Shown piece by piece: positions 1 through 49,759 of a stretch of 49,759 nt of DNA (the first letter of the stretch is position 1; each line of letters begins with the position of its first letter). The DNA comes from an uncultured Eisenbergiella sp. (lineage in GTDB: Bacteria; Bacillota; Clostridia; Lachnospirales; Lachnospiraceae). Below the pieces are notes generated by a model, which saw only the letters and a list, made by a program, of their open reading frames with translations, had not been told where the DNA came from and ran no database searches. Position numbers and translations under genes: made by a program. The stretch covers positions 1 to 49,759 of the forward strand of contig CANQFM010000018.1 of the NCBI GenBank assembly GCA_947598825.1, given 5' to 3'.

Positions 1-1962
1 CTCTTCCCCGGGCTTGAAAAATCCCGTCACCTCCAGCAAATCGACAGACAATATCTGGAATACCTGGATCTCCTCGGGAGAAAGATTTCTGAGCATCATT
101 ACCGTCTGACCCGATATGCCGTCCAAAAGGGCGGCGCCTGTCTCAGACAGTCCTGCCGCAGCCAACTGTTCCGGCTCCATCTCCCCAAGCCGGGCGATCA
201 CCTCCGGCTGCAGGCCGCCGTAAAGATCGACGCTTTCCCCCTCTTTAGGCTGCGCATCCTCCTCCGACCTGTTTTCTCCATCGTCCGTGGCTGCCGGTCC
301 CTCTCCGTCCGGCTGCTCTCCGTTTTCCCCTTCCATGTCCGTTTCTTCTCCCTCCTGTATTTCCTCCTCTACAGGAAGTTTGGGAACGGGAAAATCCAAA
401 AGCAGTTCCGTGGTATCATATAAAAACCGCGTGGCCTCATTGGGCCTAAAAGCGTCATAGATACAAAGATAATAGCCGTCCTCCCTGACCGCTTCCGCTG
501 CCGAGATCAGTTTTTTCGCGCAAGGGTACAGATAGGGCACCAGGAAGGTACCGTCCTCAAGTTGTACGCCTTCATACCCTTCTACCACGCCCCCCGTAAT
601 GCCAGGGATCTCATAACCGTGGACGCGGAAAATGGAATCGTAGCTGTTGGTGATATTGTAGGCGCAGAGATTTCCCAGGTATTCCGGCAGGTCGATCAGA
701 CAATAACGGGAATCCACATAACCGTAATGGTCTTTGTAGCGTACCCTGAAACGCCCGTTTTCCTCGCCCAGCACGCACAGCGCCTCCCCCGCCGGCACTT
801 TTGCCAGCGTGCTGCCGCCCTGCGCGCTCTCCAACAGATCCAAAGGCGTAATCGGCCACACCGTGCAATAATAAACGGAATATTCCGTGCGGAAAGACGT
901 TTCCATGGGTTCATCTACAAACTGGCCGCTGTCCCGCTGCGTCTCGTCGTCATAGGTCACGACCCGGAAGCGGACCTGCGTGCCGGAGGGCAGACGCCCC
1001 GTTTCATAGGAAAGTTCATCCGTCCAGTCATAGGTTGCCATGGTAACCCAGTCCCCGTCCCTGTCCGACCACTGCTGCAGCGCGTAATATCTTCCCTTTC
1101 CCTCTTTCCACCGCAGGATATACTGACAGACGTCGATCCGGCCGTAGCTTAACCCCTCTTCCTGTCCCATCAGCTCGCTCCGCTCGATGTAAATGGGATC
1201 GGACAGCTCCCCATAGAGGACAAAGCCGTTTCCCCGCCGTCCCTCGCGCACCGCAAGACAGATCGGATGCTCCCTGTCAGGCAGCTCCATCCCGTAGGCA
1301 AAATCCAGTTGCACCATTCCCGGCGCGTCTTCTGCGTACAGTTCCCAGACGTCGTTTTCCCCTTTTAAGTAGACCTCATATTCACAGCCGAATCCGACCG
1401 TCCAGAAAACGGAACATCTCTTGAGTTCCTCATCGACGCTCTTTGTCAGCGTCGGCCGCCCGGGACTCTCAAGCGCAAGGGAAATATCCTTTTTCTCCCC
1501 CTCCACCACATGAGGCATCCCCAAAATATCCGTATTCCGAACCACCTGCAGCCGCAGCGCGGGCGCTTGATCCGCCTCCGGCTGTACAGACAAAAACGCT
1601 TCCGTTTCGTATTCGCCATACAGCGCGTAAGCGTCTTCTTCGTCATCATATAAATACAGGCGGCATTTTTCCTTCTCCTGCAGCGGCGGCCAGGTCACTG
1701 TATAACCGCCGTTCTCCAGGCTGATCCTGATCTTTCCCTCTCCGAATACCGGCCTGCCCGCGCGCAGAAACAAAGAGTATCCGGCAATCCCCAATAAAAA
1801 CAGGGCACCGACCGCCAGAACGGTGCAGGCGAAAACGGCCAGAAATTCACGGATCATCCGGCGTATCCTGCGCTTTTTCCTCTTTCTGCTCACGCTGCCG
1901 TAGCCGATCGGTTTATATCGGACCAGACCATACCTGCGCCGCCTGCGTCCTTTGCGTTTCAA
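1..1962 (-). CDS. Membrane-anchored M15 (VanX/D-Ala-D-Ala dipeptidase-like) protein with SH3-like domain, partial
   Basis: The frame stays open from a TTG at 1962 to the left edge (654 codons), so the C-terminus is missing. Seen: a very basic N-terminus, one TM helix (about residues 38-60), beta-rich Ig/FN3-like segments, a bacterial SH3-like stretch ending near YGYVDSRYC, then a peptidase region with the motif YDAFRP. In the VanX/M15D family this carries the conserved Arg of zinc D-Ala-D-Ala dipeptidases. The zinc motif SxHxxGxAxD would lie beyond the edge and is not seen. An acidic, Gly/Glu-rich low-complexity stretch of over 100 residues follows DAFRP, where the family is normally compact. 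The TTG start is chosen because GGGAG sits 9 nt upstream; ATG at 1857 is an alternative but cuts off the basic tail. Last gene seen of the kinase/TPR group; probably acts on peptidoglycan outside the cell (inferred). Confidence 0.75.
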   Translation of the reverse strand, partial: MKRKGRRRRRYGLVRYKPIGYGSVSRKRKKRRIRRMIREFLAVFACTVLAVGALFLLGIAGYSLFLRAGRPVFGEGKIRISLENGGYTVTWPPLQEKEKCRLYLYDDEEDAYALYGEYETEAFLSVQPEADQAPALRLQVVRNTDILGMPHVVEGEKKDISLALESPGRPTLTKSVDEELKRCSVFWTVGFGCEYEVYLKGENDVWELYAEDAPGMVQLDFAYGMELPDREHPICLAVREGRRGNGFVLYGELSDPIYIERSELMGQEEGLSYGRIDVCQYILRWKEGKGRYYALQQWSDRDGDWVTMATYDWTDELSYETGRLPSGTQVRFRVVTYDDETQRDSGQFVDEPMETSFRTEYSVYYCTVWPITPLDLLESAQGGSTLAKVPAGEALCVLGEENGRFRVRYKDHYGYVDSRYCLIDLPEYLGNLCAYNITNSYDSIFRVHGYEIPGITGGVVEGYEGVQLEDGTFLVPYLYPCAKKLISAAEAVREDGYYLCIYDAFRPNEATRFLYDTTELLLDFPVPKLPVEEEIQEGEETDMEGENGEQPDGEGPAATDDGENRSEEDAQPKEGESVDLYGGLQPEVIARLGEMEPEQLAAAGLSETGAALLDGISGQTVMMLRNLSPEEIQVFQILSVDLLEVTGFFKPGEE

Positions 1963-2015
1963 TTCACACTTCTCCCAACAATCTTATCATCCTCTGGCCG
2001 GCAACCCTGCGCCGG

Positions 2016-2546
2016 TCATCCATCGATATACTCCTCATGGCCATCGGAATAGTATATAATCCAATATCCCGTATCCATGCCGCAATCCTCTACATATCTC
2101 CTGCCTATTTCCGTCACCTCTGCCTGGGTCGGGGCGGCCGCCGGCGCTTCTTCAGACGCTGCCGTTCCCTCTTCTGTAAGGCTCTGCGAAAGCTGCGTCG
2201 ATTTCTTACGGCTTTTCGTCTTTGCAGCGCTTTCTGTCTCTACGGCGCTTTCCGTCTCTATGGCGTTTTCTGTCTCTGCGGAAGTTTCCGTCTCAGCAGC
2301 GTTTTCTGTCTCTGTGGAAGTTTCCGTCTCTATGGCGTTTTCTGTCTTTGCGGAAGGTTCCGTCTCTATGGCGCTTTCTGTTTCTGCGGAAGTTTCTGTT
2401 TCCACAGGGCTTTCCGCCTGCGCACTGTCATCTATGACAGCCATCGCCTGCGCGGCGTCGTCCGCTCCCGTTTTCTCCTGGGCCTGTACGCAACCGGAGA
2501 GAGTCAATGCAATGCCTATGAAAACAAGCCACTTTTTCATCTTCAT
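2016..2546 (-). CDS. Small lipoprotein with Glu/Thr-rich 12-residue repeats
   Basis: 176 aa. The N-terminus has a lipoprotein signal with lipobox LSGC (Cys19), so it should be lipidated and anchored outside the membrane. Residues about 48-111 are an imperfect 12-aa repeat (SAETENAIETET-like, about five copies), probably an extended stalk. The last 40 residues form a small domain ending YWIIYYSDGHEEYIDG, not recognised. GGAGG stands 6 nt before the ATG, and a strong sigma-A-type promoter lies 30-60 nt upstream. It has its own promoter although it lies in the same direction as the TPR genes. The Glu/Thr stalk resembles those in the surface protein at 9053-12898 and the VWA-FHA protein at 16652-18244. 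Function unknown. Confidence 0.8.
   Translation of the reverse strand: MKMKKWLVFIGIALTLSGCVQAQEKTGADDAAQAMAVIDDSAQAESPVETETSAETESAIETEPSAKTENAIETETSTETENAAETETSAETENAIETESAVETESAAKTKSRKKSTQLSQSLTEEGTAASEEAPAAAPTQAEVTEIGRRYVEDCGMDTGYWIIYYSDGHEEYIDG
2214..2405 (-). repeat. 36-bp imperfect tandem repeat inside lipoprotein gene
   Basis: About five copies of a 36-bp unit that encode the 12-residue Glu/Thr-rich repeat of the lipoprotein. Such in-frame repeats can change copy number and so the stalk length. The repeats are coding and contiguous with no unique spacers, so this is not a CRISPR array. Confidence 0.75.
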
Positions 2547-2582
2547 CCTCCAGGATCGTTTCTTTTGTAAGAATCCATATGT

Positions 2583-2622
2583 ATTTTAAACCCTGTTTCG
2601 CGTATTGTCAATTCGTTACGCG
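2583..2622 (-). promoter_or_regulatory. Sigma-A-type promoter with flanking dyad, upstream of lipoprotein gene
   Basis: On the minus strand TTGACA (2611-2606), a 17-nt spacer and TAAAAT (2588-2583) make a near-consensus promoter. CGCGTA (2599-2604) and TACGCG (2617-2622) form an inverted repeat with a 12-nt gap that straddles the -35 box, a typical operator layout. The same core, ATTGTCAATTC on the plus strand, recurs near 3988 and 30857. Confidence 0.7.
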
Positions 2623-2770
2623 TATTTTACGGGCGTTTTACGACTTTTACGACTTGTGACTGTTGTGTTTCCGGCGCCGTGGTGAAGCCCCTTTGCGACC
2701 TCAGGGATTACGCTTTTTCATTCCGGCTTATTGAGGAATTTAGGGGCTGTAAAGATCACTTGCTGTCACC

Positions 2771-3901
2771 TTATCTGTAATCTACCGTAAGGCTGAAGAT
2801 CGTCCCGTTTTCCATCTCCACATATATTGTAACACTTAGGTTATGTCCTGGTGTTTTAACATTATAATTGCATCTGCGGTATGCAAGTATTGTTTCATCC
2901 CAATTCTTCCCGTTCTCTTCCGTATAAGTAATGGACAATCCCTGAGCTTTATTCTGATAACGGCATTCACTTCGTCCCAGCGCATCAGTTTGAACCTCTA
3001 CCTTTGCTTCCAGCTTCTCTTTTTCTATCAGTTGGCACCATTCCTCATAAGTATCTCCAACCATAATCGGCGCACTGATCTGACAAGCGTCAGCCATCTG
3101 CAAAAACGCATCGGCATTTTCCATGGTCATTAAAAGATCCAGACTAAATTTTTCATCATGCTTATTATAATAAATATTATCAGCTTTATCAGATTCTGGA
3201 AGGAAAAAAGTGAAGGATGCCTCATCCTCATCAGTCATATTTGCGTATCCGGAAAAAGCGCTTTCTATACTTCCTCTTTTTTCGTAAATCCCGTTGGGAT
3301 CATCCGTCAGCGTCATTCCTATATCTTCACAAAGGGCTTCAAAGTCCTCCTCGTTTATGCTATGCCCCGCGATTCCAAACATGTCCGGAGTCATGGCGGC
3401 ACTCAGAGGGGGCAACTCCGATTTGCTCTCAGTCTCCTTTGGCTCCTGCGTTACGGCCGCTTCCGACAGATCAGGCTGCTCCCTTTGGACTACCGGCGTC
3501 TGGTTCTGCTCTTGTTCCTGCTCCAGCTTTTTCTTTAATTCCGCCGCCTGCTCCTGTAAAATGGCAATTTCAAACTGGCGATAACCCTGCTCCAGTAAAA
3601 GCCCGGCTTCTTCCAGTTTTCCATCTTCTTCCATTTTTTGTGCATACTCCAGATAAACCGTTTCCAAACCATTTAATGCGCGCTGATTCTTCGGCTCGAT
3701 CTCTAAGACAGCCGCATATTCCGCAATCGCCTGTTCATAGTCCAATTCGTCCAGAAACTTCGCTCCCAATTCCAAATGATCTTGTATCTTCTGTTGTTTC
3801 TGGCCGCTCTGCACTACTAAACCAACAATAGTCGTGAAAATAACTATACAGATCAAAACCAGAATGATCTTTACACTCTTTTTCTCCAGCATCTTCCTCA
3901 T
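2771..3901 (-). CDS. Membrane-anchored TPR protein (paralogue 1 of 3)
   Basis: 377 aa from the ATG at 3901, chosen because GGAAGG precedes it; the frame is open 13 codons further up. One TM helix (about residues 9-30) with a short basic cytoplasmic start, then a TPR-like segment (HLELGAKFLDELDYEQAIAE, then LEIEPKNQRALNGLE) and a Glu/Gln-rich coiled coil (about 100-135). A C-terminal domain of about 200 residues is not recognised. The first 80 or so residues are closely similar to those of the genes at 4170-5366 and 5380-6633, while the C-terminal domains differ, so the family keeps one membrane/TPR module and swaps outer domains. It has its own promoter-like region at 3967-4011. Probably an extracytoplasmic scaffold; function unknown. 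Confidence 0.8.
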   Translation of the reverse strand: MRKMLEKKSVKIILVLICIVIFTTIVGLVVQSGQKQQKIQDHLELGAKFLDELDYEQAIAEYAAVLEIEPKNQRALNGLETVYLEYAQKMEEDGKLEEAGLLLEQGYRQFEIAILQEQAAELKKKLEQEQEQNQTPVVQREQPDLSEAAVTQEPKETESKSELPPLSAAMTPDMFGIAGHSINEEDFEALCEDIGMTLTDDPNGIYEKRGSIESAFSGYANMTDEDEASFTFFLPESDKADNIYYNKHDEKFSLDLLMTMENADAFLQMADACQISAPIMVGDTYEEWCQLIEKEKLEAKVEVQTDALGRSECRYQNKAQGLSITYTEENGKNWDETILAYRRCNYNVKTPGHNLSVTIYVEMENGTIFSLTVDYR

Positions 3902-3966
3902 CGATACCCTTCCTTCCCGTAAATTAGAGTTTCCAATCACTTACTCTTCCCAATCTTGTACTAATA

Positions 3967-4011
3967 AATAAAAATCCTATTACGCATATTGCCAATTCAT
4001 TATGGGGCGTA
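3967..4011 (-). promoter_or_regulatory. Promoter-like site sharing the conserved motif, upstream of TPR paralogue 1
   Basis: TTGGCA (3995-3990) followed 17 nt later by an AT-rich, weak -10 (TTTATT). The core ATTGCCAATTCATT matches those at 2605 and 30857 almost base for base, and TACGC/GCGTA half-sites flank it (3981-3985 and 4007-4011), with longer spacing than at 2599-2622. It is called mainly by similarity to the other two sites. Confidence 0.5.
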
Positions 4012-4080
4012 CTTTAAAGATCTTTTAACTAAACCCTTGAGTCCGACGCACCGATATACTACAGTATGTACCTAAAAGGA

Positions 4081-4150
4081 GACAACCGCCCACAGGGAGA
4101 GTTGACCATTAAATGGAATACAAAATTCTCCCCCCTGCAACGCGGTCGCC
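4081..4150 (-). other. Long imperfect intergenic RNA hairpin
   Basis: Between TPR paralogues 1 and 2 the minus-strand RNA can pair GGCGACCGC (4150-4142) with GCGGTTGTC (4089-4081, two G-U pairs). Inside that, CAGGG..GGAGA can pair with TCTCCCTG. A short TCCTTTT run follows. It may be a terminator or processing site that separates the two genes. The rest of the 3902-4169 gap holds the promoter-like site and nothing else recognised. Confidence 0.45.
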
Positions 4151-4169
4151 CTGTATTTAATCATTCAAT

Positions 4170-5366
4170 TTAGGGGGCGAGAACGGCTAACTGCATCGAA
4201 CTGCCTATCAAAGATTTCGCGGAATCTATTGTTTCCTGAGAATCCGGCTCTACAAAATCCACCTCTGATACTTCAATTTGCTTCATATCTGAATCAGCAT
4301 CCAACGTGAAAAAAAATGTACCCGTTCCTCCCTTTTCGTGATAACAAAGACCAAGCCATACATTCTGCTCCTTTCCTGGGCCCAATTCGTAATCCGTCAT
4401 TCTGTATTCCTTCCCCTCTGACAGCTTCCAATGTTCCAATATAAATGTGTCAACAACGGAGATGTACTGTTGAACCTTGTTCTCTTTTTCCTTATATACC
4501 AAATATGCCCCTTTTATTTCTTCAGTAATCTGCAGGTTGACTTGCATTCCAACATATTCTTCTGTTTCCCAATCTCTCCACTCTTCTGACCATTCTCTCC
4601 ATGTACCGCTTTTATAATCATATTCGCTATACGCTGTTACTTCGCCATTCCCATTCGTTTTATTTACTTCAAAAGTAAAGTTAAACACATCATCCAGCCC
4701 AATATAAAGATCAAAAATATATACGTCCTCTGTCTCATCAGTAAATTCAACCCATGAGGGACGACGATACCACCAAGAATTGGGAAGTATATCCCATAAT
4801 TCCATTCTCGATATTTCCCACTTATATATCTCAATCTTCTCTTCTTCAACCTTTCTGGTTCTTTCTGCTGCCTCTTCTTCTGCTCTTTTTTTTGCCTCTT
4901 CTTCCGCCCTTCGCTTTTCTTCTTCTTTTTTTGCCTGCTCACGCTCTTTTTCCTGTTCCAGTTCTTTGGCGCGCTTTTCTTCCTTTGCTTTCTCTATAAT
5001 ATGAATTTGTTGAATCAAAACCTCGCTTTGAAACACTTCACTAGCTTTTTTCAAAATATCAATTGCACGATCATATTCTTCAGCTTCTTTATAATCTCTT
5101 GCATACTCCAGATAAGCTGTTTCCAAACCATTTAATGCGCGCTGATTCTTCGGCTCGATCTCTAATACCGCTGTGTATTCTGTGATCGCCTGTTCGTAAT
5201 CCAGTTCCTCCAGGAATTTATCCGCCAGTTCCAGATGAGACGTAACCAATTTCTGTTCCCTGCCGCCTTGAACCACAAGCCCGACAATGATAGCGGCCAC
5301 CACGATACCAATTAGGCCCAGCGCAACCTTCATGCCCTTTTTCTTCAATACTTCTTTCATCGCCAT
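4170..5366 (-). CDS. Membrane-anchored TPR protein (paralogue 2 of 3)
   Basis: 398 aa. A basic start (MKEVLKKKG), a TM helix (about 14-32) and a TPR unit (SHLELADKFLEELDYEQAIT, then LEIEPKNQRALNGLET) are nearly identical to paralogue 3. A highly charged Glu/Lys/Arg coiled coil (about 120-175) leads to a C-terminal domain rich in Trp and acidic residues (about 180-398) that is not recognised but resembles the end of paralogue 3 in layout. The start at 5366 has AGGG at normal spacing; ATG at 5360 also fits. It begins 13 bp after paralogue 3 ends, so the two are co-transcribed. Probably a tandem duplication followed by divergence. Function unknown. Confidence 0.8.
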   Translation of the reverse strand: MAMKEVLKKKGMKVALGLIGIVVAAIIVGLVVQGGREQKLVTSHLELADKFLEELDYEQAITEYTAVLEIEPKNQRALNGLETAYLEYARDYKEAEEYDRAIDILKKASEVFQSEVLIQQIHIIEKAKEEKRAKELEQEKEREQAKKEEEKRRAEEEAKKRAEEEAAERTRKVEEEKIEIYKWEISRMELWDILPNSWWYRRPSWVEFTDETEDVYIFDLYIGLDDVFNFTFEVNKTNGNGEVTAYSEYDYKSGTWREWSEEWRDWETEEYVGMQVNLQITEEIKGAYLVYKEKENKVQQYISVVDTFILEHWKLSEGKEYRMTDYELGPGKEQNVWLGLCYHEKGGTGTFFFTLDADSDMKQIEVSEVDFVEPDSQETIDSAKSLIGSSMQLAVLAP

Positions 5367-5379
5367 TTTTCGCCCTACT

Positions 5380-6633
5380 CTATTTTGTATCCGTCTGCTT
5401 AACGGAAATATTAGTCCCGATAATATCCTTCAGGGTATCGGATGACTTGTCTCCCGGATCCAAAGTCAACCCAATGATCTTCGCGGTTTCATCTGCGATA
5501 TTAACTTCCACGGCCATTGACAGATTCCCATATCCGCTGTCATAATAAAAAACCTCTCCGCTCCAGATGTTCTGGCCTTCCTCCGGCATCTCGAGATTCT
5601 GCATCATCAGGTGGTATCCACGTTCTTTTCCATAACTCCATTCTGCCATCAAATAAGCATCAAGACGATCGATATACTGTTCAAAAGCATCCCTTTTCTC
5701 GCAGCAATCCAAATATTCTTCCTTTATCTCCGCCGTGATCTTGAAATCGTATTTTTTCCCAACATTCCTTCTGCTTTCGTTCCACTCCCCTATCTTATTA
5801 TCGTAGGTCAAATGTCTGACGATTTCTGCCTCTTCTGTTCCCTTATTCACATGAACCTCATAATACTCGTCAAAGGTTCCGTCAACATTGTCCCTTCCAA
5901 AATAAACATGGTAAATATAAGACTCGTCATCCTCTTTCTGCGTAAAAGTCCAAGGGAATTTTGTAATGAGTCCCAGTCGTTCGATCAACCACTGATAAAT
6001 GTTTTTCGGTTTTTCCCAGTCCTGTCTCTTTTTTTCCTCCGCCTCCCGGCGCGCCTGTTCCTGCGCCATCTTTCTGGCCTCTTCTATCTCTTTCTCCATT
6101 TCCTCGATCCGGATCAGAAAAGTGTCCGTCGGTATCGTCTGATATCCCCGATCCAGCAACTCCTCCGCCCCCTGATAATTTCCCGCTTCCATGCAGGATC
6201 GCGCATATTCCAGATATGTATTCTCCAGCAATTCCTGATACTTTGGCTCGTCGGGGTCTGCCTCCATCGCGGCCATGTATTGCTCTATAGCGGGACCGTA
6301 ACGTTCCTTTTCCAAGTACTGTTCCGCCTCCGCAAGATAATCCTGTATTTCTTTCTGTTTTTCATCCTGTTTTTCTTTGCCTTCATGGGCCAGGGCCAAC
6401 AGTTTTGCAGCCTCCTGGTTCTTCGGATCGATCTCCAATACCGCCGTGCATTCCGCAATCGCCTGCTCATAGTCCAGTTCCTCCAGGAATTTATCTGCCA
6501 GTTCCAGATGGGACGTAACCAATTTCTGTTCCCTGCCGCCTTGAACCACAAGCCCGACAATGATAGCTGCCACCACGATCCCAATTAGACCCAGCGCAAC
6601 CTTCACACCCTTTTTCTTCAATACTTCTTTCAT
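5380..6633 (-). CDS. Membrane-anchored TPR protein (paralogue 3 of 3)
   Basis: 417 aa. Same N-terminal module as paralogue 2: MKEVLKKKG, TM helix (about 12-31), TPR unit with LEELDYEQAIAE. Unlike the others it has two further TPR-like units (EAEQYLEKERYGPAIEQYMA; ARSCMEAGNYQGAEELLDRG), then a charged helix (about 175-205) and a C-terminal domain (about 210-417) that is not recognised. The TPR part probably lies outside the membrane, as the positively charged end precedes the helix. It is the first of the three in the direction of transcription, 33 bp after the 45-aa membrane protein, and probably in one operon with the kinase at 6844-8895. Confidence 0.8.
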   Translation of the reverse strand: MKEVLKKKGVKVALGLIGIVVAAIIVGLVVQGGREQKLVTSHLELADKFLEELDYEQAIAECTAVLEIDPKNQEAAKLLALAHEGKEKQDEKQKEIQDYLAEAEQYLEKERYGPAIEQYMAAMEADPDEPKYQELLENTYLEYARSCMEAGNYQGAEELLDRGYQTIPTDTFLIRIEEMEKEIEEARKMAQEQARREAEEKKRQDWEKPKNIYQWLIERLGLITKFPWTFTQKEDDESYIYHVYFGRDNVDGTFDEYYEVHVNKGTEEAEIVRHLTYDNKIGEWNESRRNVGKKYDFKITAEIKEEYLDCCEKRDAFEQYIDRLDAYLMAEWSYGKERGYHLMMQNLEMPEEGQNIWSGEVFYYDSGYGNLSMAVEVNIADETAKIIGLTLDPGDKSSDTLKDIIGTNISVKQTDTK

Positions 6634-6666
6634 TGTAATTACCCTTTCTCTCCCTTTATTGTCCTA

Positions 6667-6804
6667 TCATTCATATTCCTTCAAGATCTTTCTGACATAT
6701 TTCTTTCTTTGCGCGTTAAAAAGCGGAATGCAGAGCAGCATCGCCAGACCGCTCAACACGATCAAACCAATCCCGCCGTATACCATCATCTGTCCGACAG
6801 TCAT
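6667..6804 (-). CDS. 45-aa single-pass membrane protein
   Basis: 45 codons plus TGA. ATG at 6804 follows GGAGG. Sequence features: MTVGQMMVYGG start, one hydrophobic helix (about residues 8-29), basic C-terminal tail (QRKKYVRKILKEYE). It lies 39 bp after the kinase at 6844-8895 and 33 bp before the TPR gene. The 53-aa protein at 15924-16085, next to the other kinase, has the same design, with YGG at the start of the helix and a Lys/Arg tail. Two independent cases beside kinases make it a likely real gene. A role as small kinase partner or membrane adaptor is inference only. Confidence 0.65.
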   Translation of the reverse strand: MTVGQMMVYGGIGLIVLSGLAMLLCIPLFNAQRKKYVRKILKEYE

Positions 6805-6843
6805 TTCAGATCCTCCAATGAAAAAATAGCGTCGTTTGAGAAC

Positions 6844-8895
6844 TTACAGCCATCCGCCAGTCTCCAATTGTTTGTGCAAATTGTCCAAAAGCTGCATTTC
6901 CGTATCCCCGGCAGCAGGGGGAGCCGCTTCATAAAGGCTTTTCGCTCTTTCATAATATTTCAGGAAATCCCCATATTCTCTCTGGTCATTATCTTTTCTG
7001 TTCTGTTTCTCCACTTCCAAAAGAGCCCTCCGTTTATAGGTATTGTATTGATCCGGATACAGCCCTTCCATCTGCCGCAGTATGGCTTCCGCCTGTTCCA
7101 AATTGCCCATTTTCTGATATAGGATCGAAATATTATTATAAGTGATGTAACTGCCCCAACCCTGATCGATGATATCCTGCAGCACAGAAATGGCATTCAT
7201 GCCATAGGTATGATCAGAGGTCAGTTCGTCCAGATCGATATACGTCTGCGCAAGCCTTTCGTATATTAAAAGCCGATCTTCCAGGCCCACCCTGGTTCTG
7301 GCTTCTTCCAAAAGGGCTCTGGATTCATTCAGATATTCTATGCCTGCCTTGCTATCCCCTTCCCGATTTTCTTTAACATATTGATCGTACAAATTCCTGT
7401 AAACAATATCACAGATCACATATGCCCTCATTCGAACATGATCATCATCCGTTTCGGAAATACATTGGATTAGCGACTTCTTTGCACCTTCAAAATCTCC
7501 TTCATCTTTTTTTAGTTCCCCTTCGACGAGCAGAAGATCATCTGTAGAAAGCCCTTTCGTCCGCGCCGTCTGGAGTACATCTTTTGCTTTCCCCAACTCA
7601 TTCTGCCTCGCCAATGCTATTGCATAATCCCTGTAATAATCGGGATTCTCCCCATTTTTCAGGATTGCTGTCCTGTAATTTACGACCGCCCGCTCGTAAT
7701 CCCCCTGTTCAAAATAACAGTTGGCCAACAGAAAATAAATGTCCGCCATACGCACATCATCCATCCAATCAGCTTCCGTCAGAATCGTCCCCTCAATAAA
7801 TTCCTGACAGGTCGCGTAATCCCTCCGCGCATATAAATAAAGTGTGCGCTGGAAACAGGCGTCCAGGCGTTCAGGCCGCATCTGCCGCGCTTTCTCATAG
7901 AGTGTTTCTACATCCTGACCGTCCTGCCGCTCGACCGCTTCCCCTAGCAGGGAAATTGTCTGTACATAGGCGTTCTCCGCCTCCGCATCGAGTTCCTTAC
8001 GCCCGAAAAAAAACAGCAGAACGCCGATCCCCATACATACCGCTATTGATAAAAACATAAGTTCCTGCCGGAAAATCAGTCGCTTATATTTCGATTCATA
8101 ACGATACAATTCCTGGAAAGCTTTTCGCATCTCTTCCGCCGACTGGAAACGCGCCCTCGGGTCTGGATTCAACGCTTTCATGAGAATCACGCTAAGTCCC
8201 TCCCCGATTCTATCATCCAATTCGGAAGGACGCCTGATCTTATTGAAATCCCTGTCTGGTTTGATACCTGTCAAAAGATGGTAAAGCGTTGCTGCAATAC
8301 TGTAAATATCAGAGCGGGCATCTACAGGCTGAGATAAAGCAACTGCCCTATCCGTAACCTTTTGCACAGCGGCCGCCTGTTCCGGCGAGGCATACCCCGG
8401 CGTGTATCCCTGTACAGTCATGCTTTTCCCATCCAGGACACCGGAAATATTAAAATCGATCAGGCAGATATTGTCTTCCGGCGTCAGCATGATATTTGCC
8501 GGCTTAATATCCCCGTGAATAATCGGCGGATTCTGCCGATGCAGATAATCCACCACTTCGCAGAGTTGGACGGCATACCTGACAACCTGCTTTGGAGTAA
8601 ATTTACGTCCACTCTTAAGGAATTTATCCAATGAAGCGCCCGGAATATAATCGAGAACCGTAAAAACGCCGTCTTCCACTTCCAAAAAATCCAACACCTG
8701 CGGCAGATAGGAATGTTTCAGTTTTTTGAGGATTTCCTTCTCTTCTTCATTATGAAAACCGCTATGATGTATTTTTTTCAGGACGACTTCTTTCCCCAAA
8801 CGCTTATGCCAGGCTTTGTAAACCGTTCCACCGCCTCCGGCGCCAATTTGTCCTTCTATTTCGTAAGTATCGTGCAGTACAGAATTGAAATCCAT
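6844..8895 (-). CDS. Ser/Thr protein kinase with TM helix and TPR domain
   Basis: 683 aa. Kinase domain about 10-265: glycine-rich loop GAGGGGTVY (18-26), Lys40 in VVLK, catalytic HGDIKPAN (127-134), DFN (147-149) in place of DFG, ASPE (169-172), then SDIYSIAATLYHLLTG. The catalytic Asp and metal-binding Asp are present, so activity is expected. The HRD Arg is Gly, so it is a non-RD kinase that may not need activation-loop phosphorylation. A TM helix (about 279-297) is followed by about 385 residues of TPR-like repeats (for example LANCYFEQGDYERAVVNYRT), probably an extracellular sensor. It starts downstream of the terminator at 8986-9015 and leads the group with the 45-aa protein and TPR genes. 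No PASTA repeats, so not a PrkC/Stk1 type. Confidence 0.9.
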   Translation of the reverse strand: MDFNSVLHDTYEIEGQIGAGGGGTVYKAWHKRLGKEVVLKKIHHSGFHNEEEKEILKKLKHSYLPQVLDFLEVEDGVFTVLDYIPGASLDKFLKSGRKFTPKQVVRYAVQLCEVVDYLHRQNPPIIHGDIKPANIMLTPEDNICLIDFNISGVLDGKSMTVQGYTPGYASPEQAAAVQKVTDRAVALSQPVDARSDIYSIAATLYHLLTGIKPDRDFNKIRRPSELDDRIGEGLSVILMKALNPDPRARFQSAEEMRKAFQELYRYESKYKRLIFRQELMFLSIAVCMGIGVLLFFFGRKELDAEAENAYVQTISLLGEAVERQDGQDVETLYEKARQMRPERLDACFQRTLYLYARRDYATCQEFIEGTILTEADWMDDVRMADIYFLLANCYFEQGDYERAVVNYRTAILKNGENPDYYRDYAIALARQNELGKAKDVLQTARTKGLSTDDLLLVEGELKKDEGDFEGAKKSLIQCISETDDDHVRMRAYVICDIVYRNLYDQYVKENREGDSKAGIEYLNESRALLEEARTRVGLEDRLLIYERLAQTYIDLDELTSDHTYGMNAISVLQDIIDQGWGSYITYNNISILYQKMGNLEQAEAILRQMEGLYPDQYNTYKRRALLEVEKQNRKDNDQREYGDFLKYYERAKSLYEAAPPAAGDTEMQLLDNLHKQLETGGWL

Positions 8896-8985
8896 TTGTC
8901 GCGTCTATCCCCCATTGTTTTATCAGCGGATCGCTTCATCTGTACCCATCCCACTCATAGGTCGATGAAACACAGGGCTATCTGG

Positions 8986-9015
8986 AAAAAGGGGCCATAC
9001 ACACCGCATGGCCCC
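8986..9015 (-). terminator. Rho-independent terminator after the surface protein gene
   Basis: Minus-strand RNA: GGGGCCAT (9015-9008) pairs perfectly with ATGGCCCC (8998-8991), followed by five U (8990-8986). It lies 38 bp after the stop of the 1281-aa surface protein and separates it from the kinase gene at 8895. The rest of this 157-bp gap shows no clear promoter. Confidence 0.85.
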
Positions 9016-9052
9016 ATCTTTACACACTTATTTCAACATCCTTCCCGCCCAG

Positions 9053-12000
9053 TTAAAAACGACGTTTTCTCGCCGCATATGTTCCTGTCAGAACGCCTGC
9101 CGCCATAAGAAGCATCAAAAACCACAGTCCAGGCTCCGCGCTGTCGCCGGTGGCTGCCGCAGCCGTTGTCTTTGTTTCGCCGCCTGCTGCGGTCTGCATC
9201 AGGGAAGCGTCCTGTGCCGTCACCAGCCCAAGGCTTCCGTCACCGGAAACAAGCACTTCCAATACTACCGTTGAACCGGAAGGCGCAATGATTTGATCTC
9301 CATTTAGCAGCGTTTCACCTCCGAAGGCCAGCGTGAAACTCTTTTCCGCCAACGTATTCCCTCCGGAGTCCTTTACAAACAACGTGTGGTCGCCGCCTTC
9401 TACATTTAAGAACCAGGCATAGCCGTTTTCATCCGAAACCGCTGTCTTAGGTTCGGAATGCAGTTCCATAGGAAGTCCCGACACAGAGGTTTGATCGCCA
9501 CCAACCAAGTGTACCAACAGATTGATGCTGGAAAGCCCTCCGTTCTGTCCGCCCTGCCCTGCATTGGCCTGCGCAGTCTGTCCCACCGGCGCAGCGGTCT
9601 GCGTACTGCCGGAATCAGAACTGCTGCCGGAATCAGAACTCCCACTGCCGCTGTCGGAACTGGAATCGCTGCCGGAATCCTGCTGCGGCTTCTCCAAGCG
9701 GAAGTTCTGCGCTGTGCGTCTCAGATCGTTGCCACGGTCACCGCCCACACGGAACTCCACCGCGATCGTGTTGCGTCCGTTAACCGCCTTATTGGCAAAG
9801 GTACGGCTGCTAATCGTAATCTTGGTGCTTCCTCTTTCTGGAACATAATCCGCACTAAATTCCAGCTTCTCTCCATTGAGCCATAAATCGATAAACTCAT
9901 CATACTCACCGGAAGAAACAAACACCTGATCCGATATTTCTTCCAGCAGGAAATCTCTCGTCCCCTCACCAATCTCCGTACCGATGTGTTCTTCGATCAC
10001 ATATCCGTTATCGGAAGCATCATATACGTTTAAGTTTGTATTGTCATTAACTGTCAGAGTAAAATTCGCTTCTGTTGGTGAAAATCCAGCCTTGCTAAAT
10101 TCTGCCCTCACTCGGATGGGAAACTCGCCGGTTTCCTTTGGAACCCCGTAAATCTCGCCAGTCTCCGGGAAGAACTCCACGCCGGCAGGTAGCGAACCTT
10201 CGACCAGACTATAAGTCACCTTATTCCACTCATACATGTTACTGGTCGTGATCACATAAGAATACGGCACATATTTCACCGCTTCGTCCAGTTCGGTTGT
10301 CACAAAATGCGGGGTGCTGGCATAACCTGTCAGTTCGATCAGCACATCCTCCTGGCCGTCCGCGGAAACTTTCAGCCAGCCCTTGATCTCCCCCTCCCCA
10401 TCGGGGATCAGCCGGATCTTCGCCAGATTGTTCGCCGTACCGGAGGAATCATATCCCATGGCTGCCAGAGTATCGTTATTTTCCCCGCCGACCATCCAGT
10501 AGTCGTCCAGCTTAACGTGCTGGGCGTCAATTAGTTCCGCCTTGATACCGGTCAACGGCTCGTCACCTATATTAGCGATCAAAATATCGTGTCTGTATTC
10601 AAAATAATCATCTAGGAACACTTCCCGTTTGGACGGGCCGTTTACAAACAGCTTGGGACCGTTGGCTTTTTTTACAAAAGTGACCATATAGTTCCTGGTA
10701 TTTTCACCATGAACTACCGCCGTATACTGCACCGGTCCCTGAGAGAAATCCTGTACAGTCTCTCCAGATACCTGCTCAGTACCCACATAAGCTTTGGTCG
10801 TCTCACTATCCACCCAGAAAGTCGGACAAAGAGCGGAAAGATCCGCATCTGGATCCTGGATGATGATCGTCTGATATCCATAACCGTACTGAGTGTCAAA
10901 CGTCAGATCATATTCATTGCTGAGTACATAACAAGAATAATAGTCTCTGAAATACTGGTTTGGTTCTTTTGGTTTCCTTGCACCGTTTACGCGGAAATAG
11001 GGATCAGCTTCCCCAATAACGGGAAGATCACTATATTCTTTCTGTACATCTCTGACCAAGTAAATATAATATTTTAACAAAGTCCCATCTTTAAAAAATA
11101 TGGTAAATTGCCTGTTCGAGTTCGATAACATAGAAAATCCATAAGGAACAACACTCCTGTCCACAGGCATGACTTGCTCAGTAATATCTGCGGAGGCGGG
11201 TGCCGCATCCGGAGAATCATAATACCCAGTTACTATTTTGAGGATCTGATCGTTATTTTCCAGAACATAATAATACTGTCCGCCAAAGGGATATTCCGCT
11301 TTCAAATGATAATCCACATAAACACTGGATGACCTCAGGGCCTCCTGCACTTTTTGCTCGTCCTGCTCCGACTTCGGCAGATCTACAGTCCAGCTTGGTT
11401 GGCCATGGTACCAGTATTCCCTGTTCTTTTCTGTCACCGATATCATCTGACCATTCTCAACAACATAAATATCTCCTGGAATCGTAATCTCTTCCGGCTT
11501 CTCCCACTGAATCACAAAAACGATCCCCTGATGGGCAATGGTCATTCCAGATGTCTCATCAATATATGCAATATACAGGCAGTTATCCGCAGATGCAAGA
11601 GTTTCCGTGGCAGGTTGGGTATAAGTTGCCGCATATCCGCTTCCTTCCTTCTCCATCTCCTGATTCAGTATCTGGTCCGTAATCTCACCTTCCAGATTTC
11701 CCGTCTGCCGGTAAGCCTGATATGCGCTCATAGGATACACTTCCATACGGATATTAGGATAAAGATTTGCAATCCGTGAAGTCATTCCCAGATAGTAGGT
11801 TGCATCTTCCCTGTACGATATATAAGGGAAGTCCACTTCCTTGACCGAAACGCCCAAATCGCCTGCATTAGGAATATCCTGATAAGCGATATTATAGGAA
11901 TAGACAGGAATTTTATTTCTATCACTCTCGTTTTCCACCTGATAGTACAATTCATAGTCTATACTGTCATACAGCCGGTCAGTAAGATACACCGTCACAT

Positions 12001-12898
12001 GATACCGGACATTTCCGGGATCCAACTGTTTCCCGCTGCCAACGATCATTTCCAGTATATAACTGGTCGATCCACTGTAATAATAAGATAGATCCAGTTT
12101 CTCATCCCCGCCAAGTACCTGATAGTTATCATAGATCTGCCGTCCGTCCTTGTCCTTAAAATACGTCCAGACCACATTTGCGCCTTCGGGAAGTACGACA
12201 GGATCCCCATTTTCATCCACCAGGCAGCTCAGAATATAATCCAGGGACAATTCCTTCAGTTCCTCTTCCGAAAGTCCGTTGAGCAGCAGATAGACGTACT
12301 CTGTATCAAGATCCAACAAAGACGTAAGCATGGGAACCTGGGCGGGGTCCACCGTCTCCGTTTCTGTTTCTGTTTCCGTCTCAGTCTCCGTTTCTGTTTC
12401 CGTCTCAGTCTCCGTTTCAGTTTCGACTTCCGTTTCGATTGCTGTGTCTGTCGTCGTTTCGGCCGTCTCATCTGTCACCGTCTGCGTGTCGGGCTCTGTC
12501 TGCGCATCCGTAACGGTCGCTTCCGGTTCCGATCCCGCTTCAGGATCCGTTTCAGTCCCCGCTTCCGTTGTACTTGCAGGTTCCGTAACAGCCTCCGAGG
12601 TGCTTTCCACATCCGTCCCGGATACAGGCTCTGTCGATAGGATTTCGTCCCCGTTGCTTGCCTCCGGAATCGTTGACTCCTCAGGCTGTGTACCCGGAAG
12701 CTGTTCCGGCTCCGAAGCTTCCTCATCGTCACCGGAAGACTCTTCGCCGCCTGAAGCCAAGTTTTCCGTTTCGCCCTGATCCAGCGACGTTTCCGCTACA
12801 GTATCCGGCTGCTGCGTGACTTCCGCCGCCATCGACTGCAGCGGAGTAAGCGCCAGCATCAGAACCAGAAAAACTGACAGCCACTTCTTCTTTCTCAT
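9053..12898 (-). CDS. Large cell-surface protein with Glu/Thr stalk, Ig-like domain and C-terminal membrane anchor
   Basis: 1281 aa. Signal peptide (MRKKKWLSVFLVLMLALTPL, cleavage near SMAA), then an acidic Ser/Thr/Glu region to about residue 182 that includes 13 or so ET dipeptides (about 155-180). Middle beta-rich region with a cadherin-like/putative-Ig segment (SLPAGVEFFPETGEIYGVPK, around 930). A Ser/Asp/Gly-rich linker (about 1100-1125), one more beta domain, and a C-terminal TM helix ended by RKRRF. The end has the form of a sortase signal (TGD before the helix, basic tail), but a proper LPxTG is absent. The start overlaps the kinase stop by four bases (ATGA), so the two are translationally coupled. 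Likely the surface client or ligand-binding partner of that kinase; no ligand can be named. Confidence 0.8.
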   Translation of the reverse strand: MRKKKWLSVFLVLMLALTPLQSMAAEVTQQPDTVAETSLDQGETENLASGGEESSGDDEEASEPEQLPGTQPEESTIPEASNGDEILSTEPVSGTDVESTSEAVTEPASTTEAGTETDPEAGSEPEATVTDAQTEPDTQTVTDETAETTTDTAIETEVETETETETETETETETETETETETVDPAQVPMLTSLLDLDTEYVYLLLNGLSEEELKELSLDYILSCLVDENGDPVVLPEGANVVWTYFKDKDGRQIYDNYQVLGGDEKLDLSYYYSGSTSYILEMIVGSGKQLDPGNVRYHVTVYLTDRLYDSIDYELYYQVENESDRNKIPVYSYNIAYQDIPNAGDLGVSVKEVDFPYISYREDATYYLGMTSRIANLYPNIRMEVYPMSAYQAYRQTGNLEGEITDQILNQEMEKEGSGYAATYTQPATETLASADNCLYIAYIDETSGMTIAHQGIVFVIQWEKPEEITIPGDIYVVENGQMISVTEKNREYWYHGQPSWTVDLPKSEQDEQKVQEALRSSSVYVDYHLKAEYPFGGQYYYVLENNDQILKIVTGYYDSPDAAPASADITEQVMPVDRSVVPYGFSMLSNSNRQFTIFFKDGTLLKYYIYLVRDVQKEYSDLPVIGEADPYFRVNGARKPKEPNQYFRDYYSCYVLSNEYDLTFDTQYGYGYQTIIIQDPDADLSALCPTFWVDSETTKAYVGTEQVSGETVQDFSQGPVQYTAVVHGENTRNYMVTFVKKANGPKLFVNGPSKREVFLDDYFEYRHDILIANIGDEPLTGIKAELIDAQHVKLDDYWMVGGENNDTLAAMGYDSSGTANNLAKIRLIPDGEGEIKGWLKVSADGQEDVLIELTGYASTPHFVTTELDEAVKYVPYSYVITTSNMYEWNKVTYSLVEGSLPAGVEFFPETGEIYGVPKETGEFPIRVRAEFSKAGFSPTEANFTLTVNDNTNLNVYDASDNGYVIEEHIGTEIGEGTRDFLLEEISDQVFVSSGEYDEFIDLWLNGEKLEFSADYVPERGSTKITISSRTFANKAVNGRNTIAVEFRVGGDRGNDLRRTAQNFRLEKPQQDSGSDSSSDSGSGSSDSGSSSDSGSTQTAAPVGQTAQANAGQGGQNGGLSSINLLVHLVGGDQTSVSGLPMELHSEPKTAVSDENGYAWFLNVEGGDHTLFVKDSGGNTLAEKSFTLAFGGETLLNGDQIIAPSGSTVVLEVLVSGDGSLGLVTAQDASLMQTAAGGETKTTAAAATGDSAEPGLWFLMLLMAAGVLTGTYAARKRRF
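12359..12436 (-). repeat. Hexanucleotide-like Glu-Thr repeat tract
   Basis: About 78 bp that encode alternating Glu and Thr (residues about 155-180 of the surface protein), built from variants of a 6-bp GAAACN/GAGACN unit. It is in-frame and coding. Slippage would shift the length in steps of two residues without frameshift. Confidence 0.7.
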
Positions 12899-15800
12899 TT
12901 CTGTACTCCTCCATTCCTCATTGCTTGGGCAATTTCTTTTAATTCCCCTATATCGTAAATGCGCGCGCTGCGCAAATTACCGGTTGGATAGTCAAACAAC
13001 AGCGTCTCGCCGATCACATCGCAAAGACAGGGCAGGTCTGCCAGTACCTCGCAATTCTCATCCATCAGCCGCCCATAACAGCTTCCTTCCGCTGTGACAT
13101 ACTGCGCTACCAGATAAGGCCCCGCCTGGGTTACATAGGTCAGATAATCCTGCTGTTCCAGTTCGCGGATCTTCTTGCCTGTCTTTCGGTCATACACCGT
13201 CGCCGCTTCATGTAGAGGGGACTCGATCCTCAACCTGTCCGTTAAAAAGGTTTCCTGCAGGGACGGATCCGGACGTTCCCCTTTTGTCTCTTGTAACAGG
13301 GTTCCATCGGCTGCGCTGTAGGTACGCACTGTCCCGTCGTTATAAATGACTTCGAGCCAGGAGCCTTCCTCTGTCCTGCGGTACTGCTGATCGTAGATCT
13401 GCCCCGGATCGGGCAGGGCAACACGTTCCAGCAGTGTCCCATCCATGGCATAAAGGCTGAAATGTTCATAGTCAAACAGCATGACTGTTTTCCCGTCCTT
13501 GCTCAGCCGGGCTTCTTTATGGGTATCGGCGATATCATAGGAAAACCGTTCCGCTTCCGGATGATTTTCATATTTTAAAATACGCACGACCGGCGTATTC
13601 CGGCTGCCAGCCAACGCAGCCGCGCCTGCGAGCCTGGCAAAATCGCATCCCTCCGGAATTTCCTGCCGTTCAAAAAGCTGTGCCGCCCCATCAAAAAACA
13701 AAATTGCATTTTCTTCTGTGGCGATCGCCGTCCGGCCGTCACTGTCAAAGCAACGGATCGTTTCCGAGGTCGTCACCAGCGGCGTCTGCTCTCCGGTCAC
13801 CGGGTGAAGCTTTACAAGAATATTTTCAGACAACACGAAAATTCCCGTTTCATCCGTCTTTACTCCAAAATAACCCTCCGTCTCAAACCCGCCGGTCTGT
13901 TCCATCGTTTCTGTATCCACTACTGCGAAAACAGAATGCTTCTGCCCGGACGCGGAAAAAGCAAAATACTGCTGATAAAAACCGCCTTCAAAATGGCCGT
14001 AGCCGGAACCGGCGTCCAGGAGAAGCTCATCCTTAGCCGGATCCTCCACATCGCAGATCCGGAGGCTTCCGTCTGCAAAGCTGATGCCCAGCAGACTTCC
14101 GTCTTCATTCAAGGCAAACAGGTTATCATTGGGATTGGCAAAGCTGTCATTGGCAACGACCTGCTGATGCTTTCCTCCAAAATCAATACGTTGGAGAAGC
14201 TCGCCGCTGGATGTATCGTAAATGGCTGCAAAGGTATCCTCCCGAAAAACCGCCGCAACCCGGCTGCCGTCTCCCGAAATGCTGATCCCGGTAGCCGCAT
14301 CCCCGGTCCAGAGCGTTTCTCCCTTTTCTATGTCATATAGTTGAATCCCCTCCTGTCCGGAAAAAACCACCCTATGATCGTCTACATATTCTACTTCCGC
14401 CAAGGCGGACTGGACCGTTGGGAGAACTGCCAGCGTTTCCGCCGTTTCCATATCAATTACGGCCATCTCATAAGCGTAAAGGCAGCATGCCGTCCTTCCG
14501 TCCGGCGAAATCTCCAGAGAAAACGGGGCCGATGGCAATTCTACCGTCAAGTGCGTTTTAAACCCGTCGGAAAGATCATAGACCCCCAGGGCGTCCGCCA
14601 AAGCCTTCTGCGCCTGAGCAGGCGCCTTGGGCGTCAACAGGCCGGGAGGCGGAGCAAGCGCCTGCATGGCATAAGAAACCGCCGTCTCCGAATCTCCCTT
14701 CGCATAAGCGTTTCGGGAATACTCTGCAAGCTTTAAACGGTTCTCTGTCACCTGCATCCTTTTTAATCCCACAAAGGAGCAGGCAACGCCGCTCATAAAA
14801 CATACCGCCAGGATCGCACCCACGATCCGACGTTCTTTTTTTAAACGCAACGCGCGCGGATCCCGGTCCCTCAGATGAAGGAACGCATCCAGCATTTCCT
14901 CCGCCGTCTGAAAACGCAGCTCCGGATTGGGTTCCATCGCCCTGGAAATAATCGCTGCGATCTGCGGACTAAATTCGTCCGGGGAAAGCGGCACAACCTC
15001 CTTCGCGTCCCTGGCGGGCCTTGTGCCGCTTAAAAGGTGATACAGCGTGGCTCCGACACTGTAAATGTCCGACCGGATATCCGGAATGATTTTTCTGGAG
15101 CTGCCGGAACCGGAGGACGTAGATTTCGGGGAGGACGTCCCACGACCGCCCGCAGCCTGCCCGGCTGCCCCGCTTTTTTCTCTATCGGACAGCTTCACCG
15201 TCTCTTCTTCTGTCAGTCTGACTGTAGCCGTCGTATCTTGCGAACCGGGCTTTGGCCCAAAACGCCCTTGAGAGGTTTCCCGACCCGAACTTCCTTTCAG
15301 CAGGGAAAGACGTCGACGGCCTGTGTTCCCGGTTTCCGTCCGATCGTACTCCGATGAAAAATCCAGCCCGTAATGCTCCGGAGAGGCATACCCGATACTG
15401 CAGCCGATCACATTTTCCTCGCCCAGCGCCAGGGCAATGTTAAAATCGATCAGGCAGATATCGTTGTTGGGCGTACGCATCAGGTTTGCAGGCTTAATAT
15501 CGCTGTGTACATATCCCCTCGGCGGAGTGCCGTGAGTCGGGCTGTGGAGATAGCAAAGCGCTTCCAGCAATTGAATAGCCCATCGGATCACCTGGGGCTG
15601 GGAGAACTTTTCCCCTCTTTTCAAGGGCTTGTCCAGGCTCTCCCCTTCGATATAGGCCATGACCGTATAGACGGTTTCATCCTCTACAAAAAAGTCGTAT
15701 ACCTGGGGTATATAGGGATGGCTCAGATTTTTCAGTACATCCACTTCCCGGCGCAAAAGCTCCGGTCTGGCGGAAAGCGTCCGTTTATCCGCTTTCAAAA

Positions 15801-15906
15801 CCACTTTTTTATGCAGCCGCAGATGGTTGGCCAGATATACCACGCCGCCCCCGCCGGCGCCGATCTCTTCCATGACCTCATAAGTCGAGGCGATTATCTT
15901 TGACAT
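12895..15906 (-). CDS. Ser/Thr protein kinase with activation-segment insert, TM helix and beta-propeller-like sensor
   Basis: 1003 aa from ATG 15906; the frame is open to a GTG at 15927 that overlaps the upstream stop. Kinase domain: GAGGGGVVY, VVLK lysine, HSDIKPAN (134-141), DFN (154-156), ASPE (174-177), SDIYSVGATLYHLLSG. A Ser/Thr/Gly-rich insert of about 95 residues (about 183-277) separates ASPE from SDIYS and contains TVRL and TVKL. A TM helix (about 361-382) is followed by about 600 residues of repeated beta strands with WD-like phrases (ISPDGRTACCLYAYEMAVID; YDIEKGETLW), probably an extracellular eight-blade-type propeller. Catalytic Lys and both Asp are kept; the Arg of HRD is Ser. 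Coupled to the surface protein (ATGA overlap) and preceded by the 53-aa membrane protein. Confidence 0.9.
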   Translation of the reverse strand: MSKIIASTYEVMEEIGAGGGGVVYLANHLRLHKKVVLKADKRTLSARPELLRREVDVLKNLSHPYIPQVYDFFVEDETVYTVMAYIEGESLDKPLKRGEKFSQPQVIRWAIQLLEALCYLHSPTHGTPPRGYVHSDIKPANLMRTPNNDICLIDFNIALALGEENVIGCSIGYASPEHYGLDFSSEYDRTETGNTGRRRLSLLKGSSGRETSQGRFGPKPGSQDTTATVRLTEEETVKLSDREKSGAAGQAAGGRGTSSPKSTSSGSGSSRKIIPDIRSDIYSVGATLYHLLSGTRPARDAKEVVPLSPDEFSPQIAAIISRAMEPNPELRFQTAEEMLDAFLHLRDRDPRALRLKKERRIVGAILAVCFMSGVACSFVGLKRMQVTENRLKLAEYSRNAYAKGDSETAVSYAMQALAPPPGLLTPKAPAQAQKALADALGVYDLSDGFKTHLTVELPSAPFSLEISPDGRTACCLYAYEMAVIDMETAETLAVLPTVQSALAEVEYVDDHRVVFSGQEGIQLYDIEKGETLWTGDAATGISISGDGSRVAAVFREDTFAAIYDTSSGELLQRIDFGGKHQQVVANDSFANPNDNLFALNEDGSLLGISFADGSLRICDVEDPAKDELLLDAGSGYGHFEGGFYQQYFAFSASGQKHSVFAVVDTETMEQTGGFETEGYFGVKTDETGIFVLSENILVKLHPVTGEQTPLVTTSETIRCFDSDGRTAIATEENAILFFDGAAQLFERQEIPEGCDFARLAGAAALAGSRNTPVVRILKYENHPEAERFSYDIADTHKEARLSKDGKTVMLFDYEHFSLYAMDGTLLERVALPDPGQIYDQQYRRTEEGSWLEVIYNDGTVRTYSAADGTLLQETKGERPDPSLQETFLTDRLRIESPLHEAATVYDRKTGKKIRELEQQDYLTYVTQAGPYLVAQYVTAEGSCYGRLMDENCEVLADLPCLCDVIGETLLFDYPTGNLRSARIYDIGELKEIAQAMRNGGVQK

Positions 15907-15923
15907 TTCTTTTGCACCTGCCG

Positions 15924-16085
15924 TCACTGTTTCTTTTCAGGCCGTCCGTATTCCGCATCCATTTTGGCGTCCAGCCGTATCTTTTTAACCCGGGCCAAAC
16001 TCAGATACAGGATCGACACAAGGGCCGACACCCCCGCAAAAATCAGCCCGCCGTAAAAAAGGAATTCATCTGATAATATCCCCAT
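15924..16085 (-). CDS. 53-aa single-pass membrane protein
   Basis: 53 codons plus TGA, between the macrodomain gene (20 bp away) and the kinase (stop 18 bp before its ATG). Begins MGILSDEFLFYGG, one hydrophobic helix (about residues 9-31), then a Lys/Arg/Asp-rich tail (RVKKIRLDAKMDAEYGRPEK). The design matches the 45-aa protein at 6667-6804 that accompanies the other kinase. Tight packing in an operon supports a real gene. Function unknown; a membrane partner of the kinase is possible. Confidence 0.65.
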   Translation of the reverse strand: MGILSDEFLFYGGLIFAGVSALVSILYLSLARVKKIRLDAKMDAEYGRPEKKQ

Positions 16086-16105
16086 AGCAGCCTCCGTCCG
16101 AGAAC

Positions 16106-16570
16106 CTATTTTTGATACAGGACAAGATAAACATCCATATCGTTGTACTTCAAAAAGCGTTCAATGCTTTCTTTTGCGACCTGCAGCGCGGCCTCCCTCG
16201 GGTAATGGTAAACTCCGCTGGAGATCAACGGGAACGCGATGCTTTTCAGGCCCTTTTCCCGTGCAAGCTCCAGAGATTTCTGATAACAGGAAGCGAGTTT
16301 TTCCTTTTCACGGAAAAAACCTCCGTGCCAGACCGGCCCCACCGTATGTATGATGTAAGGCGCGGGCAGCGCATATCCCTTCGTAAGCACGGCCTGCCCC
16401 ACTTCGCACCTACCGATCCCTTTGCATTCCTCGGTCAATTCCTTGATCCCTGCGGCCTGGAAAATCGCGCCGCATACGCCGGCGCCATTTTTCAGCCGGT
16501 TATTCGCAGAGTTGACAATTGCGTCAACCTTCATTTTTGTAATATCGCCTTCTACGATTTGAAAAGACAT
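16106..16570 (-). CDS. Macrodomain protein (ADP-ribose/O-acetyl-ADP-ribose hydrolase-like)
   Basis: 154 aa from ATG 16570, which follows GGAGGTG at correct spacing; an upstream extension of 26 codons has no such site. It is a stand-alone macrodomain of the MacroD/YmdB type. Seen: GDITKMKVDAIVNSANNRL at the start, the loop NGAGVCGAIFQAAG, then ALPAPYIIHTVGPVW, and AFPLISSGVYHYPREAA near the end. The NANN-like ANN, GxGV and SGVY-type loops are those that bind ADP-ribose and catalyse release in MacroD enzymes. It probably removes ADP-ribose from proteins or hydrolyses O-acetyl-ADP-ribose in the cytoplasm. It lies inside the signalling operon between the VWA-FHA gene (81 bp) and the mini membrane protein (20 bp), an unusual place for this family. 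Confidence 0.9.
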   Translation of the reverse strand: MSFQIVEGDITKMKVDAIVNSANNRLKNGAGVCGAIFQAAGIKELTEECKGIGRCEVGQAVLTKGYALPAPYIIHTVGPVWHGGFFREKEKLASCYQKSLELAREKGLKSIAFPLISSGVYHYPREAALQVAKESIERFLKYNDMDVYLVLYQK

Positions 16571-16651
16571 AGGACACCTCCGATTTCGGGCATTGAGCAT
16601 TTTCTGCGTCGTTGTTTTATTATGGTAACGTACTTTCCCACTGGACACCCA

Positions 16652-18244
16652 TCATTGGTCACAGAAAATCTCTACTTTTACATTCACCGCCCCAAGAGAA
16701 AGTACAGAACCGCTGTAGAGGGGCACCCGTCCCGTTACGGGAACACCATCCAGCACAGTAATGTTACTGTGGCTATGGTTCATGACATAAAAGGAAGTTT
16801 CCTCCCGGATGATCTCACACTGTTTCCTGGATACTGACTTATCATAATTGATACATAGATCAGCCTCTTCGGAATAACCGATGGTGAGGGAATAAAGAAT
16901 TACTTTTTCAAATACTCTTTCCGGATGCCCGGTATCTGTGAGCCGGATATAATAAACCGGTTCCGAAGCCAAGACCGTATCTTCCTCCTGCGGGATCAGT
17001 ACGGTTTCATCCTCCTCCGTCTGGCGAAACACTGTCTTTTCTTCGTCGTCCAACAGGTTCTCCATACTCTCCGGCCCATTCCCACGTCCCTTAATCAAAG
17101 GGTGGACACTTGTTTTTTGCCCTTTCTTCTTTCTGTTTTTTAAGAAGAGAAATCCTAATGCGGCCAGGATAGCCAAAACGCAAAGTAACGTAATAGGATC
17201 CAGCCCGCCAGACCCATCGGCTTCTTCCGGAGTAGTTATTATCTCGCTTTCCGTTTCTGACTCGGATGTTATTTCCGGGACAGCAGGTTCCTCGGTTTCC
17301 GTCTGCTCTGTTGAAACCGTCTCAGTTTCTGTTGCGGTTTCCGTTTCTATCGCCACAGGCATACGGATCCCATCAACCGACAAGTTCTGGATATTCTCAC
17401 CGTCTTTCAATGTGACCGTAAGCGTCTGCCTGCTTCCGTCCATAGCGGTCGGCGGTATACGGACTAAAATCCGCTTCTCCGATCTTACATTTTCCAGTTC
17501 CTCTATCAGTTGTCCTTCCTCCGATTCACCAAGCAGACAGGAATTTCCCGCTACTGTCCTGGAAATGGAAAACATTCTTTCAAGATTCCCCTCGTTTTCC
17601 TTATCATCGTTGGACACCCCTACCGTATAGATGGGAATCGGATTTTCCTTCAATAGATCAATCAGTTCTTCCGCGGTATATCCCAGACTTTTATTATCCA
17701 CTCCGTCCGAGATCAAAAGGATCCGATCCAAGATATTCTCCTGTCCCTCATAACTTCTTGCTGACAAGTAATCGTAGAGTGCATCTGTCAGATAGGTTTC
17801 CTGATTCAAAAATTCCAGATCTTCTATGGTTTGGGAGAGTATTTCCTGATCCTGCGTCCAGTCGCACAGCAGTGTGACAGATTCGCTGATAGTTGCAATT
17901 GCGATCTGATCCCCGGCAAGAGCTGACGATACATTCTTCAATAATGATTTTACCGTATCTCTCTTATCCGCCGGTATGGAAAGGGAGTTGTCCACCATCA
18001 GAAGCGTCCGTACCTCCGTTCCCGCTTCCTGCAGCGTCTGCAAGGAAACCTCCTCGCATTTTTTCTGTCCTACAAAAGCTTCCGCCTCTGTCAGTTCCCC
18101 TGCGCCGCTGGTATACACAACAATCTGGTCGCTTTCCGTCTTTACGGACATCACCTGAAGCGAACTGGCCGCTTTTGCCGTCACGCCCGCGCATATCAAT
18201 GCGAGAAAGAGAAAACCTGTTTGTACAAATTTCCTTTTATTCAT
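16652..18244 (-). CDS. VWA domain - TM helix - FHA domain protein
   Basis: 530 aa. Signal peptide (about 1-26), extracellular VWA domain (about 78-255) with MIDAS residues DNSLS (85-89), Thr153-Asp154 and SDG (179-181), a Glu/Thr-rich stalk (about 300-340), TM helix (about 349-369), acidic linker with three TV motifs (KTVF, ETVLI, DTVL; 403-425), and a C-terminal FHA-like domain (about 440-530). In the FHA part the usual GR is GY and the SxxH His is Gln, while the later Asn is present, so phosphothreonine binding by the classical route is doubtful. Its ATG overlaps the PP2C stop (ATGA), so synthesis is coupled. VWA, PP2C, kinase and FHA genes together resemble TerY-P-type phosphoprotein systems, here joined to a Tad pilus. 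Likely links an external ligand or metal site to internal signalling. Confidence 0.88.
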   Translation of the reverse strand: MNKRKFVQTGFLFLALICAGVTAKAASSLQVMSVKTESDQIVVYTSGAGELTEAEAFVGQKKCEEVSLQTLQEAGTEVRTLLMVDNSLSIPADKRDTVKSLLKNVSSALAGDQIAIATISESVTLLCDWTQDQEILSQTIEDLEFLNQETYLTDALYDYLSARSYEGQENILDRILLISDGVDNKSLGYTAEELIDLLKENPIPIYTVGVSNDDKENEGNLERMFSISRTVAGNSCLLGESEEGQLIEELENVRSEKRILVRIPPTAMDGSRQTLTVTLKDGENIQNLSVDGIRMPVAIETETATETETVSTEQTETEEPAVPEITSESETESEIITTPEEADGSGGLDPITLLCVLAILAALGFLFLKNRKKKGQKTSVHPLIKGRGNGPESMENLLDDEEKTVFRQTEEDETVLIPQEEDTVLASEPVYYIRLTDTGHPERVFEKVILYSLTIGYSEEADLCINYDKSVSRKQCEIIREETSFYVMNHSHSNITVLDGVPVTGRVPLYSGSVLSLGAVNVKVEIFCDQ

Positions 18245-19017
18245 CTCACACGTTCCTTTCTGATTACCGCCACAGAAATATTATCCCTCTCTCCCCGTCT
18301 CTTCACCCGACGGATCTGTCGTTTGATCTCTTGTCCAAGCCGTTCTGTGGAAGAGCATTTCTTGCCGTAAAAGCTTTTTATGATCTCTTTTTGACGGATC
18401 CGGTGATAAAATCCATCGGAACACACCATAAAGCCTTCATCCGGACTGTACTCCCCATGATACAAGAGAACCTCCACATCCGGTCTGGATCCCACGCACT
18501 GCAGGATGATATTCTGGCCCGGTTCCCGTTTGGCCTGTTCTCTGGTGAGCAATCCCTGGCGGATCTTTCTTTCGATCAGTGTCTGATCCTCTGTGATCTG
18601 GATCAGTTCCCGCCCCAACCGATAGATCCGGGAATCCCCGACATGCGCTATGTAATAATGCCTTTCTGTCAGAAGCAGCGCGCTTACGGTCGTACCCAGT
18701 TGCAGTCCCCGTTCCTGCCCATAGGTAAACAGGATTTCATTTTCCGTCAATATCTCCCTGCGAAGCTGCTCAAGAATACTCTTTTTCCCGTCGGGGATCC
18801 CGATCAGCCCCGGATATTCGTAAAGGAACCACCTTTCCAAGCTTTCTCTTACGCTTTTGCTGGCGTATTCTCCCATGGAAAGTCCGCCCACACCGTCGCA
18901 AACGATCAGGAAATAGTTTTTTATCCCGTTCACAACCTGTACCTTGACGGATACAGAGTCCTGATTACTGGCTCTTTTTGTTCCAATATCAGTACCGCAA
19001 CAGGCTATATAGTCCAT
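18241..19017 (-). CDS. PP2C-family Ser/Thr protein phosphatase
   Basis: 258 aa from ATG 19017; a TTG four codons upstream is less likely. Metal-dependent PP2C motifs are all present: RASNQDS near the start, CDGVGG (about residue 40), AHVGDSR (about 124-130), CSDGF (about 199-203) and ERDNIS (about 243-248). These supply the Asp ligands for the Mn/Mg centre. No TM helix, so cytoplasmic. It should reverse phosphorylation by the two kinases and act on FHA-bound partners. Stop overlaps the VWA-FHA start; 27 bp separate it from the DUF6382-FHA gene upstream. Confidence 0.93.
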   Translation of the reverse strand: MDYIACCGTDIGTKRASNQDSVSVKVQVVNGIKNYFLIVCDGVGGLSMGEYASKSVRESLERWFLYEYPGLIGIPDGKKSILEQLRREILTENEILFTYGQERGLQLGTTVSALLLTERHYYIAHVGDSRIYRLGRELIQITEDQTLIERKIRQGLLTREQAKREPGQNIILQCVGSRPDVEVLLYHGEYSPDEGFMVCSDGFYHRIRQKEIIKSFYGKKCSSTERLGQEIKRQIRRVKRRGERDNISVAVIRKERVR

Positions 19018-19043
19018 CACCGCCACCAATCCTATTACAATAC

Positions 19044-20357
19044 TTATCCTTCATGAAATTCCAGTTTTTCATCAGACAGCCGGATCTGCACTCCATCCTC
19101 CAATACAGCCTGTTCCCCGCTGGCCAGCATCCTGTCATTAAGATAGGTATGATTTTTGGAATCATTGTCCCGGATATAATATTTCCCATTAATCCGCAGG
19201 ATCTCCGCATGAATACGTCCTATGGAGTTATTGTCCGCGATACACAGATCGGCATACGAACTGCTTCTTCCGATCCGGTTGATCTCTTTTTCCAGAAAAA
19301 GCTTCTGGCCATTGCTGACACGCAGCAGATACGCTTTGCTCGCTTTGTTTTCAGTAACGTCGTTCACATAGACGTCCGGCGTTATGATCATCGTAGCATC
19401 GGTATCCTTTGCTTTACGGGAAAGATCTGCCCTGAAACTTTCGGATACAGGTATATTCGCCCCGGAAGGCACCGCCTTTTTTGCGCCGGCAGACATTCCC
19501 GGGATATCAAACTTCATGGATGCCGGTTTTTCCGGGGACTTCTTTTTGGATTGTTTTTGCTCTTCTTTCTTTCCGCTTTTTAAAAAGCCAAATACGCCCT
19601 TTTTTTCTTCTGCGCTCTTCTTCTCCGGCGCCGCTTTTTTCTCTTTCTTTTTTGCCGGAACCGGCGGAAGCGGAGGCACGACTGGCCGGACCGGCACATT
19701 GCTCCCGGAAGGAGACGCCGCAGGCTGAGGCAACGGCGTACCCATGTTCTCCGGACGGGGTGATCTGGGCTTCTCCGCTACCATTTTCCGCGTTTTTTCT
19801 ATCGGTTTGTTTTCCCCCGCCTCCAGCTTTTGTAACGCTTCCAAAAATTGCGCGGTCGTCGTGATCTTTCCGCTGTTCATATCGCTTAACACGGTCAGGA
19901 TACTGCCGCTCTTTTCGGGGGATTCGTACTGGAACCTTCCCATCAGGTTTTTCAAAAAACCAAGAATATCCAGCCTCTCATCCGATTCTACCGGCAGATA
20001 GATCAGATGCGTCATGCCTGTCTGCACCTCTACATAAACATAGGTAATGTCAAGGACCAGACCTTCCGGGTACAACATATACGCTTCCACGTCGATGGCC
20101 GTTTGCGCAATACTCCTTAATATATTCAAAACCTTTGACAAGGAAAGGGGGTGCTGCATATATTCCGATAAAGCGCTATAGGAGGTCACCATATATCTGA
20201 TCCTTCTGTCCGCGTCCTCCTGGATCACAGACAATGGAAGAAGCCCTTCGATCCGATTATGTTCCAGCATTTTGATCGAAAATTGATCGAATTTTGCGTT
20301 CTTGGCCGCATATGTCAAAAACGCATTTGTCCCTACAGTTTCATACACGAATTCCAT
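19044..20357 (-). CDS. DUF6382 and FHA domain protein
   Basis: 437 aa, cytoplasmic. The N-terminal domain (about 1-180) matches what I know as DUF6382, found in clostridial FHA proteins. A long Pro/Lys-rich linker follows (about 185-315), then the site DATMIITP (320-327) just before a canonical FHA domain (about 343-437). Its key residues are all there: RIGR, SIGRIH (SxxH), NDSKNHTYLND with the conserved Asn. This domain should bind phosphothreonine peptides; TMII upstream resembles the phospho-site of GarA/OdhI, which binds its own FHA when modified. GAGGAGG precedes the ATG. It is 13 bp after the WG-repeat gene, so in the same operon. Probable hub that reads the kinase signals. Confidence 0.88.
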   Translation of the reverse strand: MEFVYETVGTNAFLTYAAKNAKFDQFSIKMLEHNRIEGLLPLSVIQEDADRRIRYMVTSYSALSEYMQHPLSLSKVLNILRSIAQTAIDVEAYMLYPEGLVLDITYVYVEVQTGMTHLIYLPVESDERLDILGFLKNLMGRFQYESPEKSGSILTVLSDMNSGKITTTAQFLEALQKLEAGENKPIEKTRKMVAEKPRSPRPENMGTPLPQPAASPSGSNVPVRPVVPPLPPVPAKKKEKKAAPEKKSAEEKKGVFGFLKSGKKEEQKQSKKKSPEKPASMKFDIPGMSAGAKKAVPSGANIPVSESFRADLSRKAKDTDATMIITPDVYVNDVTENKASKAYLLRVSNGQKLFLEKEINRIGRSSSYADLCIADNNSIGRIHAEILRINGKYYIRDNDSKNHTYLNDRMLASGEQAVLEDGVQIRLSDEKLEFHEG

Positions 20358-20370
20358 GATCCAGGCCTCC

Positions 20371-21666
20371 TCATCTGTAGATTCCCAACTGTATCAATAC
20401 CCAACTTTCTCCGATTCTGACCGGGGCAGTTCCGTTCTGATTGAATCCCTTTACTTCATCAAAAGCCGGTTCGATCAGCATTGTACCGTCCAGCCCAAGA
20501 TACCCCCACAGACCGTCTTTTTTCACCGGGGCATATCCAATGGAGAAAGAATCCGCTTCCTCATACTGGCACGTCAGGATCAACTCGCCGTTCGTGTTCA
20601 AGAATCCCCACTTGCCGTCTTTGCACACAGCGCAGGGCTGCTCGGAAACAAAAAATCGGACATCCTCATAAGTGTCCTGGGAAACTTCCTTTAGTTCAGT
20701 ATCCAGGAGATGATACCCCGCCGCGTCCTGTACCCAGATTCTTCCCTGCCCGGAACAAAAATTCTGTTCGTCACGCTTCACATCCAAATAGATATATTCC
20801 GTGAGAAATTCGCCTTTTTTATTGATAAATGCCCATTTCCCGCCGCTTTTTACCGCCGCTATGCCATCGCGGTAGTTGGTGGCGTCATCCCACTGAAACT
20901 GCGTGCAGGGTTCCAGATCCTCCGTCAGATACCCGTATTTTCCGTCCTGTTTGACCAAATACCTTTTGTCGGAAAGGATCCCTAATTCCTGATATTCTGT
21001 CTCTGGCTGCGCAATCTTATATCCTTTTTCAGAGATCAGATAAACCTGATTTGCTACCCGCACGGGAAACCCTTCCGAGATCTTCAGCGGGATTCGGATC
21101 TCATCATAAGCCGCCTTCAATAGCACTTCTCCGGCGGTATCTATGACGCCTTTTTTCCCCTCGTATTCATAAACGGCATAACCGCCCAGAAAACTGCCGA
21201 TTTGCTGATACTCATAATAAAGCTGATAATAATTCCTGGACACCTCCCGGTAATACCTGGCGACTACCTCATCCTCCGGATAGCTGTCATGCAGACCGCT
21301 GATATATTCGATCGCGTTATTTTCCCGGTTTGCCCCGATATAATAATCATAGATCTGCGATACCGCGCTTTCCAAAGGGCCATACCGGGAAACGACTTCT
21401 TTAAGTTCCTCCAGATAGGAATTATCCTCTCCAAGCTTACGATAGATTTCCGCGATTCTAAGCATGATGGGCGCATTATCCTCATGATTTTCCATCGCCG
21501 CTTCATACTGTTCGATGGCATCCAGATATAACTCCCTTTCTTCAAAAGACGCCGCGTTTTCCATCGCCTGCTGATATTTTGTCTCTGCTTCCGACCCGCT
21601 TCCAAGGGCCATATACCAAGAGAGCGCTAACAGCACCGCCATCAGCAGGATCAAACTTTTTTTCAT
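20371..21666 (-). CDS. Membrane-anchored TPR and WG-repeat protein
   Basis: 431 aa. An N-terminal hydrophobic segment (MKKSLILLMAVLLALSWYMA) exports or anchors the protein. Residues about 30-150 are TPR-like (YQQAMENAASFEERELYLDA). The rest consists of about six WG repeats, recognised by units such as KYGYLTEDLEPC, KWAFINKKGEFL, KWGFLNTNGELI and LWGYLGLDGTML, spaced about 40-50 residues. WG-repeat proteins usually form beta-propeller-like surfaces for protein or glycan contact. The gene sits between the prepilin peptidase (34 bp) and DUF6382-FHA gene (13 bp), at the joint of pilus and signalling modules, so it may be the outer link between them. Confidence 0.85.
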   Translation of the reverse strand: MKKSLILLMAVLLALSWYMALGSGSEAETKYQQAMENAASFEERELYLDAIEQYEAAMENHEDNAPIMLRIAEIYRKLGEDNSYLEELKEVVSRYGPLESAVSQIYDYYIGANRENNAIEYISGLHDSYPEDEVVARYYREVSRNYYQLYYEYQQIGSFLGGYAVYEYEGKKGVIDTAGEVLLKAAYDEIRIPLKISEGFPVRVANQVYLISEKGYKIAQPETEYQELGILSDKRYLVKQDGKYGYLTEDLEPCTQFQWDDATNYRDGIAAVKSGGKWAFINKKGEFLTEYIYLDVKRDEQNFCSGQGRIWVQDAAGYHLLDTELKEVSQDTYEDVRFFVSEQPCAVCKDGKWGFLNTNGELILTCQYEEADSFSIGYAPVKKDGLWGYLGLDGTMLIEPAFDEVKGFNQNGTAPVRIGESWVLIQLGIYR

Positions 21667-21700
21667 GCGTTTTTATCCTCTCGTTCCCATAAGAATGCTT

Positions 21701-22360
21701 CTACAGCCCGATCAAAAGAGCTGCCCAGATCCCCGCCGCCAGAAACGGGGCGAAAGCGATCTCGTCCCTGATCTTTATCTTTTTTCTCAGTACCCGCGTT
21801 ACACCGTATATAGCGGCAAACAAAAGACCCAGAAAGAGAGATATATAGTTTAGGGAAAAACCCAGAAAAGATCCCGTTACCGTCAGCAGCTTTACATCGC
21901 CGAGGCCAATGGATCTTCTGGATAAATACCAGGCCGCCAACATTAGTAAAAAGCTTCCGACAGCGCCTCCCAGGGCATGCGTGAGGAAATCTGACCACAA
22001 CGTCGGCCAGGCGATGATTTCCGCCGTTAACAAAATCACCCGTATCCCACACAGGATAAGCAAAAAACGGTTGGGGATGCGCCGTTCCTTTTGATCCGCA
22101 TAGGCAGCCAGTAATACGCCGCACAGGATCACGAAATATTTCATCTGTTTCCAAAAACCGTATTCATACTGATGAAACAGAAACGCGGCACCGGCCACGG
22201 CTGCCATACAGAGGATCATCCCGACGGCCATTTTCCGGTTTTCCGGCCCCTGCGCTTCTGTCAACAGCCACCGTTTTTTCACACCCCATTGAAAAATGGC
22301 TGTCATCGTCGCAACAACCAGCATTGCGCCAACTACGGAAACCCAACCCATTTCTACCAT
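21701..22360 (-). CDS. tadV: Type IV prepilin peptidase (A24, TadV/CpaA-like)
   Basis: 219 aa, about six to seven TM helices. The two catalytic Asp of the aspartyl prepilin peptidases are visible: AYADQKERRIPN (Asp89) and GLGDVKLL (Asp155). The N-terminal cysteine/methylase domain of PilD-type enzymes is absent, as in TadV/CpaA. It should cut the Flp pilin and TadE-like pseudopilins after Gly. The start overlaps the upstream TadE-like stop by a few bases; ATG at 22351 is an alternative. It is the last pilus gene before the signalling part. Confidence 0.88.
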   Translation of the reverse strand: MVEMGWVSVVGAMLVVATMTAIFQWGVKKRWLLTEAQGPENRKMAVGMILCMAAVAGAAFLFHQYEYGFWKQMKYFVILCGVLLAAYADQKERRIPNRFLLILCGIRVILLTAEIIAWPTLWSDFLTHALGGAVGSFLLMLAAWYLSRRSIGLGDVKLLTVTGSFLGFSLNYISLFLGLLFAAIYGVTRVLRKKIKIRDEIAFAPFLAAGIWAALLIGL

Positions 22361-23013
22361 ACAGCCGTCTTTGCCCTCGCCTTAAATACCCGTTTTTGTT
22401 CCCCAAGAAAACCAAGATTGTAACGAACCCTATAAGTCATCACAATATCCAGTTCCCGGGAACCATCAAACCATTTCGTGCCGGAAAAAGAAATATCCTC
22501 AACTCCCAGCTTTTTCAGATACGCGTCCGGATCGCCTCCGGAAAGATAGGAAAGCTGTTTTTTCAGGCTCCCCTCGCATACCGCTCCAACGGCCAATTCC
22601 TTCCCCAGATTGGATGCCAGATTTTTTGCTACGGCAATAACGCCGTCCAAAATTTCTTCGCTGTTTTCAAAATAATCGTAAACATTCTCTCCCGTCACAT
22701 AGGCCTGGCCGATCACATCACCGCCGCTGCCGATCGTATTGGCAAGCGTCTTGACGGAATCGATCATCTCTTCCGTCCGTCCTTTAAACTGTGCGCTTTT
22801 CTGGCTTGTCTGGATGCTCTTTTCCACAATACCCGCTTTTGTCAGGATATATGTACACTGAGAGATCTCCTTGGCTGTTTCATTCAACGTATACTGCATG
22901 ATCATCTGGGCGCGTCCGATCTGAACCAGATCCATAAGCGCCACATAAAACATCAGGAACATGGACAGGAAGATCGATGCCTCCAAAGTAATACTTCCTT
23001 TTTCTTTTTTCAT
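22354..23013 (-). CDS. TadE-like pseudopilin (second copy)
   Basis: 219 aa. N-terminus MKKEKGSITLEASIFLSMFL: Gly6 followed by SITLE places Glu at position +5 and a hydrophobic helix after it, the type IV prepilin cleavage pattern. The mature part (about 180 residues) has helices and a beta-rich end (KWFDGSRELDIVMTYRVRY), as in TadE/TadF proteins. Start is two bases after the DUF5702 stop, with GGGG as ribosome binding site. Probably a minor pilin of the Tad fibre. Confidence 0.75.
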   Translation of the reverse strand: MKKEKGSITLEASIFLSMFLMFYVALMDLVQIGRAQMIMQYTLNETAKEISQCTYILTKAGIVEKSIQTSQKSAQFKGRTEEMIDSVKTLANTIGSGGDVIGQAYVTGENVYDYFENSEEILDGVIAVAKNLASNLGKELAVGAVCEGSLKKQLSYLSGGDPDAYLKKLGVEDISFSGTKWFDGSRELDIVMTYRVRYNLGFLGEQKRVFKARAKTAVW

Positions 23014-23014
23014 T

Positions 23015-25666
23015 TTAATACCCCAGCAGCCCGTAATAAGGGATCACAAAGGAATTTTCATCCAGATTCTTTGCCTCCGGACTGTCTATCTTTTGTAAAA
23101 AGAATGTATCCGTCCGCACCTGGGCATCAATATATACCATGGTATACATATGCCGCAGAGAATTGCTCGGATCGCTCTTTGCCTTGGTTCGATTCAGTTC
23201 GATACAATCCGCTGTCCGCGCCAAAACTTTGGGCTGTTTTGATCCCTGCATCACATTTAAACACAGGAATACCCACAGGTAATCGTCATAACGGAACGCG
23301 GTCACGCCATGATTCGGTTTGCCGGTATGTCCTTTGATAATGATCCACGTCTCCCAGTTATCCTGTCTTTTTTTCAGATCCACCTTTTCACCGGATACAA
23401 GCTGCTTGAGATCGTTTGTCGTCTCGATCAGGGATACTACCGCCAACAGGGCCGCTTTGATCGCCGCCCTTCCAAGGGCGCCCAGGGGGAAGAGATTCGC
23501 TATCGCCCCGGCATCGGTTTTTAATGTCTTATTGGTAAAGGCAAACAGGGTATTAAAGACAAACTGGATCGTAAAGATCAGCGCCTTCGTCTTGGTGACA
23601 TTATCCCGGATATCTTTATCCCCCCAGATCACATACTCCACCTCGGCGCGGTAAAGCACGTTATCCTTCAATGGCATATCGCTCAGAGAAAGAGGATTGT
23701 CCTGTTTTTCACCTTTCTCATCCCGATCCACCGTATAATAGGAAAGCATTCCCATAATATATTCCGTAATGTATACGGCTTCCATACCTCCATGAAGCGC
23801 GCTGCCAAGGCCGCTGACAGCGGACAGCGCCGAATTGTCCGCATTCATCGCGTTGCGGGCGCTGTCGCTGACTTTTTTCCGGTTTTTCTTACTGGACATA
23901 TTGCCTTCGATCTTCTCTTCCTGGCTATCGCTTTCGCTTTCCCGCACGGCAAGCCACTGGGATGGAAGATCCTGCTGCCCCTTTTCGTATACGTCGATGT
24001 CCTCAATGTCATTCGAGGTGAACAGCGTCAGATACTCCTCCAGCATTTCCTTTAAATTGCCGTCCCACTTATCGCTTTCTTCTTTGCTTCTTTTCTTGTC
24101 TCCCTTTTCCTGATTGCACAGTTCTTCCCGAAGATAATGGACAAACTTTGTGTCTTCTAAATTGCCCGCTTTCTCTGTTGTGACACTGCTAAGCGGATGA
24201 TTATCCGCCCAGGACCACTGATTTCGCATCATGTCTGCCGCCGTGGTGGATAACTCCGCCTGCGTCCTGACAGAACCCGAGGCGCCTGCCGCCAAAGAAT
24301 CGATCAGGGATTTCGGATCTCTTTTTTCCGGGTGTTTTCCGCCAAACTTTGCCGCCACGGTTCCGCCGTTAAACACCATTGCGTCCAGTTCATTCTTTAT
24401 AGCCTCATAATACTTCTTGTTGGCGGCCAACATTTCATCAAATTCCTGTGTTTCATCCTTGGCAAAAAACGGGGCGTAATCCGCCGCCTGGGAAGACATT
24501 TCCGTTTTGGTATCCCCCTCCGGCATTTCACTGATGCTACCCTCCCAATCTTCGTACAGGCCCCTGCACTTTTCCAGTTCCTCCCTCATTTCTGCCATTT
24601 GTTCTTCGATCAATTCTGCGCTTTCATACCCCATATATACAAGATCATAGGTTTCATAGATCATATCCGCCGTCCGATCAGCCAGTTGGTCATATTCTTC
24701 TTTAATCTGAACGATTTGATCGGCCCACCACTCGGTGTTTGAATTATATTTGCTGATCTCGTTGGCGATTTCCTTGTATTCATCGGAATTGCTGTCCAGA
24801 TTACTGAGGAGACTGCTCGGGTTGCCCTGCATCCGTTCCTGAAGTTCCTCCATCTTGAGCAGGGATTCAAAGCCCTCGATCCCGCCGCTGCAGCCGTCCG
24901 CCAACTCGTTAAAGGATTTTAAAAGGCCCAGAGACACATCTTCTCTTGTCCCGCTAAAGTGATAATTTACCAGAGCGTCATAACCTGTGGCCAGAAGGCA
25001 CATCCGCGAATAATTGTCCTTTGTTTCCTGCATCTGCTTCCGGATCCCGGACGTCGAGGCTATACTTTTATATACTCCCGTATGAATATCTACCGACGAA
25101 AGCAAATTGTCGAACTTCTCCTGCATATCCTCCAGCTCGGACTCAAATTTTATCTGGCTGTCGATCGCTTCTTTTTCCTTGTCTATCCCCTCAAACTGCG
25201 CCACTTTATCCAGGATCGCACGGTTTACAAAGGTCACTGGGGCCCGATATTTCATATACTCCAGGATCTCCTGCTTCATGACCTCGGTTTCCCATATCTC
25301 CGTGTCGCTCATGGGACCCGCGTCAAAATGCTCTTCCATCAGTTCCAGTTGGATCAGCGCTTTGTTAAAATCCTTCTCCGTCAGCCCATTTGCGTTTAGG
25401 GTGGATTCAAAATAATCCTGCATATGGGCTTTCAGATCCTCTTCGCTTTCCGCCGTGGCGATCAGTCCATAAGCGTCGTTAAGGCTGGCGCTATATCCCG
25501 CCAGAGCGCCGTTCATCGCCAACTCTCCCGCCCCTGAAACCATGTTCCGACTGCCGTATATGCGCACGCCGTCCACGATCACTCCGCCGAACAACAGCGT
25601 AGGGATTAGAATGAGCGTCAGAAAGACCGATATGGCGCCGTCATGTTTTCTGCAAAAATCCAGCAT
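23015..25666 (-). CDS. Giant TadG-like protein (DUF5702 family)
   Basis: 883 aa. N-terminal helix (DGAISVFLTLILIPTLLFGG) after a short basic/polar start, then IVDGVRIYGSRNMVSGAGEL and LNDAYGLIA, phrases typical of clostridial DUF5702 proteins in Tad loci. Gly10 could be a prepilin-type cleavage point, but the +5 residue is Phe, not Glu. Long coiled-coil-like stretches (about 130-400), a polar middle, and a hydrophobic segment (about 690-760). Unlike proteobacterial TadG I see no MIDAS motif. Probably an external or tip component of the pilus. It lies 15 bp after the TadE gene. Confidence 0.75.
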   Translation of the reverse strand: MLDFCRKHDGAISVFLTLILIPTLLFGGVIVDGVRIYGSRNMVSGAGELAMNGALAGYSASLNDAYGLIATAESEEDLKAHMQDYFESTLNANGLTEKDFNKALIQLELMEEHFDAGPMSDTEIWETEVMKQEILEYMKYRAPVTFVNRAILDKVAQFEGIDKEKEAIDSQIKFESELEDMQEKFDNLLSSVDIHTGVYKSIASTSGIRKQMQETKDNYSRMCLLATGYDALVNYHFSGTREDVSLGLLKSFNELADGCSGGIEGFESLLKMEELQERMQGNPSSLLSNLDSNSDEYKEIANEISKYNSNTEWWADQIVQIKEEYDQLADRTADMIYETYDLVYMGYESAELIEEQMAEMREELEKCRGLYEDWEGSISEMPEGDTKTEMSSQAADYAPFFAKDETQEFDEMLAANKKYYEAIKNELDAMVFNGGTVAAKFGGKHPEKRDPKSLIDSLAAGASGSVRTQAELSTTAADMMRNQWSWADNHPLSSVTTEKAGNLEDTKFVHYLREELCNQEKGDKKRSKEESDKWDGNLKEMLEEYLTLFTSNDIEDIDVYEKGQQDLPSQWLAVRESESDSQEEKIEGNMSSKKNRKKVSDSARNAMNADNSALSAVSGLGSALHGGMEAVYITEYIMGMLSYYTVDRDEKGEKQDNPLSLSDMPLKDNVLYRAEVEYVIWGDKDIRDNVTKTKALIFTIQFVFNTLFAFTNKTLKTDAGAIANLFPLGALGRAAIKAALLAVVSLIETTNDLKQLVSGEKVDLKKRQDNWETWIIIKGHTGKPNHGVTAFRYDDYLWVFLCLNVMQGSKQPKVLARTADCIELNRTKAKSDPSNSLRHMYTMVYIDAQVRTDTFFLQKIDSPEAKNLDENSFVIPYYGLLGY

Positions 25667-25681
25667 CTTTTGTATCCTTTA

Positions 25682-26374
25682 TCAAAACAGAACGTCCCTC
25701 ACTTTTGTCAGGGCTTCTGTGATCTTTCCCAGTTGATCGCTGATTCCCAGCTTTTCACAGGCCAGAACCACCACGTCCACAGCCAGATCCGTATTGCGAA
25801 TGAACCCTGCCGGATTGACTGCCCTGCTGTAAGACCCCTGTTTCCAGGCAATGGTATCCTGCATTCCGAAAAACCGCAAAATGCCCGGCGTCCGTACCTC
25901 ATATTTCACCTCGGCACAGACACTGGTTCCGAAAAAACTCCGATGCAGTTCTACCTCCGTCTGAAACAGCCGACCGGCGGCCAGAACGGAAACCGTGTCC
26001 AACACTTTCTCCCCATAACTTCTGATATCTCCGTCATGGATCCAGGGGGTTCCCGTCAATTCCCGGTATAAGTTGACCAACGACTCATGATACGCCTTAT
26101 AATAGGCTTCTATTTCTTCCTGATCCGGCGGGCCGCTCCAATCAATATCCTTAGCGTCCAACGCATAACCGTTCCGGGCCAGCTTCGCATATCCCGGGCT
26201 GGATGCCATCAGACCTCCAGCGGCCGCCACCCGCTGCACCTGATAGAGCATGGCGGACTCCTGCAGCTTAAAAAGTCCCAGATACAACATCGCCGCAACT
26301 GTCAGAAGCACCATTGGAAAAATGATGACCGCCTCCACCATGACCGCGCCGGATTCCGATGTGTTCTTTTTCAT
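25682..26374 (-). CDS. tadE: TadE-like pseudopilin (first copy)
   Basis: 230 aa. MKKNTSESGAVMVEAVIIFP: Gly9 is followed by AVMVE with Glu at +5, then a hydrophobic helix, so it should be a substrate of the prepilin peptidase at 21701-22360. The middle (about 35-170) is typical TadE: YQVQRVAAAGG and a beta-rich body with CAEVKYEVRTPG. Two TadE-like genes flank the DUF5702 gene, the usual clostridial order. Confidence 0.78.
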   Translation of the reverse strand: MKKNTSESGAVMVEAVIIFPMVLLTVAAMLYLGLFKLQESAMLYQVQRVAAAGGLMASSPGYAKLARNGYALDAKDIDWSGPPDQEEIEAYYKAYHESLVNLYRELTGTPWIHDGDIRSYGEKVLDTVSVLAAGRLFQTEVELHRSFFGTSVCAEVKYEVRTPGILRFFGMQDTIAWKQGSYSRAVNPAGFIRNTDLAVDVVVLACEKLGISDQLGKITEALTKVRDVLF

Positions 26375-26428
26375 TATCGCTCCTGTTTTTCCTCTGTGAC
26401 GACCGACAGGCCGGTATAAGGTATTTTT

Positions 26429-26451
26429 CCGGCAGGCCGATGGCCTGCCGG
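26429..26451 (-). other. Perfect 10-bp hairpin between flp and tadE
   Basis: CCGGCAGGCC / GGCCTGCCGG with a 3-nt loop, 11 bp after the flp stop on the minus-strand mRNA. No U run follows in that direction, so it is more likely a 3' stabilising or partial-termination structure that raises pilin mRNA above the downstream genes than a full terminator. Confidence 0.65.
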
Positions 26452-26461
26452 CAGGTGTAAT

Positions 26462-26677
26462 TCATGAACTGATAAACGTTGTCAATTTACCAAATACAGT
26501 ATCAACCGCTGTTTTTAGCGAATCTCTGAAAAAACCAGCAATGAAAATAATGATCACAATAATCACAATCATGGACACAAAATTCGTATCCCCGTCCTCT
26601 TCCTCCAGCAGCCGCTGCAGCAACCGATTTGATTTCAAACGGTATTCGATTAATTTGTTGTCGATCCACATTCTCAT
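26462..26677 (-). CDS. flp: Flp-type (Flp1-like) type IVb pilin
   Basis: 71 aa. Hydrophilic leader (about 1-29, ending LEEEDG) then DTNFVSMIVIIVIIIFIAGF, the GDTN start and single hydrophobic helix of clostridial Flp1 pilins, and a short tail. Cleavage is expected after Gly29, giving a mature pilin of 42 residues. The usual Glu at +5 is Val. The leader is longer than in proteobacterial Flp. It is the main fibre subunit of the Tad pilus; placed between tadC and tadE, with a hairpin after it. Confidence 0.8.
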   Translation of the reverse strand: MRMWIDNKLIEYRLKSNRLLQRLLEEEDGDTNFVSMIVIIVIIIFIAGFFRDSLKTAVDTVFGKLTTFISS

Positions 26678-26722
26678 TTTGTTCTCCGCCTTTCTTTTTT
26701 CTTTGTTTTTTGAAACGATTTA

Positions 26723-27583
26723 TCATAACCCCCCGAGCAGAGGAGCCATAATCATAAACAAAATTCCCAGGAAGATCAAGGTGATCGGCCCCAGAAGCTT
26801 GGAATTTGCCTGCTCGCTCTTGCGCCGCACCAGATTTTTCTTCAGCTCCCACATTTCATCCGACATATCCTTTAAAAAGTAAGTCAAATCCCCGCTTCCC
26901 TTGGCCAGGCTCTGGGACACCATGGACGAAAATTTGCGCATTTCCTTTAAGCCGCAGCGCTCCGCAAAATTCGAGTATGCGACCGGCTCCGATACCCCGT
27001 TTTGCAATTCCGCCGTCGTCAACCGCATTTCCTCATACAGAACGCCCTCGCCGCCCTCTGCTACTTTGCTCCAGGCGCTGCGCAGCATCATCCCGGAGTT
27101 GACCAGCAGCGTGATCTTGGAAAGCACCTGGGGAAACTCCGCCAAAAGCTGTTCCCGCCTCGCCGTCAGCTTATCTTTAAAGGATTCGCTCAGATACCAG
27201 ACCAGAAGCCCCGCCAGCACGATTCCCAGAAACAAAAGCTGCAGACTGTTGCCCAAAATCGCCAGCATGAAAACCAGCGGCAGGATCGTCACCACATAGG
27301 TGGCCTGACCACCCACTAACACATAGTAGTAATATTCCGCGTACCGTCTCCCGTACACCTCCGACATTTCCTTGACTTTTTTTCTGGCACGGTCGGATTT
27401 CGTGTCGAACCGGATAAACTCCAGGATCTGAAAACCGATATAAAACATCTCGGCCATAGGGTACTGTTTTTGATCCAGCGTCTCCGTAATACCGGCGAAT
27501 TTCTGCTCATACCGCGCCGCCAGCCAGATCCAGAATACCGCCGCCACCGTAGCGGGGAACAAGAGGATTATCTGAAACGTCAT
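26723..27583 (-). CDS. tadC: TadC-like inner membrane platform protein (T2SS F family)
   Basis: 286 aa. Helices at the N-terminus (FQIILLFPATVAAVFWIWLA), a pair near the middle (VGGQATYVVTILPLVFMLAI and LQLLFLGIVLAGLLVWYLS) and one at the C-terminus (LLGPITLIFLGILFMIMAPL). The cytoplasmic stretch LLAEFPQVLSKITLLVNSGM is the GspF/TadC signature. Works with TadB as membrane base on which the TadA ATPase drives pilin assembly. GGGAG precedes the ATG; 30 bp from tadB. Confidence 0.87.
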   Translation of the reverse strand: MTFQIILLFPATVAAVFWIWLAARYEQKFAGITETLDQKQYPMAEMFYIGFQILEFIRFDTKSDRARKKVKEMSEVYGRRYAEYYYYVLVGGQATYVVTILPLVFMLAILGNSLQLLFLGIVLAGLLVWYLSESFKDKLTARREQLLAEFPQVLSKITLLVNSGMMLRSAWSKVAEGGEGVLYEEMRLTTAELQNGVSEPVAYSNFAERCGLKEMRKFSSMVSQSLAKGSGDLTYFLKDMSDEMWELKKNLVRRKSEQANSKLLGPITLIFLGILFMIMAPLLGGL

Positions 27584-27613
27584 CGTTTTTCTCCCAAGCG
27601 CACCAAAATATTT

Positions 27614-28438
27614 TTAAATCTTGATATCCGTAATTTTTCTGCCCAACAGATAGGCCCCCAGGAAAATCCCCAGTGAAGCCAGCTTGATCAGGACATTCAG
27701 CGGGGAATTTCCCACTGCTGTCATATCGCTTCCCAGTCCTTCCATACTGACAATAATGATCAGGGGCATGATCATCATGATATTTAATTCGTTCTTGTTG
27801 CCGGAAAGAAGCGTCTCAATTTCCATTTCAATTTCAATCTTATCATTGATGATATCCCTGGTCGCTGCGATGATATCCTGGATATTGGCGCCCTGTCTGA
27901 CGCTTACCTCAAAGACATCGGCAAAACTCTGCACATCTACCAGTTCGCTTCGATCTGCAAAGTCCTGCAGCAACACCTCAATATTGAGATTGCTGCGGAT
28001 CCCCAACAGGATCAGCGCCAGTTCCCTGGCAATATCCGCTTCCTCCCCGTAAATCTGAACCATATCGCTATAGGCATCCTCAAACGCTCCCTGCGTATTT
28101 TTCCCGGCGGAATAAGAGGATGTCAGGGATTCCAACATGTCCCTGAACTGAAACAAAAGGGCCTTCTTTCTCTTTTTACAAAGCCATTCCCCATAAAATC
28201 CCTGAATAAATATGCCTGCTGCCACTCCGCAGGTCACGCAGAACCAAATGCTCCTGAAAAAAAGAAAAACCACCAGGACAGCGGCTCCGAATCCCAGCAG
28301 GAAAGCAATGATATGTTCCTTGAGATCCATGCTGTAAACGTGATAATCCGTTCCCTGTCCCAAAATTCCCCGTTTGGGAATATATTGCTCTTTCTTTTTC
28401 TTTTTTTCTCCGGAAACCTTTTCTTTCCCCTTTTTCAT
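27614..28438 (-). CDS. tadB: TadB-like inner membrane platform protein (T2SS F family)
   Basis: 274 aa. Lys-rich start (KKKKKEQYIPKRG), two helices (IIAFLLGFGAAVLVVFLFF; IWFCVTCGVAAGIF), a T2SSF domain (about 105-235: LLFQFRDMLESLTSSYSAGK and DVFEVSVRQGANIQDII) and two C-terminal helices. Paralogue of TadC, with which it should form the membrane platform. 10 bp downstream of tadA. Confidence 0.88.
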   Translation of the reverse strand: MKKGKEKVSGEKKKKKEQYIPKRGILGQGTDYHVYSMDLKEHIIAFLLGFGAAVLVVFLFFRSIWFCVTCGVAAGIFIQGFYGEWLCKKRKKALLFQFRDMLESLTSSYSAGKNTQGAFEDAYSDMVQIYGEEADIARELALILLGIRSNLNIEVLLQDFADRSELVDVQSFADVFEVSVRQGANIQDIIAATRDIINDKIEIEMEIETLLSGNKNELNIMMIMPLIIIVSMEGLGSDMTAVGNSPLNVLIKLASLGIFLGAYLLGRKITDIKI

Positions 28439-28448
28439 TCCGTCATCC

Positions 28449-29675
28449 TCATATGTTCCCCCGATAGCCCATCAGCCTCAGCTTATGATCGTTACGAAAA
28501 GGATTTTTTGTCCTGGTCAGTTTCCCTCTTACCACTTCCAGCGTACTGGTCTCATCCTCAATAAACTCGTAAATCGGATTGAGCTGGATCTCCCCATTCT
28601 CGTATCCCAGAACTTCCGATATTTCCATGGTCTTCCTGCTTTTATCACGCAGACGGGACAAATGGATCAAAATATCCACAGCGGATGCGATCTGCTGTCT
28701 GACAGCGGCCAGCGGCAGTCCTTCTGCGCCCTGCAAGACCATTGTTTCCAGCCTGCTTAACATATCCCGATTGGAATTGGCATGACCGGTGGATAAAGAT
28801 CCGTCATGACCCGTATTCATGGCCTGCAGCATATCCAGGGCTTCCGCGCCTCTTACCTCTCCGACCACGATACGTTCCGGCCTCATTCTCAGCGCAGATT
28901 TGATCAGATCCTGAATGCTGATCCGGCCAACCCCTGCATTATTCGCATTTCTGGTTTCCAGGCTAACCAGATTTTCAATCCCGGCAATCTGCAGTTCTGC
29001 GGAATCCTCTATCGTAATGATCCTTTCATCTTTCGGGATAAAGTTGGTCACAGCGTTCAGGAAAGTAGTCTTGCCGCTGCCAGTGCCCCCACAGATAAAA
29101 ATGTTGTACTTTGCACGCACCAGAAGTTCGAGGACGCTTGCTACCTCAGGCGTGATAGAGCCATATTCCAGCAGCTTCTCCACAGTCATCGGATTTTTGG
29201 AAAATTTACGGATCGTTACGATCGGGCCTTTTAGGGAGATTGGAGGCATAACCACATTGACACGGGAGCCATCCGGCAGACGGGTATCTACGATCGGGTT
29301 AGCCTCGCTGACTTCCCGCCCTGCCAGCGCAACGATCTTGCGAATGATATCCACCAACTTCTCTTCGCTCTCAAACTGCGCGTCCAGCTTTTGCAGCCGA
29401 CCTGATTTTTCAATAAAAATGTCCTTGGCACCATTGATCATCACCTCAGTTATGTTATCGTCCTTGAGGATACTGTCCAACAGTCCAAACCCTCTGATCG
29501 AACTGAATACGGCATCCGCGATCTCCGCTTTTTCACCAATCGTCAGTCCTTCTCCACTGTATCTTCTTTCTACAGCGCCGACGATCCACTGATCCAGTTC
29601 CTCATCGGACATCGCGGCAAAATTTGCTTTTTCCAGTATCTCTGTTTTGATCTCATTGATCCATTCCGTTTTCAT
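28449..29675 (-). CDS. tadA: TadA/CpaF-family secretion ATPase
   Basis: 408 aa, close to the family length. N-terminal all-helical domain (about 1-65), then the CpaF core: Walker A GGTGSGKT (196-203), [10 protein letters not shown] (Asp box), [36 protein letters not shown] (Walker B region) and LSTGHANS (His box). It is the hexameric motor for pilin extrusion in the cytoplasm. Between the TadZ-like gene (30 bp) and tadB (10 bp). Confidence 0.94.
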
Positions 29676-29705
29676 CGCTTTTTCCTATGATCCATTCGAT
29701 AGGTT

Positions 29706-30761
29706 TCAATCTGAAAAAACTCCCGATGCGGCCATTTTTTTCATAACCGTCTTTTTATCTTCCTCGGTATATTCCAAGCAATTTCCGGCTATACGCAACT
29801 GGCAGCCTGCCAAGGGCGTCACCTGACCATTTTTACACTTGTTATAAAAAATTCTCGCCTTGAACAGGATATGATCCTTCCCTTTTTTCTCCATAGCTTC
29901 CATATATTTCTGAAACTGCATCAGTTTGGAGCGAGACGTCTCTGTGCCATCGGCTACGACCCATATCCCGTCTGCCTCCTTCATACTTTCTGACAGCCAT
30001 TCCGAGGGATATCCGTCCATATCCAATACGATCTCGTCAAACAATCCGCAGCCTTTCAGCTCCTCCAGAAGGCGCTTCCATTCCTCCCGGGACATTTCCA
30101 ACAGGCTCAGGGGATTTTGTACTGGCGCATAAAAAAACAAGCCTTCCCGGGTTCTTCTGAGAGAACTTTCTATTTTCAGTCTCAAACTGCCCCTTCTGCT
30201 TTTTAAAGCATACAAAATATCATCCAATCCAAATTCGCCTTCGCCTTCAAAGACGCTGCTGCAATCTCCAAACACTTCCAGGTTCAGATATAAAACCTTT
30301 CTCCCCGCCGTATGACGCAGCGCGTAAGCACCGGAAACCGTGGACGCCCCCGTCCCGCCATGTATGGGGAAGAAAAGCTGTAGGCTTGCCCCCCGGCCCG
30401 CTTTTTCCGGATCCTCCGGATCGCGGTTGTCACCGGAAGCGTATAGTCCCAAAATCCTCTTATAAATAAGCTCAGCTTTCTGATATTTAAAGATCCTGAC
30501 TTTATCCCTGGATGCCGCATTGTTCTTTTCTTCACAAAGACAAGCTATGGACACTGATCCCCGCACCTGTAATGCTGTAGTGTCCGTTTCTTCATCGACC
30601 AGCAGGATATCCGCTCCATTGCGCGCAAGAAAATCTGACAGCGCGTCTATATCGGTAAAACGGCTGATCTCCACCTTGTCAAAATAATGGATATTAAAAA
30701 AATTAACCAAATGATTCGTATAGGAAATATCATGAGAGAATATAGATAATCTGATCTTCAT
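29706..30761 (-). CDS. tadZ: TadZ/CpaE-like atypical MinD-type ATPase
   Basis: 351 aa. N-terminal receiver-like domain without clear phospho-acceptor set (about 1-110: ISYTNHLVNFFNIHYFDKVE and GADILLVDEETD), then a MinD/ParA-like domain. The P-loop reads HGGTGASTVSG: both the signature Lys and the GK[ST] Lys are missing, as in other atypical TadZ proteins, so ATP use is uncertain. Further ATPase phrases are VLYLNLEVFGDC and EIVLDMDGYPSE. TadZ proteins mark the pole or site of pilus assembly. First gene of the locus, behind the divergent promoter at 30836-30886. Confidence 0.8.
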   Translation of the reverse strand: MKIRLSIFSHDISYTNHLVNFFNIHYFDKVEISRFTDIDALSDFLARNGADILLVDEETDTTALQVRGSVSIACLCEEKNNAASRDKVRIFKYQKAELIYKRILGLYASGDNRDPEDPEKAGRGASLQLFFPIHGGTGASTVSGAYALRHTAGRKVLYLNLEVFGDCSSVFEGEGEFGLDDILYALKSRRGSLRLKIESSLRRTREGLFFYAPVQNPLSLLEMSREEWKRLLEELKGCGLFDEIVLDMDGYPSEWLSESMKEADGIWVVADGTETSRSKLMQFQKYMEAMEKKGKDHILFKARIFYNKCKNGQVTPLAGCQLRIAGNCLEYTEEDKKTVMKKMAASGVFSD

Positions 30762-30835
30762 TTGAATCTCCCCCGTCAGGCGTACACCACAATTTCATCA
30801 ACATTCCGCCCAGATAATGTACAAACTCCACATAT

Positions 30836-30886
30836 ATCTTAAACCTCGAATCGAATATTGTCAATTCATTTCGCGTATTATATTAA
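30836..30886. promoter_or_regulatory. Overlapping divergent promoters of the Tad locus and xre
   Basis: Minus strand: TTGACA (30864-30859), 17 nt, TAAGAT (30841-30836), driving tadZ. Plus strand: TTGTCA (30858-30863), 17 nt, TATTAA (30881-30886), driving xre. The two -35 boxes share the same bases, so only one polymerase can bind at a time. The core ATTGTCAATTCATT is repeated near 2605 and 3988, and CGAA/TTCG half-sites flank it. XRE is the obvious candidate ligand. Confidence 0.65.
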
Positions 30887-30941
30887 ATCAAAATATTGCC
30901 CCCTTTTACAATAGTACCAAAACAGGAAAGGAGCTTGATTT

Positions 30942-31292
30942 ATGACATTTGGCCAAAGATTGAAAGAACTCATGGATGACAGAGAACTGACGCAGAAGCA
31001 GCTTGGGAAGGAACTGAATATCGCAGCAACAACATTGAACGGATATGCAAACGATTACCGTGAACCGGATTTCCAAACGCTGGTCATCCTTGCCAGATAT
31101 TTCCAGGTATCTACCGACTATCTTCTTGGCGTCTCAACCATTCCCAAAGCCGTCTATGGAATCAACAATGAACTCACACAGCGTCTTCTGCACTACTACA
31201 GTCAGTTGTCCCCAGATTTCCGCCCGCTGCTGGTCGATCAGGCCAAGCTTCTGGTAAAATACACCCAAACAGCAAAACGGGAGACGGACTGA
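30942..31292 (+). CDS. XRE-family helix-turn-helix regulator
   Basis: 116 aa. HTH_3 domain at about 3-62 (FGQRLKELMDDRELTQKQLG, then TTLNGYANDYREPDFQTL, ARYFQVSTDYLLG), followed by a short helical tail (about 70-116). AAAGGAG lies 8 nt before the ATG. It diverges from the Tad/signalling locus and is the most likely regulator of the shared dyad promoter motif, including its own promoter. No sensor domain, so activity may be set by concentration or a partner. Confidence 0.9.
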   Translation: MTFGQRLKELMDDRELTQKQLGKELNIAATTLNGYANDYREPDFQTLVILARYFQVSTDYLLGVSTIPKAVYGINNELTQRLLHYYSQLSPDFRPLLVDQAKLLVKYTQTAKRETD

Positions 31293-31385
31293 ATCCCGGA
31301 TCCAAAACGGGAAAAGGCGGCACAGCCGCAGAACAGGCCGCATGGCGCACAGGATGCAATAGAGGATTATGCACCCTGAGCCGTC

Positions 31386-31429
31386 AAAAAACCGGATCCG
31401 CCCTCTATCGGGAATGGATCCGGTTTTTT
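31386..31429. terminator. Bidirectional terminator between xre and the EamA gene
   Basis: AAAAAACCGGATCC (31386-31399) and GGATCCGGTTTTTT (31416-31429) form a perfect stem with A/T tracts on both sides, so it can end transcription of xre (plus) and of the convergent EamA gene (minus). Confidence 0.9.
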
Positions 31430-31454
31430 GATCAGACTGAATCAGCCCCTGCCC

Positions 31455-32477
31455 TCAGCGGGCCGCCTCTTTTGCCAGTTCCTCCTTTGAATGATGATGT
31501 CCATGCTTTCCATCAGAAAAATAATGGGAATGCTCATGCGAATGCGTTATTGTGTGGGTGTGCGTGCTGCCGTCATGCGTATGGGTAAACGTGTGCTGAT
31601 GAAGATGGGAATGCTGCCGGATCAGGGTATCCGCAACGACCAATGCCGTCCCTGCGATCATAACCGTCAAAGCGATCAAATACATTCCGGTCAGGCGTTC
31701 CCGCAGAAAAACGAAGGATAAAAAGACGCCAATAAACGGCGCGACCGCATAGTATGCGCTTGTCTTTGCCGCGCCCAGCGCATTTTGCGCGCGGACATAC
31801 AGGAAAATGCTCAACCCATAGGCTGCAAAGCCCAAAAGCAAAGCGACCGCAATATAGGTAATCCGGGGCATCCTTTCATGCTTTATCATCGCGATGATCA
31901 GGGAACCCAGTCCCGAAAATATGCCTTTGAGAATGACGATCTCATAGGTGTTCTTGGAGGATATGTTTCTTGTGCAGTTGTTCTCAAAGCCCCAGCAAAC
32001 CGTTGCCAGCAGGACGAACAGCGATCCGTAAGAAAAACGAAAACTGTCTGTCCCTTCAAAAGAAAGCAGACCGCTCGACAAAGTGATCAGGGCGATCGCG
32101 ATCCACAGCCTGCCGGATACCTTCTCCTTAAATACCGCCAATGCGATCACCGTCGTGGCGACGATCTCAAAGTTGCCGAGCAGCGACGCGCTAGATGAAG
32201 AACCATAGCGGATCCCCATCATCAAAAAAACGGGGGCTGCAATGTCCAGCACTATCATTCCAATGACGAACGGCAGGTCTTTTCTATCCAGCTTTGCGCT
32301 CTTTTCCCGTCTGTTAAACAGGGACATAATGCCGATCCCGATCCCCGCGCCGAGGTAAAGCAGCGCCGCCATAGTCGCAGTCCCCACATGGTTCAAAAGG
32401 AGTTTGGAAAACGGGACATTGATCGCATAAAACGCTGCGGCGAACAGAGCATATATTATGGATTTCGTTTTCTGCAT
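31455..32477 (-). CDS. EamA/DMT-family transporter with histidine-rich tail
   Basis: 340 aa. Ten predicted TM helices in two EamA halves (about 5-140 and 150-292); phrases such as IYALFAAAFYAINVPFSKLL and GAAKTSAYYAVAPFIGVFLS are typical. The substrate cannot be told from sequence (amino acid or metabolite export in the family). The C-terminal 45 or so residues are packed with His (HLHQHTFTHTHDG, THTHTITHSHEHSH, GKHGHHHS), about 20 His, like metal-binding loops of zinc/nickel transporters or chaperones; this is unusual for EamA proteins. Single gene with the terminator at its end. Confidence 0.9.
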   Translation of the reverse strand: MQKTKSIIYALFAAAFYAINVPFSKLLLNHVGTATMAALLYLGAGIGIGIMSLFNRREKSAKLDRKDLPFVIGMIVLDIAAPVFLMMGIRYGSSSSASLLGNFEIVATTVIALAVFKEKVSGRLWIAIALITLSSGLLSFEGTDSFRFSYGSLFVLLATVCWGFENNCTRNISSKNTYEIVILKGIFSGLGSLIIAMIKHERMPRITYIAVALLLGFAAYGLSIFLYVRAQNALGAAKTSAYYAVAPFIGVFLSFVFLRERLTGMYLIALTVMIAGTALVVADTLIRQHSHLHQHTFTHTHDGSTHTHTITHSHEHSHYFSDGKHGHHHSKEELAKEAAR

Positions 32478-32596
32478 TCTTTCTTCTCTCTTTTCCTTCT
32501 ATTCTCATTTATATAAGGAATGTTTGATCTGCACCGATCATAGCACATTTTCCTTCTCCCTTCCACCGAATTTTCTTTTCGCTCCAGGATTTTTGC

Positions 32597-32625
32597 TTGC
32601 CCTTTTCCTCCAAAAATGCTACAAT
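32597..32625 (+). promoter_or_regulatory. Promoter for the Rpn nuclease gene
   Basis: TTGCCC (32597-32602), a 17-nt spacer and TACAAT (32620-32625) on the plus strand, 145 bp before the ATG of the nuclease gene. The leader between has no structure I can identify. The gap from 32478 holds this and the EamA ribosome binding site. Confidence 0.55.
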
Positions 32626-32770
32626 GACAGCAGGCATAAATTTTCGGAATCTATCTTGATCATCCATTTTCTTTCCTTCAGAATTTTTCATGCCGCAAAT
32701 TCCCAATCACATATGCAGAAGCGGCAGGAAAAGGGCCGTTTCTGCGCGCTGCCACAGAAAGGAGCCACCT

Positions 32771-33712
32771 ATGAAGGAATCCCCGCCAGTACTTTTTAAT
32801 CACAAGGACGCCATTTTCCGAATGCTCTACCAGGACAAAAAAGAGCTGCTGTCGCTTTATAACGCTTTAAACGGCACAGCTTACCGCGATGCGGACGCGC
32901 TGGAGATGTATACGTTGGAAAACTCCATTTATGTTAATCTGAGAAATGACGTTGCCTTTTTACTCTGTTCGGAACTGAATTTATATGAACACCAGGCATC
33001 CGTTAACCCAAATATGCCGCTTCGCCATCTCGGCTACGTCGCCAGGGAACTGGAACGGTATCTGAAAGGCACTTCGCTTTATTCCAGCGCGCTGGTAAAG
33101 ATCCCGACGCCCCGTTTCGTAGTCTTTTACAACGGTACGGACAAAATGCCGGAGCGCAGCGTCATGAAGCTTTCGGACGCCTTTTTCAAACCGACGTCCG
33201 ATCCGGAACTGGAATTGAAAGTGCAAATGTTCAACATCAACCTGGGATATAATCGGGAACTGATGGAGAAGTGTGAATCCCTGAAAGGCTACAGCATCCT
33301 GACGAACCGCATCCGCACCTACGCGGGACAGATGCCCCTCCGGGAAGCAGCGGACAGGGCTGTATCGGAATGTATTCATGAAAATATACTCAAAGACTTT
33401 TTATCCAAGCAAAGAGCGGAGGTGATCAGAGTGTCATTTTTTGTAACGAATTGGGAAGAGGAATTGAAAATGATCCGCAGGCAGGAATTCCAGGAAGGGC
33501 AAAGAACCGGTATCGAACGGGGCATTGAACAGGGAAAAGCGGACGGCATCGCCAATTCTCTTCTGGTGATTTTGTCCCGGTTTGGGAAAATAGAGGATTC
33601 TCTGCAAAACGCGATCGAGAACGAAAAAAGCGAAAAAGTTCTGCTGAAATGGGTGAAGGAGGCCGCTGCGGCGGACACCCTGGAAAATTTTAAGCAGAGG
33701 ATCTCCTGCTGA
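32771..33712 (+). CDS. Rpn-family PD-(D/E)XK nuclease/putative transposase
   Basis: 313 aa from ATG 32771, preceded by AAGGAG. The frame is open further up but without a ribosome binding site. N-terminal FNHKDAIFRMLYQDKKELLS and YRDADALEMYTLENSIYVNL, then FVVFYNGTDKMPERSVMKLS match the clostridial Rpn/PDDEXK_2 family, often annotated as putative transposases. The C-terminus has the usual GQRTGIERGIEQGKADGI helical repeats. E. coli Rpn relatives cut DNA and promote RecA-independent recombination. Single-gene unit next to a tRNA; the gene family is scattered in such genomes. Confidence 0.88.
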   Translation: MKESPPVLFNHKDAIFRMLYQDKKELLSLYNALNGTAYRDADALEMYTLENSIYVNLRNDVAFLLCSELNLYEHQASVNPNMPLRHLGYVARELERYLKGTSLYSSALVKIPTPRFVVFYNGTDKMPERSVMKLSDAFFKPTSDPELELKVQMFNINLGYNRELMEKCESLKGYSILTNRIRTYAGQMPLREAADRAVSECIHENILKDFLSKQRAEVIRVSFFVTNWEEELKMIRRQEFQEGQRTGIERGIEQGKADGIANSLLVILSRFGKIEDSLQNAIENEKSEKVLLKWVKEAAAADTLENFKQRISC

Positions 33713-33731
33713 CACTTCCGGACAACAAAAA

Positions 33732-33775
33732 GGACGAACAGCTTTTTGACAACCGTCATGTCAAAAAGGTTCGCC
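33732..33775. terminator. Strong hairpin between convergent rpn and tRNA genes
   Basis: GGACGAAC ... GTTCGCC encloses TTTTTGACA (33743-33751) and TGTCAAAAA (33759-33767) with a 7-nt loop. It lies at the point where transcripts from the nuclease (plus) and tRNA-Val (minus) meet. No external T run is present, so termination is inferred from place and strength. Confidence 0.45.
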
Positions 33776-33789
33776 ACATTTGCATCAAA

Positions 33790-33862
33790 TGGAGACAACA
33801 GGACTCGAACCTGCGACCCTTTACACGTCAAGCAAATGCTCTCCCAGCTGAGCTATGTCTCC
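33790..33862 (-). tRNA. tRNA-Val (anticodon GAC)
   Basis: 73 nt with discriminator A. Acceptor GGAGACA pairs with TGTCTCC, D arm GCTC/GAGC, anticodon stem TTTGC/GTAAA with loop TTGACGT (anticodon GAC, Val), T arm GCAGG/CCTGT with loop TTCGAGT. All stems close. CCA is not encoded, so it must be added by enzyme. A proper promoter precedes it. Confidence 0.95.
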
Positions 33863-33878
33863 CTTTCATTACTTAACA

Positions 33879-33907
33879 AGAATACCAGATTTTTGCGCTG
33901 CGGTCAA
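33879..33907 (-). promoter_or_regulatory. Promoter for tRNA-Val
   Basis: Minus strand TTGACC (33907-33902), 17-nt spacer, TATTCT (33884-33879), 17 bp before the tRNA 5' end. The remaining bases to 34100 hold nothing else that I recognise. Confidence 0.75.
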
Positions 33908-34100
33908 CCACATTTTTTCCTTAATTCCTGGTCCAAAAACGGTGTCCATTCTCTCGCTCCCGGTTATTCAGTTGTAGGGAACATTTTGATGCCTATTATC
34001 TCAATAAGTTCCCCAATAATCAGAAAGTTTTGATACATTTGCTCTTCATGAAATTCATTATTTCTCCCTGATCCTTATCCAGCACAAACCGCCTGGCGTG

Positions 34101-35258
<1,158 letters not shown>

Positions 35259-35265
35259 TCACGGT

Positions 35266-36249
35266 TCAAAGCGCGTTGTCGATCAGCTCCTGATAGAACA
35301 TGGCGTAATCCGTCCGCTTCTGTTTGATGAAATTGATAGCGGACGACGGGTGGGTGTTTAAGATCCCCGTCAACAAATACGGGATGTCATACCCCCATAC
35401 TACGCCCTCTTCCTTCAGCTTCAGGATATGCTTCTCCACAAAATTCATGATAGCCACTTTATTGTATCTGGGGTTGCGCAGAAAGCTCAGCAGAAGCTCC
35501 ATATAGCAGTTGCCCGCGCCGCGCCCCATGCCGCTGACCGTGGCGTCCAGGTAGCTGGCGCCCAGGGAAAGGCCTTCAATGGTGTTGGCAAAAGCAAGCT
35601 GCTGGTTGTTGTGGGCATGGATCCCCACTTTCTTATTATATTTTGCCGCCACATCCAGATATTTGCTGCACAACCGCTCCATCTGCTCCGGGTAAAAAAC
35701 GCCGAAGCTGTCCACCACGTAGAGCACATCCACACTGCTCTGCGCCAGCAGCTCCAGGCCGCCTTCCAGATCCTCCTCGTTGACCTTGGAAACCGCCATC
35801 AAATTTACCGTCGTTTCATAGCCCTTTTTCTTGGCGTCTTCCAGCATCTCGATGGCCGCCGGGATTGTGTTGATATAGGTAGCGACCCGAACCATATCCA
35901 CCACGCTGTCCTTGCGGTTGGGAATATCTTTTTTATAATCGGTCCGTCCCACATCGGCCATAACGGAGATCTTCATATCGGTCTTGTTGTCGCCCACAAC
36001 GGAACGGATATCCTGTTCCGCGCAGAATTTCCACTTGCCGAACTTGTCCGGATCAAAGATCTCTCTGGACGCCTTATAACCAAATTCCATGTAGTCCACA
36101 CCCGCCTTGATGTTGGCCAGGTACAGATCCTTCACAAACTCATCCGTAAAATAAAAATTATTTACAAGCCCGCCGTCCCGCAGCGTGCAGTCCACCACCT
36201 TGATATCCGGTCTGTAAGACACGATAGATCCCTGTCTGCTCCGGCTCAT
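35266..36249 (-). CDS. DRE-TIM metallolyase-type aldolase (HMGL-like)
   Basis: 327 aa. Starts with VVDCTLRDGGLVNNFYF, the DRE-TIM signature (the Arg-Asp pair and first metal Asp), ends the barrel with VGIHAHNNQQLAFANTIEGL (HxH metal ligands) and LDATVSGMGRGAGNCYMELL. Members include HMG-CoA lyase, isopropylmalate synthase and 4-hydroxy-2-oxovalerate aldolase; it is closest in feel to the last, but stand-alone without dehydratase or dehydrogenase partners, so substrate is unknown. Such orphan aldolases occur in sugar or polysaccharide clusters. It has its own promoter. The esterase start is 82 bp downstream of its stop. Confidence 0.85.
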   Translation of the reverse strand: MSRSRQGSIVSYRPDIKVVDCTLRDGGLVNNFYFTDEFVKDLYLANIKAGVDYMEFGYKASREIFDPDKFGKWKFCAEQDIRSVVGDNKTDMKISVMADVGRTDYKKDIPNRKDSVVDMVRVATYINTIPAAIEMLEDAKKKGYETTVNLMAVSKVNEEDLEGGLELLAQSSVDVLYVVDSFGVFYPEQMERLCSKYLDVAAKYNKKVGIHAHNNQQLAFANTIEGLSLGASYLDATVSGMGRGAGNCYMELLLSFLRNPRYNKVAIMNFVEKHILKLKEEGVVWGYDIPYLLTGILNTHPSSAINFIKQKRTDYAMFYQELIDNAL

Positions 36250-36320
36250 ATGCAGTTCCTCCTTTACGCGCTTTCCCGCATCCTTTTTTCGTGCTTTAAA
36301 CTATTAAAGTCACTTTTGAA

Positions 36321-36349
36321 AGCATAATACATTTCCGGAAAACTGTCAA
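36321..36349 (-). promoter_or_regulatory. Promoter for the aldolase gene
   Basis: Minus strand TTGACA (36349-36344), 17 nt, TATGCT (36326-36321), about 70 bp before the aldolase ATG. A CATAAT on the plus strand near 36412 may be the -10 of the divergent GH9 gene, but no clear -35 goes with it. Confidence 0.6.
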
Positions 36350-36440
36350 GCCAAAATCCCCCGTTTCGCGAGATTTAAAAAAAACAGTGGCGTTTGGCGC
36401 AGTTATCTGTCATAATAAAAGAAAAAAGGCGGATAATTCC

Positions 36441-38078
36441 ATGGATAAAATCATACTCCTCGATCAGTGCGGCTATCTGCCGCAGATGGAAAAAAAGGTG
36501 ACCTTCCGCACAGAGGCCCCGATGGGATTTCGGGTCGTAACTTCGGATGGCCGCTGCGTTTTCCAGGGCACCGCTTCCGAGCGGATCGAAACGGCCTCGG
36601 CAGGCGAGACGGTCTATGTGGGGGATTTTTCCGCCGTTACCGCGCCGGGCCGTTATTACATCATTGCCGACGCAGGCTACGAATCGGATCCCTTCACGAT
36701 CGACAGCCATATCTATGAGGAAGTATTTCAAAAAGCGTTTTCTTTCTTCTATCTGCAGCGCTGCGGCTGCGATCTGCCGCAGCGCAGGGCGCGTCGTTAC
36801 GCGCACAAAGCCTGCCATACAGGGCTGGCCACAGTCTACGGCACCCGTGAGAAACGGGAGGTAACCGGCGGCTGGCACGATGCCGGAGATTACGGCCGCT
36901 ATATCGTCCCCGCAGCCGTGACGGTCGCACAGCTTTTGTCTGCCTGCGAGGACAACCCTTCTCTGGCCGCCCTCTATCGGGGACTGCCCGGATCCCTGCG
37001 ATCCCTGCCGTCCGATGCCGCCGTATCCGAAGACGATGCGGCCCTTCCGATGGCCTGTCTGGAAGAGATTCGTTATGAACTGGAATGGATGCTGAAACTG
37101 CAGCGGGAAGACGGCCAGGTTTACCACAAAGCCACCTGTTACAGCTTCTGCAGCTTTATCATGCCCGAAGAAGAACAGGACGAACTCGTACTCAGCCCTG
37201 TTTCCGTCACAGCCACAGCGGACTTCGCGGCGGCTATGGCCATGGCCGTCCGTTTCTACCGCGATAAGGATCCGGACTTTGCCGGCCGGCTGGCCCAGGC
37301 CTCCCGTAAAGCCTACGACGCCCTGCGCACGATGGAGCTGCCAGGAGGATTTAAAAATCCCCCCGATGTCCGTACCGGCGAATACGGCGATGCCTGCGAC
37401 ACGGACGAACGCTATTGGGCGGCCGCAGAATTGTATAAGGCTTTCGGCGACGCCTGCTACCGGGAGGATTTTGAACGTCTGGCGGCGCAGAAGATTTATC
37501 ACGGATACGGCTGGGAAGACGTCGGGAGCTTTGGAAACCGCGCTTATCTGACAGCCGGACGTCCCATAGACCTGTCTTTAAAGGCCCGGATTGAAAGCTC
37601 CATGATCGCCCTCGCTGATGAGCGGCTTTTGGCCGCCGCCGCAGACGGCTACGGCACCGCGCTTTTGCCGGGCGAATACGTCTGGGGCAGCAATATGACG
37701 GTTTCCAACAACGGCATCCACCTCTATGACGCCTGGCGGCTTACCGGCGACCGGAAATACCTGGACGCCGCCGCGCAGCAGCTCCATTATCTGCTGGGAC
37801 GCAATCCGGTCGGCCTTTGCTATCTCACCGGCTGCGGCACGGACAGCATCCGGCGTCCCCATCACCGCCCTTCCGTTTTCTTGGGCAAAGCCATGCCCGG
37901 TATGCTCTCAGGAGGCCCCTGCGGCCGGCGGCTCGATCCTGCGGCAAAAGGACTGATCCCGGAGGACTTCCCGCCTGCCAAAGCCCATGCGGATATGTAC
38001 GGCAGCTATTCCACCAACGAAGTGGCGATCTACTGGAATTCCGCGTTCCTGCAGCTTCTGGCCAGCGTGACGGCATGA
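36441..38078 (+). CDS. Glycoside hydrolase family 9 (cellulase-type), no signal peptide
   Basis: 545 aa from ATG 36441 (AAGGCGG before it). N-terminal cellulase Ig-like domain (about 1-88: DQCGYLPQMEKKVTF and APGRYYIIADAGYESDPF), then an (alpha/alpha)6 GH9 domain. GGWHDAGDYGRY (about 143-154) supplies the two Asp (about 147 and 150) for water activation, LLGRNPVGLCYLTGCG and the RRPHHR box bind substrate, and YSTNEVAIYWNS near the end has the catalytic acid Glu (about 527). No signal peptide or carbohydrate-binding module, so it probably acts in the cytoplasm on imported beta-glucan or mixed oligosaccharides. It converges with the nucleoside hydrolase gene. Confidence 0.93.
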   Translation: MDKIILLDQCGYLPQMEKKVTFRTEAPMGFRVVTSDGRCVFQGTASERIETASAGETVYVGDFSAVTAPGRYYIIADAGYESDPFTIDSHIYEEVFQKAFSFFYLQRCGCDLPQRRARRYAHKACHTGLATVYGTREKREVTGGWHDAGDYGRYIVPAAVTVAQLLSACEDNPSLAALYRGLPGSLRSLPSDAAVSEDDAALPMACLEEIRYELEWMLKLQREDGQVYHKATCYSFCSFIMPEEEQDELVLSPVSVTATADFAAAMAMAVRFYRDKDPDFAGRLAQASRKAYDALRTMELPGGFKNPPDVRTGEYGDACDTDERYWAAAELYKAFGDACYREDFERLAAQKIYHGYGWEDVGSFGNRAYLTAGRPIDLSLKARIESSMIALADERLLAAAADGYGTALLPGEYVWGSNMTVSNNGIHLYDAWRLTGDRKYLDAAAQQLHYLLGRNPVGLCYLTGCGTDSIRRPHHRPSVFLGKAMPGMLSGGPCGRRLDPAAKGLIPEDFPPAKAHADMYGSYSTNEVAIYWNSAFLQLLASVTA

Positions 38079-38103
38079 AATTGACAGGGTTGCCTTGTCT
38101 ATC

Positions 38104-38997
38104 TTAACTTTTTCCCTGGGAGAAATCTTTTATCTTCGCGTAAAAGTCTTCCAGTATGAATCTTGCGTCTATACTTTCATACACCCTGATCAGTCTATGG
38201 GATCCATTATGAATGTAGTGCATGCTGTCATCGAACTCCGGCGCCGGCAGATAAGACCATTTTCCGCAGTCCGGATACATCATCACGCCAATGGACGGCG
38301 AATCCCCCAGGATTCTGTATTCCGCCGGTCTGGATTCCCACTCGTTGTTAAAGGCCACAACGTTTTGAGCAAGGTATTTTCCTATCTCACCATGCGGCCT
38401 TACCTTATCATATAATTCCGCGAAGGAAACAGGCATCATACGATATACGTTTCTTGGTATCTGCCAGACGTTCATATCCGACTTAAACAATACATTCGCC
38501 GCACATACATCGTTTTTCAGGTTATATTCCCAGCCGCCTGCCGGATAGTCCCTTCCGCCGATCCATACGATCGTTGTATTTGTCCTGCATATTTCCGGTT
38601 TTAAGAGAATCGCCGATGCGATATCCGTCAGAGTTCCCAACGATGCGATATATAAAGGCCTTTTATCCTCTTTCATAGCTTCTTCGATGATAAATCTTGC
38701 GCCCGGGGAGTCCATTGGCGTTTTTTCATCCCGCATCGCCTTGGGAGCGCCGTTTTCCATCCTCACTTTTCCCGTCATTCCCATCTTTTCGAGAATCCGC
38801 ATCCCCTCCCGATAACTGTCCTGCTGGCTGGTAGCGGATTTATCCTCCCCAAAATGGGCAGGAATAATGCCTTTTAAATCAAATGACTGGGTTAAGATGG
38901 CATGGACCATTGCAAACTGGTCATCTACTTCATTTTTTAAATCGGTATCAAGGATTACCCTGATTTTCTTTGACTCCGTTATGTTAAAAGGATACAT
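38104..38997 (-). CDS. Nucleoside hydrolase (IunH-like)
   Basis: 297 aa. VILDTDLKNEVDDQFAM: the Asp cluster (D17, D19, D25, D26) that binds Ca2+ and ribose in inosine-uridine nucleoside hydrolases. LYIASLGTLTDIASAILLKP is a typical middle motif. The His/Asp of the fourth corner (FDDSMHYIHNGSH) is near the C-terminus. In clostridial genomes relatives lie in polysaccharide clusters and may cleave other N-glycosides. The ATG comes directly after the stop of the GH105 remnant, whose last codons hold GGAGG, so the two genes were one operon. Confidence 0.87.
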   Translation of the reverse strand: MYPFNITESKKIRVILDTDLKNEVDDQFAMVHAILTQSFDLKGIIPAHFGEDKSATSQQDSYREGMRILEKMGMTGKVRMENGAPKAMRDEKTPMDSPGARFIIEEAMKEDKRPLYIASLGTLTDIASAILLKPEICRTNTTIVWIGGRDYPAGGWEYNLKNDVCAANVLFKSDMNVWQIPRNVYRMMPVSFAELYDKVRPHGEIGKYLAQNVVAFNNEWESRPAEYRILGDSPSIGVMMYPDCGKWSYLPAPEFDDSMHYIHNGSHRLIRVYESIDARFILEDFYAKIKDFSQGKS

Positions 38998-39978
38998 CTA
39001 CGCCTCCATTTCCGCGCTCGCCATTAAAAAAGCGCCGATTCCCAATAAATTGTTGATCTGCTTTGGCTCGCTGATATAATATTCATAGGAGCCATCCCGG
39101 TATCTGTCACCGCCAAGTCCTGACACATAAACCGTTCCTTTCAGGTTCAGCCTTCCTTTTTCATCCACTTCAAGGAACTCCCGTATAATGCCATAATACG
39201 TTTTTTTAGCGACCTTTGCATACTCGCTTCCAAGATACCCCCTGCGTACAGCCTTCCTAAGAAAATATACAAACATACAGGAACAGGAGTACTCCGGATA
39301 GTTTCCATATTCTGAATATCTGTCAAGCACCTGATACCATAGCCCGCTCTGCGGATGCTGTACCTCTTTTAACCCCAAGGCCAGGTCGCCGGCCATCTGT
39401 ATCAGCTCTTTGCGTATCTTTTCATCGTCAATGTAATCCAAAGTATCGACCAACGCGCAGGCGTACCAGCCTATCGACCTGCCCCAATACTGCGACGAAC
39501 AGCCCGTATCGCCATCTGCCCAGAACATTGCCCTTGTCTCATCATACCCATGATACAGCAGATGCTTGATAATGACAATAGCGCACCCGGTTTCTTTCGC
39601 TATGCGGATAAGGTAGTTGAAGCGTGGGCGGACTTCGTTGGCGGCGTTGATCTGGCAGTCCCCGATATACGAGGAAAGCGGGCTTTCCTTTTCGCTGATG
39701 AACAGCAGACGCTCCCTGTCCCCGTTCGCTTTGATGAAGCGGGGGACAATGGTATCGTCGGCATCGTCCTCCGTGGTCTGATAGATGACGCTGATCGGCT
39801 CATGCGGCTTTCCCGTATCCGTGAACGGCAAAGGCTCGCCCCTTGTGAGCAGGGCGGCGATTGTCAGCATAAAGGTGCTTTTCCCGTCGTCGGGGTCGCC
39901 CTGCAACAGCGTGACCTTGCCGTAGGGAATGAAGGGATACCACAGCCATTCGATTTCCCTCGGTTCGATTTCACTCAC
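38998..39978 (-). pseudogene. Chimera: RepA-like AAA ATPase N-terminus fused to C-terminal half of GH105 hydrolase
   Basis: 326 codons. Residues 1-140 are a mobile-element RepA/AAA_25-type ATPase: IEWLWYPFIPYGKVTLLQGD, P-loop GDPDDGKST (28-35, usual form GDPGDGKS), VIYQTTEDDADDTI, NAANEVRPRF and ETGCAIVIIKHL. About 20-25 residues with the usual Walker B (ILDP-like) appear missing after SEKESPLS. From residue 141 on (LYHGYDETRA, WADGDTGCSSQYWGRSIGWY) the sequence is the C-terminal half of a GH88/GH105 unsaturated glucuronyl/rhamnogalacturonyl hydrolase, whose N-terminal half is absent. The junction is at about 39559. The frame is intact and may be translated, but neither activity is expected. 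The start is unsure (GTG 39978; open further upstream). It is followed directly by the nucleoside hydrolase gene. Confidence 0.85.
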
Positions 39979-40016
39979 CCTGATAAGTTCCTTTTCGTTT
40001 TGATAGATTTTTCTGC

Positions 40017-40178
40017 TTATCCCATCATCGGCGCATAGGCATCGCCTCCTTCCGTTTCTGCCGGGGCATAGAAAAAGCCCTTGCTTTCCGTAGATTCCCG
40101 GGGCGATTTCGGGGTATTTATTCCTCTGTAACCGCCTTTGAAAGCAAGGGCTATGTATTCGTATTCAGTTGTAGTCAT
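40017..40178 (-). CDS. Small hypothetical protein of the mobile-element fragment
   Basis: 53 codons from ATG 40178 to TAA; MTTTEYEYIALAFKGGYRGI start, later SKGFFYAPAETEGGDAYAP. It lies directly upstream of the ATPase part and 16 bp downstream of the ABC transporter stop. Such short genes often precede RepA-like ATPases in clostridial elements. No ribosome binding site is clear. A 13-bp inverted repeat (AGCCCTTGCTTTC at 40076-40088 and its complement at 40140-40152) falls inside it. Confidence 0.4.
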   Translation of the reverse strand: MTTTEYEYIALAFKGGYRGINTPKSPRESTESKGFFYAPAETEGGDAYAPMMG

Positions 40179-40194
40179 GCGCTAAGGTGTAGTG

Positions 40195-41814
40195 TCAATA
40201 GTAGCTGATAGATAGACCGCCATCTCTCATAATAAACTTATCATCATACATTGACAGCAGCTTCGGATTAGATTTGTGGCAGATATGGATGACCATGGCA
40301 TCCTCACGCAACAGCATTTCTTCAATTGCTTCGGAATTGCTGGTATCCAATGCGGAAGTAACTTCATCCAATAGATAAACTTCTGGCTTTCCAACCATTG
40401 CACGAGCAAGTGCAACACGCTGCCGCTCACCGCCGGAAATCTGCTCCATGATTTCGGGAGTGATTTCCTGTCCTTGATAGCGTTCAATCAGATACTCTAA
40501 GTTTAGCTTCTTGATTACGGTTGTATATGTATCTTTAGTAATAGAGCGACCTAAAAGGATATTTTCCTCCAGCGTTGCATGGAACAAATAAGGTTCCTGA
40601 AATACCGGGCATACTCGCTGATAATATGTTTCTGCAGAGACTTCTCTCAGATTTTCACCGTTACAAGTGATGCTTCCAGTATAATTTAGATCACCAATCT
40701 GCGAGATAAGTCGCATAAGGGTAGATTTTCCACTGCCGCTTTCGCCGGAGATCAAGTAATTCTTCCCAGCTTCAAAAGTAGCAGTGACACCTTGCAGAAT
40801 CTGAAGTTCATCAACCGCATATGTCACATCATTTACTGCAATGGTTTCAACCTTATCGGACAGCGAAGATTTTCCACAATCAAAAACATCTTCGCCAGTC
40901 ATTTCTTCATATTGATCCAAAATCGGAAGAACCTCATTGCGAGCATGAATCATATAGGCAAGGACTTCTGCTGGGGCTGCGATCATTTGAGCAAGCTGCA
41001 CGACAGTAATCAAACCGCCAATTTCCATTTGCCCCATAGAGATTAGCACAACACCGACAATTAGAATGAGAAGTGTTTTTCCAACCTGCAAAAAACTGGT
41101 CATGCTCTGCACATTCATCTGGCAGCGAATCAACACTCGCTCTTTCTTTGCAATCTGTCCGTTTGCATCTTCCTGAATTTCATTTGCACGATTGTAGTAA
41201 CCATAGCTCTTTACAATTCGCAGACCGTCAAGAAAAGATTGCAGACTGGTGTTATACTTGCCAAGGGTTTCAGAATATGCCGATCGTGCTTCTCCACCCT
41301 TTTTGCGCATGGTCTTGGGGCAGAGGATAATCAATCCGCTTACTGCAAATACAATGAGCGCCAATGCCCAATGGACAGACAGCATGGAGATAGCAGAAAA
41401 AACCAAAATGAAAACGCATTTAATGATGTCGATGGTGCCAGAGAAATATTGCTCCACCAATGTGGGAATGTCATTATTGACATAGGACACGAAGGAGGAA
41501 ATCTTTTCCCGTCCAGCAGAATCCTTTCTGGAAAAGGTTCTGAAAACATTGCTACGCATCATTCGTTTCTGCCGAAGCTTGAACTGCATACCCATGTAGG
41601 CATCCAACAGAGAAAACACAATCTGGCACAGACCGACGAACAAATACAGGATCAGAAACCGACTGCCCACAGAAGCATCTTCTGTAAAAGCGGTAATCAT
41701 GTCACCAGAAACAGTCGGTGTCAAAACGCTGATTCCAGAGAAGATGATTCCTACCAAAAGAGTTAGCGAAAAATATCCTTTATTTTTCGCAAGGTTATTC
41801 AATAATTTTTTCAT
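40195..41814 (-). CDS. ABC exporter, fused permease and ATPase
   Basis: 539 aa from ATG 41814 with GAGGTGA before it. Six TM helices (about 1-300: GYFSLTLLVGIIFSGISVLT and WALALIVFAVSGLIIL), then an ATPase domain with Walker A GESGSGKST (about 352-360), ISGGERQRVALARAMV signature, and VYLLDEVTSALD Walker B. Type IV/ABCB exporter half-transporter; only one such gene, so it would work as homodimer or with a partner elsewhere. Substrate unknown. It follows the 35-aa peptide gene with overlap. Confidence 0.88.
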   Translation of the reverse strand: MKKLLNNLAKNKGYFSLTLLVGIIFSGISVLTPTVSGDMITAFTEDASVGSRFLILYLFVGLCQIVFSLLDAYMGMQFKLRQKRMMRSNVFRTFSRKDSAGREKISSFVSYVNNDIPTLVEQYFSGTIDIIKCVFILVFSAISMLSVHWALALIVFAVSGLIILCPKTMRKKGGEARSAYSETLGKYNTSLQSFLDGLRIVKSYGYYNRANEIQEDANGQIAKKERVLIRCQMNVQSMTSFLQVGKTLLILIVGVVLISMGQMEIGGLITVVQLAQMIAAPAEVLAYMIHARNEVLPILDQYEEMTGEDVFDCGKSSLSDKVETIAVNDVTYAVDELQILQGVTATFEAGKNYLISGESGSGKSTLMRLISQIGDLNYTGSITCNGENLREVSAETYYQRVCPVFQEPYLFHATLEENILLGRSITKDTYTTVIKKLNLEYLIERYQGQEITPEIMEQISGGERQRVALARAMVGKPEVYLLDEVTSALDTSNSEAIEEMLLREDAMVIHICHKSNPKLLSMYDDKFIMRDGGLSISYY

Positions 41815-41902
41815 ATAGTTCACCTCTGAAATATTTAGTTGCATTAGCAAAACATTTCAGAGTGTTGATGTTATAAAGAACTAAGAACTTACCGTGATAC
41901 AT
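41795..41902 (-). CDS. 35-aa peptide overlapping the ABC exporter start
   Basis: ATG 41902 with AAAGGAG 9 nt upstream; 35 codons (MYHGKFLVLYNINTLKCFAN start) ending at TAA 41795, 20 bp inside the exporter gene in another frame. It could be a leader peptide that couples or regulates exporter translation, or the remains of a longer gene cut off by the adjacent MITE-like element. One Cys. The good ribosome binding site is the main support. Confidence 0.4.
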   Translation of the reverse strand: MYHGKFLVLYNINTLKCFANATKYFRGELYEKIIE

Positions 41903-41933
41903 AGTATGATTCTCCTTTTTTTGCTTTGCTTAA

Positions 41934-42085
41934 GGAACCTCTGAACAAATGCGTCTTCGGCGTCTCGCGGTCTTTTTCGCTTCGTTGCGATTTCTTGAAA
42001 CACAGAGAGTATTCCCGCGAAATCGCACCTTGCTGTGACGAAAAATTCCTCGCGATTCGCTCTCGCCGATTTATTCAGAAGCCCG
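41934..42085. mobile_element. MITE-like non-autonomous element, 152 bp
   Basis: Left end GGAACCTCTGAACAAAT and the inverted right end GGGCTTCTGAATAAAT are imperfect terminal repeats. Similarity continues inward (CTCGCGG..TTTTTCG and ATCGCGAGG..TTTTTCG), and a further internal pair (CGATTTC/GAAATCG) lets nearly the whole element fold as one hairpin. No coding capacity. It lies exactly between the sigma-factor stop codon and the ABC peptide gene. Copy number elsewhere cannot be seen here. Confidence 0.6.
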
Positions 42086-43732
42086 CTATTTTTCCACGAT
42101 CATCAACATCCCCTCTGCTCCAATGCGGCTTTCCGGCGTTGACAAAATTCCTGCGGCAATACACTCCTCTATCGCTTTCGATAGTATTCTGATGCCCGCG
42201 ATCAATATGGTATAGACTGGATATTCATTCAGCAAGTGCTTCGGAATGTGCGTCCGCATAAACGTCGACAGCTCCTCGGCAATTTGCTCGATAAACGTCC
42301 CCATATCGTCATTAAAATCATAAGACAGATTGTAGAAATCTTTCTCATTCTTCCTGTCAATCACAATCATCTTCGGCTCGATGACAGCTCCGTTTCTGCA
42401 AAGATAACCGCATTCTATCGCCTTGGCCGCTATTTCTTTTTCCGTTTCAGACAATTCATCGACTGAAATTTTGCCTATCGCTTTCAGCGCCATAAGCAGT
42501 TGCGGATCGCAGTACAGATTATGCTCGCAGTTGAAGTGTTCATCCATGCGCTTGCCGTAAATATTGGACACAAATACCGACTGATACCCGCCAACCGAAG
42601 TCGCGTTAATCACATCGCATCCATAGAAATCAAAAGCAGGGTGTTGTTCGTCTGTATAGGCAACGGCAACACAGGAGAAATTCCTTTTCAGCGGCGTGAT
42701 ATCTGAAAAATATGTTTTTGCCAAAACCTGGTTGACTCTTTCTGTAAAATCCCATACGATTCTTGAAATCAAAGACCACATGATGAATCGTAAATCTTTT
42801 TGCTCGCTCAAATATGGAAAAGAAAGGATTTTCGCCCTGTTTTGTTCCAGCGTATTTTTCATTGCGCGACAAAATTCAGGCAAGTGTTTTTCATAAATCC
42901 GATTGGCCTGATCGTATTCATCATAATCTACCAAATGGATATTTATCGTATACTTTCCGTTATCCAGTTTTCGGAGCATCCCATATGTTCCGTTTTCGCC
43001 GTGACACTGGATTTCCAATTCTTCTTCCACGTAGGGCATCGGAACGTAAAGCTCATCGGAAAGCTCTTTGGCCGATTTGGGTTTATTTTTACATAAGTAA
43101 ATCAGATTTTGAGAAAAAGACCGTTCGGCTTTCATGCGGGGATCGTTTCCGCATGGATCTCCGCTTCCCGAAAAAGCCAGCTTGATTGGTTTTAATACAT
43201 AAGGTTTTTCATTCATCGTTTCAACCTCTTTTCTGATTTGATTTCGTGCAGAAAACAAACGTTGCTTTATTGTGCTTTCCCTGACGTTCAGCCTCTGTGC
43301 AATCCTTTTTACAGACAGTCCGTCAAGATAGAACAGGATCATCACTTCACGGTATGCCCTGGATAAAAATGCGATCTCTTTCAGGATTCTTTTGAATTGT
43401 TCCTGTTTGGCAGATTCCTCAATCAGTTTTTCGATATCGTTTTCTTTCGATGCCAAAAGCGCCAAATCGCCATTTTCGATGCTGAAAACAGAACGTTCTG
43501 TATCCCGGCGCTGACAATAGTCCGCGTAGACCCGCCGGGCGATTGTCCAGACGAAGGCATAAAAGTTATCAATTTCCTCCTGCCTGTGTATGGCCGATAT
43601 CACGGTAAAAATGATTTCCGAACACAGATCCTCCGCTTCGTGTGAAGTATTGCACCGGTGATAGGAAAAACGGAACAGCTTATCAAGGAACTTTTTGTCG
43701 CCAAGTAATTTCAAAGCTTCGTTTGTATTCAT
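42086..43732 (-). CDS. ECF-type sigma-70 factor with long C-terminal extension
   Basis: 548 aa; normal ECF factors have about 180. Region 2 at about 15-80 (EAEDLCSEIIFTVISAI and FVWTIARRVYADYC), region 4 at about 115-168 (YREVMILFYLDGLSVKRIAQ, with RESTIKQRLFSARNQI). Then a winged-helix-like part (about 205-265: PKSAKELSDELYVPMPYVEE, LRKLDNGKYTINI) and about 280 residues not recognised (about 270-548). The extension may sense a signal in place of an anti-sigma factor. It is upstream of, and in line with, the ABC exporter and downstream of the MATE gene, so may control export genes. Its last codon touches the MITE-like element. Confidence 0.85.
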   Translation of the reverse strand: MNTNEALKLLGDKKFLDKLFRFSYHRCNTSHEAEDLCSEIIFTVISAIHRQEEIDNFYAFVWTIARRVYADYCQRRDTERSVFSIENGDLALLASKENDIEKLIEESAKQEQFKRILKEIAFLSRAYREVMILFYLDGLSVKRIAQRLNVRESTIKQRLFSARNQIRKEVETMNEKPYVLKPIKLAFSGSGDPCGNDPRMKAERSFSQNLIYLCKNKPKSAKELSDELYVPMPYVEEELEIQCHGENGTYGMLRKLDNGKYTINIHLVDYDEYDQANRIYEKHLPEFCRAMKNTLEQNRAKILSFPYLSEQKDLRFIMWSLISRIVWDFTERVNQVLAKTYFSDITPLKRNFSCVAVAYTDEQHPAFDFYGCDVINATSVGGYQSVFVSNIYGKRMDEHFNCEHNLYCDPQLLMALKAIGKISVDELSETEKEIAAKAIECGYLCRNGAVIEPKMIVIDRKNEKDFYNLSYDFNDDMGTFIEQIAEELSTFMRTHIPKHLLNEYPVYTILIAGIRILSKAIEECIAAGILSTPESRIGAEGMLMIVEK

Positions 43733-43794
43733 TTTGTTTTCCCTGTTCCAATCATGATTGTTACGCCTGTATAGTCCCCATTTGGCAAATCAGG

Positions 43795-45159
43795 TTAGGT
43801 GGATTTGGCGTCGGATTTCCATTTTCCGCTGAAATAGAATATCAGCCCGATCCACAGCGGTGTGAAGCCCGCCAGCGCGTCGCCGAGCCAGAAGCCGTAG
43901 TGCTGCATTTTGAAGCCGAGTCCGAATAGCAATGCAAGCCCTATCCGCAGTATGATGCCGTCGCATATCGCGGTCGCAAAGTTCACAATATAGTTTCCGC
44001 TGCCGTTTATCAGCGCGTTCATTCCCGAGCGCGCCGCGCTTCCGAAGAATATCAGCACAGCAATCGGAATATATTTCATGCCGATTGCAAGAACGGCTGT
44101 GTCGCTCGTAAAGCAGCCGTAAATCTGTCTCGGAAAAACGATGATCAAAATTGACAGCAATATTGCAATGAGCGTAGTTATTTTGAATACCTCGAGCATA
44201 ACCTTCTTAACGCGGTCATATTTTCTCGCTCCGACGTTTTGTCCCACCATGGAAGAACCGGCTGTGTTAAACGCGTTAGAGATAAGGTTGGTCGTGCTGT
44301 TCATCTTGTTTGCGATACCTGCGAACGCCGATACGGCGACTCCGTAGGAGTTTATCCACGAGTTCACGAACAGCTTCGAGAATTGTATCGACGCGTTCTT
44401 GATCGCCATGGGAAGCCCGAGCTTGATAAGCCTCGAAAGCATACGCTTATCCCAGTGAAGGAAATCTCTTAACGACCATTTTATTTCGTACCGCTCTCTG
44501 TTTTTGAATATGTACGATGCGCATAAAACGAATGACAATCCCTGACTGATAACCGTAGCCAGGGCCGCGCCCATACTGCCGAAATTGAACACGAGGACAA
44601 ACAGAATATCAAGCACAAGATTTACAACCGCGGCAATGCTTATGAAAATAAACGGACGCATGGAATCGCCCATTCCGCGCAGTACCGCGCTTACGATATT
44701 GTAGCCATAAATAAAAACCATACCGATGATACACACTGTCGCATACGAAAGCGCCTCCGAAAAGGCTTCATCGGGCGTGTTCATCAGATGCAGTATCGGA
44801 ACACGCAGTATCACACAGGCAACGGTTATGCAAGCCGCGCAGACGATTAAAAACGAAAACATCGTCCCGATAAAGCGGCTTATCTGATTTCGCTTGTCCG
44901 CGCCTATGTACTGCGATATGATCACCTGTCCCGCGTTTGAAAACCCCATCGCGAGAAACGTGAGAAAATTGGAAACGTCTCCGCCGACGGATACAGCCGA
45001 CAATCCGACCGCACCGAGCTTTTGTCCGACAATAATCATGTCGACCATATTGTACACTATCTGGAGCATACTCGACAAAAACAGCGGCGTCGCGAATTTT
45101 AACAGTTGCCGCGAAACGTTTCCTTCCGTAAAATCGGTTATCAAAACTTCCTTTTTCAT
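43795..45159 (-). CDS. MATE-family efflux transporter
   Basis: 454 aa from ATG 45159, with GGGAG before it; the frame is open upstream for 12 codons. Twelve TM helices; TPLFLSSMLQIVYNMVDMII, SVGGDVSNFLTFLAMGFSNA and NVGARKYDRVKKVM are typical of clostridial DinF-subfamily MATE proteins. Exports cationic compounds or drugs by Na+ or H+ gradient. In line with the sigma factor 62 bp downstream. Related in type but not closely to the MATE gene at 46965. Confidence 0.92.
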   Translation of the reverse strand: MKKEVLITDFTEGNVSRQLLKFATPLFLSSMLQIVYNMVDMIIVGQKLGAVGLSAVSVGGDVSNFLTFLAMGFSNAGQVIISQYIGADKRNQISRFIGTMFSFLIVCAACITVACVILRVPILHLMNTPDEAFSEALSYATVCIIGMVFIYGYNIVSAVLRGMGDSMRPFIFISIAAVVNLVLDILFVLVFNFGSMGAALATVISQGLSFVLCASYIFKNRERYEIKWSLRDFLHWDKRMLSRLIKLGLPMAIKNASIQFSKLFVNSWINSYGVAVSAFAGIANKMNSTTNLISNAFNTAGSSMVGQNVGARKYDRVKKVMLEVFKITTLIAILLSILIIVFPRQIYGCFTSDTAVLAIGMKYIPIAVLIFFGSAARSGMNALINGSGNYIVNFATAICDGIILRIGLALLFGLGFKMQHYGFWLGDALAGFTPLWIGLIFYFSGKWKSDAKST

Positions 45160-45285
45160 TTTCCGCTCCCTTTTCTTTGTATATAATCCTTCCACACTCC
45201 ATATTTGAATGTTACATTCTGATTATTCCATAACGCTTATAAAGATTCAATCAATACTTTTTTGCTCCGAGTACTGAAATAGAGA

Positions 45286-45633
45286 TTACGCCAAGTGATC
45301 CTCATGGATCAGGAGCAGCCCGGTGTTTTCTTTTACAGTATCAAGCATACGCTGCGTAAAGCCGCTTTTACGGAACACTCCGAAGATAACATCATACCCG
45401 GGAAATGCCTTGCGAACTTCAACAGCGCCATCAACCTTTTTTTGCAACGCAAAATACACCGGCACATCCACCGGTTGTGCATGGTATTTACATTCTCCTG
45501 CAAATATCCGCTTATTTTGATGATCTACGGCCATCACATCAATTTCTGTATCTCCATCAAAATCGTTCAGCCAGTAAGAGCCGATACGGGACGGCATAAA
45601 AGAAATCTCCCCGTTCCTGCACAAATCTGCATA
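45286..45633 (-). pseudogene. Orphan C-terminal fragment of a DUF234-type AAA ATPase
   Basis: About 115 codons with no ATG; a TTG at 45624 is the only possible start and an in-frame TGA lies just above. EIDVMAVDHQNKRIFAGECK is the PD-(D/E)XK-like DUF234 domain that ends archaeal-type ATPases (ATP-binding plus DUF234). The 300-residue ATPase part is missing; upstream there is a terminator instead. Probably a deletion remnant. Just 89 bp or so separate its end from the MATE ribosome binding site. Confidence 0.7.
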
Positions 45634-45676
45634 TTGTCCAGTTCATCTATGTATCAGAAAGTCAAGGTCATATCTG

Positions 45677-45715
45677 AAAAACCGGCTCGGATTTGATTGC
45701 TCCGAGCCGGTTTTT
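45677..45715. terminator. Perfect 15-bp bidirectional terminator
   Basis: AAAAACCGGCTCGGA (45677-45691) and TCCGAGCCGGTTTTT (45701-45715) with a 9-nt loop. It separates the DUF234 fragment from the LacI gene, yet no gene on either side ends into it directly, which suggests that a gene was lost here. About 120 bp follow before LacI with no sure promoter (TATTAT near 45757). Confidence 0.9.
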
Positions 45716-45834
45716 GTCAGATGGCTTTTAAAATCTTGCGCCATCCAAATACAGGGATTATTATATAAGGAAGCATCAAGGAACAGACAACCATAAGATG
45801 GCAGAAATCCCATTGTATGGATTGGAGGGATAAC

Positions 45835-46833
45835 ATGGAAGAAAAAGTGCGGCTTTCGGATATTGCTTCGGAACTGGGGCTCAGTACGGCGGCGGTGTCG
45901 TATGTACTCCACGGCAAGACCGGCATGGTGTCAGAGCGAACGGCTGTCAGGGTGCGCCGCGCCCTGGAGGAGCGGGGATATCTGCCCCGGGCGGCGAAGG
46001 TACTGCTGGCGGAGAATCCGGCGAAAATCGTGGGAGTGGTCATCAATGCCCACGAAAAATATGAAGCTCACGTCCTGGAGGACGCCTTTATCGCCTCGGC
46101 GCTCAACGCCCTCAGCGCGGAGACAGCCCGGCGCGGATTGCAGATGATGGTAAGAACCGTGAACGGCCTGGACGAGATCGTTTCTTTCTCCACCATGTGG
46201 AATTTGGAGGGGCTTGTGCTGATCGGCTTTTGCAGCGCAGATTACGGGCACCTGAGGGAAAATGTCCGCATTCCCTTTGCGGTCTATGACGCCTGCGGCG
46301 TCACAGCAAAGCGCGTCTGCGCCGTGAACATTGACGACCGGCACGGGGGATTTCAGGTGGGCGAGTATTTCCGCCTTTGCGGGCATCAACGCGCCCTGTG
46401 CCTGTCCGACAATGATATTGACATGGATCTGGAACGCTGGAAGGGCTTTCGGGAAGGCTTCGGGAGCGGCGCGGAATTTATGATGATCCCGATGATCAAG
46501 GCAGAGCGGATGGCCTTTTACCGGGAGAAGTTGCCAAAGATCAGGAGCTTCACGGCTGTTTTTGCTGTATCGGATTACTATGCGGTTGACCTCATCCATT
46601 TTTTGCAAGGCAACGGTGTCGATATACCGGACGAGATCTCCGTCGCCGGATTTGACGACACTCCCCTTTGCGGCATGGTTTACCCGTCTCTGACCTCCGT
46701 TCGTCAGGACAATGCAAAACGTGCAAGGACGGCACTGGACGCTATCGCAAAAATGCGTGCCGGTGAGCCGGTGGAACCGGTCATTATCCTCTCCACGTCC
46801 CTGGTGATTCGGGACAGCACAAGGAATTGCTGA
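45835..46833 (+). CDS. LacI/GalR-family regulator
   Basis: 332 aa from ATG 45835 (GGAGG 7 nt before; an in-frame start at 45817 lacks this). HTH at about 4-26 (VRLSDIASELGLSTAAVSYV), hinge with a variant RRALEERGYLPRAAKVL, then periplasmic-binding-protein-like effector domain (VVINAHEKYEAHVLEDAFIA, VAGFDDTPLCGMVYPSLTSV). Effector is probably a sugar, unknown. It stands alone before the MATE gene with a 131-bp gap; its operator genes cannot be named. It may have served the disrupted sugar cluster at 36-39 kb. Confidence 0.9.
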   Translation: MEEKVRLSDIASELGLSTAAVSYVLHGKTGMVSERTAVRVRRALEERGYLPRAAKVLLAENPAKIVGVVINAHEKYEAHVLEDAFIASALNALSAETARRGLQMMVRTVNGLDEIVSFSTMWNLEGLVLIGFCSADYGHLRENVRIPFAVYDACGVTAKRVCAVNIDDRHGGFQVGEYFRLCGHQRALCLSDNDIDMDLERWKGFREGFGSGAEFMMIPMIKAERMAFYREKLPKIRSFTAVFAVSDYYAVDLIHFLQGNGVDIPDEISVAGFDDTPLCGMVYPSLTSVRQDNAKRARTALDAIAKMRAGEPVEPVIILSTSLVIRDSTRNC

Positions 46834-46919
46834 ACGGATCGGTTTCTGCATTTCGCTGACATTTTCAACAAAATTTAGATTTTATTTTTGTCACAGCTTA
46901 CGGATTTAAGATTTGAAAG

Positions 46920-46961
46920 AACACCTCCTTACAGGTTACCATCTTACTGTCAGGAGGTGTT
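46920..46961 (+). promoter_or_regulatory. RNA hairpin that sequesters the MATE ribosome binding site
   Basis: AACACCTCCT (46920-46929) is perfectly complementary to AGGAGGTGTT (46952-46961), and after one mismatch ACAG pairs with CTGT, leaving a 12-nt loop. The 3' arm is the Shine-Dalgarno of the MATE gene (ATG 46965). Translation should be off unless the stem is opened, so a thermosensor, ligand- or protein-controlled switch is likely. Confidence 0.75.
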
Positions 46962-46964
46962 TCC

Positions 46965-48290
46965 ATGAAAGATCGTTCATTTTTTTGTTCTGTCTGTGCC
47001 TTGGCCATTCCCGTGGCGCTGCAATCCATGCTCCAGGCGTCCTTCGGCGTGGTGGATCAGGTCATGATCGGCCAGCTTGGAGGTGTGGAGGTGGCCGCTG
47101 TCGGACTGGCCGGAAAATTCACGGGGATATTCAACGTGGTGGTCTCCGCTGTGGGCGCTGTGGCGGGAATCATGATCTCCCAGTATATGGGGCAGAAAAA
47201 TACTTCTGAAACCCGCCGGAGCATGATCCTCAATCTGCGGATATGCTTCATCCTTGCCGCGCTGTTCCTGTTGGCCGGCGTCGCCGTCCCGGAGCAGATC
47301 ATGGGACTCTACATCAAAGACCGCGCGACCGCAGAAACGGCGGGACGGTATCTGTCCATTGTCTCCGGTGCCTTCCTCCCTGCGGCGGGAATCACCATTC
47401 TGTCCACCTATTTGCGATGCATGGAGAAGGCGGCCCTTCCGCTCTACGCCGGAATCGCATCGGCGGCGGTCAACACCGGCCTCAACTGGATATTGATCTT
47501 CGGGCGGCTGGGCGCACCGGCCCTTGGCGTCACAGGGGCGGCACTGGCCACGCTGATCTCGCAGCTCGTCTATTTCACAGTCATTTTGGGGATGTACACC
47601 AAATACCGCAGGCGATCCAAAAACGCCACGGCAGGCCCCTTTTCCTGGAGGCAGTACCTTTCTATGCTTCTGCCGCTTTTGACAAGTGAATTTATGTGGG
47701 TTTTGGGTGAAAACGTGTACGCAGGCATTTACGGGCGCCTGGGCACCGACGCCTGCGCCGCCATGACGTTGACAAATCCCATGCAATCCCTGGCGATCGG
47801 GGCCTTGTGCGGTCTGAGCCAGGCCGCAGCAATCCTCATCGGCAAACGCCTTGGCGATGGGGACAGGGAGATGGCCTACCGGGAGGCAAAAAGGCTCCTG
47901 CTCTACGGCCTGGCGGGTTCTCTGGCGTTGTCTGTAATGATTTACTTTATAAGCCCCTGGTATGTGTGCATTTTCAAGGTGGGCGCAGGCATCCGGGCAC
48001 TGACGGCCCAGATCCTCGCCGCCTACGCCGCAGTCATGCCCTTCAAGGTGCTGAACATGATCATCGGCAGCGGCATCCTGCGCAGCGGCGGAAAAACGAC
48101 CTATGTCATGGCCATCGATCTGATGGGCACCTGGCTTTTCGGTGTCCCTCTGGGCCTCCTTACCGCTTTCGTGTTCTGCTGGCCTGTCCCCCTGGTTTAT
48201 CTTACTCTTTCTTTGGAGGAGTGCATCCGCTTCGCCGTCTCCCTGGTCGTTTTCAGACGCCGCGGGTGGATGAATCAACTGAAAGCGTGA
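46965..48290 (+). CDS. MATE-family efflux transporter
   Basis: 441 aa, twelve TM helices. PVALQSMLQASFGVVDQVMI, GVEVAAVGLAGKFTGIFNVV and LGDGDREMAYREAKRL are typical. Antiporter for drugs or metabolites. AGGAGG is 7 nt before the ATG and is locked in a 15-bp hairpin. It precedes a TetR regulator and an ABC exporter, so the stretch is an efflux group. Shares only family likeness with the MATE at 43795. Confidence 0.92.
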   Translation: MKDRSFFCSVCALAIPVALQSMLQASFGVVDQVMIGQLGGVEVAAVGLAGKFTGIFNVVVSAVGAVAGIMISQYMGQKNTSETRRSMILNLRICFILAALFLLAGVAVPEQIMGLYIKDRATAETAGRYLSIVSGAFLPAAGITILSTYLRCMEKAALPLYAGIASAAVNTGLNWILIFGRLGAPALGVTGAALATLISQLVYFTVILGMYTKYRRRSKNATAGPFSWRQYLSMLLPLLTSEFMWVLGENVYAGIYGRLGTDACAAMTLTNPMQSLAIGALCGLSQAAAILIGKRLGDGDREMAYREAKRLLLYGLAGSLALSVMIYFISPWYVCIFKVGAGIRALTAQILAAYAAVMPFKVLNMIIGSGILRSGGKTTYVMAIDLMGTWLFGVPLGLLTAFVFCWPVPLVYLTLSLEECIRFAVSLVVFRRRGWMNQLKA

Positions 48291-48323
48291 GGGTCAAAAA
48301 ATTTTTTTAACTTTTTCCTCCCC

Positions 48324-48367
48324 TTGACTTTTTCAAAAAAGCTGGTATAATAAGTAACAAATGTTGC
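48324..48367 (+). promoter_or_regulatory. Promoter and candidate operator of the TetR/ABC operon
   Basis: TTGACT (48324-48329), 16-nt spacer, TATAAT (48346-48351). The imperfect palindrome GTAACAAATGTTGC (48354-48367) overlaps the likely start of transcription, a usual TetR autoregulatory operator site. Confidence 0.7.
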
Positions 48368-48403
48368 GTAACAATAGATGCTTTATATGGGAGGAACATG
48401 GTC

Positions 48404-48970
48404 ATGCCGCCAAAATTCAAATTCACACGGGAAGAGATCACAAGCGCCGCACTGACCCTGACCCGGAAAGCCGGCCCCGACGGACTCACCGCACGGGCGC
48501 TGGCAGAGGAGCTTGGCTGTTCGGTCAAGCCGATTTTCGGGCTGTTCAAAAATATGGAGGAAGTGCAGGGCGCGGTTTTGTCTGCCGCACAGGACCTGTA
48601 CCTAAGCTTCCTTGCCGAGGATATGGCCGCAGGAAAATATCCCCCCTACAAGGCCAGCGGCATGGGCTATGTCCGTTTTGCCAAAGAGGAAACGGAGCTG
48701 TTCAAGCTGCTTTTCATGTGTGACCGCAAAGGGAAGCCGCCTGAGCCGGGCAGGGAATTGGATGTGATCATCCCTCTGATCATGAACAACACAGGGCTTT
48801 CCAGAGAGAGGGCGGAGCTGCTTCATCTGGAGCTGTGGATCTTCGTGCATGGCATCGCGTCCATGATCGCCACCTCCTATCTGGACTGGGAGATGGAAAC
48901 GGTCAGCGATGTGCTGACCGATGCCTACCTGGGTCTAAAAGAGCGTTTTTGCGCAGCGGAGGAAAAATAA
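48404..48970 (+). CDS. TetR/AcrR-family regulator
   Basis: 188 aa. The ATG at 48404 is chosen as GGAGG lies 9 nt before; ATG at 48398 is only 3 nt from it. N-terminal TetR HTH (REEITSAALTLTRKAGPDGL, TARALAEELGCSVKPIFGLF), then a helical ligand domain (TetR_C-like). Likely represses its own operon and is released by an exported compound. The ABC gene starts 1 bp after its stop. Confidence 0.9.
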   Translation: MPPKFKFTREEITSAALTLTRKAGPDGLTARALAEELGCSVKPIFGLFKNMEEVQGAVLSAAQDLYLSFLAEDMAAGKYPPYKASGMGYVRFAKEETELFKLLFMCDRKGKPPEPGRELDVIIPLIMNNTGLSRERAELLHLELWIFVHGIASMIATSYLDWEMETVSDVLTDAYLGLKERFCAAEEK

Positions 48971-48971
48971 C

Positions 48972-49700
48972 ATGGACGCCATCAAAACGATCGATCTTAC
49001 GAAAAAATACAAAGACCTGACCGCCGTGAACAGGCTGAACCTTACCGTCCGTCAAGGCGAGCTGCTGAGCCTGCTGGGCGTCAACGGCGCGGGCAAAACC
49101 ACGACCATCAAAATGCTGACGGGACTGACCCGGCCCACTTTCGGAAACGCCTTTTTGAACGGGAAAAGCATTTTGACGGACAGCGCGGCGGTAAAAGCCA
49201 TGATCGCGGTATCGCCCCAGGAAACAGCGGTGGCCCCCAATCTGACGGTCAGGGAGAACCTGGAGCTGATGGCGGGCATTCATGGATTTTCCAAAGCTGA
49301 GGCCAGGAACAGGGTCGAGGAATTGAACGCCCGTTTCGATTTGGGAGAGATCGCAAATAAAAGAGCCGGAAAGCTCTCCGGCGGGTGGCAGCGGCGTTTA
49401 AGCATCGCCATGGCGCTCGTCAGCGACCCGCAGATTTTGTTTCTGGACGAACCCACCCTGGGGCTGGACGTACTGGCACGGAGTGAACTGTGGGAGTTGA
49501 TCCGCGCCCTCAAGGGAAAAATGACCGTGATCCTGACGACCCATTACATGGAGGAGGCCGAGGCCCTTTCCGACCGTGTGGCGATCCTGAAAAGCGGACG
49601 GCTCCTGCTCACCGGCACTCCTGTAGAGATCAAAGCCCAGGCGGGTACGGACAAATTCGACGAGGCATTCGTGCGCATTGTAAAGGAGGGACAGCCGTGA
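48972..49700 (+). CDS. ABC transporter ATP-binding protein (ABC-2/drug export type)
   Basis: 242 aa. Walker A GVNGAGKTTT (about 36-45), Q loop VSPQETAV, signature LSGGWQRRLSIAMAL, Walker B ILFLDEPTLGLD, His switch LTTHYMEEAEALSD. The signature reads LSGGW rather than LSGGQ. Supplies energy for the permease that starts at 49697 (GTGA overlap), forming an export system under TetR control. Confidence 0.93.
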   Translation: MDAIKTIDLTKKYKDLTAVNRLNLTVRQGELLSLLGVNGAGKTTTIKMLTGLTRPTFGNAFLNGKSILTDSAAVKAMIAVSPQETAVAPNLTVRENLELMAGIHGFSKAEARNRVEELNARFDLGEIANKRAGKLSGGWQRRLSIAMALVSDPQILFLDEPTLGLDVLARSELWELIRALKGKMTVILTTHYMEEAEALSDRVAILKSGRLLLTGTPVEIKAQAGTDKFDEAFVRIVKEGQP

Positions 49701-49759
49701 AAGGTTTGGCTTTTTCCAAACGAAATGATCTGGAGGTTTTGCGCGATCCGCTCAACCTG
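49697..49759 (+). CDS. ABC-2-type permease, N-terminal part only
   Basis: GTG start overlaps the ATPase stop (GTGA); AAAGGAGGGA lies upstream. The 21 codons present (MKGLAFSKRNDLEVLRDPLN) match the start of ABC-2 permeases, whose cytoplasmic helix ends in RDPLNL before the first TM helix. The rest is beyond the right edge. Confidence 0.75.
   Translation, partial: MKGLAFSKRNDLEVLRDPLNL

Follow-up and report, generated by a model that had tools for sequence, protein, structure and literature searches.

Tad pilus genes on a 49,759-nucleotide stretch of DNA (the window, which is the whole of contig C18 in a genome of 110 contigs and 99.57% completeness) are followed on the same strand by genes for kinases, a phosphatase and FHA proteins. 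An earlier note had proposed that all of these, together with a VWA sensor and a macrodomain, form one unit in which a signalling set controls the pilus machine. The locus thus raises the question of which genes belong to such a set, and whether they serve the pilus.

Gene content and layout of the locus

The run extends on the minus strand from 30761 to 9053, in the order TadZ, TadA, TadB, TadC, Flp, a 230-aa protein, DUF5702, TadE, TadV, WG, J (DUF6382-FHA), PP2C, VWA/FHA, macrodomain, kinase/propeller and Ig protein, and Pfam recovered all domains named earlier on this strand, at or near the same positions. It opens with TadZ (29706..30761; atypical receiver and ATPase region, TadZ-like_ARD, 2.3e-19) and the motor ATPase TadA (28449..29675; T2SSE, 2.1e-60), for which the NCBIfam TadA model scores best, yet below its cut-off (311.7 of 373 bits). 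TadB (27614..28438) was assigned by position and jackhmmer family, its T2SSF match being weak (0.022), and TadC (26723..27583) by T2SSF (6.8e-11). Next come a Flp-type pilin (26462..26677; Flp1_like, 1.1e-9), an unnamed 230-aa protein (25682..26374) without a Pfam match, whose jackhmmer relatives occupy the same place in these loci, and an 883-aa DUF5702 protein (23015..25666; Pfam, 1.6e-25). The latter is a Tad-locus marker and co-occurs with DUF6382 among the matches listed, in a comparison that left out 15 DUF6382 rows below 26 bits and secondary DUF5702 pieces. A weakly matched TadE-like protein in a recurrent place (22354..23013; TadE, 0.047), the prepilin peptidase TadV (21701..22360; Peptidase_A24, 6.5e-13) and a WG-repeat protein with an N-terminal hydrophobic segment (20371..21666; WG_beta_rep, 7.9e-39; topology) follow. 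TadZ, TadA, TadB, TadC, a Flp pilin and a prepilin peptidase stand together, which by gene content makes this a Tad/Flp locus.

The signalling part consists of J (19044..20357), a PP2C/PPM phosphatase (18241..19029; Pfam, 4e-10), a protein with signal segment, VWA domain, TM segment and FHA domain (16652..18244; Pfam, topology), a macrodomain protein (16106..16570; Macro, 1e-40; frame open to 16648), a Ser/Thr kinase joined through a TM segment (residues 361-379) to an extracytoplasmic propeller-like region (12895..15906; Pkinase, 5.5e-32), and an exported Ig-like protein with a C-terminal TM segment (9053..12898; He_PIG, 8.1e-9; topology). From tadZ to the macrodomain frame, the intergenic gaps are, in order, 30, 10, 30, 45, 87, 15, 1, -7, 34, 13, 14, -4 and 3 bp, the last becoming 81 bp if the macrodomain protein starts at ATG 16570, which has the better upstream site. 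The earlier description of gaps under 90 bp or overlaps as far as the first kinase therefore holds up to the macrodomain, but the next gap, the only one in the run above 90 bp, measures 178 bp. It holds a gene overlooked in annotation (15924..16085, minus strand), with an SD-like GGAGG, which encodes 53 aa with one TM helix and a YGG...EYG signature. Its relatives sit directly before kinase-propeller genes, so the gene is conserved ahead of such kinases.

The main unit is closed by the best minus-strand terminator-like hairpin, at 9015-8991 (11 pairs, 7 of them G-C, then T5), the earlier note having placed the first terminator at 8986-9015; weaker candidates lie within genes, and the pattern scan of 5000-24000 on both strands found 31 hairpins against 17.6 expected from shuffles. 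A second kinase, with TM segment and TPR region (6844..8895, minus strand; Pkinase, 4.7e-37; topology), lies beyond the hairpin and is therefore probably a separate unit, so the layout lends no support to two kinases in one unit. Behind it is a second small TM gene on the same strand (6667..6804, 45 aa), a relative of the 53-aa gene, whose end at 6667 coincides with the lower bound set by the earlier note. Upstream of tadZ, a promoter-like site (30864-30836) lies inside a 693-bp leader in which no known RNA was found at gathering threshold, the only RNA match being a tRNA at 33790-33862. Judged by its layout, the operon would be read as a single transcript.

Conservation of the pilus genes with J, phosphatase and kinase

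Neighbourhoods of J were compared in two sets, with domains called as jackhmmer families seeded from the window proteins on stop-to-stop frames and with flanks of about 10 kb, shorter at contig ends. Among 78 named J loci (from the best 80 of 417 relatives, under a pattern demanding N-H-T in the FHA domain, so that the frequencies of PP2C and kinase cannot be taken as those of the population), 71 have any tad gene, a count to which TadV, a TadE-like gene or DUF5702 alone contributes, and 58 have at least one of TadZ/A/B/C, the stricter count; downstream of J, PP2C is present in 63 (59 within 500 bp), a kinase in 58 and both in 57. Two pairs in the data, L173/L101 and L200/L102, probably represent one contig each, judging by length, and G087 and G222 contribute two loci each. 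The gene order Tad-TadV-(WG)-J-PP2C-kinase is kept in the named genomes, with the WG protein present in 66/78 loci. The class set, 54 loci retrieved from among 127 genomes that gave a match, consists mostly of high scorers and is less biased: here TadZ/A/B/C occur in 46, any tad gene in 52, PP2C in 12, a kinase in 10 and both in 9. In 42 of the 54 loci no PP2C lies downstream, so J must have a function in Tad that does not depend on the switch. The proposed tie at the operon level between Tad and FHA, PP2C and kinase genes is thus borne out across families of Clostridia.

Most loci with the full set also share a motor lineage. In the TadA tree (quick tree), the window's TadA falls into a 31-row clade (SH-aLRT 100), which holds 22/24 PP2C+kinase loci, 5/7 PP2C-only loci, 3/33 J-only loci and one cut locus, and is set apart from the same genome's other Tad locus. 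Two PP2C+kinase loci, G132 and G150, lie outside it.

The VWA-FHA protein and the macrodomain do not follow this pattern. The earlier note had counted the VWA protein in the set and had named an occurrence in relatives mostly away from tad genes as evidence to the contrary; this is what we found, since the protein is absent from the J loci (0/78 named, 0/54 class) and shares its locus with an EssC-type ATPase in 11/14 family neighbourhoods fetched. It is lineage-specific and, in its family, mostly EssC-linked. In the window's protein the FHA domain is degenerate, with the usual pThr-site Arg and His missing, and a tree in which the context label for L062 is wrong gave no resolution on common descent of the VWA-FHA proteins in the two Tad loci. 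Nor is the macrodomain a conserved member of the set: of 82 matches in 80 genomes, only those of the window and of G150 (G150:C2) have a J/Tad locus on their contig at a distance of 25 kb or less, against about 1.4 expected by chance on our own estimate, and the two proteins are not sisters, falling into different parts of a 21-row macro tree. We therefore rejected it as a conserved component; this ADP-ribose gene is probably an incidental local passenger.

The DUF6382-FHA adaptor and its enzymatic partners

In J, Pfam delimits a pseudokinase-like DUF6382 domain (residues ~1-165), a linker and an FHA domain (361-427); no TM segment was found. The AF2 model of DUF6382 (pLDDT 90.3) shows a kinase fold for most of its length and structure matches to kinase folds, the top two in Foldseek being the EssB/YukC pseudokinase (6z0f) and TraF (8cba), which the title of PMC13037476 calls a structural homolog of EssB/YukC. 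As read, the model has no Lys-bearing strand between strand 11-17 and helix 25-33. In an alignment of 52 rows only M30, N34, Y93 and P122 are invariant, so the catalytic motifs are lost; the first J alignment was too diverse for use in scanning, and the DUF6382 profile found nothing convincing among PDB sequences (best E 0.43). DUF6382 is predicted to be a pseudokinase like EssB/YukC, a kinase fold minus the kinase motifs. The two would share this fold, whereas YukC is a membrane protein and J is without TM segment and fused to FHA.

The pThr site of the window's J is not textbook, with Arg and Asn kept and Ser replaced by Gly. Lys replaces Arg in 51/71 kinase-linked J FHAs, and Arg is commoner in rows in which no kinase or PP2C was seen (29/53); ligand binding could therefore be phosphate-independent, as has been argued for the YukC and YukB FHA (PMC9600267). 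The J FHA subtype covaries with kinase presence: in the less biased class sample, a kinase lies downstream of 7/7 J proteins with NHT-type FHA and of 3/45 with other types (Fisher p 9e-7, treating loci as independent and ignoring kinship). The nearest J relatives, L150 and L151, have a PP2C, but the 9 and 4.6 kb that were read past J contain no kinase.

The window's PP2C keeps its metal-binding Asp residues (each scored Asp is kept in 98/99 PP2Cs) and groups with the Tad-linked PP2Cs of L150/L151 (support 81) in a quick tree that labels the G463, G520 and G516 loci T7, the stretch read there being without EssC (in G463, EssC is on another contig). The beta3 Lys, HxD Asp, Asn and DFG Asp are kept in 92/92 kinases and the catalytic-loop Lys in 82/92, the window's included. 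By these residues, both active sites appear intact, as a threonine phosphorylation control of the T6SS type would need. In L160, kinase, propeller and Ig region are fused in one 2371-aa frame, which in this metagenome bin may be an assembly error.

Relation to known systems and the proposed switch

The T7SSe and T7SSf variants of type VII secretion (TseD/F/H/I/J, TsfV) resemble the window in combining a DUF6382-FHA protein, a PPM phosphatase, a TM kinase, an exported Ig-like protein and a small single-TM protein, and T7SSf also has a TadZ-like protein (PMC11217815). Going by domain description, TseJ, TseF, TseD and TseI match J, the phosphatase, the kinase and the Ig protein; TsxH fits the 53-aa gene by description alone. 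The earlier note, which knew of no described control of a Tad machine by such a set plus ADP-ribose chemistry, agrees with our search of the open-licence PMC literature, in which no paper joining a Tad machine to FHA, PP2C and kinase was found, but the kit has a precedent in these four T7SSe proteins. The signalling genes might then be a remnant or accessory of a T7SSe/f-like system that happens to adjoin tad, as the EssC-type neighbours of the VWA-FHA family and the same-genus locus L119, which unites EssC, J, a TadZ-like protein, VWA-FHA, PP2C, kinase and Ig protein, would suggest. However, no EssC-type match was found at 1e-20 in the window's genome (G000) or in 7 of 26 other genomes searched, FtsK_SpoIIIE matches in G000 lie only in frames up to 1167 aa, none EssC-sized, and WXG100 (PF06013) has 0 matches in G000, with the control positive in 2 of 14, including B. 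subtilis. EssC is likewise absent from 78 named and 54 class J loci within the flanks read, and the PP2C grouping is with Tad-linked proteins; a YukD-like TsxB was found in 0/7 genomes, but also not in EssC-positive G687, and is an insensitive marker. A type VII remnant is thus largely refuted for the core set and improbable overall. Since G000 has no EssC-type or WXG100 match, the kit appears here to serve a full Tad machine alone, which distinguishes it from T7SSe/f.

Tad genes beside T7SSg/h have been reported, the link being called unclear there (PMC11217815). We can imagine, with somewhat less than even confidence, a single plug-in cassette made up of an adaptor (pseudokinase plus FHA), a PPM phosphatase, a receptor kinase that has its own ~50-aa TM partner and an exported Ig protein. 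It would be exchanged between Tad pili and the unrelated T7SS, making each machine fire in response to contact or envelope cues in gut Clostridia, and DUF6382-FHA would primarily be a Tad protein borrowed by T7SS variants.

VWA, PP2C and kinase are also the three domain types of TerY-P, a likeness drawn by the earlier note, and both kinases match PADLOC kinase models, while the PP2C matches the candidate defence family PDC-M21C (3.4e-6). That these three form a TerY-P-like defence triad which merely lies among pilus genes is nevertheless highly implausible and finds no support here: the kinase matches span the kinase domain only, J and the VWA-FHA protein match no PADLOC model (the latter at 1e-3), the VWA protein is exported, with a TM segment and a cytoplasmic FHA, and no VWA was found in 57/57 named loci with PP2C and kinase. 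Myxococcus, the host of the Tad-like Kil system, is Gram-negative. Kil shares with the window a Tad-like machine and several FHA proteins suggested to signal, but carries FHA on the ATPase itself, and its paper never uses the word "kinase" in the main text (PMC8460266). T6SS PpkA-PppA-Fha likewise pairs a Ser/Thr kinase with an FHA protein acting on an envelope machine (PMC3953482), although the machine is another one and the FHA protein of the window is joined to a pseudokinase-like domain. On the archaellum, a type IV filament, the FHA and VWA proteins ArnA/ArnB are kinase-phosphorylated and phosphatase-reversed, but they are archaeal, are described as repressors and use a PPP phosphatase, not PP2C (PMC4187195).

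The operon could also be co-transcribed while its kinase set governs envelope or general stress and the pilus only indirectly. In bacteria, cell-wall growth is often under the control of Hanks kinases paired with PP2C. One such pathway has PknB phosphorylating the pseudokinase MviN, which recruits FhaA (PMC12599244). We consider this unlikely here, given that the set is linked to one Tad lineage in the TadA tree, that J FHA type covaries with the kinase and that nearly all class J loci lie beside tad genes.

We favour, as the probable reading, a distinct Tad (type IVc pilus) operon lineage with its own threonine-phosphorylation switch. One type of Tad operon, present in many gut Clostridia, ends in a kinase, a phosphatase and a phosphate-reading adaptor, so the pilus is probably phosphorylation-switched. 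The membrane kinase would sense a signal with its extracytoplasmic propeller, in concert with the exported Ig and WG proteins, and phosphorylate itself, a Tad platform protein or both; J, being soluble, would dock on the phosphothreonine and allow TadZ/TadA to build or power the pilus, and PP2C would reset the switch. In the window's strain, the exported VWA-TM-FHA protein would be an added input.

To our knowledge, no fast control of Tad pili in gut Clostridia has been reported, and a conserved operon with motor, kinase, phosphatase and adaptor amounts to a defined, testable switch. New elements are the predicted fold for DUF6382 and the small conserved TM gene. The finding also bears on whether Tad and type VII loci share regulation, a question raised in PMC11217815: the window's genome yields no match to a type VII ATPase, and a kit of this kind accompanies its Tad genes.

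Organization of the gene run and its boundaries

A run of minus-strand genes extends from 30761 to 9053, with the Tad genes first and genes for signalling and exported proteins after them. It starts with TadZ, TadA, TadB, TadC and a Flp-type pilin, followed by a 230-aa protein, a DUF5702 protein, a TadE-like protein and a TadV peptidase. Next come a WG-repeat protein, the DUF6382-FHA protein (J, named after TseJ) and a PP2C, then a VWA-TM-FHA protein and a macrodomain protein, and finally a kinase with a TM segment and a propeller-like region and an Ig-like exported protein. The sole large gap, 178 bp 5' of this kinase, contains a minus-strand gene for a 53-aa single-TM protein (15924-16085). 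A minus-strand hairpin with a T-run (9015-8991) marks the end of the run, and beyond it a second kinase with TM and TPR regions lies on the same strand with its own 45-aa TM gene (8895-6667). An earlier note had placed both kinases in one unit; the first does belong to the run, and the second probably forms a separate unit.

Beyond the second kinase, positions 1-6633 encode one lipoprotein, three proteins with TPR and an incomplete protein of 654 aa whose start looks like a TM segment. Kinase loci linked to EssC, a type VII secretion (T7SS) marker, also have TPR relatives beside them. At 38998-39978, a 326-aa frame matches AAA_25 first and then Glyco_hydro_88 over its C-terminal half; this unusual chimera is possibly an assembly join.

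A jackhmmer search with the 53-aa protein, run against 48,044 small frames from the window and from the fetched loci except L001-L036, recovered relatives bearing a YGG...EYG signature. By a distance rule, the small TM gene lies directly 5' and on the same strand in 17 of 18 kinase-propeller genes, and in the eighteenth (locus L227) it overlaps the start of the long frame. It adjoins 4 of 78 other kinases, including the window's second, and is present both in Tad-linked loci and in EssC loci (L050, L119). Compared by description only, the protein resembles TsdH/TseH in the available portion of PMC11217815. One continuous open frame of 2371 aa from an uncultured Acetatifactor bin (L160:13095-20207) covers the kinase, the propeller and the Ig-like region, and may represent two adjoining genes that have fused naturally.

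Conservation of the Tad, J, PP2C and kinase genes

Profile searches of 391 class genomes matched DUF6382 in 127 and DUF5702 in 121. Co-occurrence was scored among the matches listed, leaving out 15 DUF6382 rows below 26 bits and secondary DUF5702 pieces (114 DUF6382 and 112 DUF5702 genomes); both were present in 96 genomes (odds ratio 87, p 7e-55). Also among the matches listed, 68 of 118 DUF6382 rows shared a contig with a DUF5702 row, and 61 of these pairs were at most 15 kb apart (median 2.7 kb).

The 54 class loci fetched, mostly high scorers, contained a tad gene in 52 cases and at least one of TadZ/A/B/C in 46, with PP2C downstream in 12 and a kinase in 10. A further sample, the named loci, comprised the best 80 of 417 relatives and was selected for the N-H-T residue type in the FHA domain, so that its PP2C (63/78) and kinase (58/78) frequencies are not population rates. 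J was mapped in 78 of these loci, of which 71 had any tad gene, 58 TadZ/A/B/C, 66 WG, 12 a propeller and 7 an Ig region. Their hosts are mainly Lachnospiraceae, Oscillospiraceae/Ruminococcus and unnamed Clostridia, and also include Clostridium lacusfryxellense and Oribacterium. The association of Tad with kinase, phosphatase and FHA proposed in the earlier note is borne out more widely than claimed, with PP2C and kinase together at 57 of 78 named and 9 of 54 class J loci. Within the genus, 12 other genomes were searched, and one of them, G689, has J, VWA-FHA, kinases and PP2C together at a second Tad locus; the macrodomain is absent within the stretch read.

A quick tree built from 71 TadA sequences places the window's protein in a 31-row clade (SH-aLRT 100) that comprises 22 loci with PP2C and kinase, five with PP2C, three with J only and one that is cut; two PP2C-kinase loci lie outside it. 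TadA of G207, a genome from another family, is 83% identical to the window's over 300 columns. Contig 29 of the window's genome carries a further Tad locus with J, where PP2C and kinase were not found up to the contig end; the TadA of this locus is placed away from the 31-row clade.

Local additions and relatives in type VII secretion

EssC, VWA and macrodomain genes were absent from all 78 named loci with J and from the 54 class loci as fetched. The macrodomain is well placed for co-expression. Among 82 macrodomain matches listed (55 of 80 genomes), only those of the window and of genome G150 share a contig with a J/Tad locus at most 25 kb away; these two occupy separate parts of a 21-row tree, and the window's groups with proteins of the GVCGAIF type whose genes lie elsewhere (58% to G403). 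We rejected it as a conserved component, and the suggested ADP-ribose chemistry in Tad control fails. The VWA protein, also counted as part of the system, is a local feature: the window's VWA-FHA matched 16 of 299 family genomes at 1e-10, its own included, and an EssC-type ATPase is encoded in 11 of the 14 other neighbourhoods fetched, one such protein being FHA-FtsK-FtsK by Pfam.

Among 27 genomes searched at 1e-20, eight, including the window's and G689, lack an EssC-type match, six have matches limited to frames of 720-1077 aa, and the remaining 13 have longer frames; a genome search found no WXG100 in the window's genome. L119, a mixed locus from the same genus (G687 contig 44), encodes EssC, TPR, J, a TadZ-like protein, VWA-FHA, PP2C, kinase-propeller and Ig, with no TadA/B/C seen in 19 kb. 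Its content resembles T7SSe/f: in the portion of PMC11217815 available, T7SSe includes TseD, TseF, TseH, TseI and TseJ, TsfV of T7SSf is TadZ-like, and Tad genes adjoin T7SSg/h, a link the authors call unclear. In G278:C1 (about 1238000-1260000), the match to a 1289-aa EssC-type frame starts only at query residue 234 and leaves out the FHA part. A J/Tad locus is about 19 kb away, an arrangement like the published one of T7SSg/h next to Tad. The window's PP2C groups with Tad-linked L150/L151 (support 81, quick tree). In the propeller tree, T7-labelled rows (L037, L050) are intermixed with Tad-linked ones; together with the T7SSe/f gene content and the mixed L119 locus, this indicates that parts are common to Tad and type VII machines.

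Sequence features of the signalling proteins

The beta3 Lys, HxD Asp, Asn and DFG Asp are present in 92 of 92 kinases, with HxD His replaced by Tyr in 47 and DFG Gly by Asn in 25, as in the window's kinase. PP2C Asp residues are present in 98 of 99 proteins at every position scored. In the J FHA domain, H and N are conserved in 133/133 rows; the Arg position of kinase-linked rows is Lys in 51 of 71 and Arg in 17, and 55 of these 71 have Ser at the Ser position, versus 24 of 53 rows in which neither kinase nor PP2C was seen. A downstream kinase accompanies all seven N-H-T J proteins of the class sample (two from one locus) and 3 of 45 other J proteins. Of the sequence evidence, this covariation speaks most strongly for J and the kinase working together. 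With its Arg and His positions lost, the window's VWA-FHA would probably bind without phosphate, if it binds at all.

DUF6382 is named in a single paper of the open-licence PMC literature, and among the titles and abstract openings listed by our searches there, none describes a set of kinase, PP2C and FHA genes within a Tad operon of Clostridia. Precedents, as far as the available portions of the sources describe them, are FHA proteins around the Tad-like machine Kil (PMC8460266) and archaella under FHA/VWA/kinase control (PMC4187195). A further comparison is the PpkA-PppA-Fha threonine phosphorylation pathway of the T6SS (PMC3953482). Judged by sequence, from which its function is predicted, a conserved Tad lineage has a kinase, a phosphatase and a putative pseudokinase-FHA adaptor, a kit that has relatives in T7SS.
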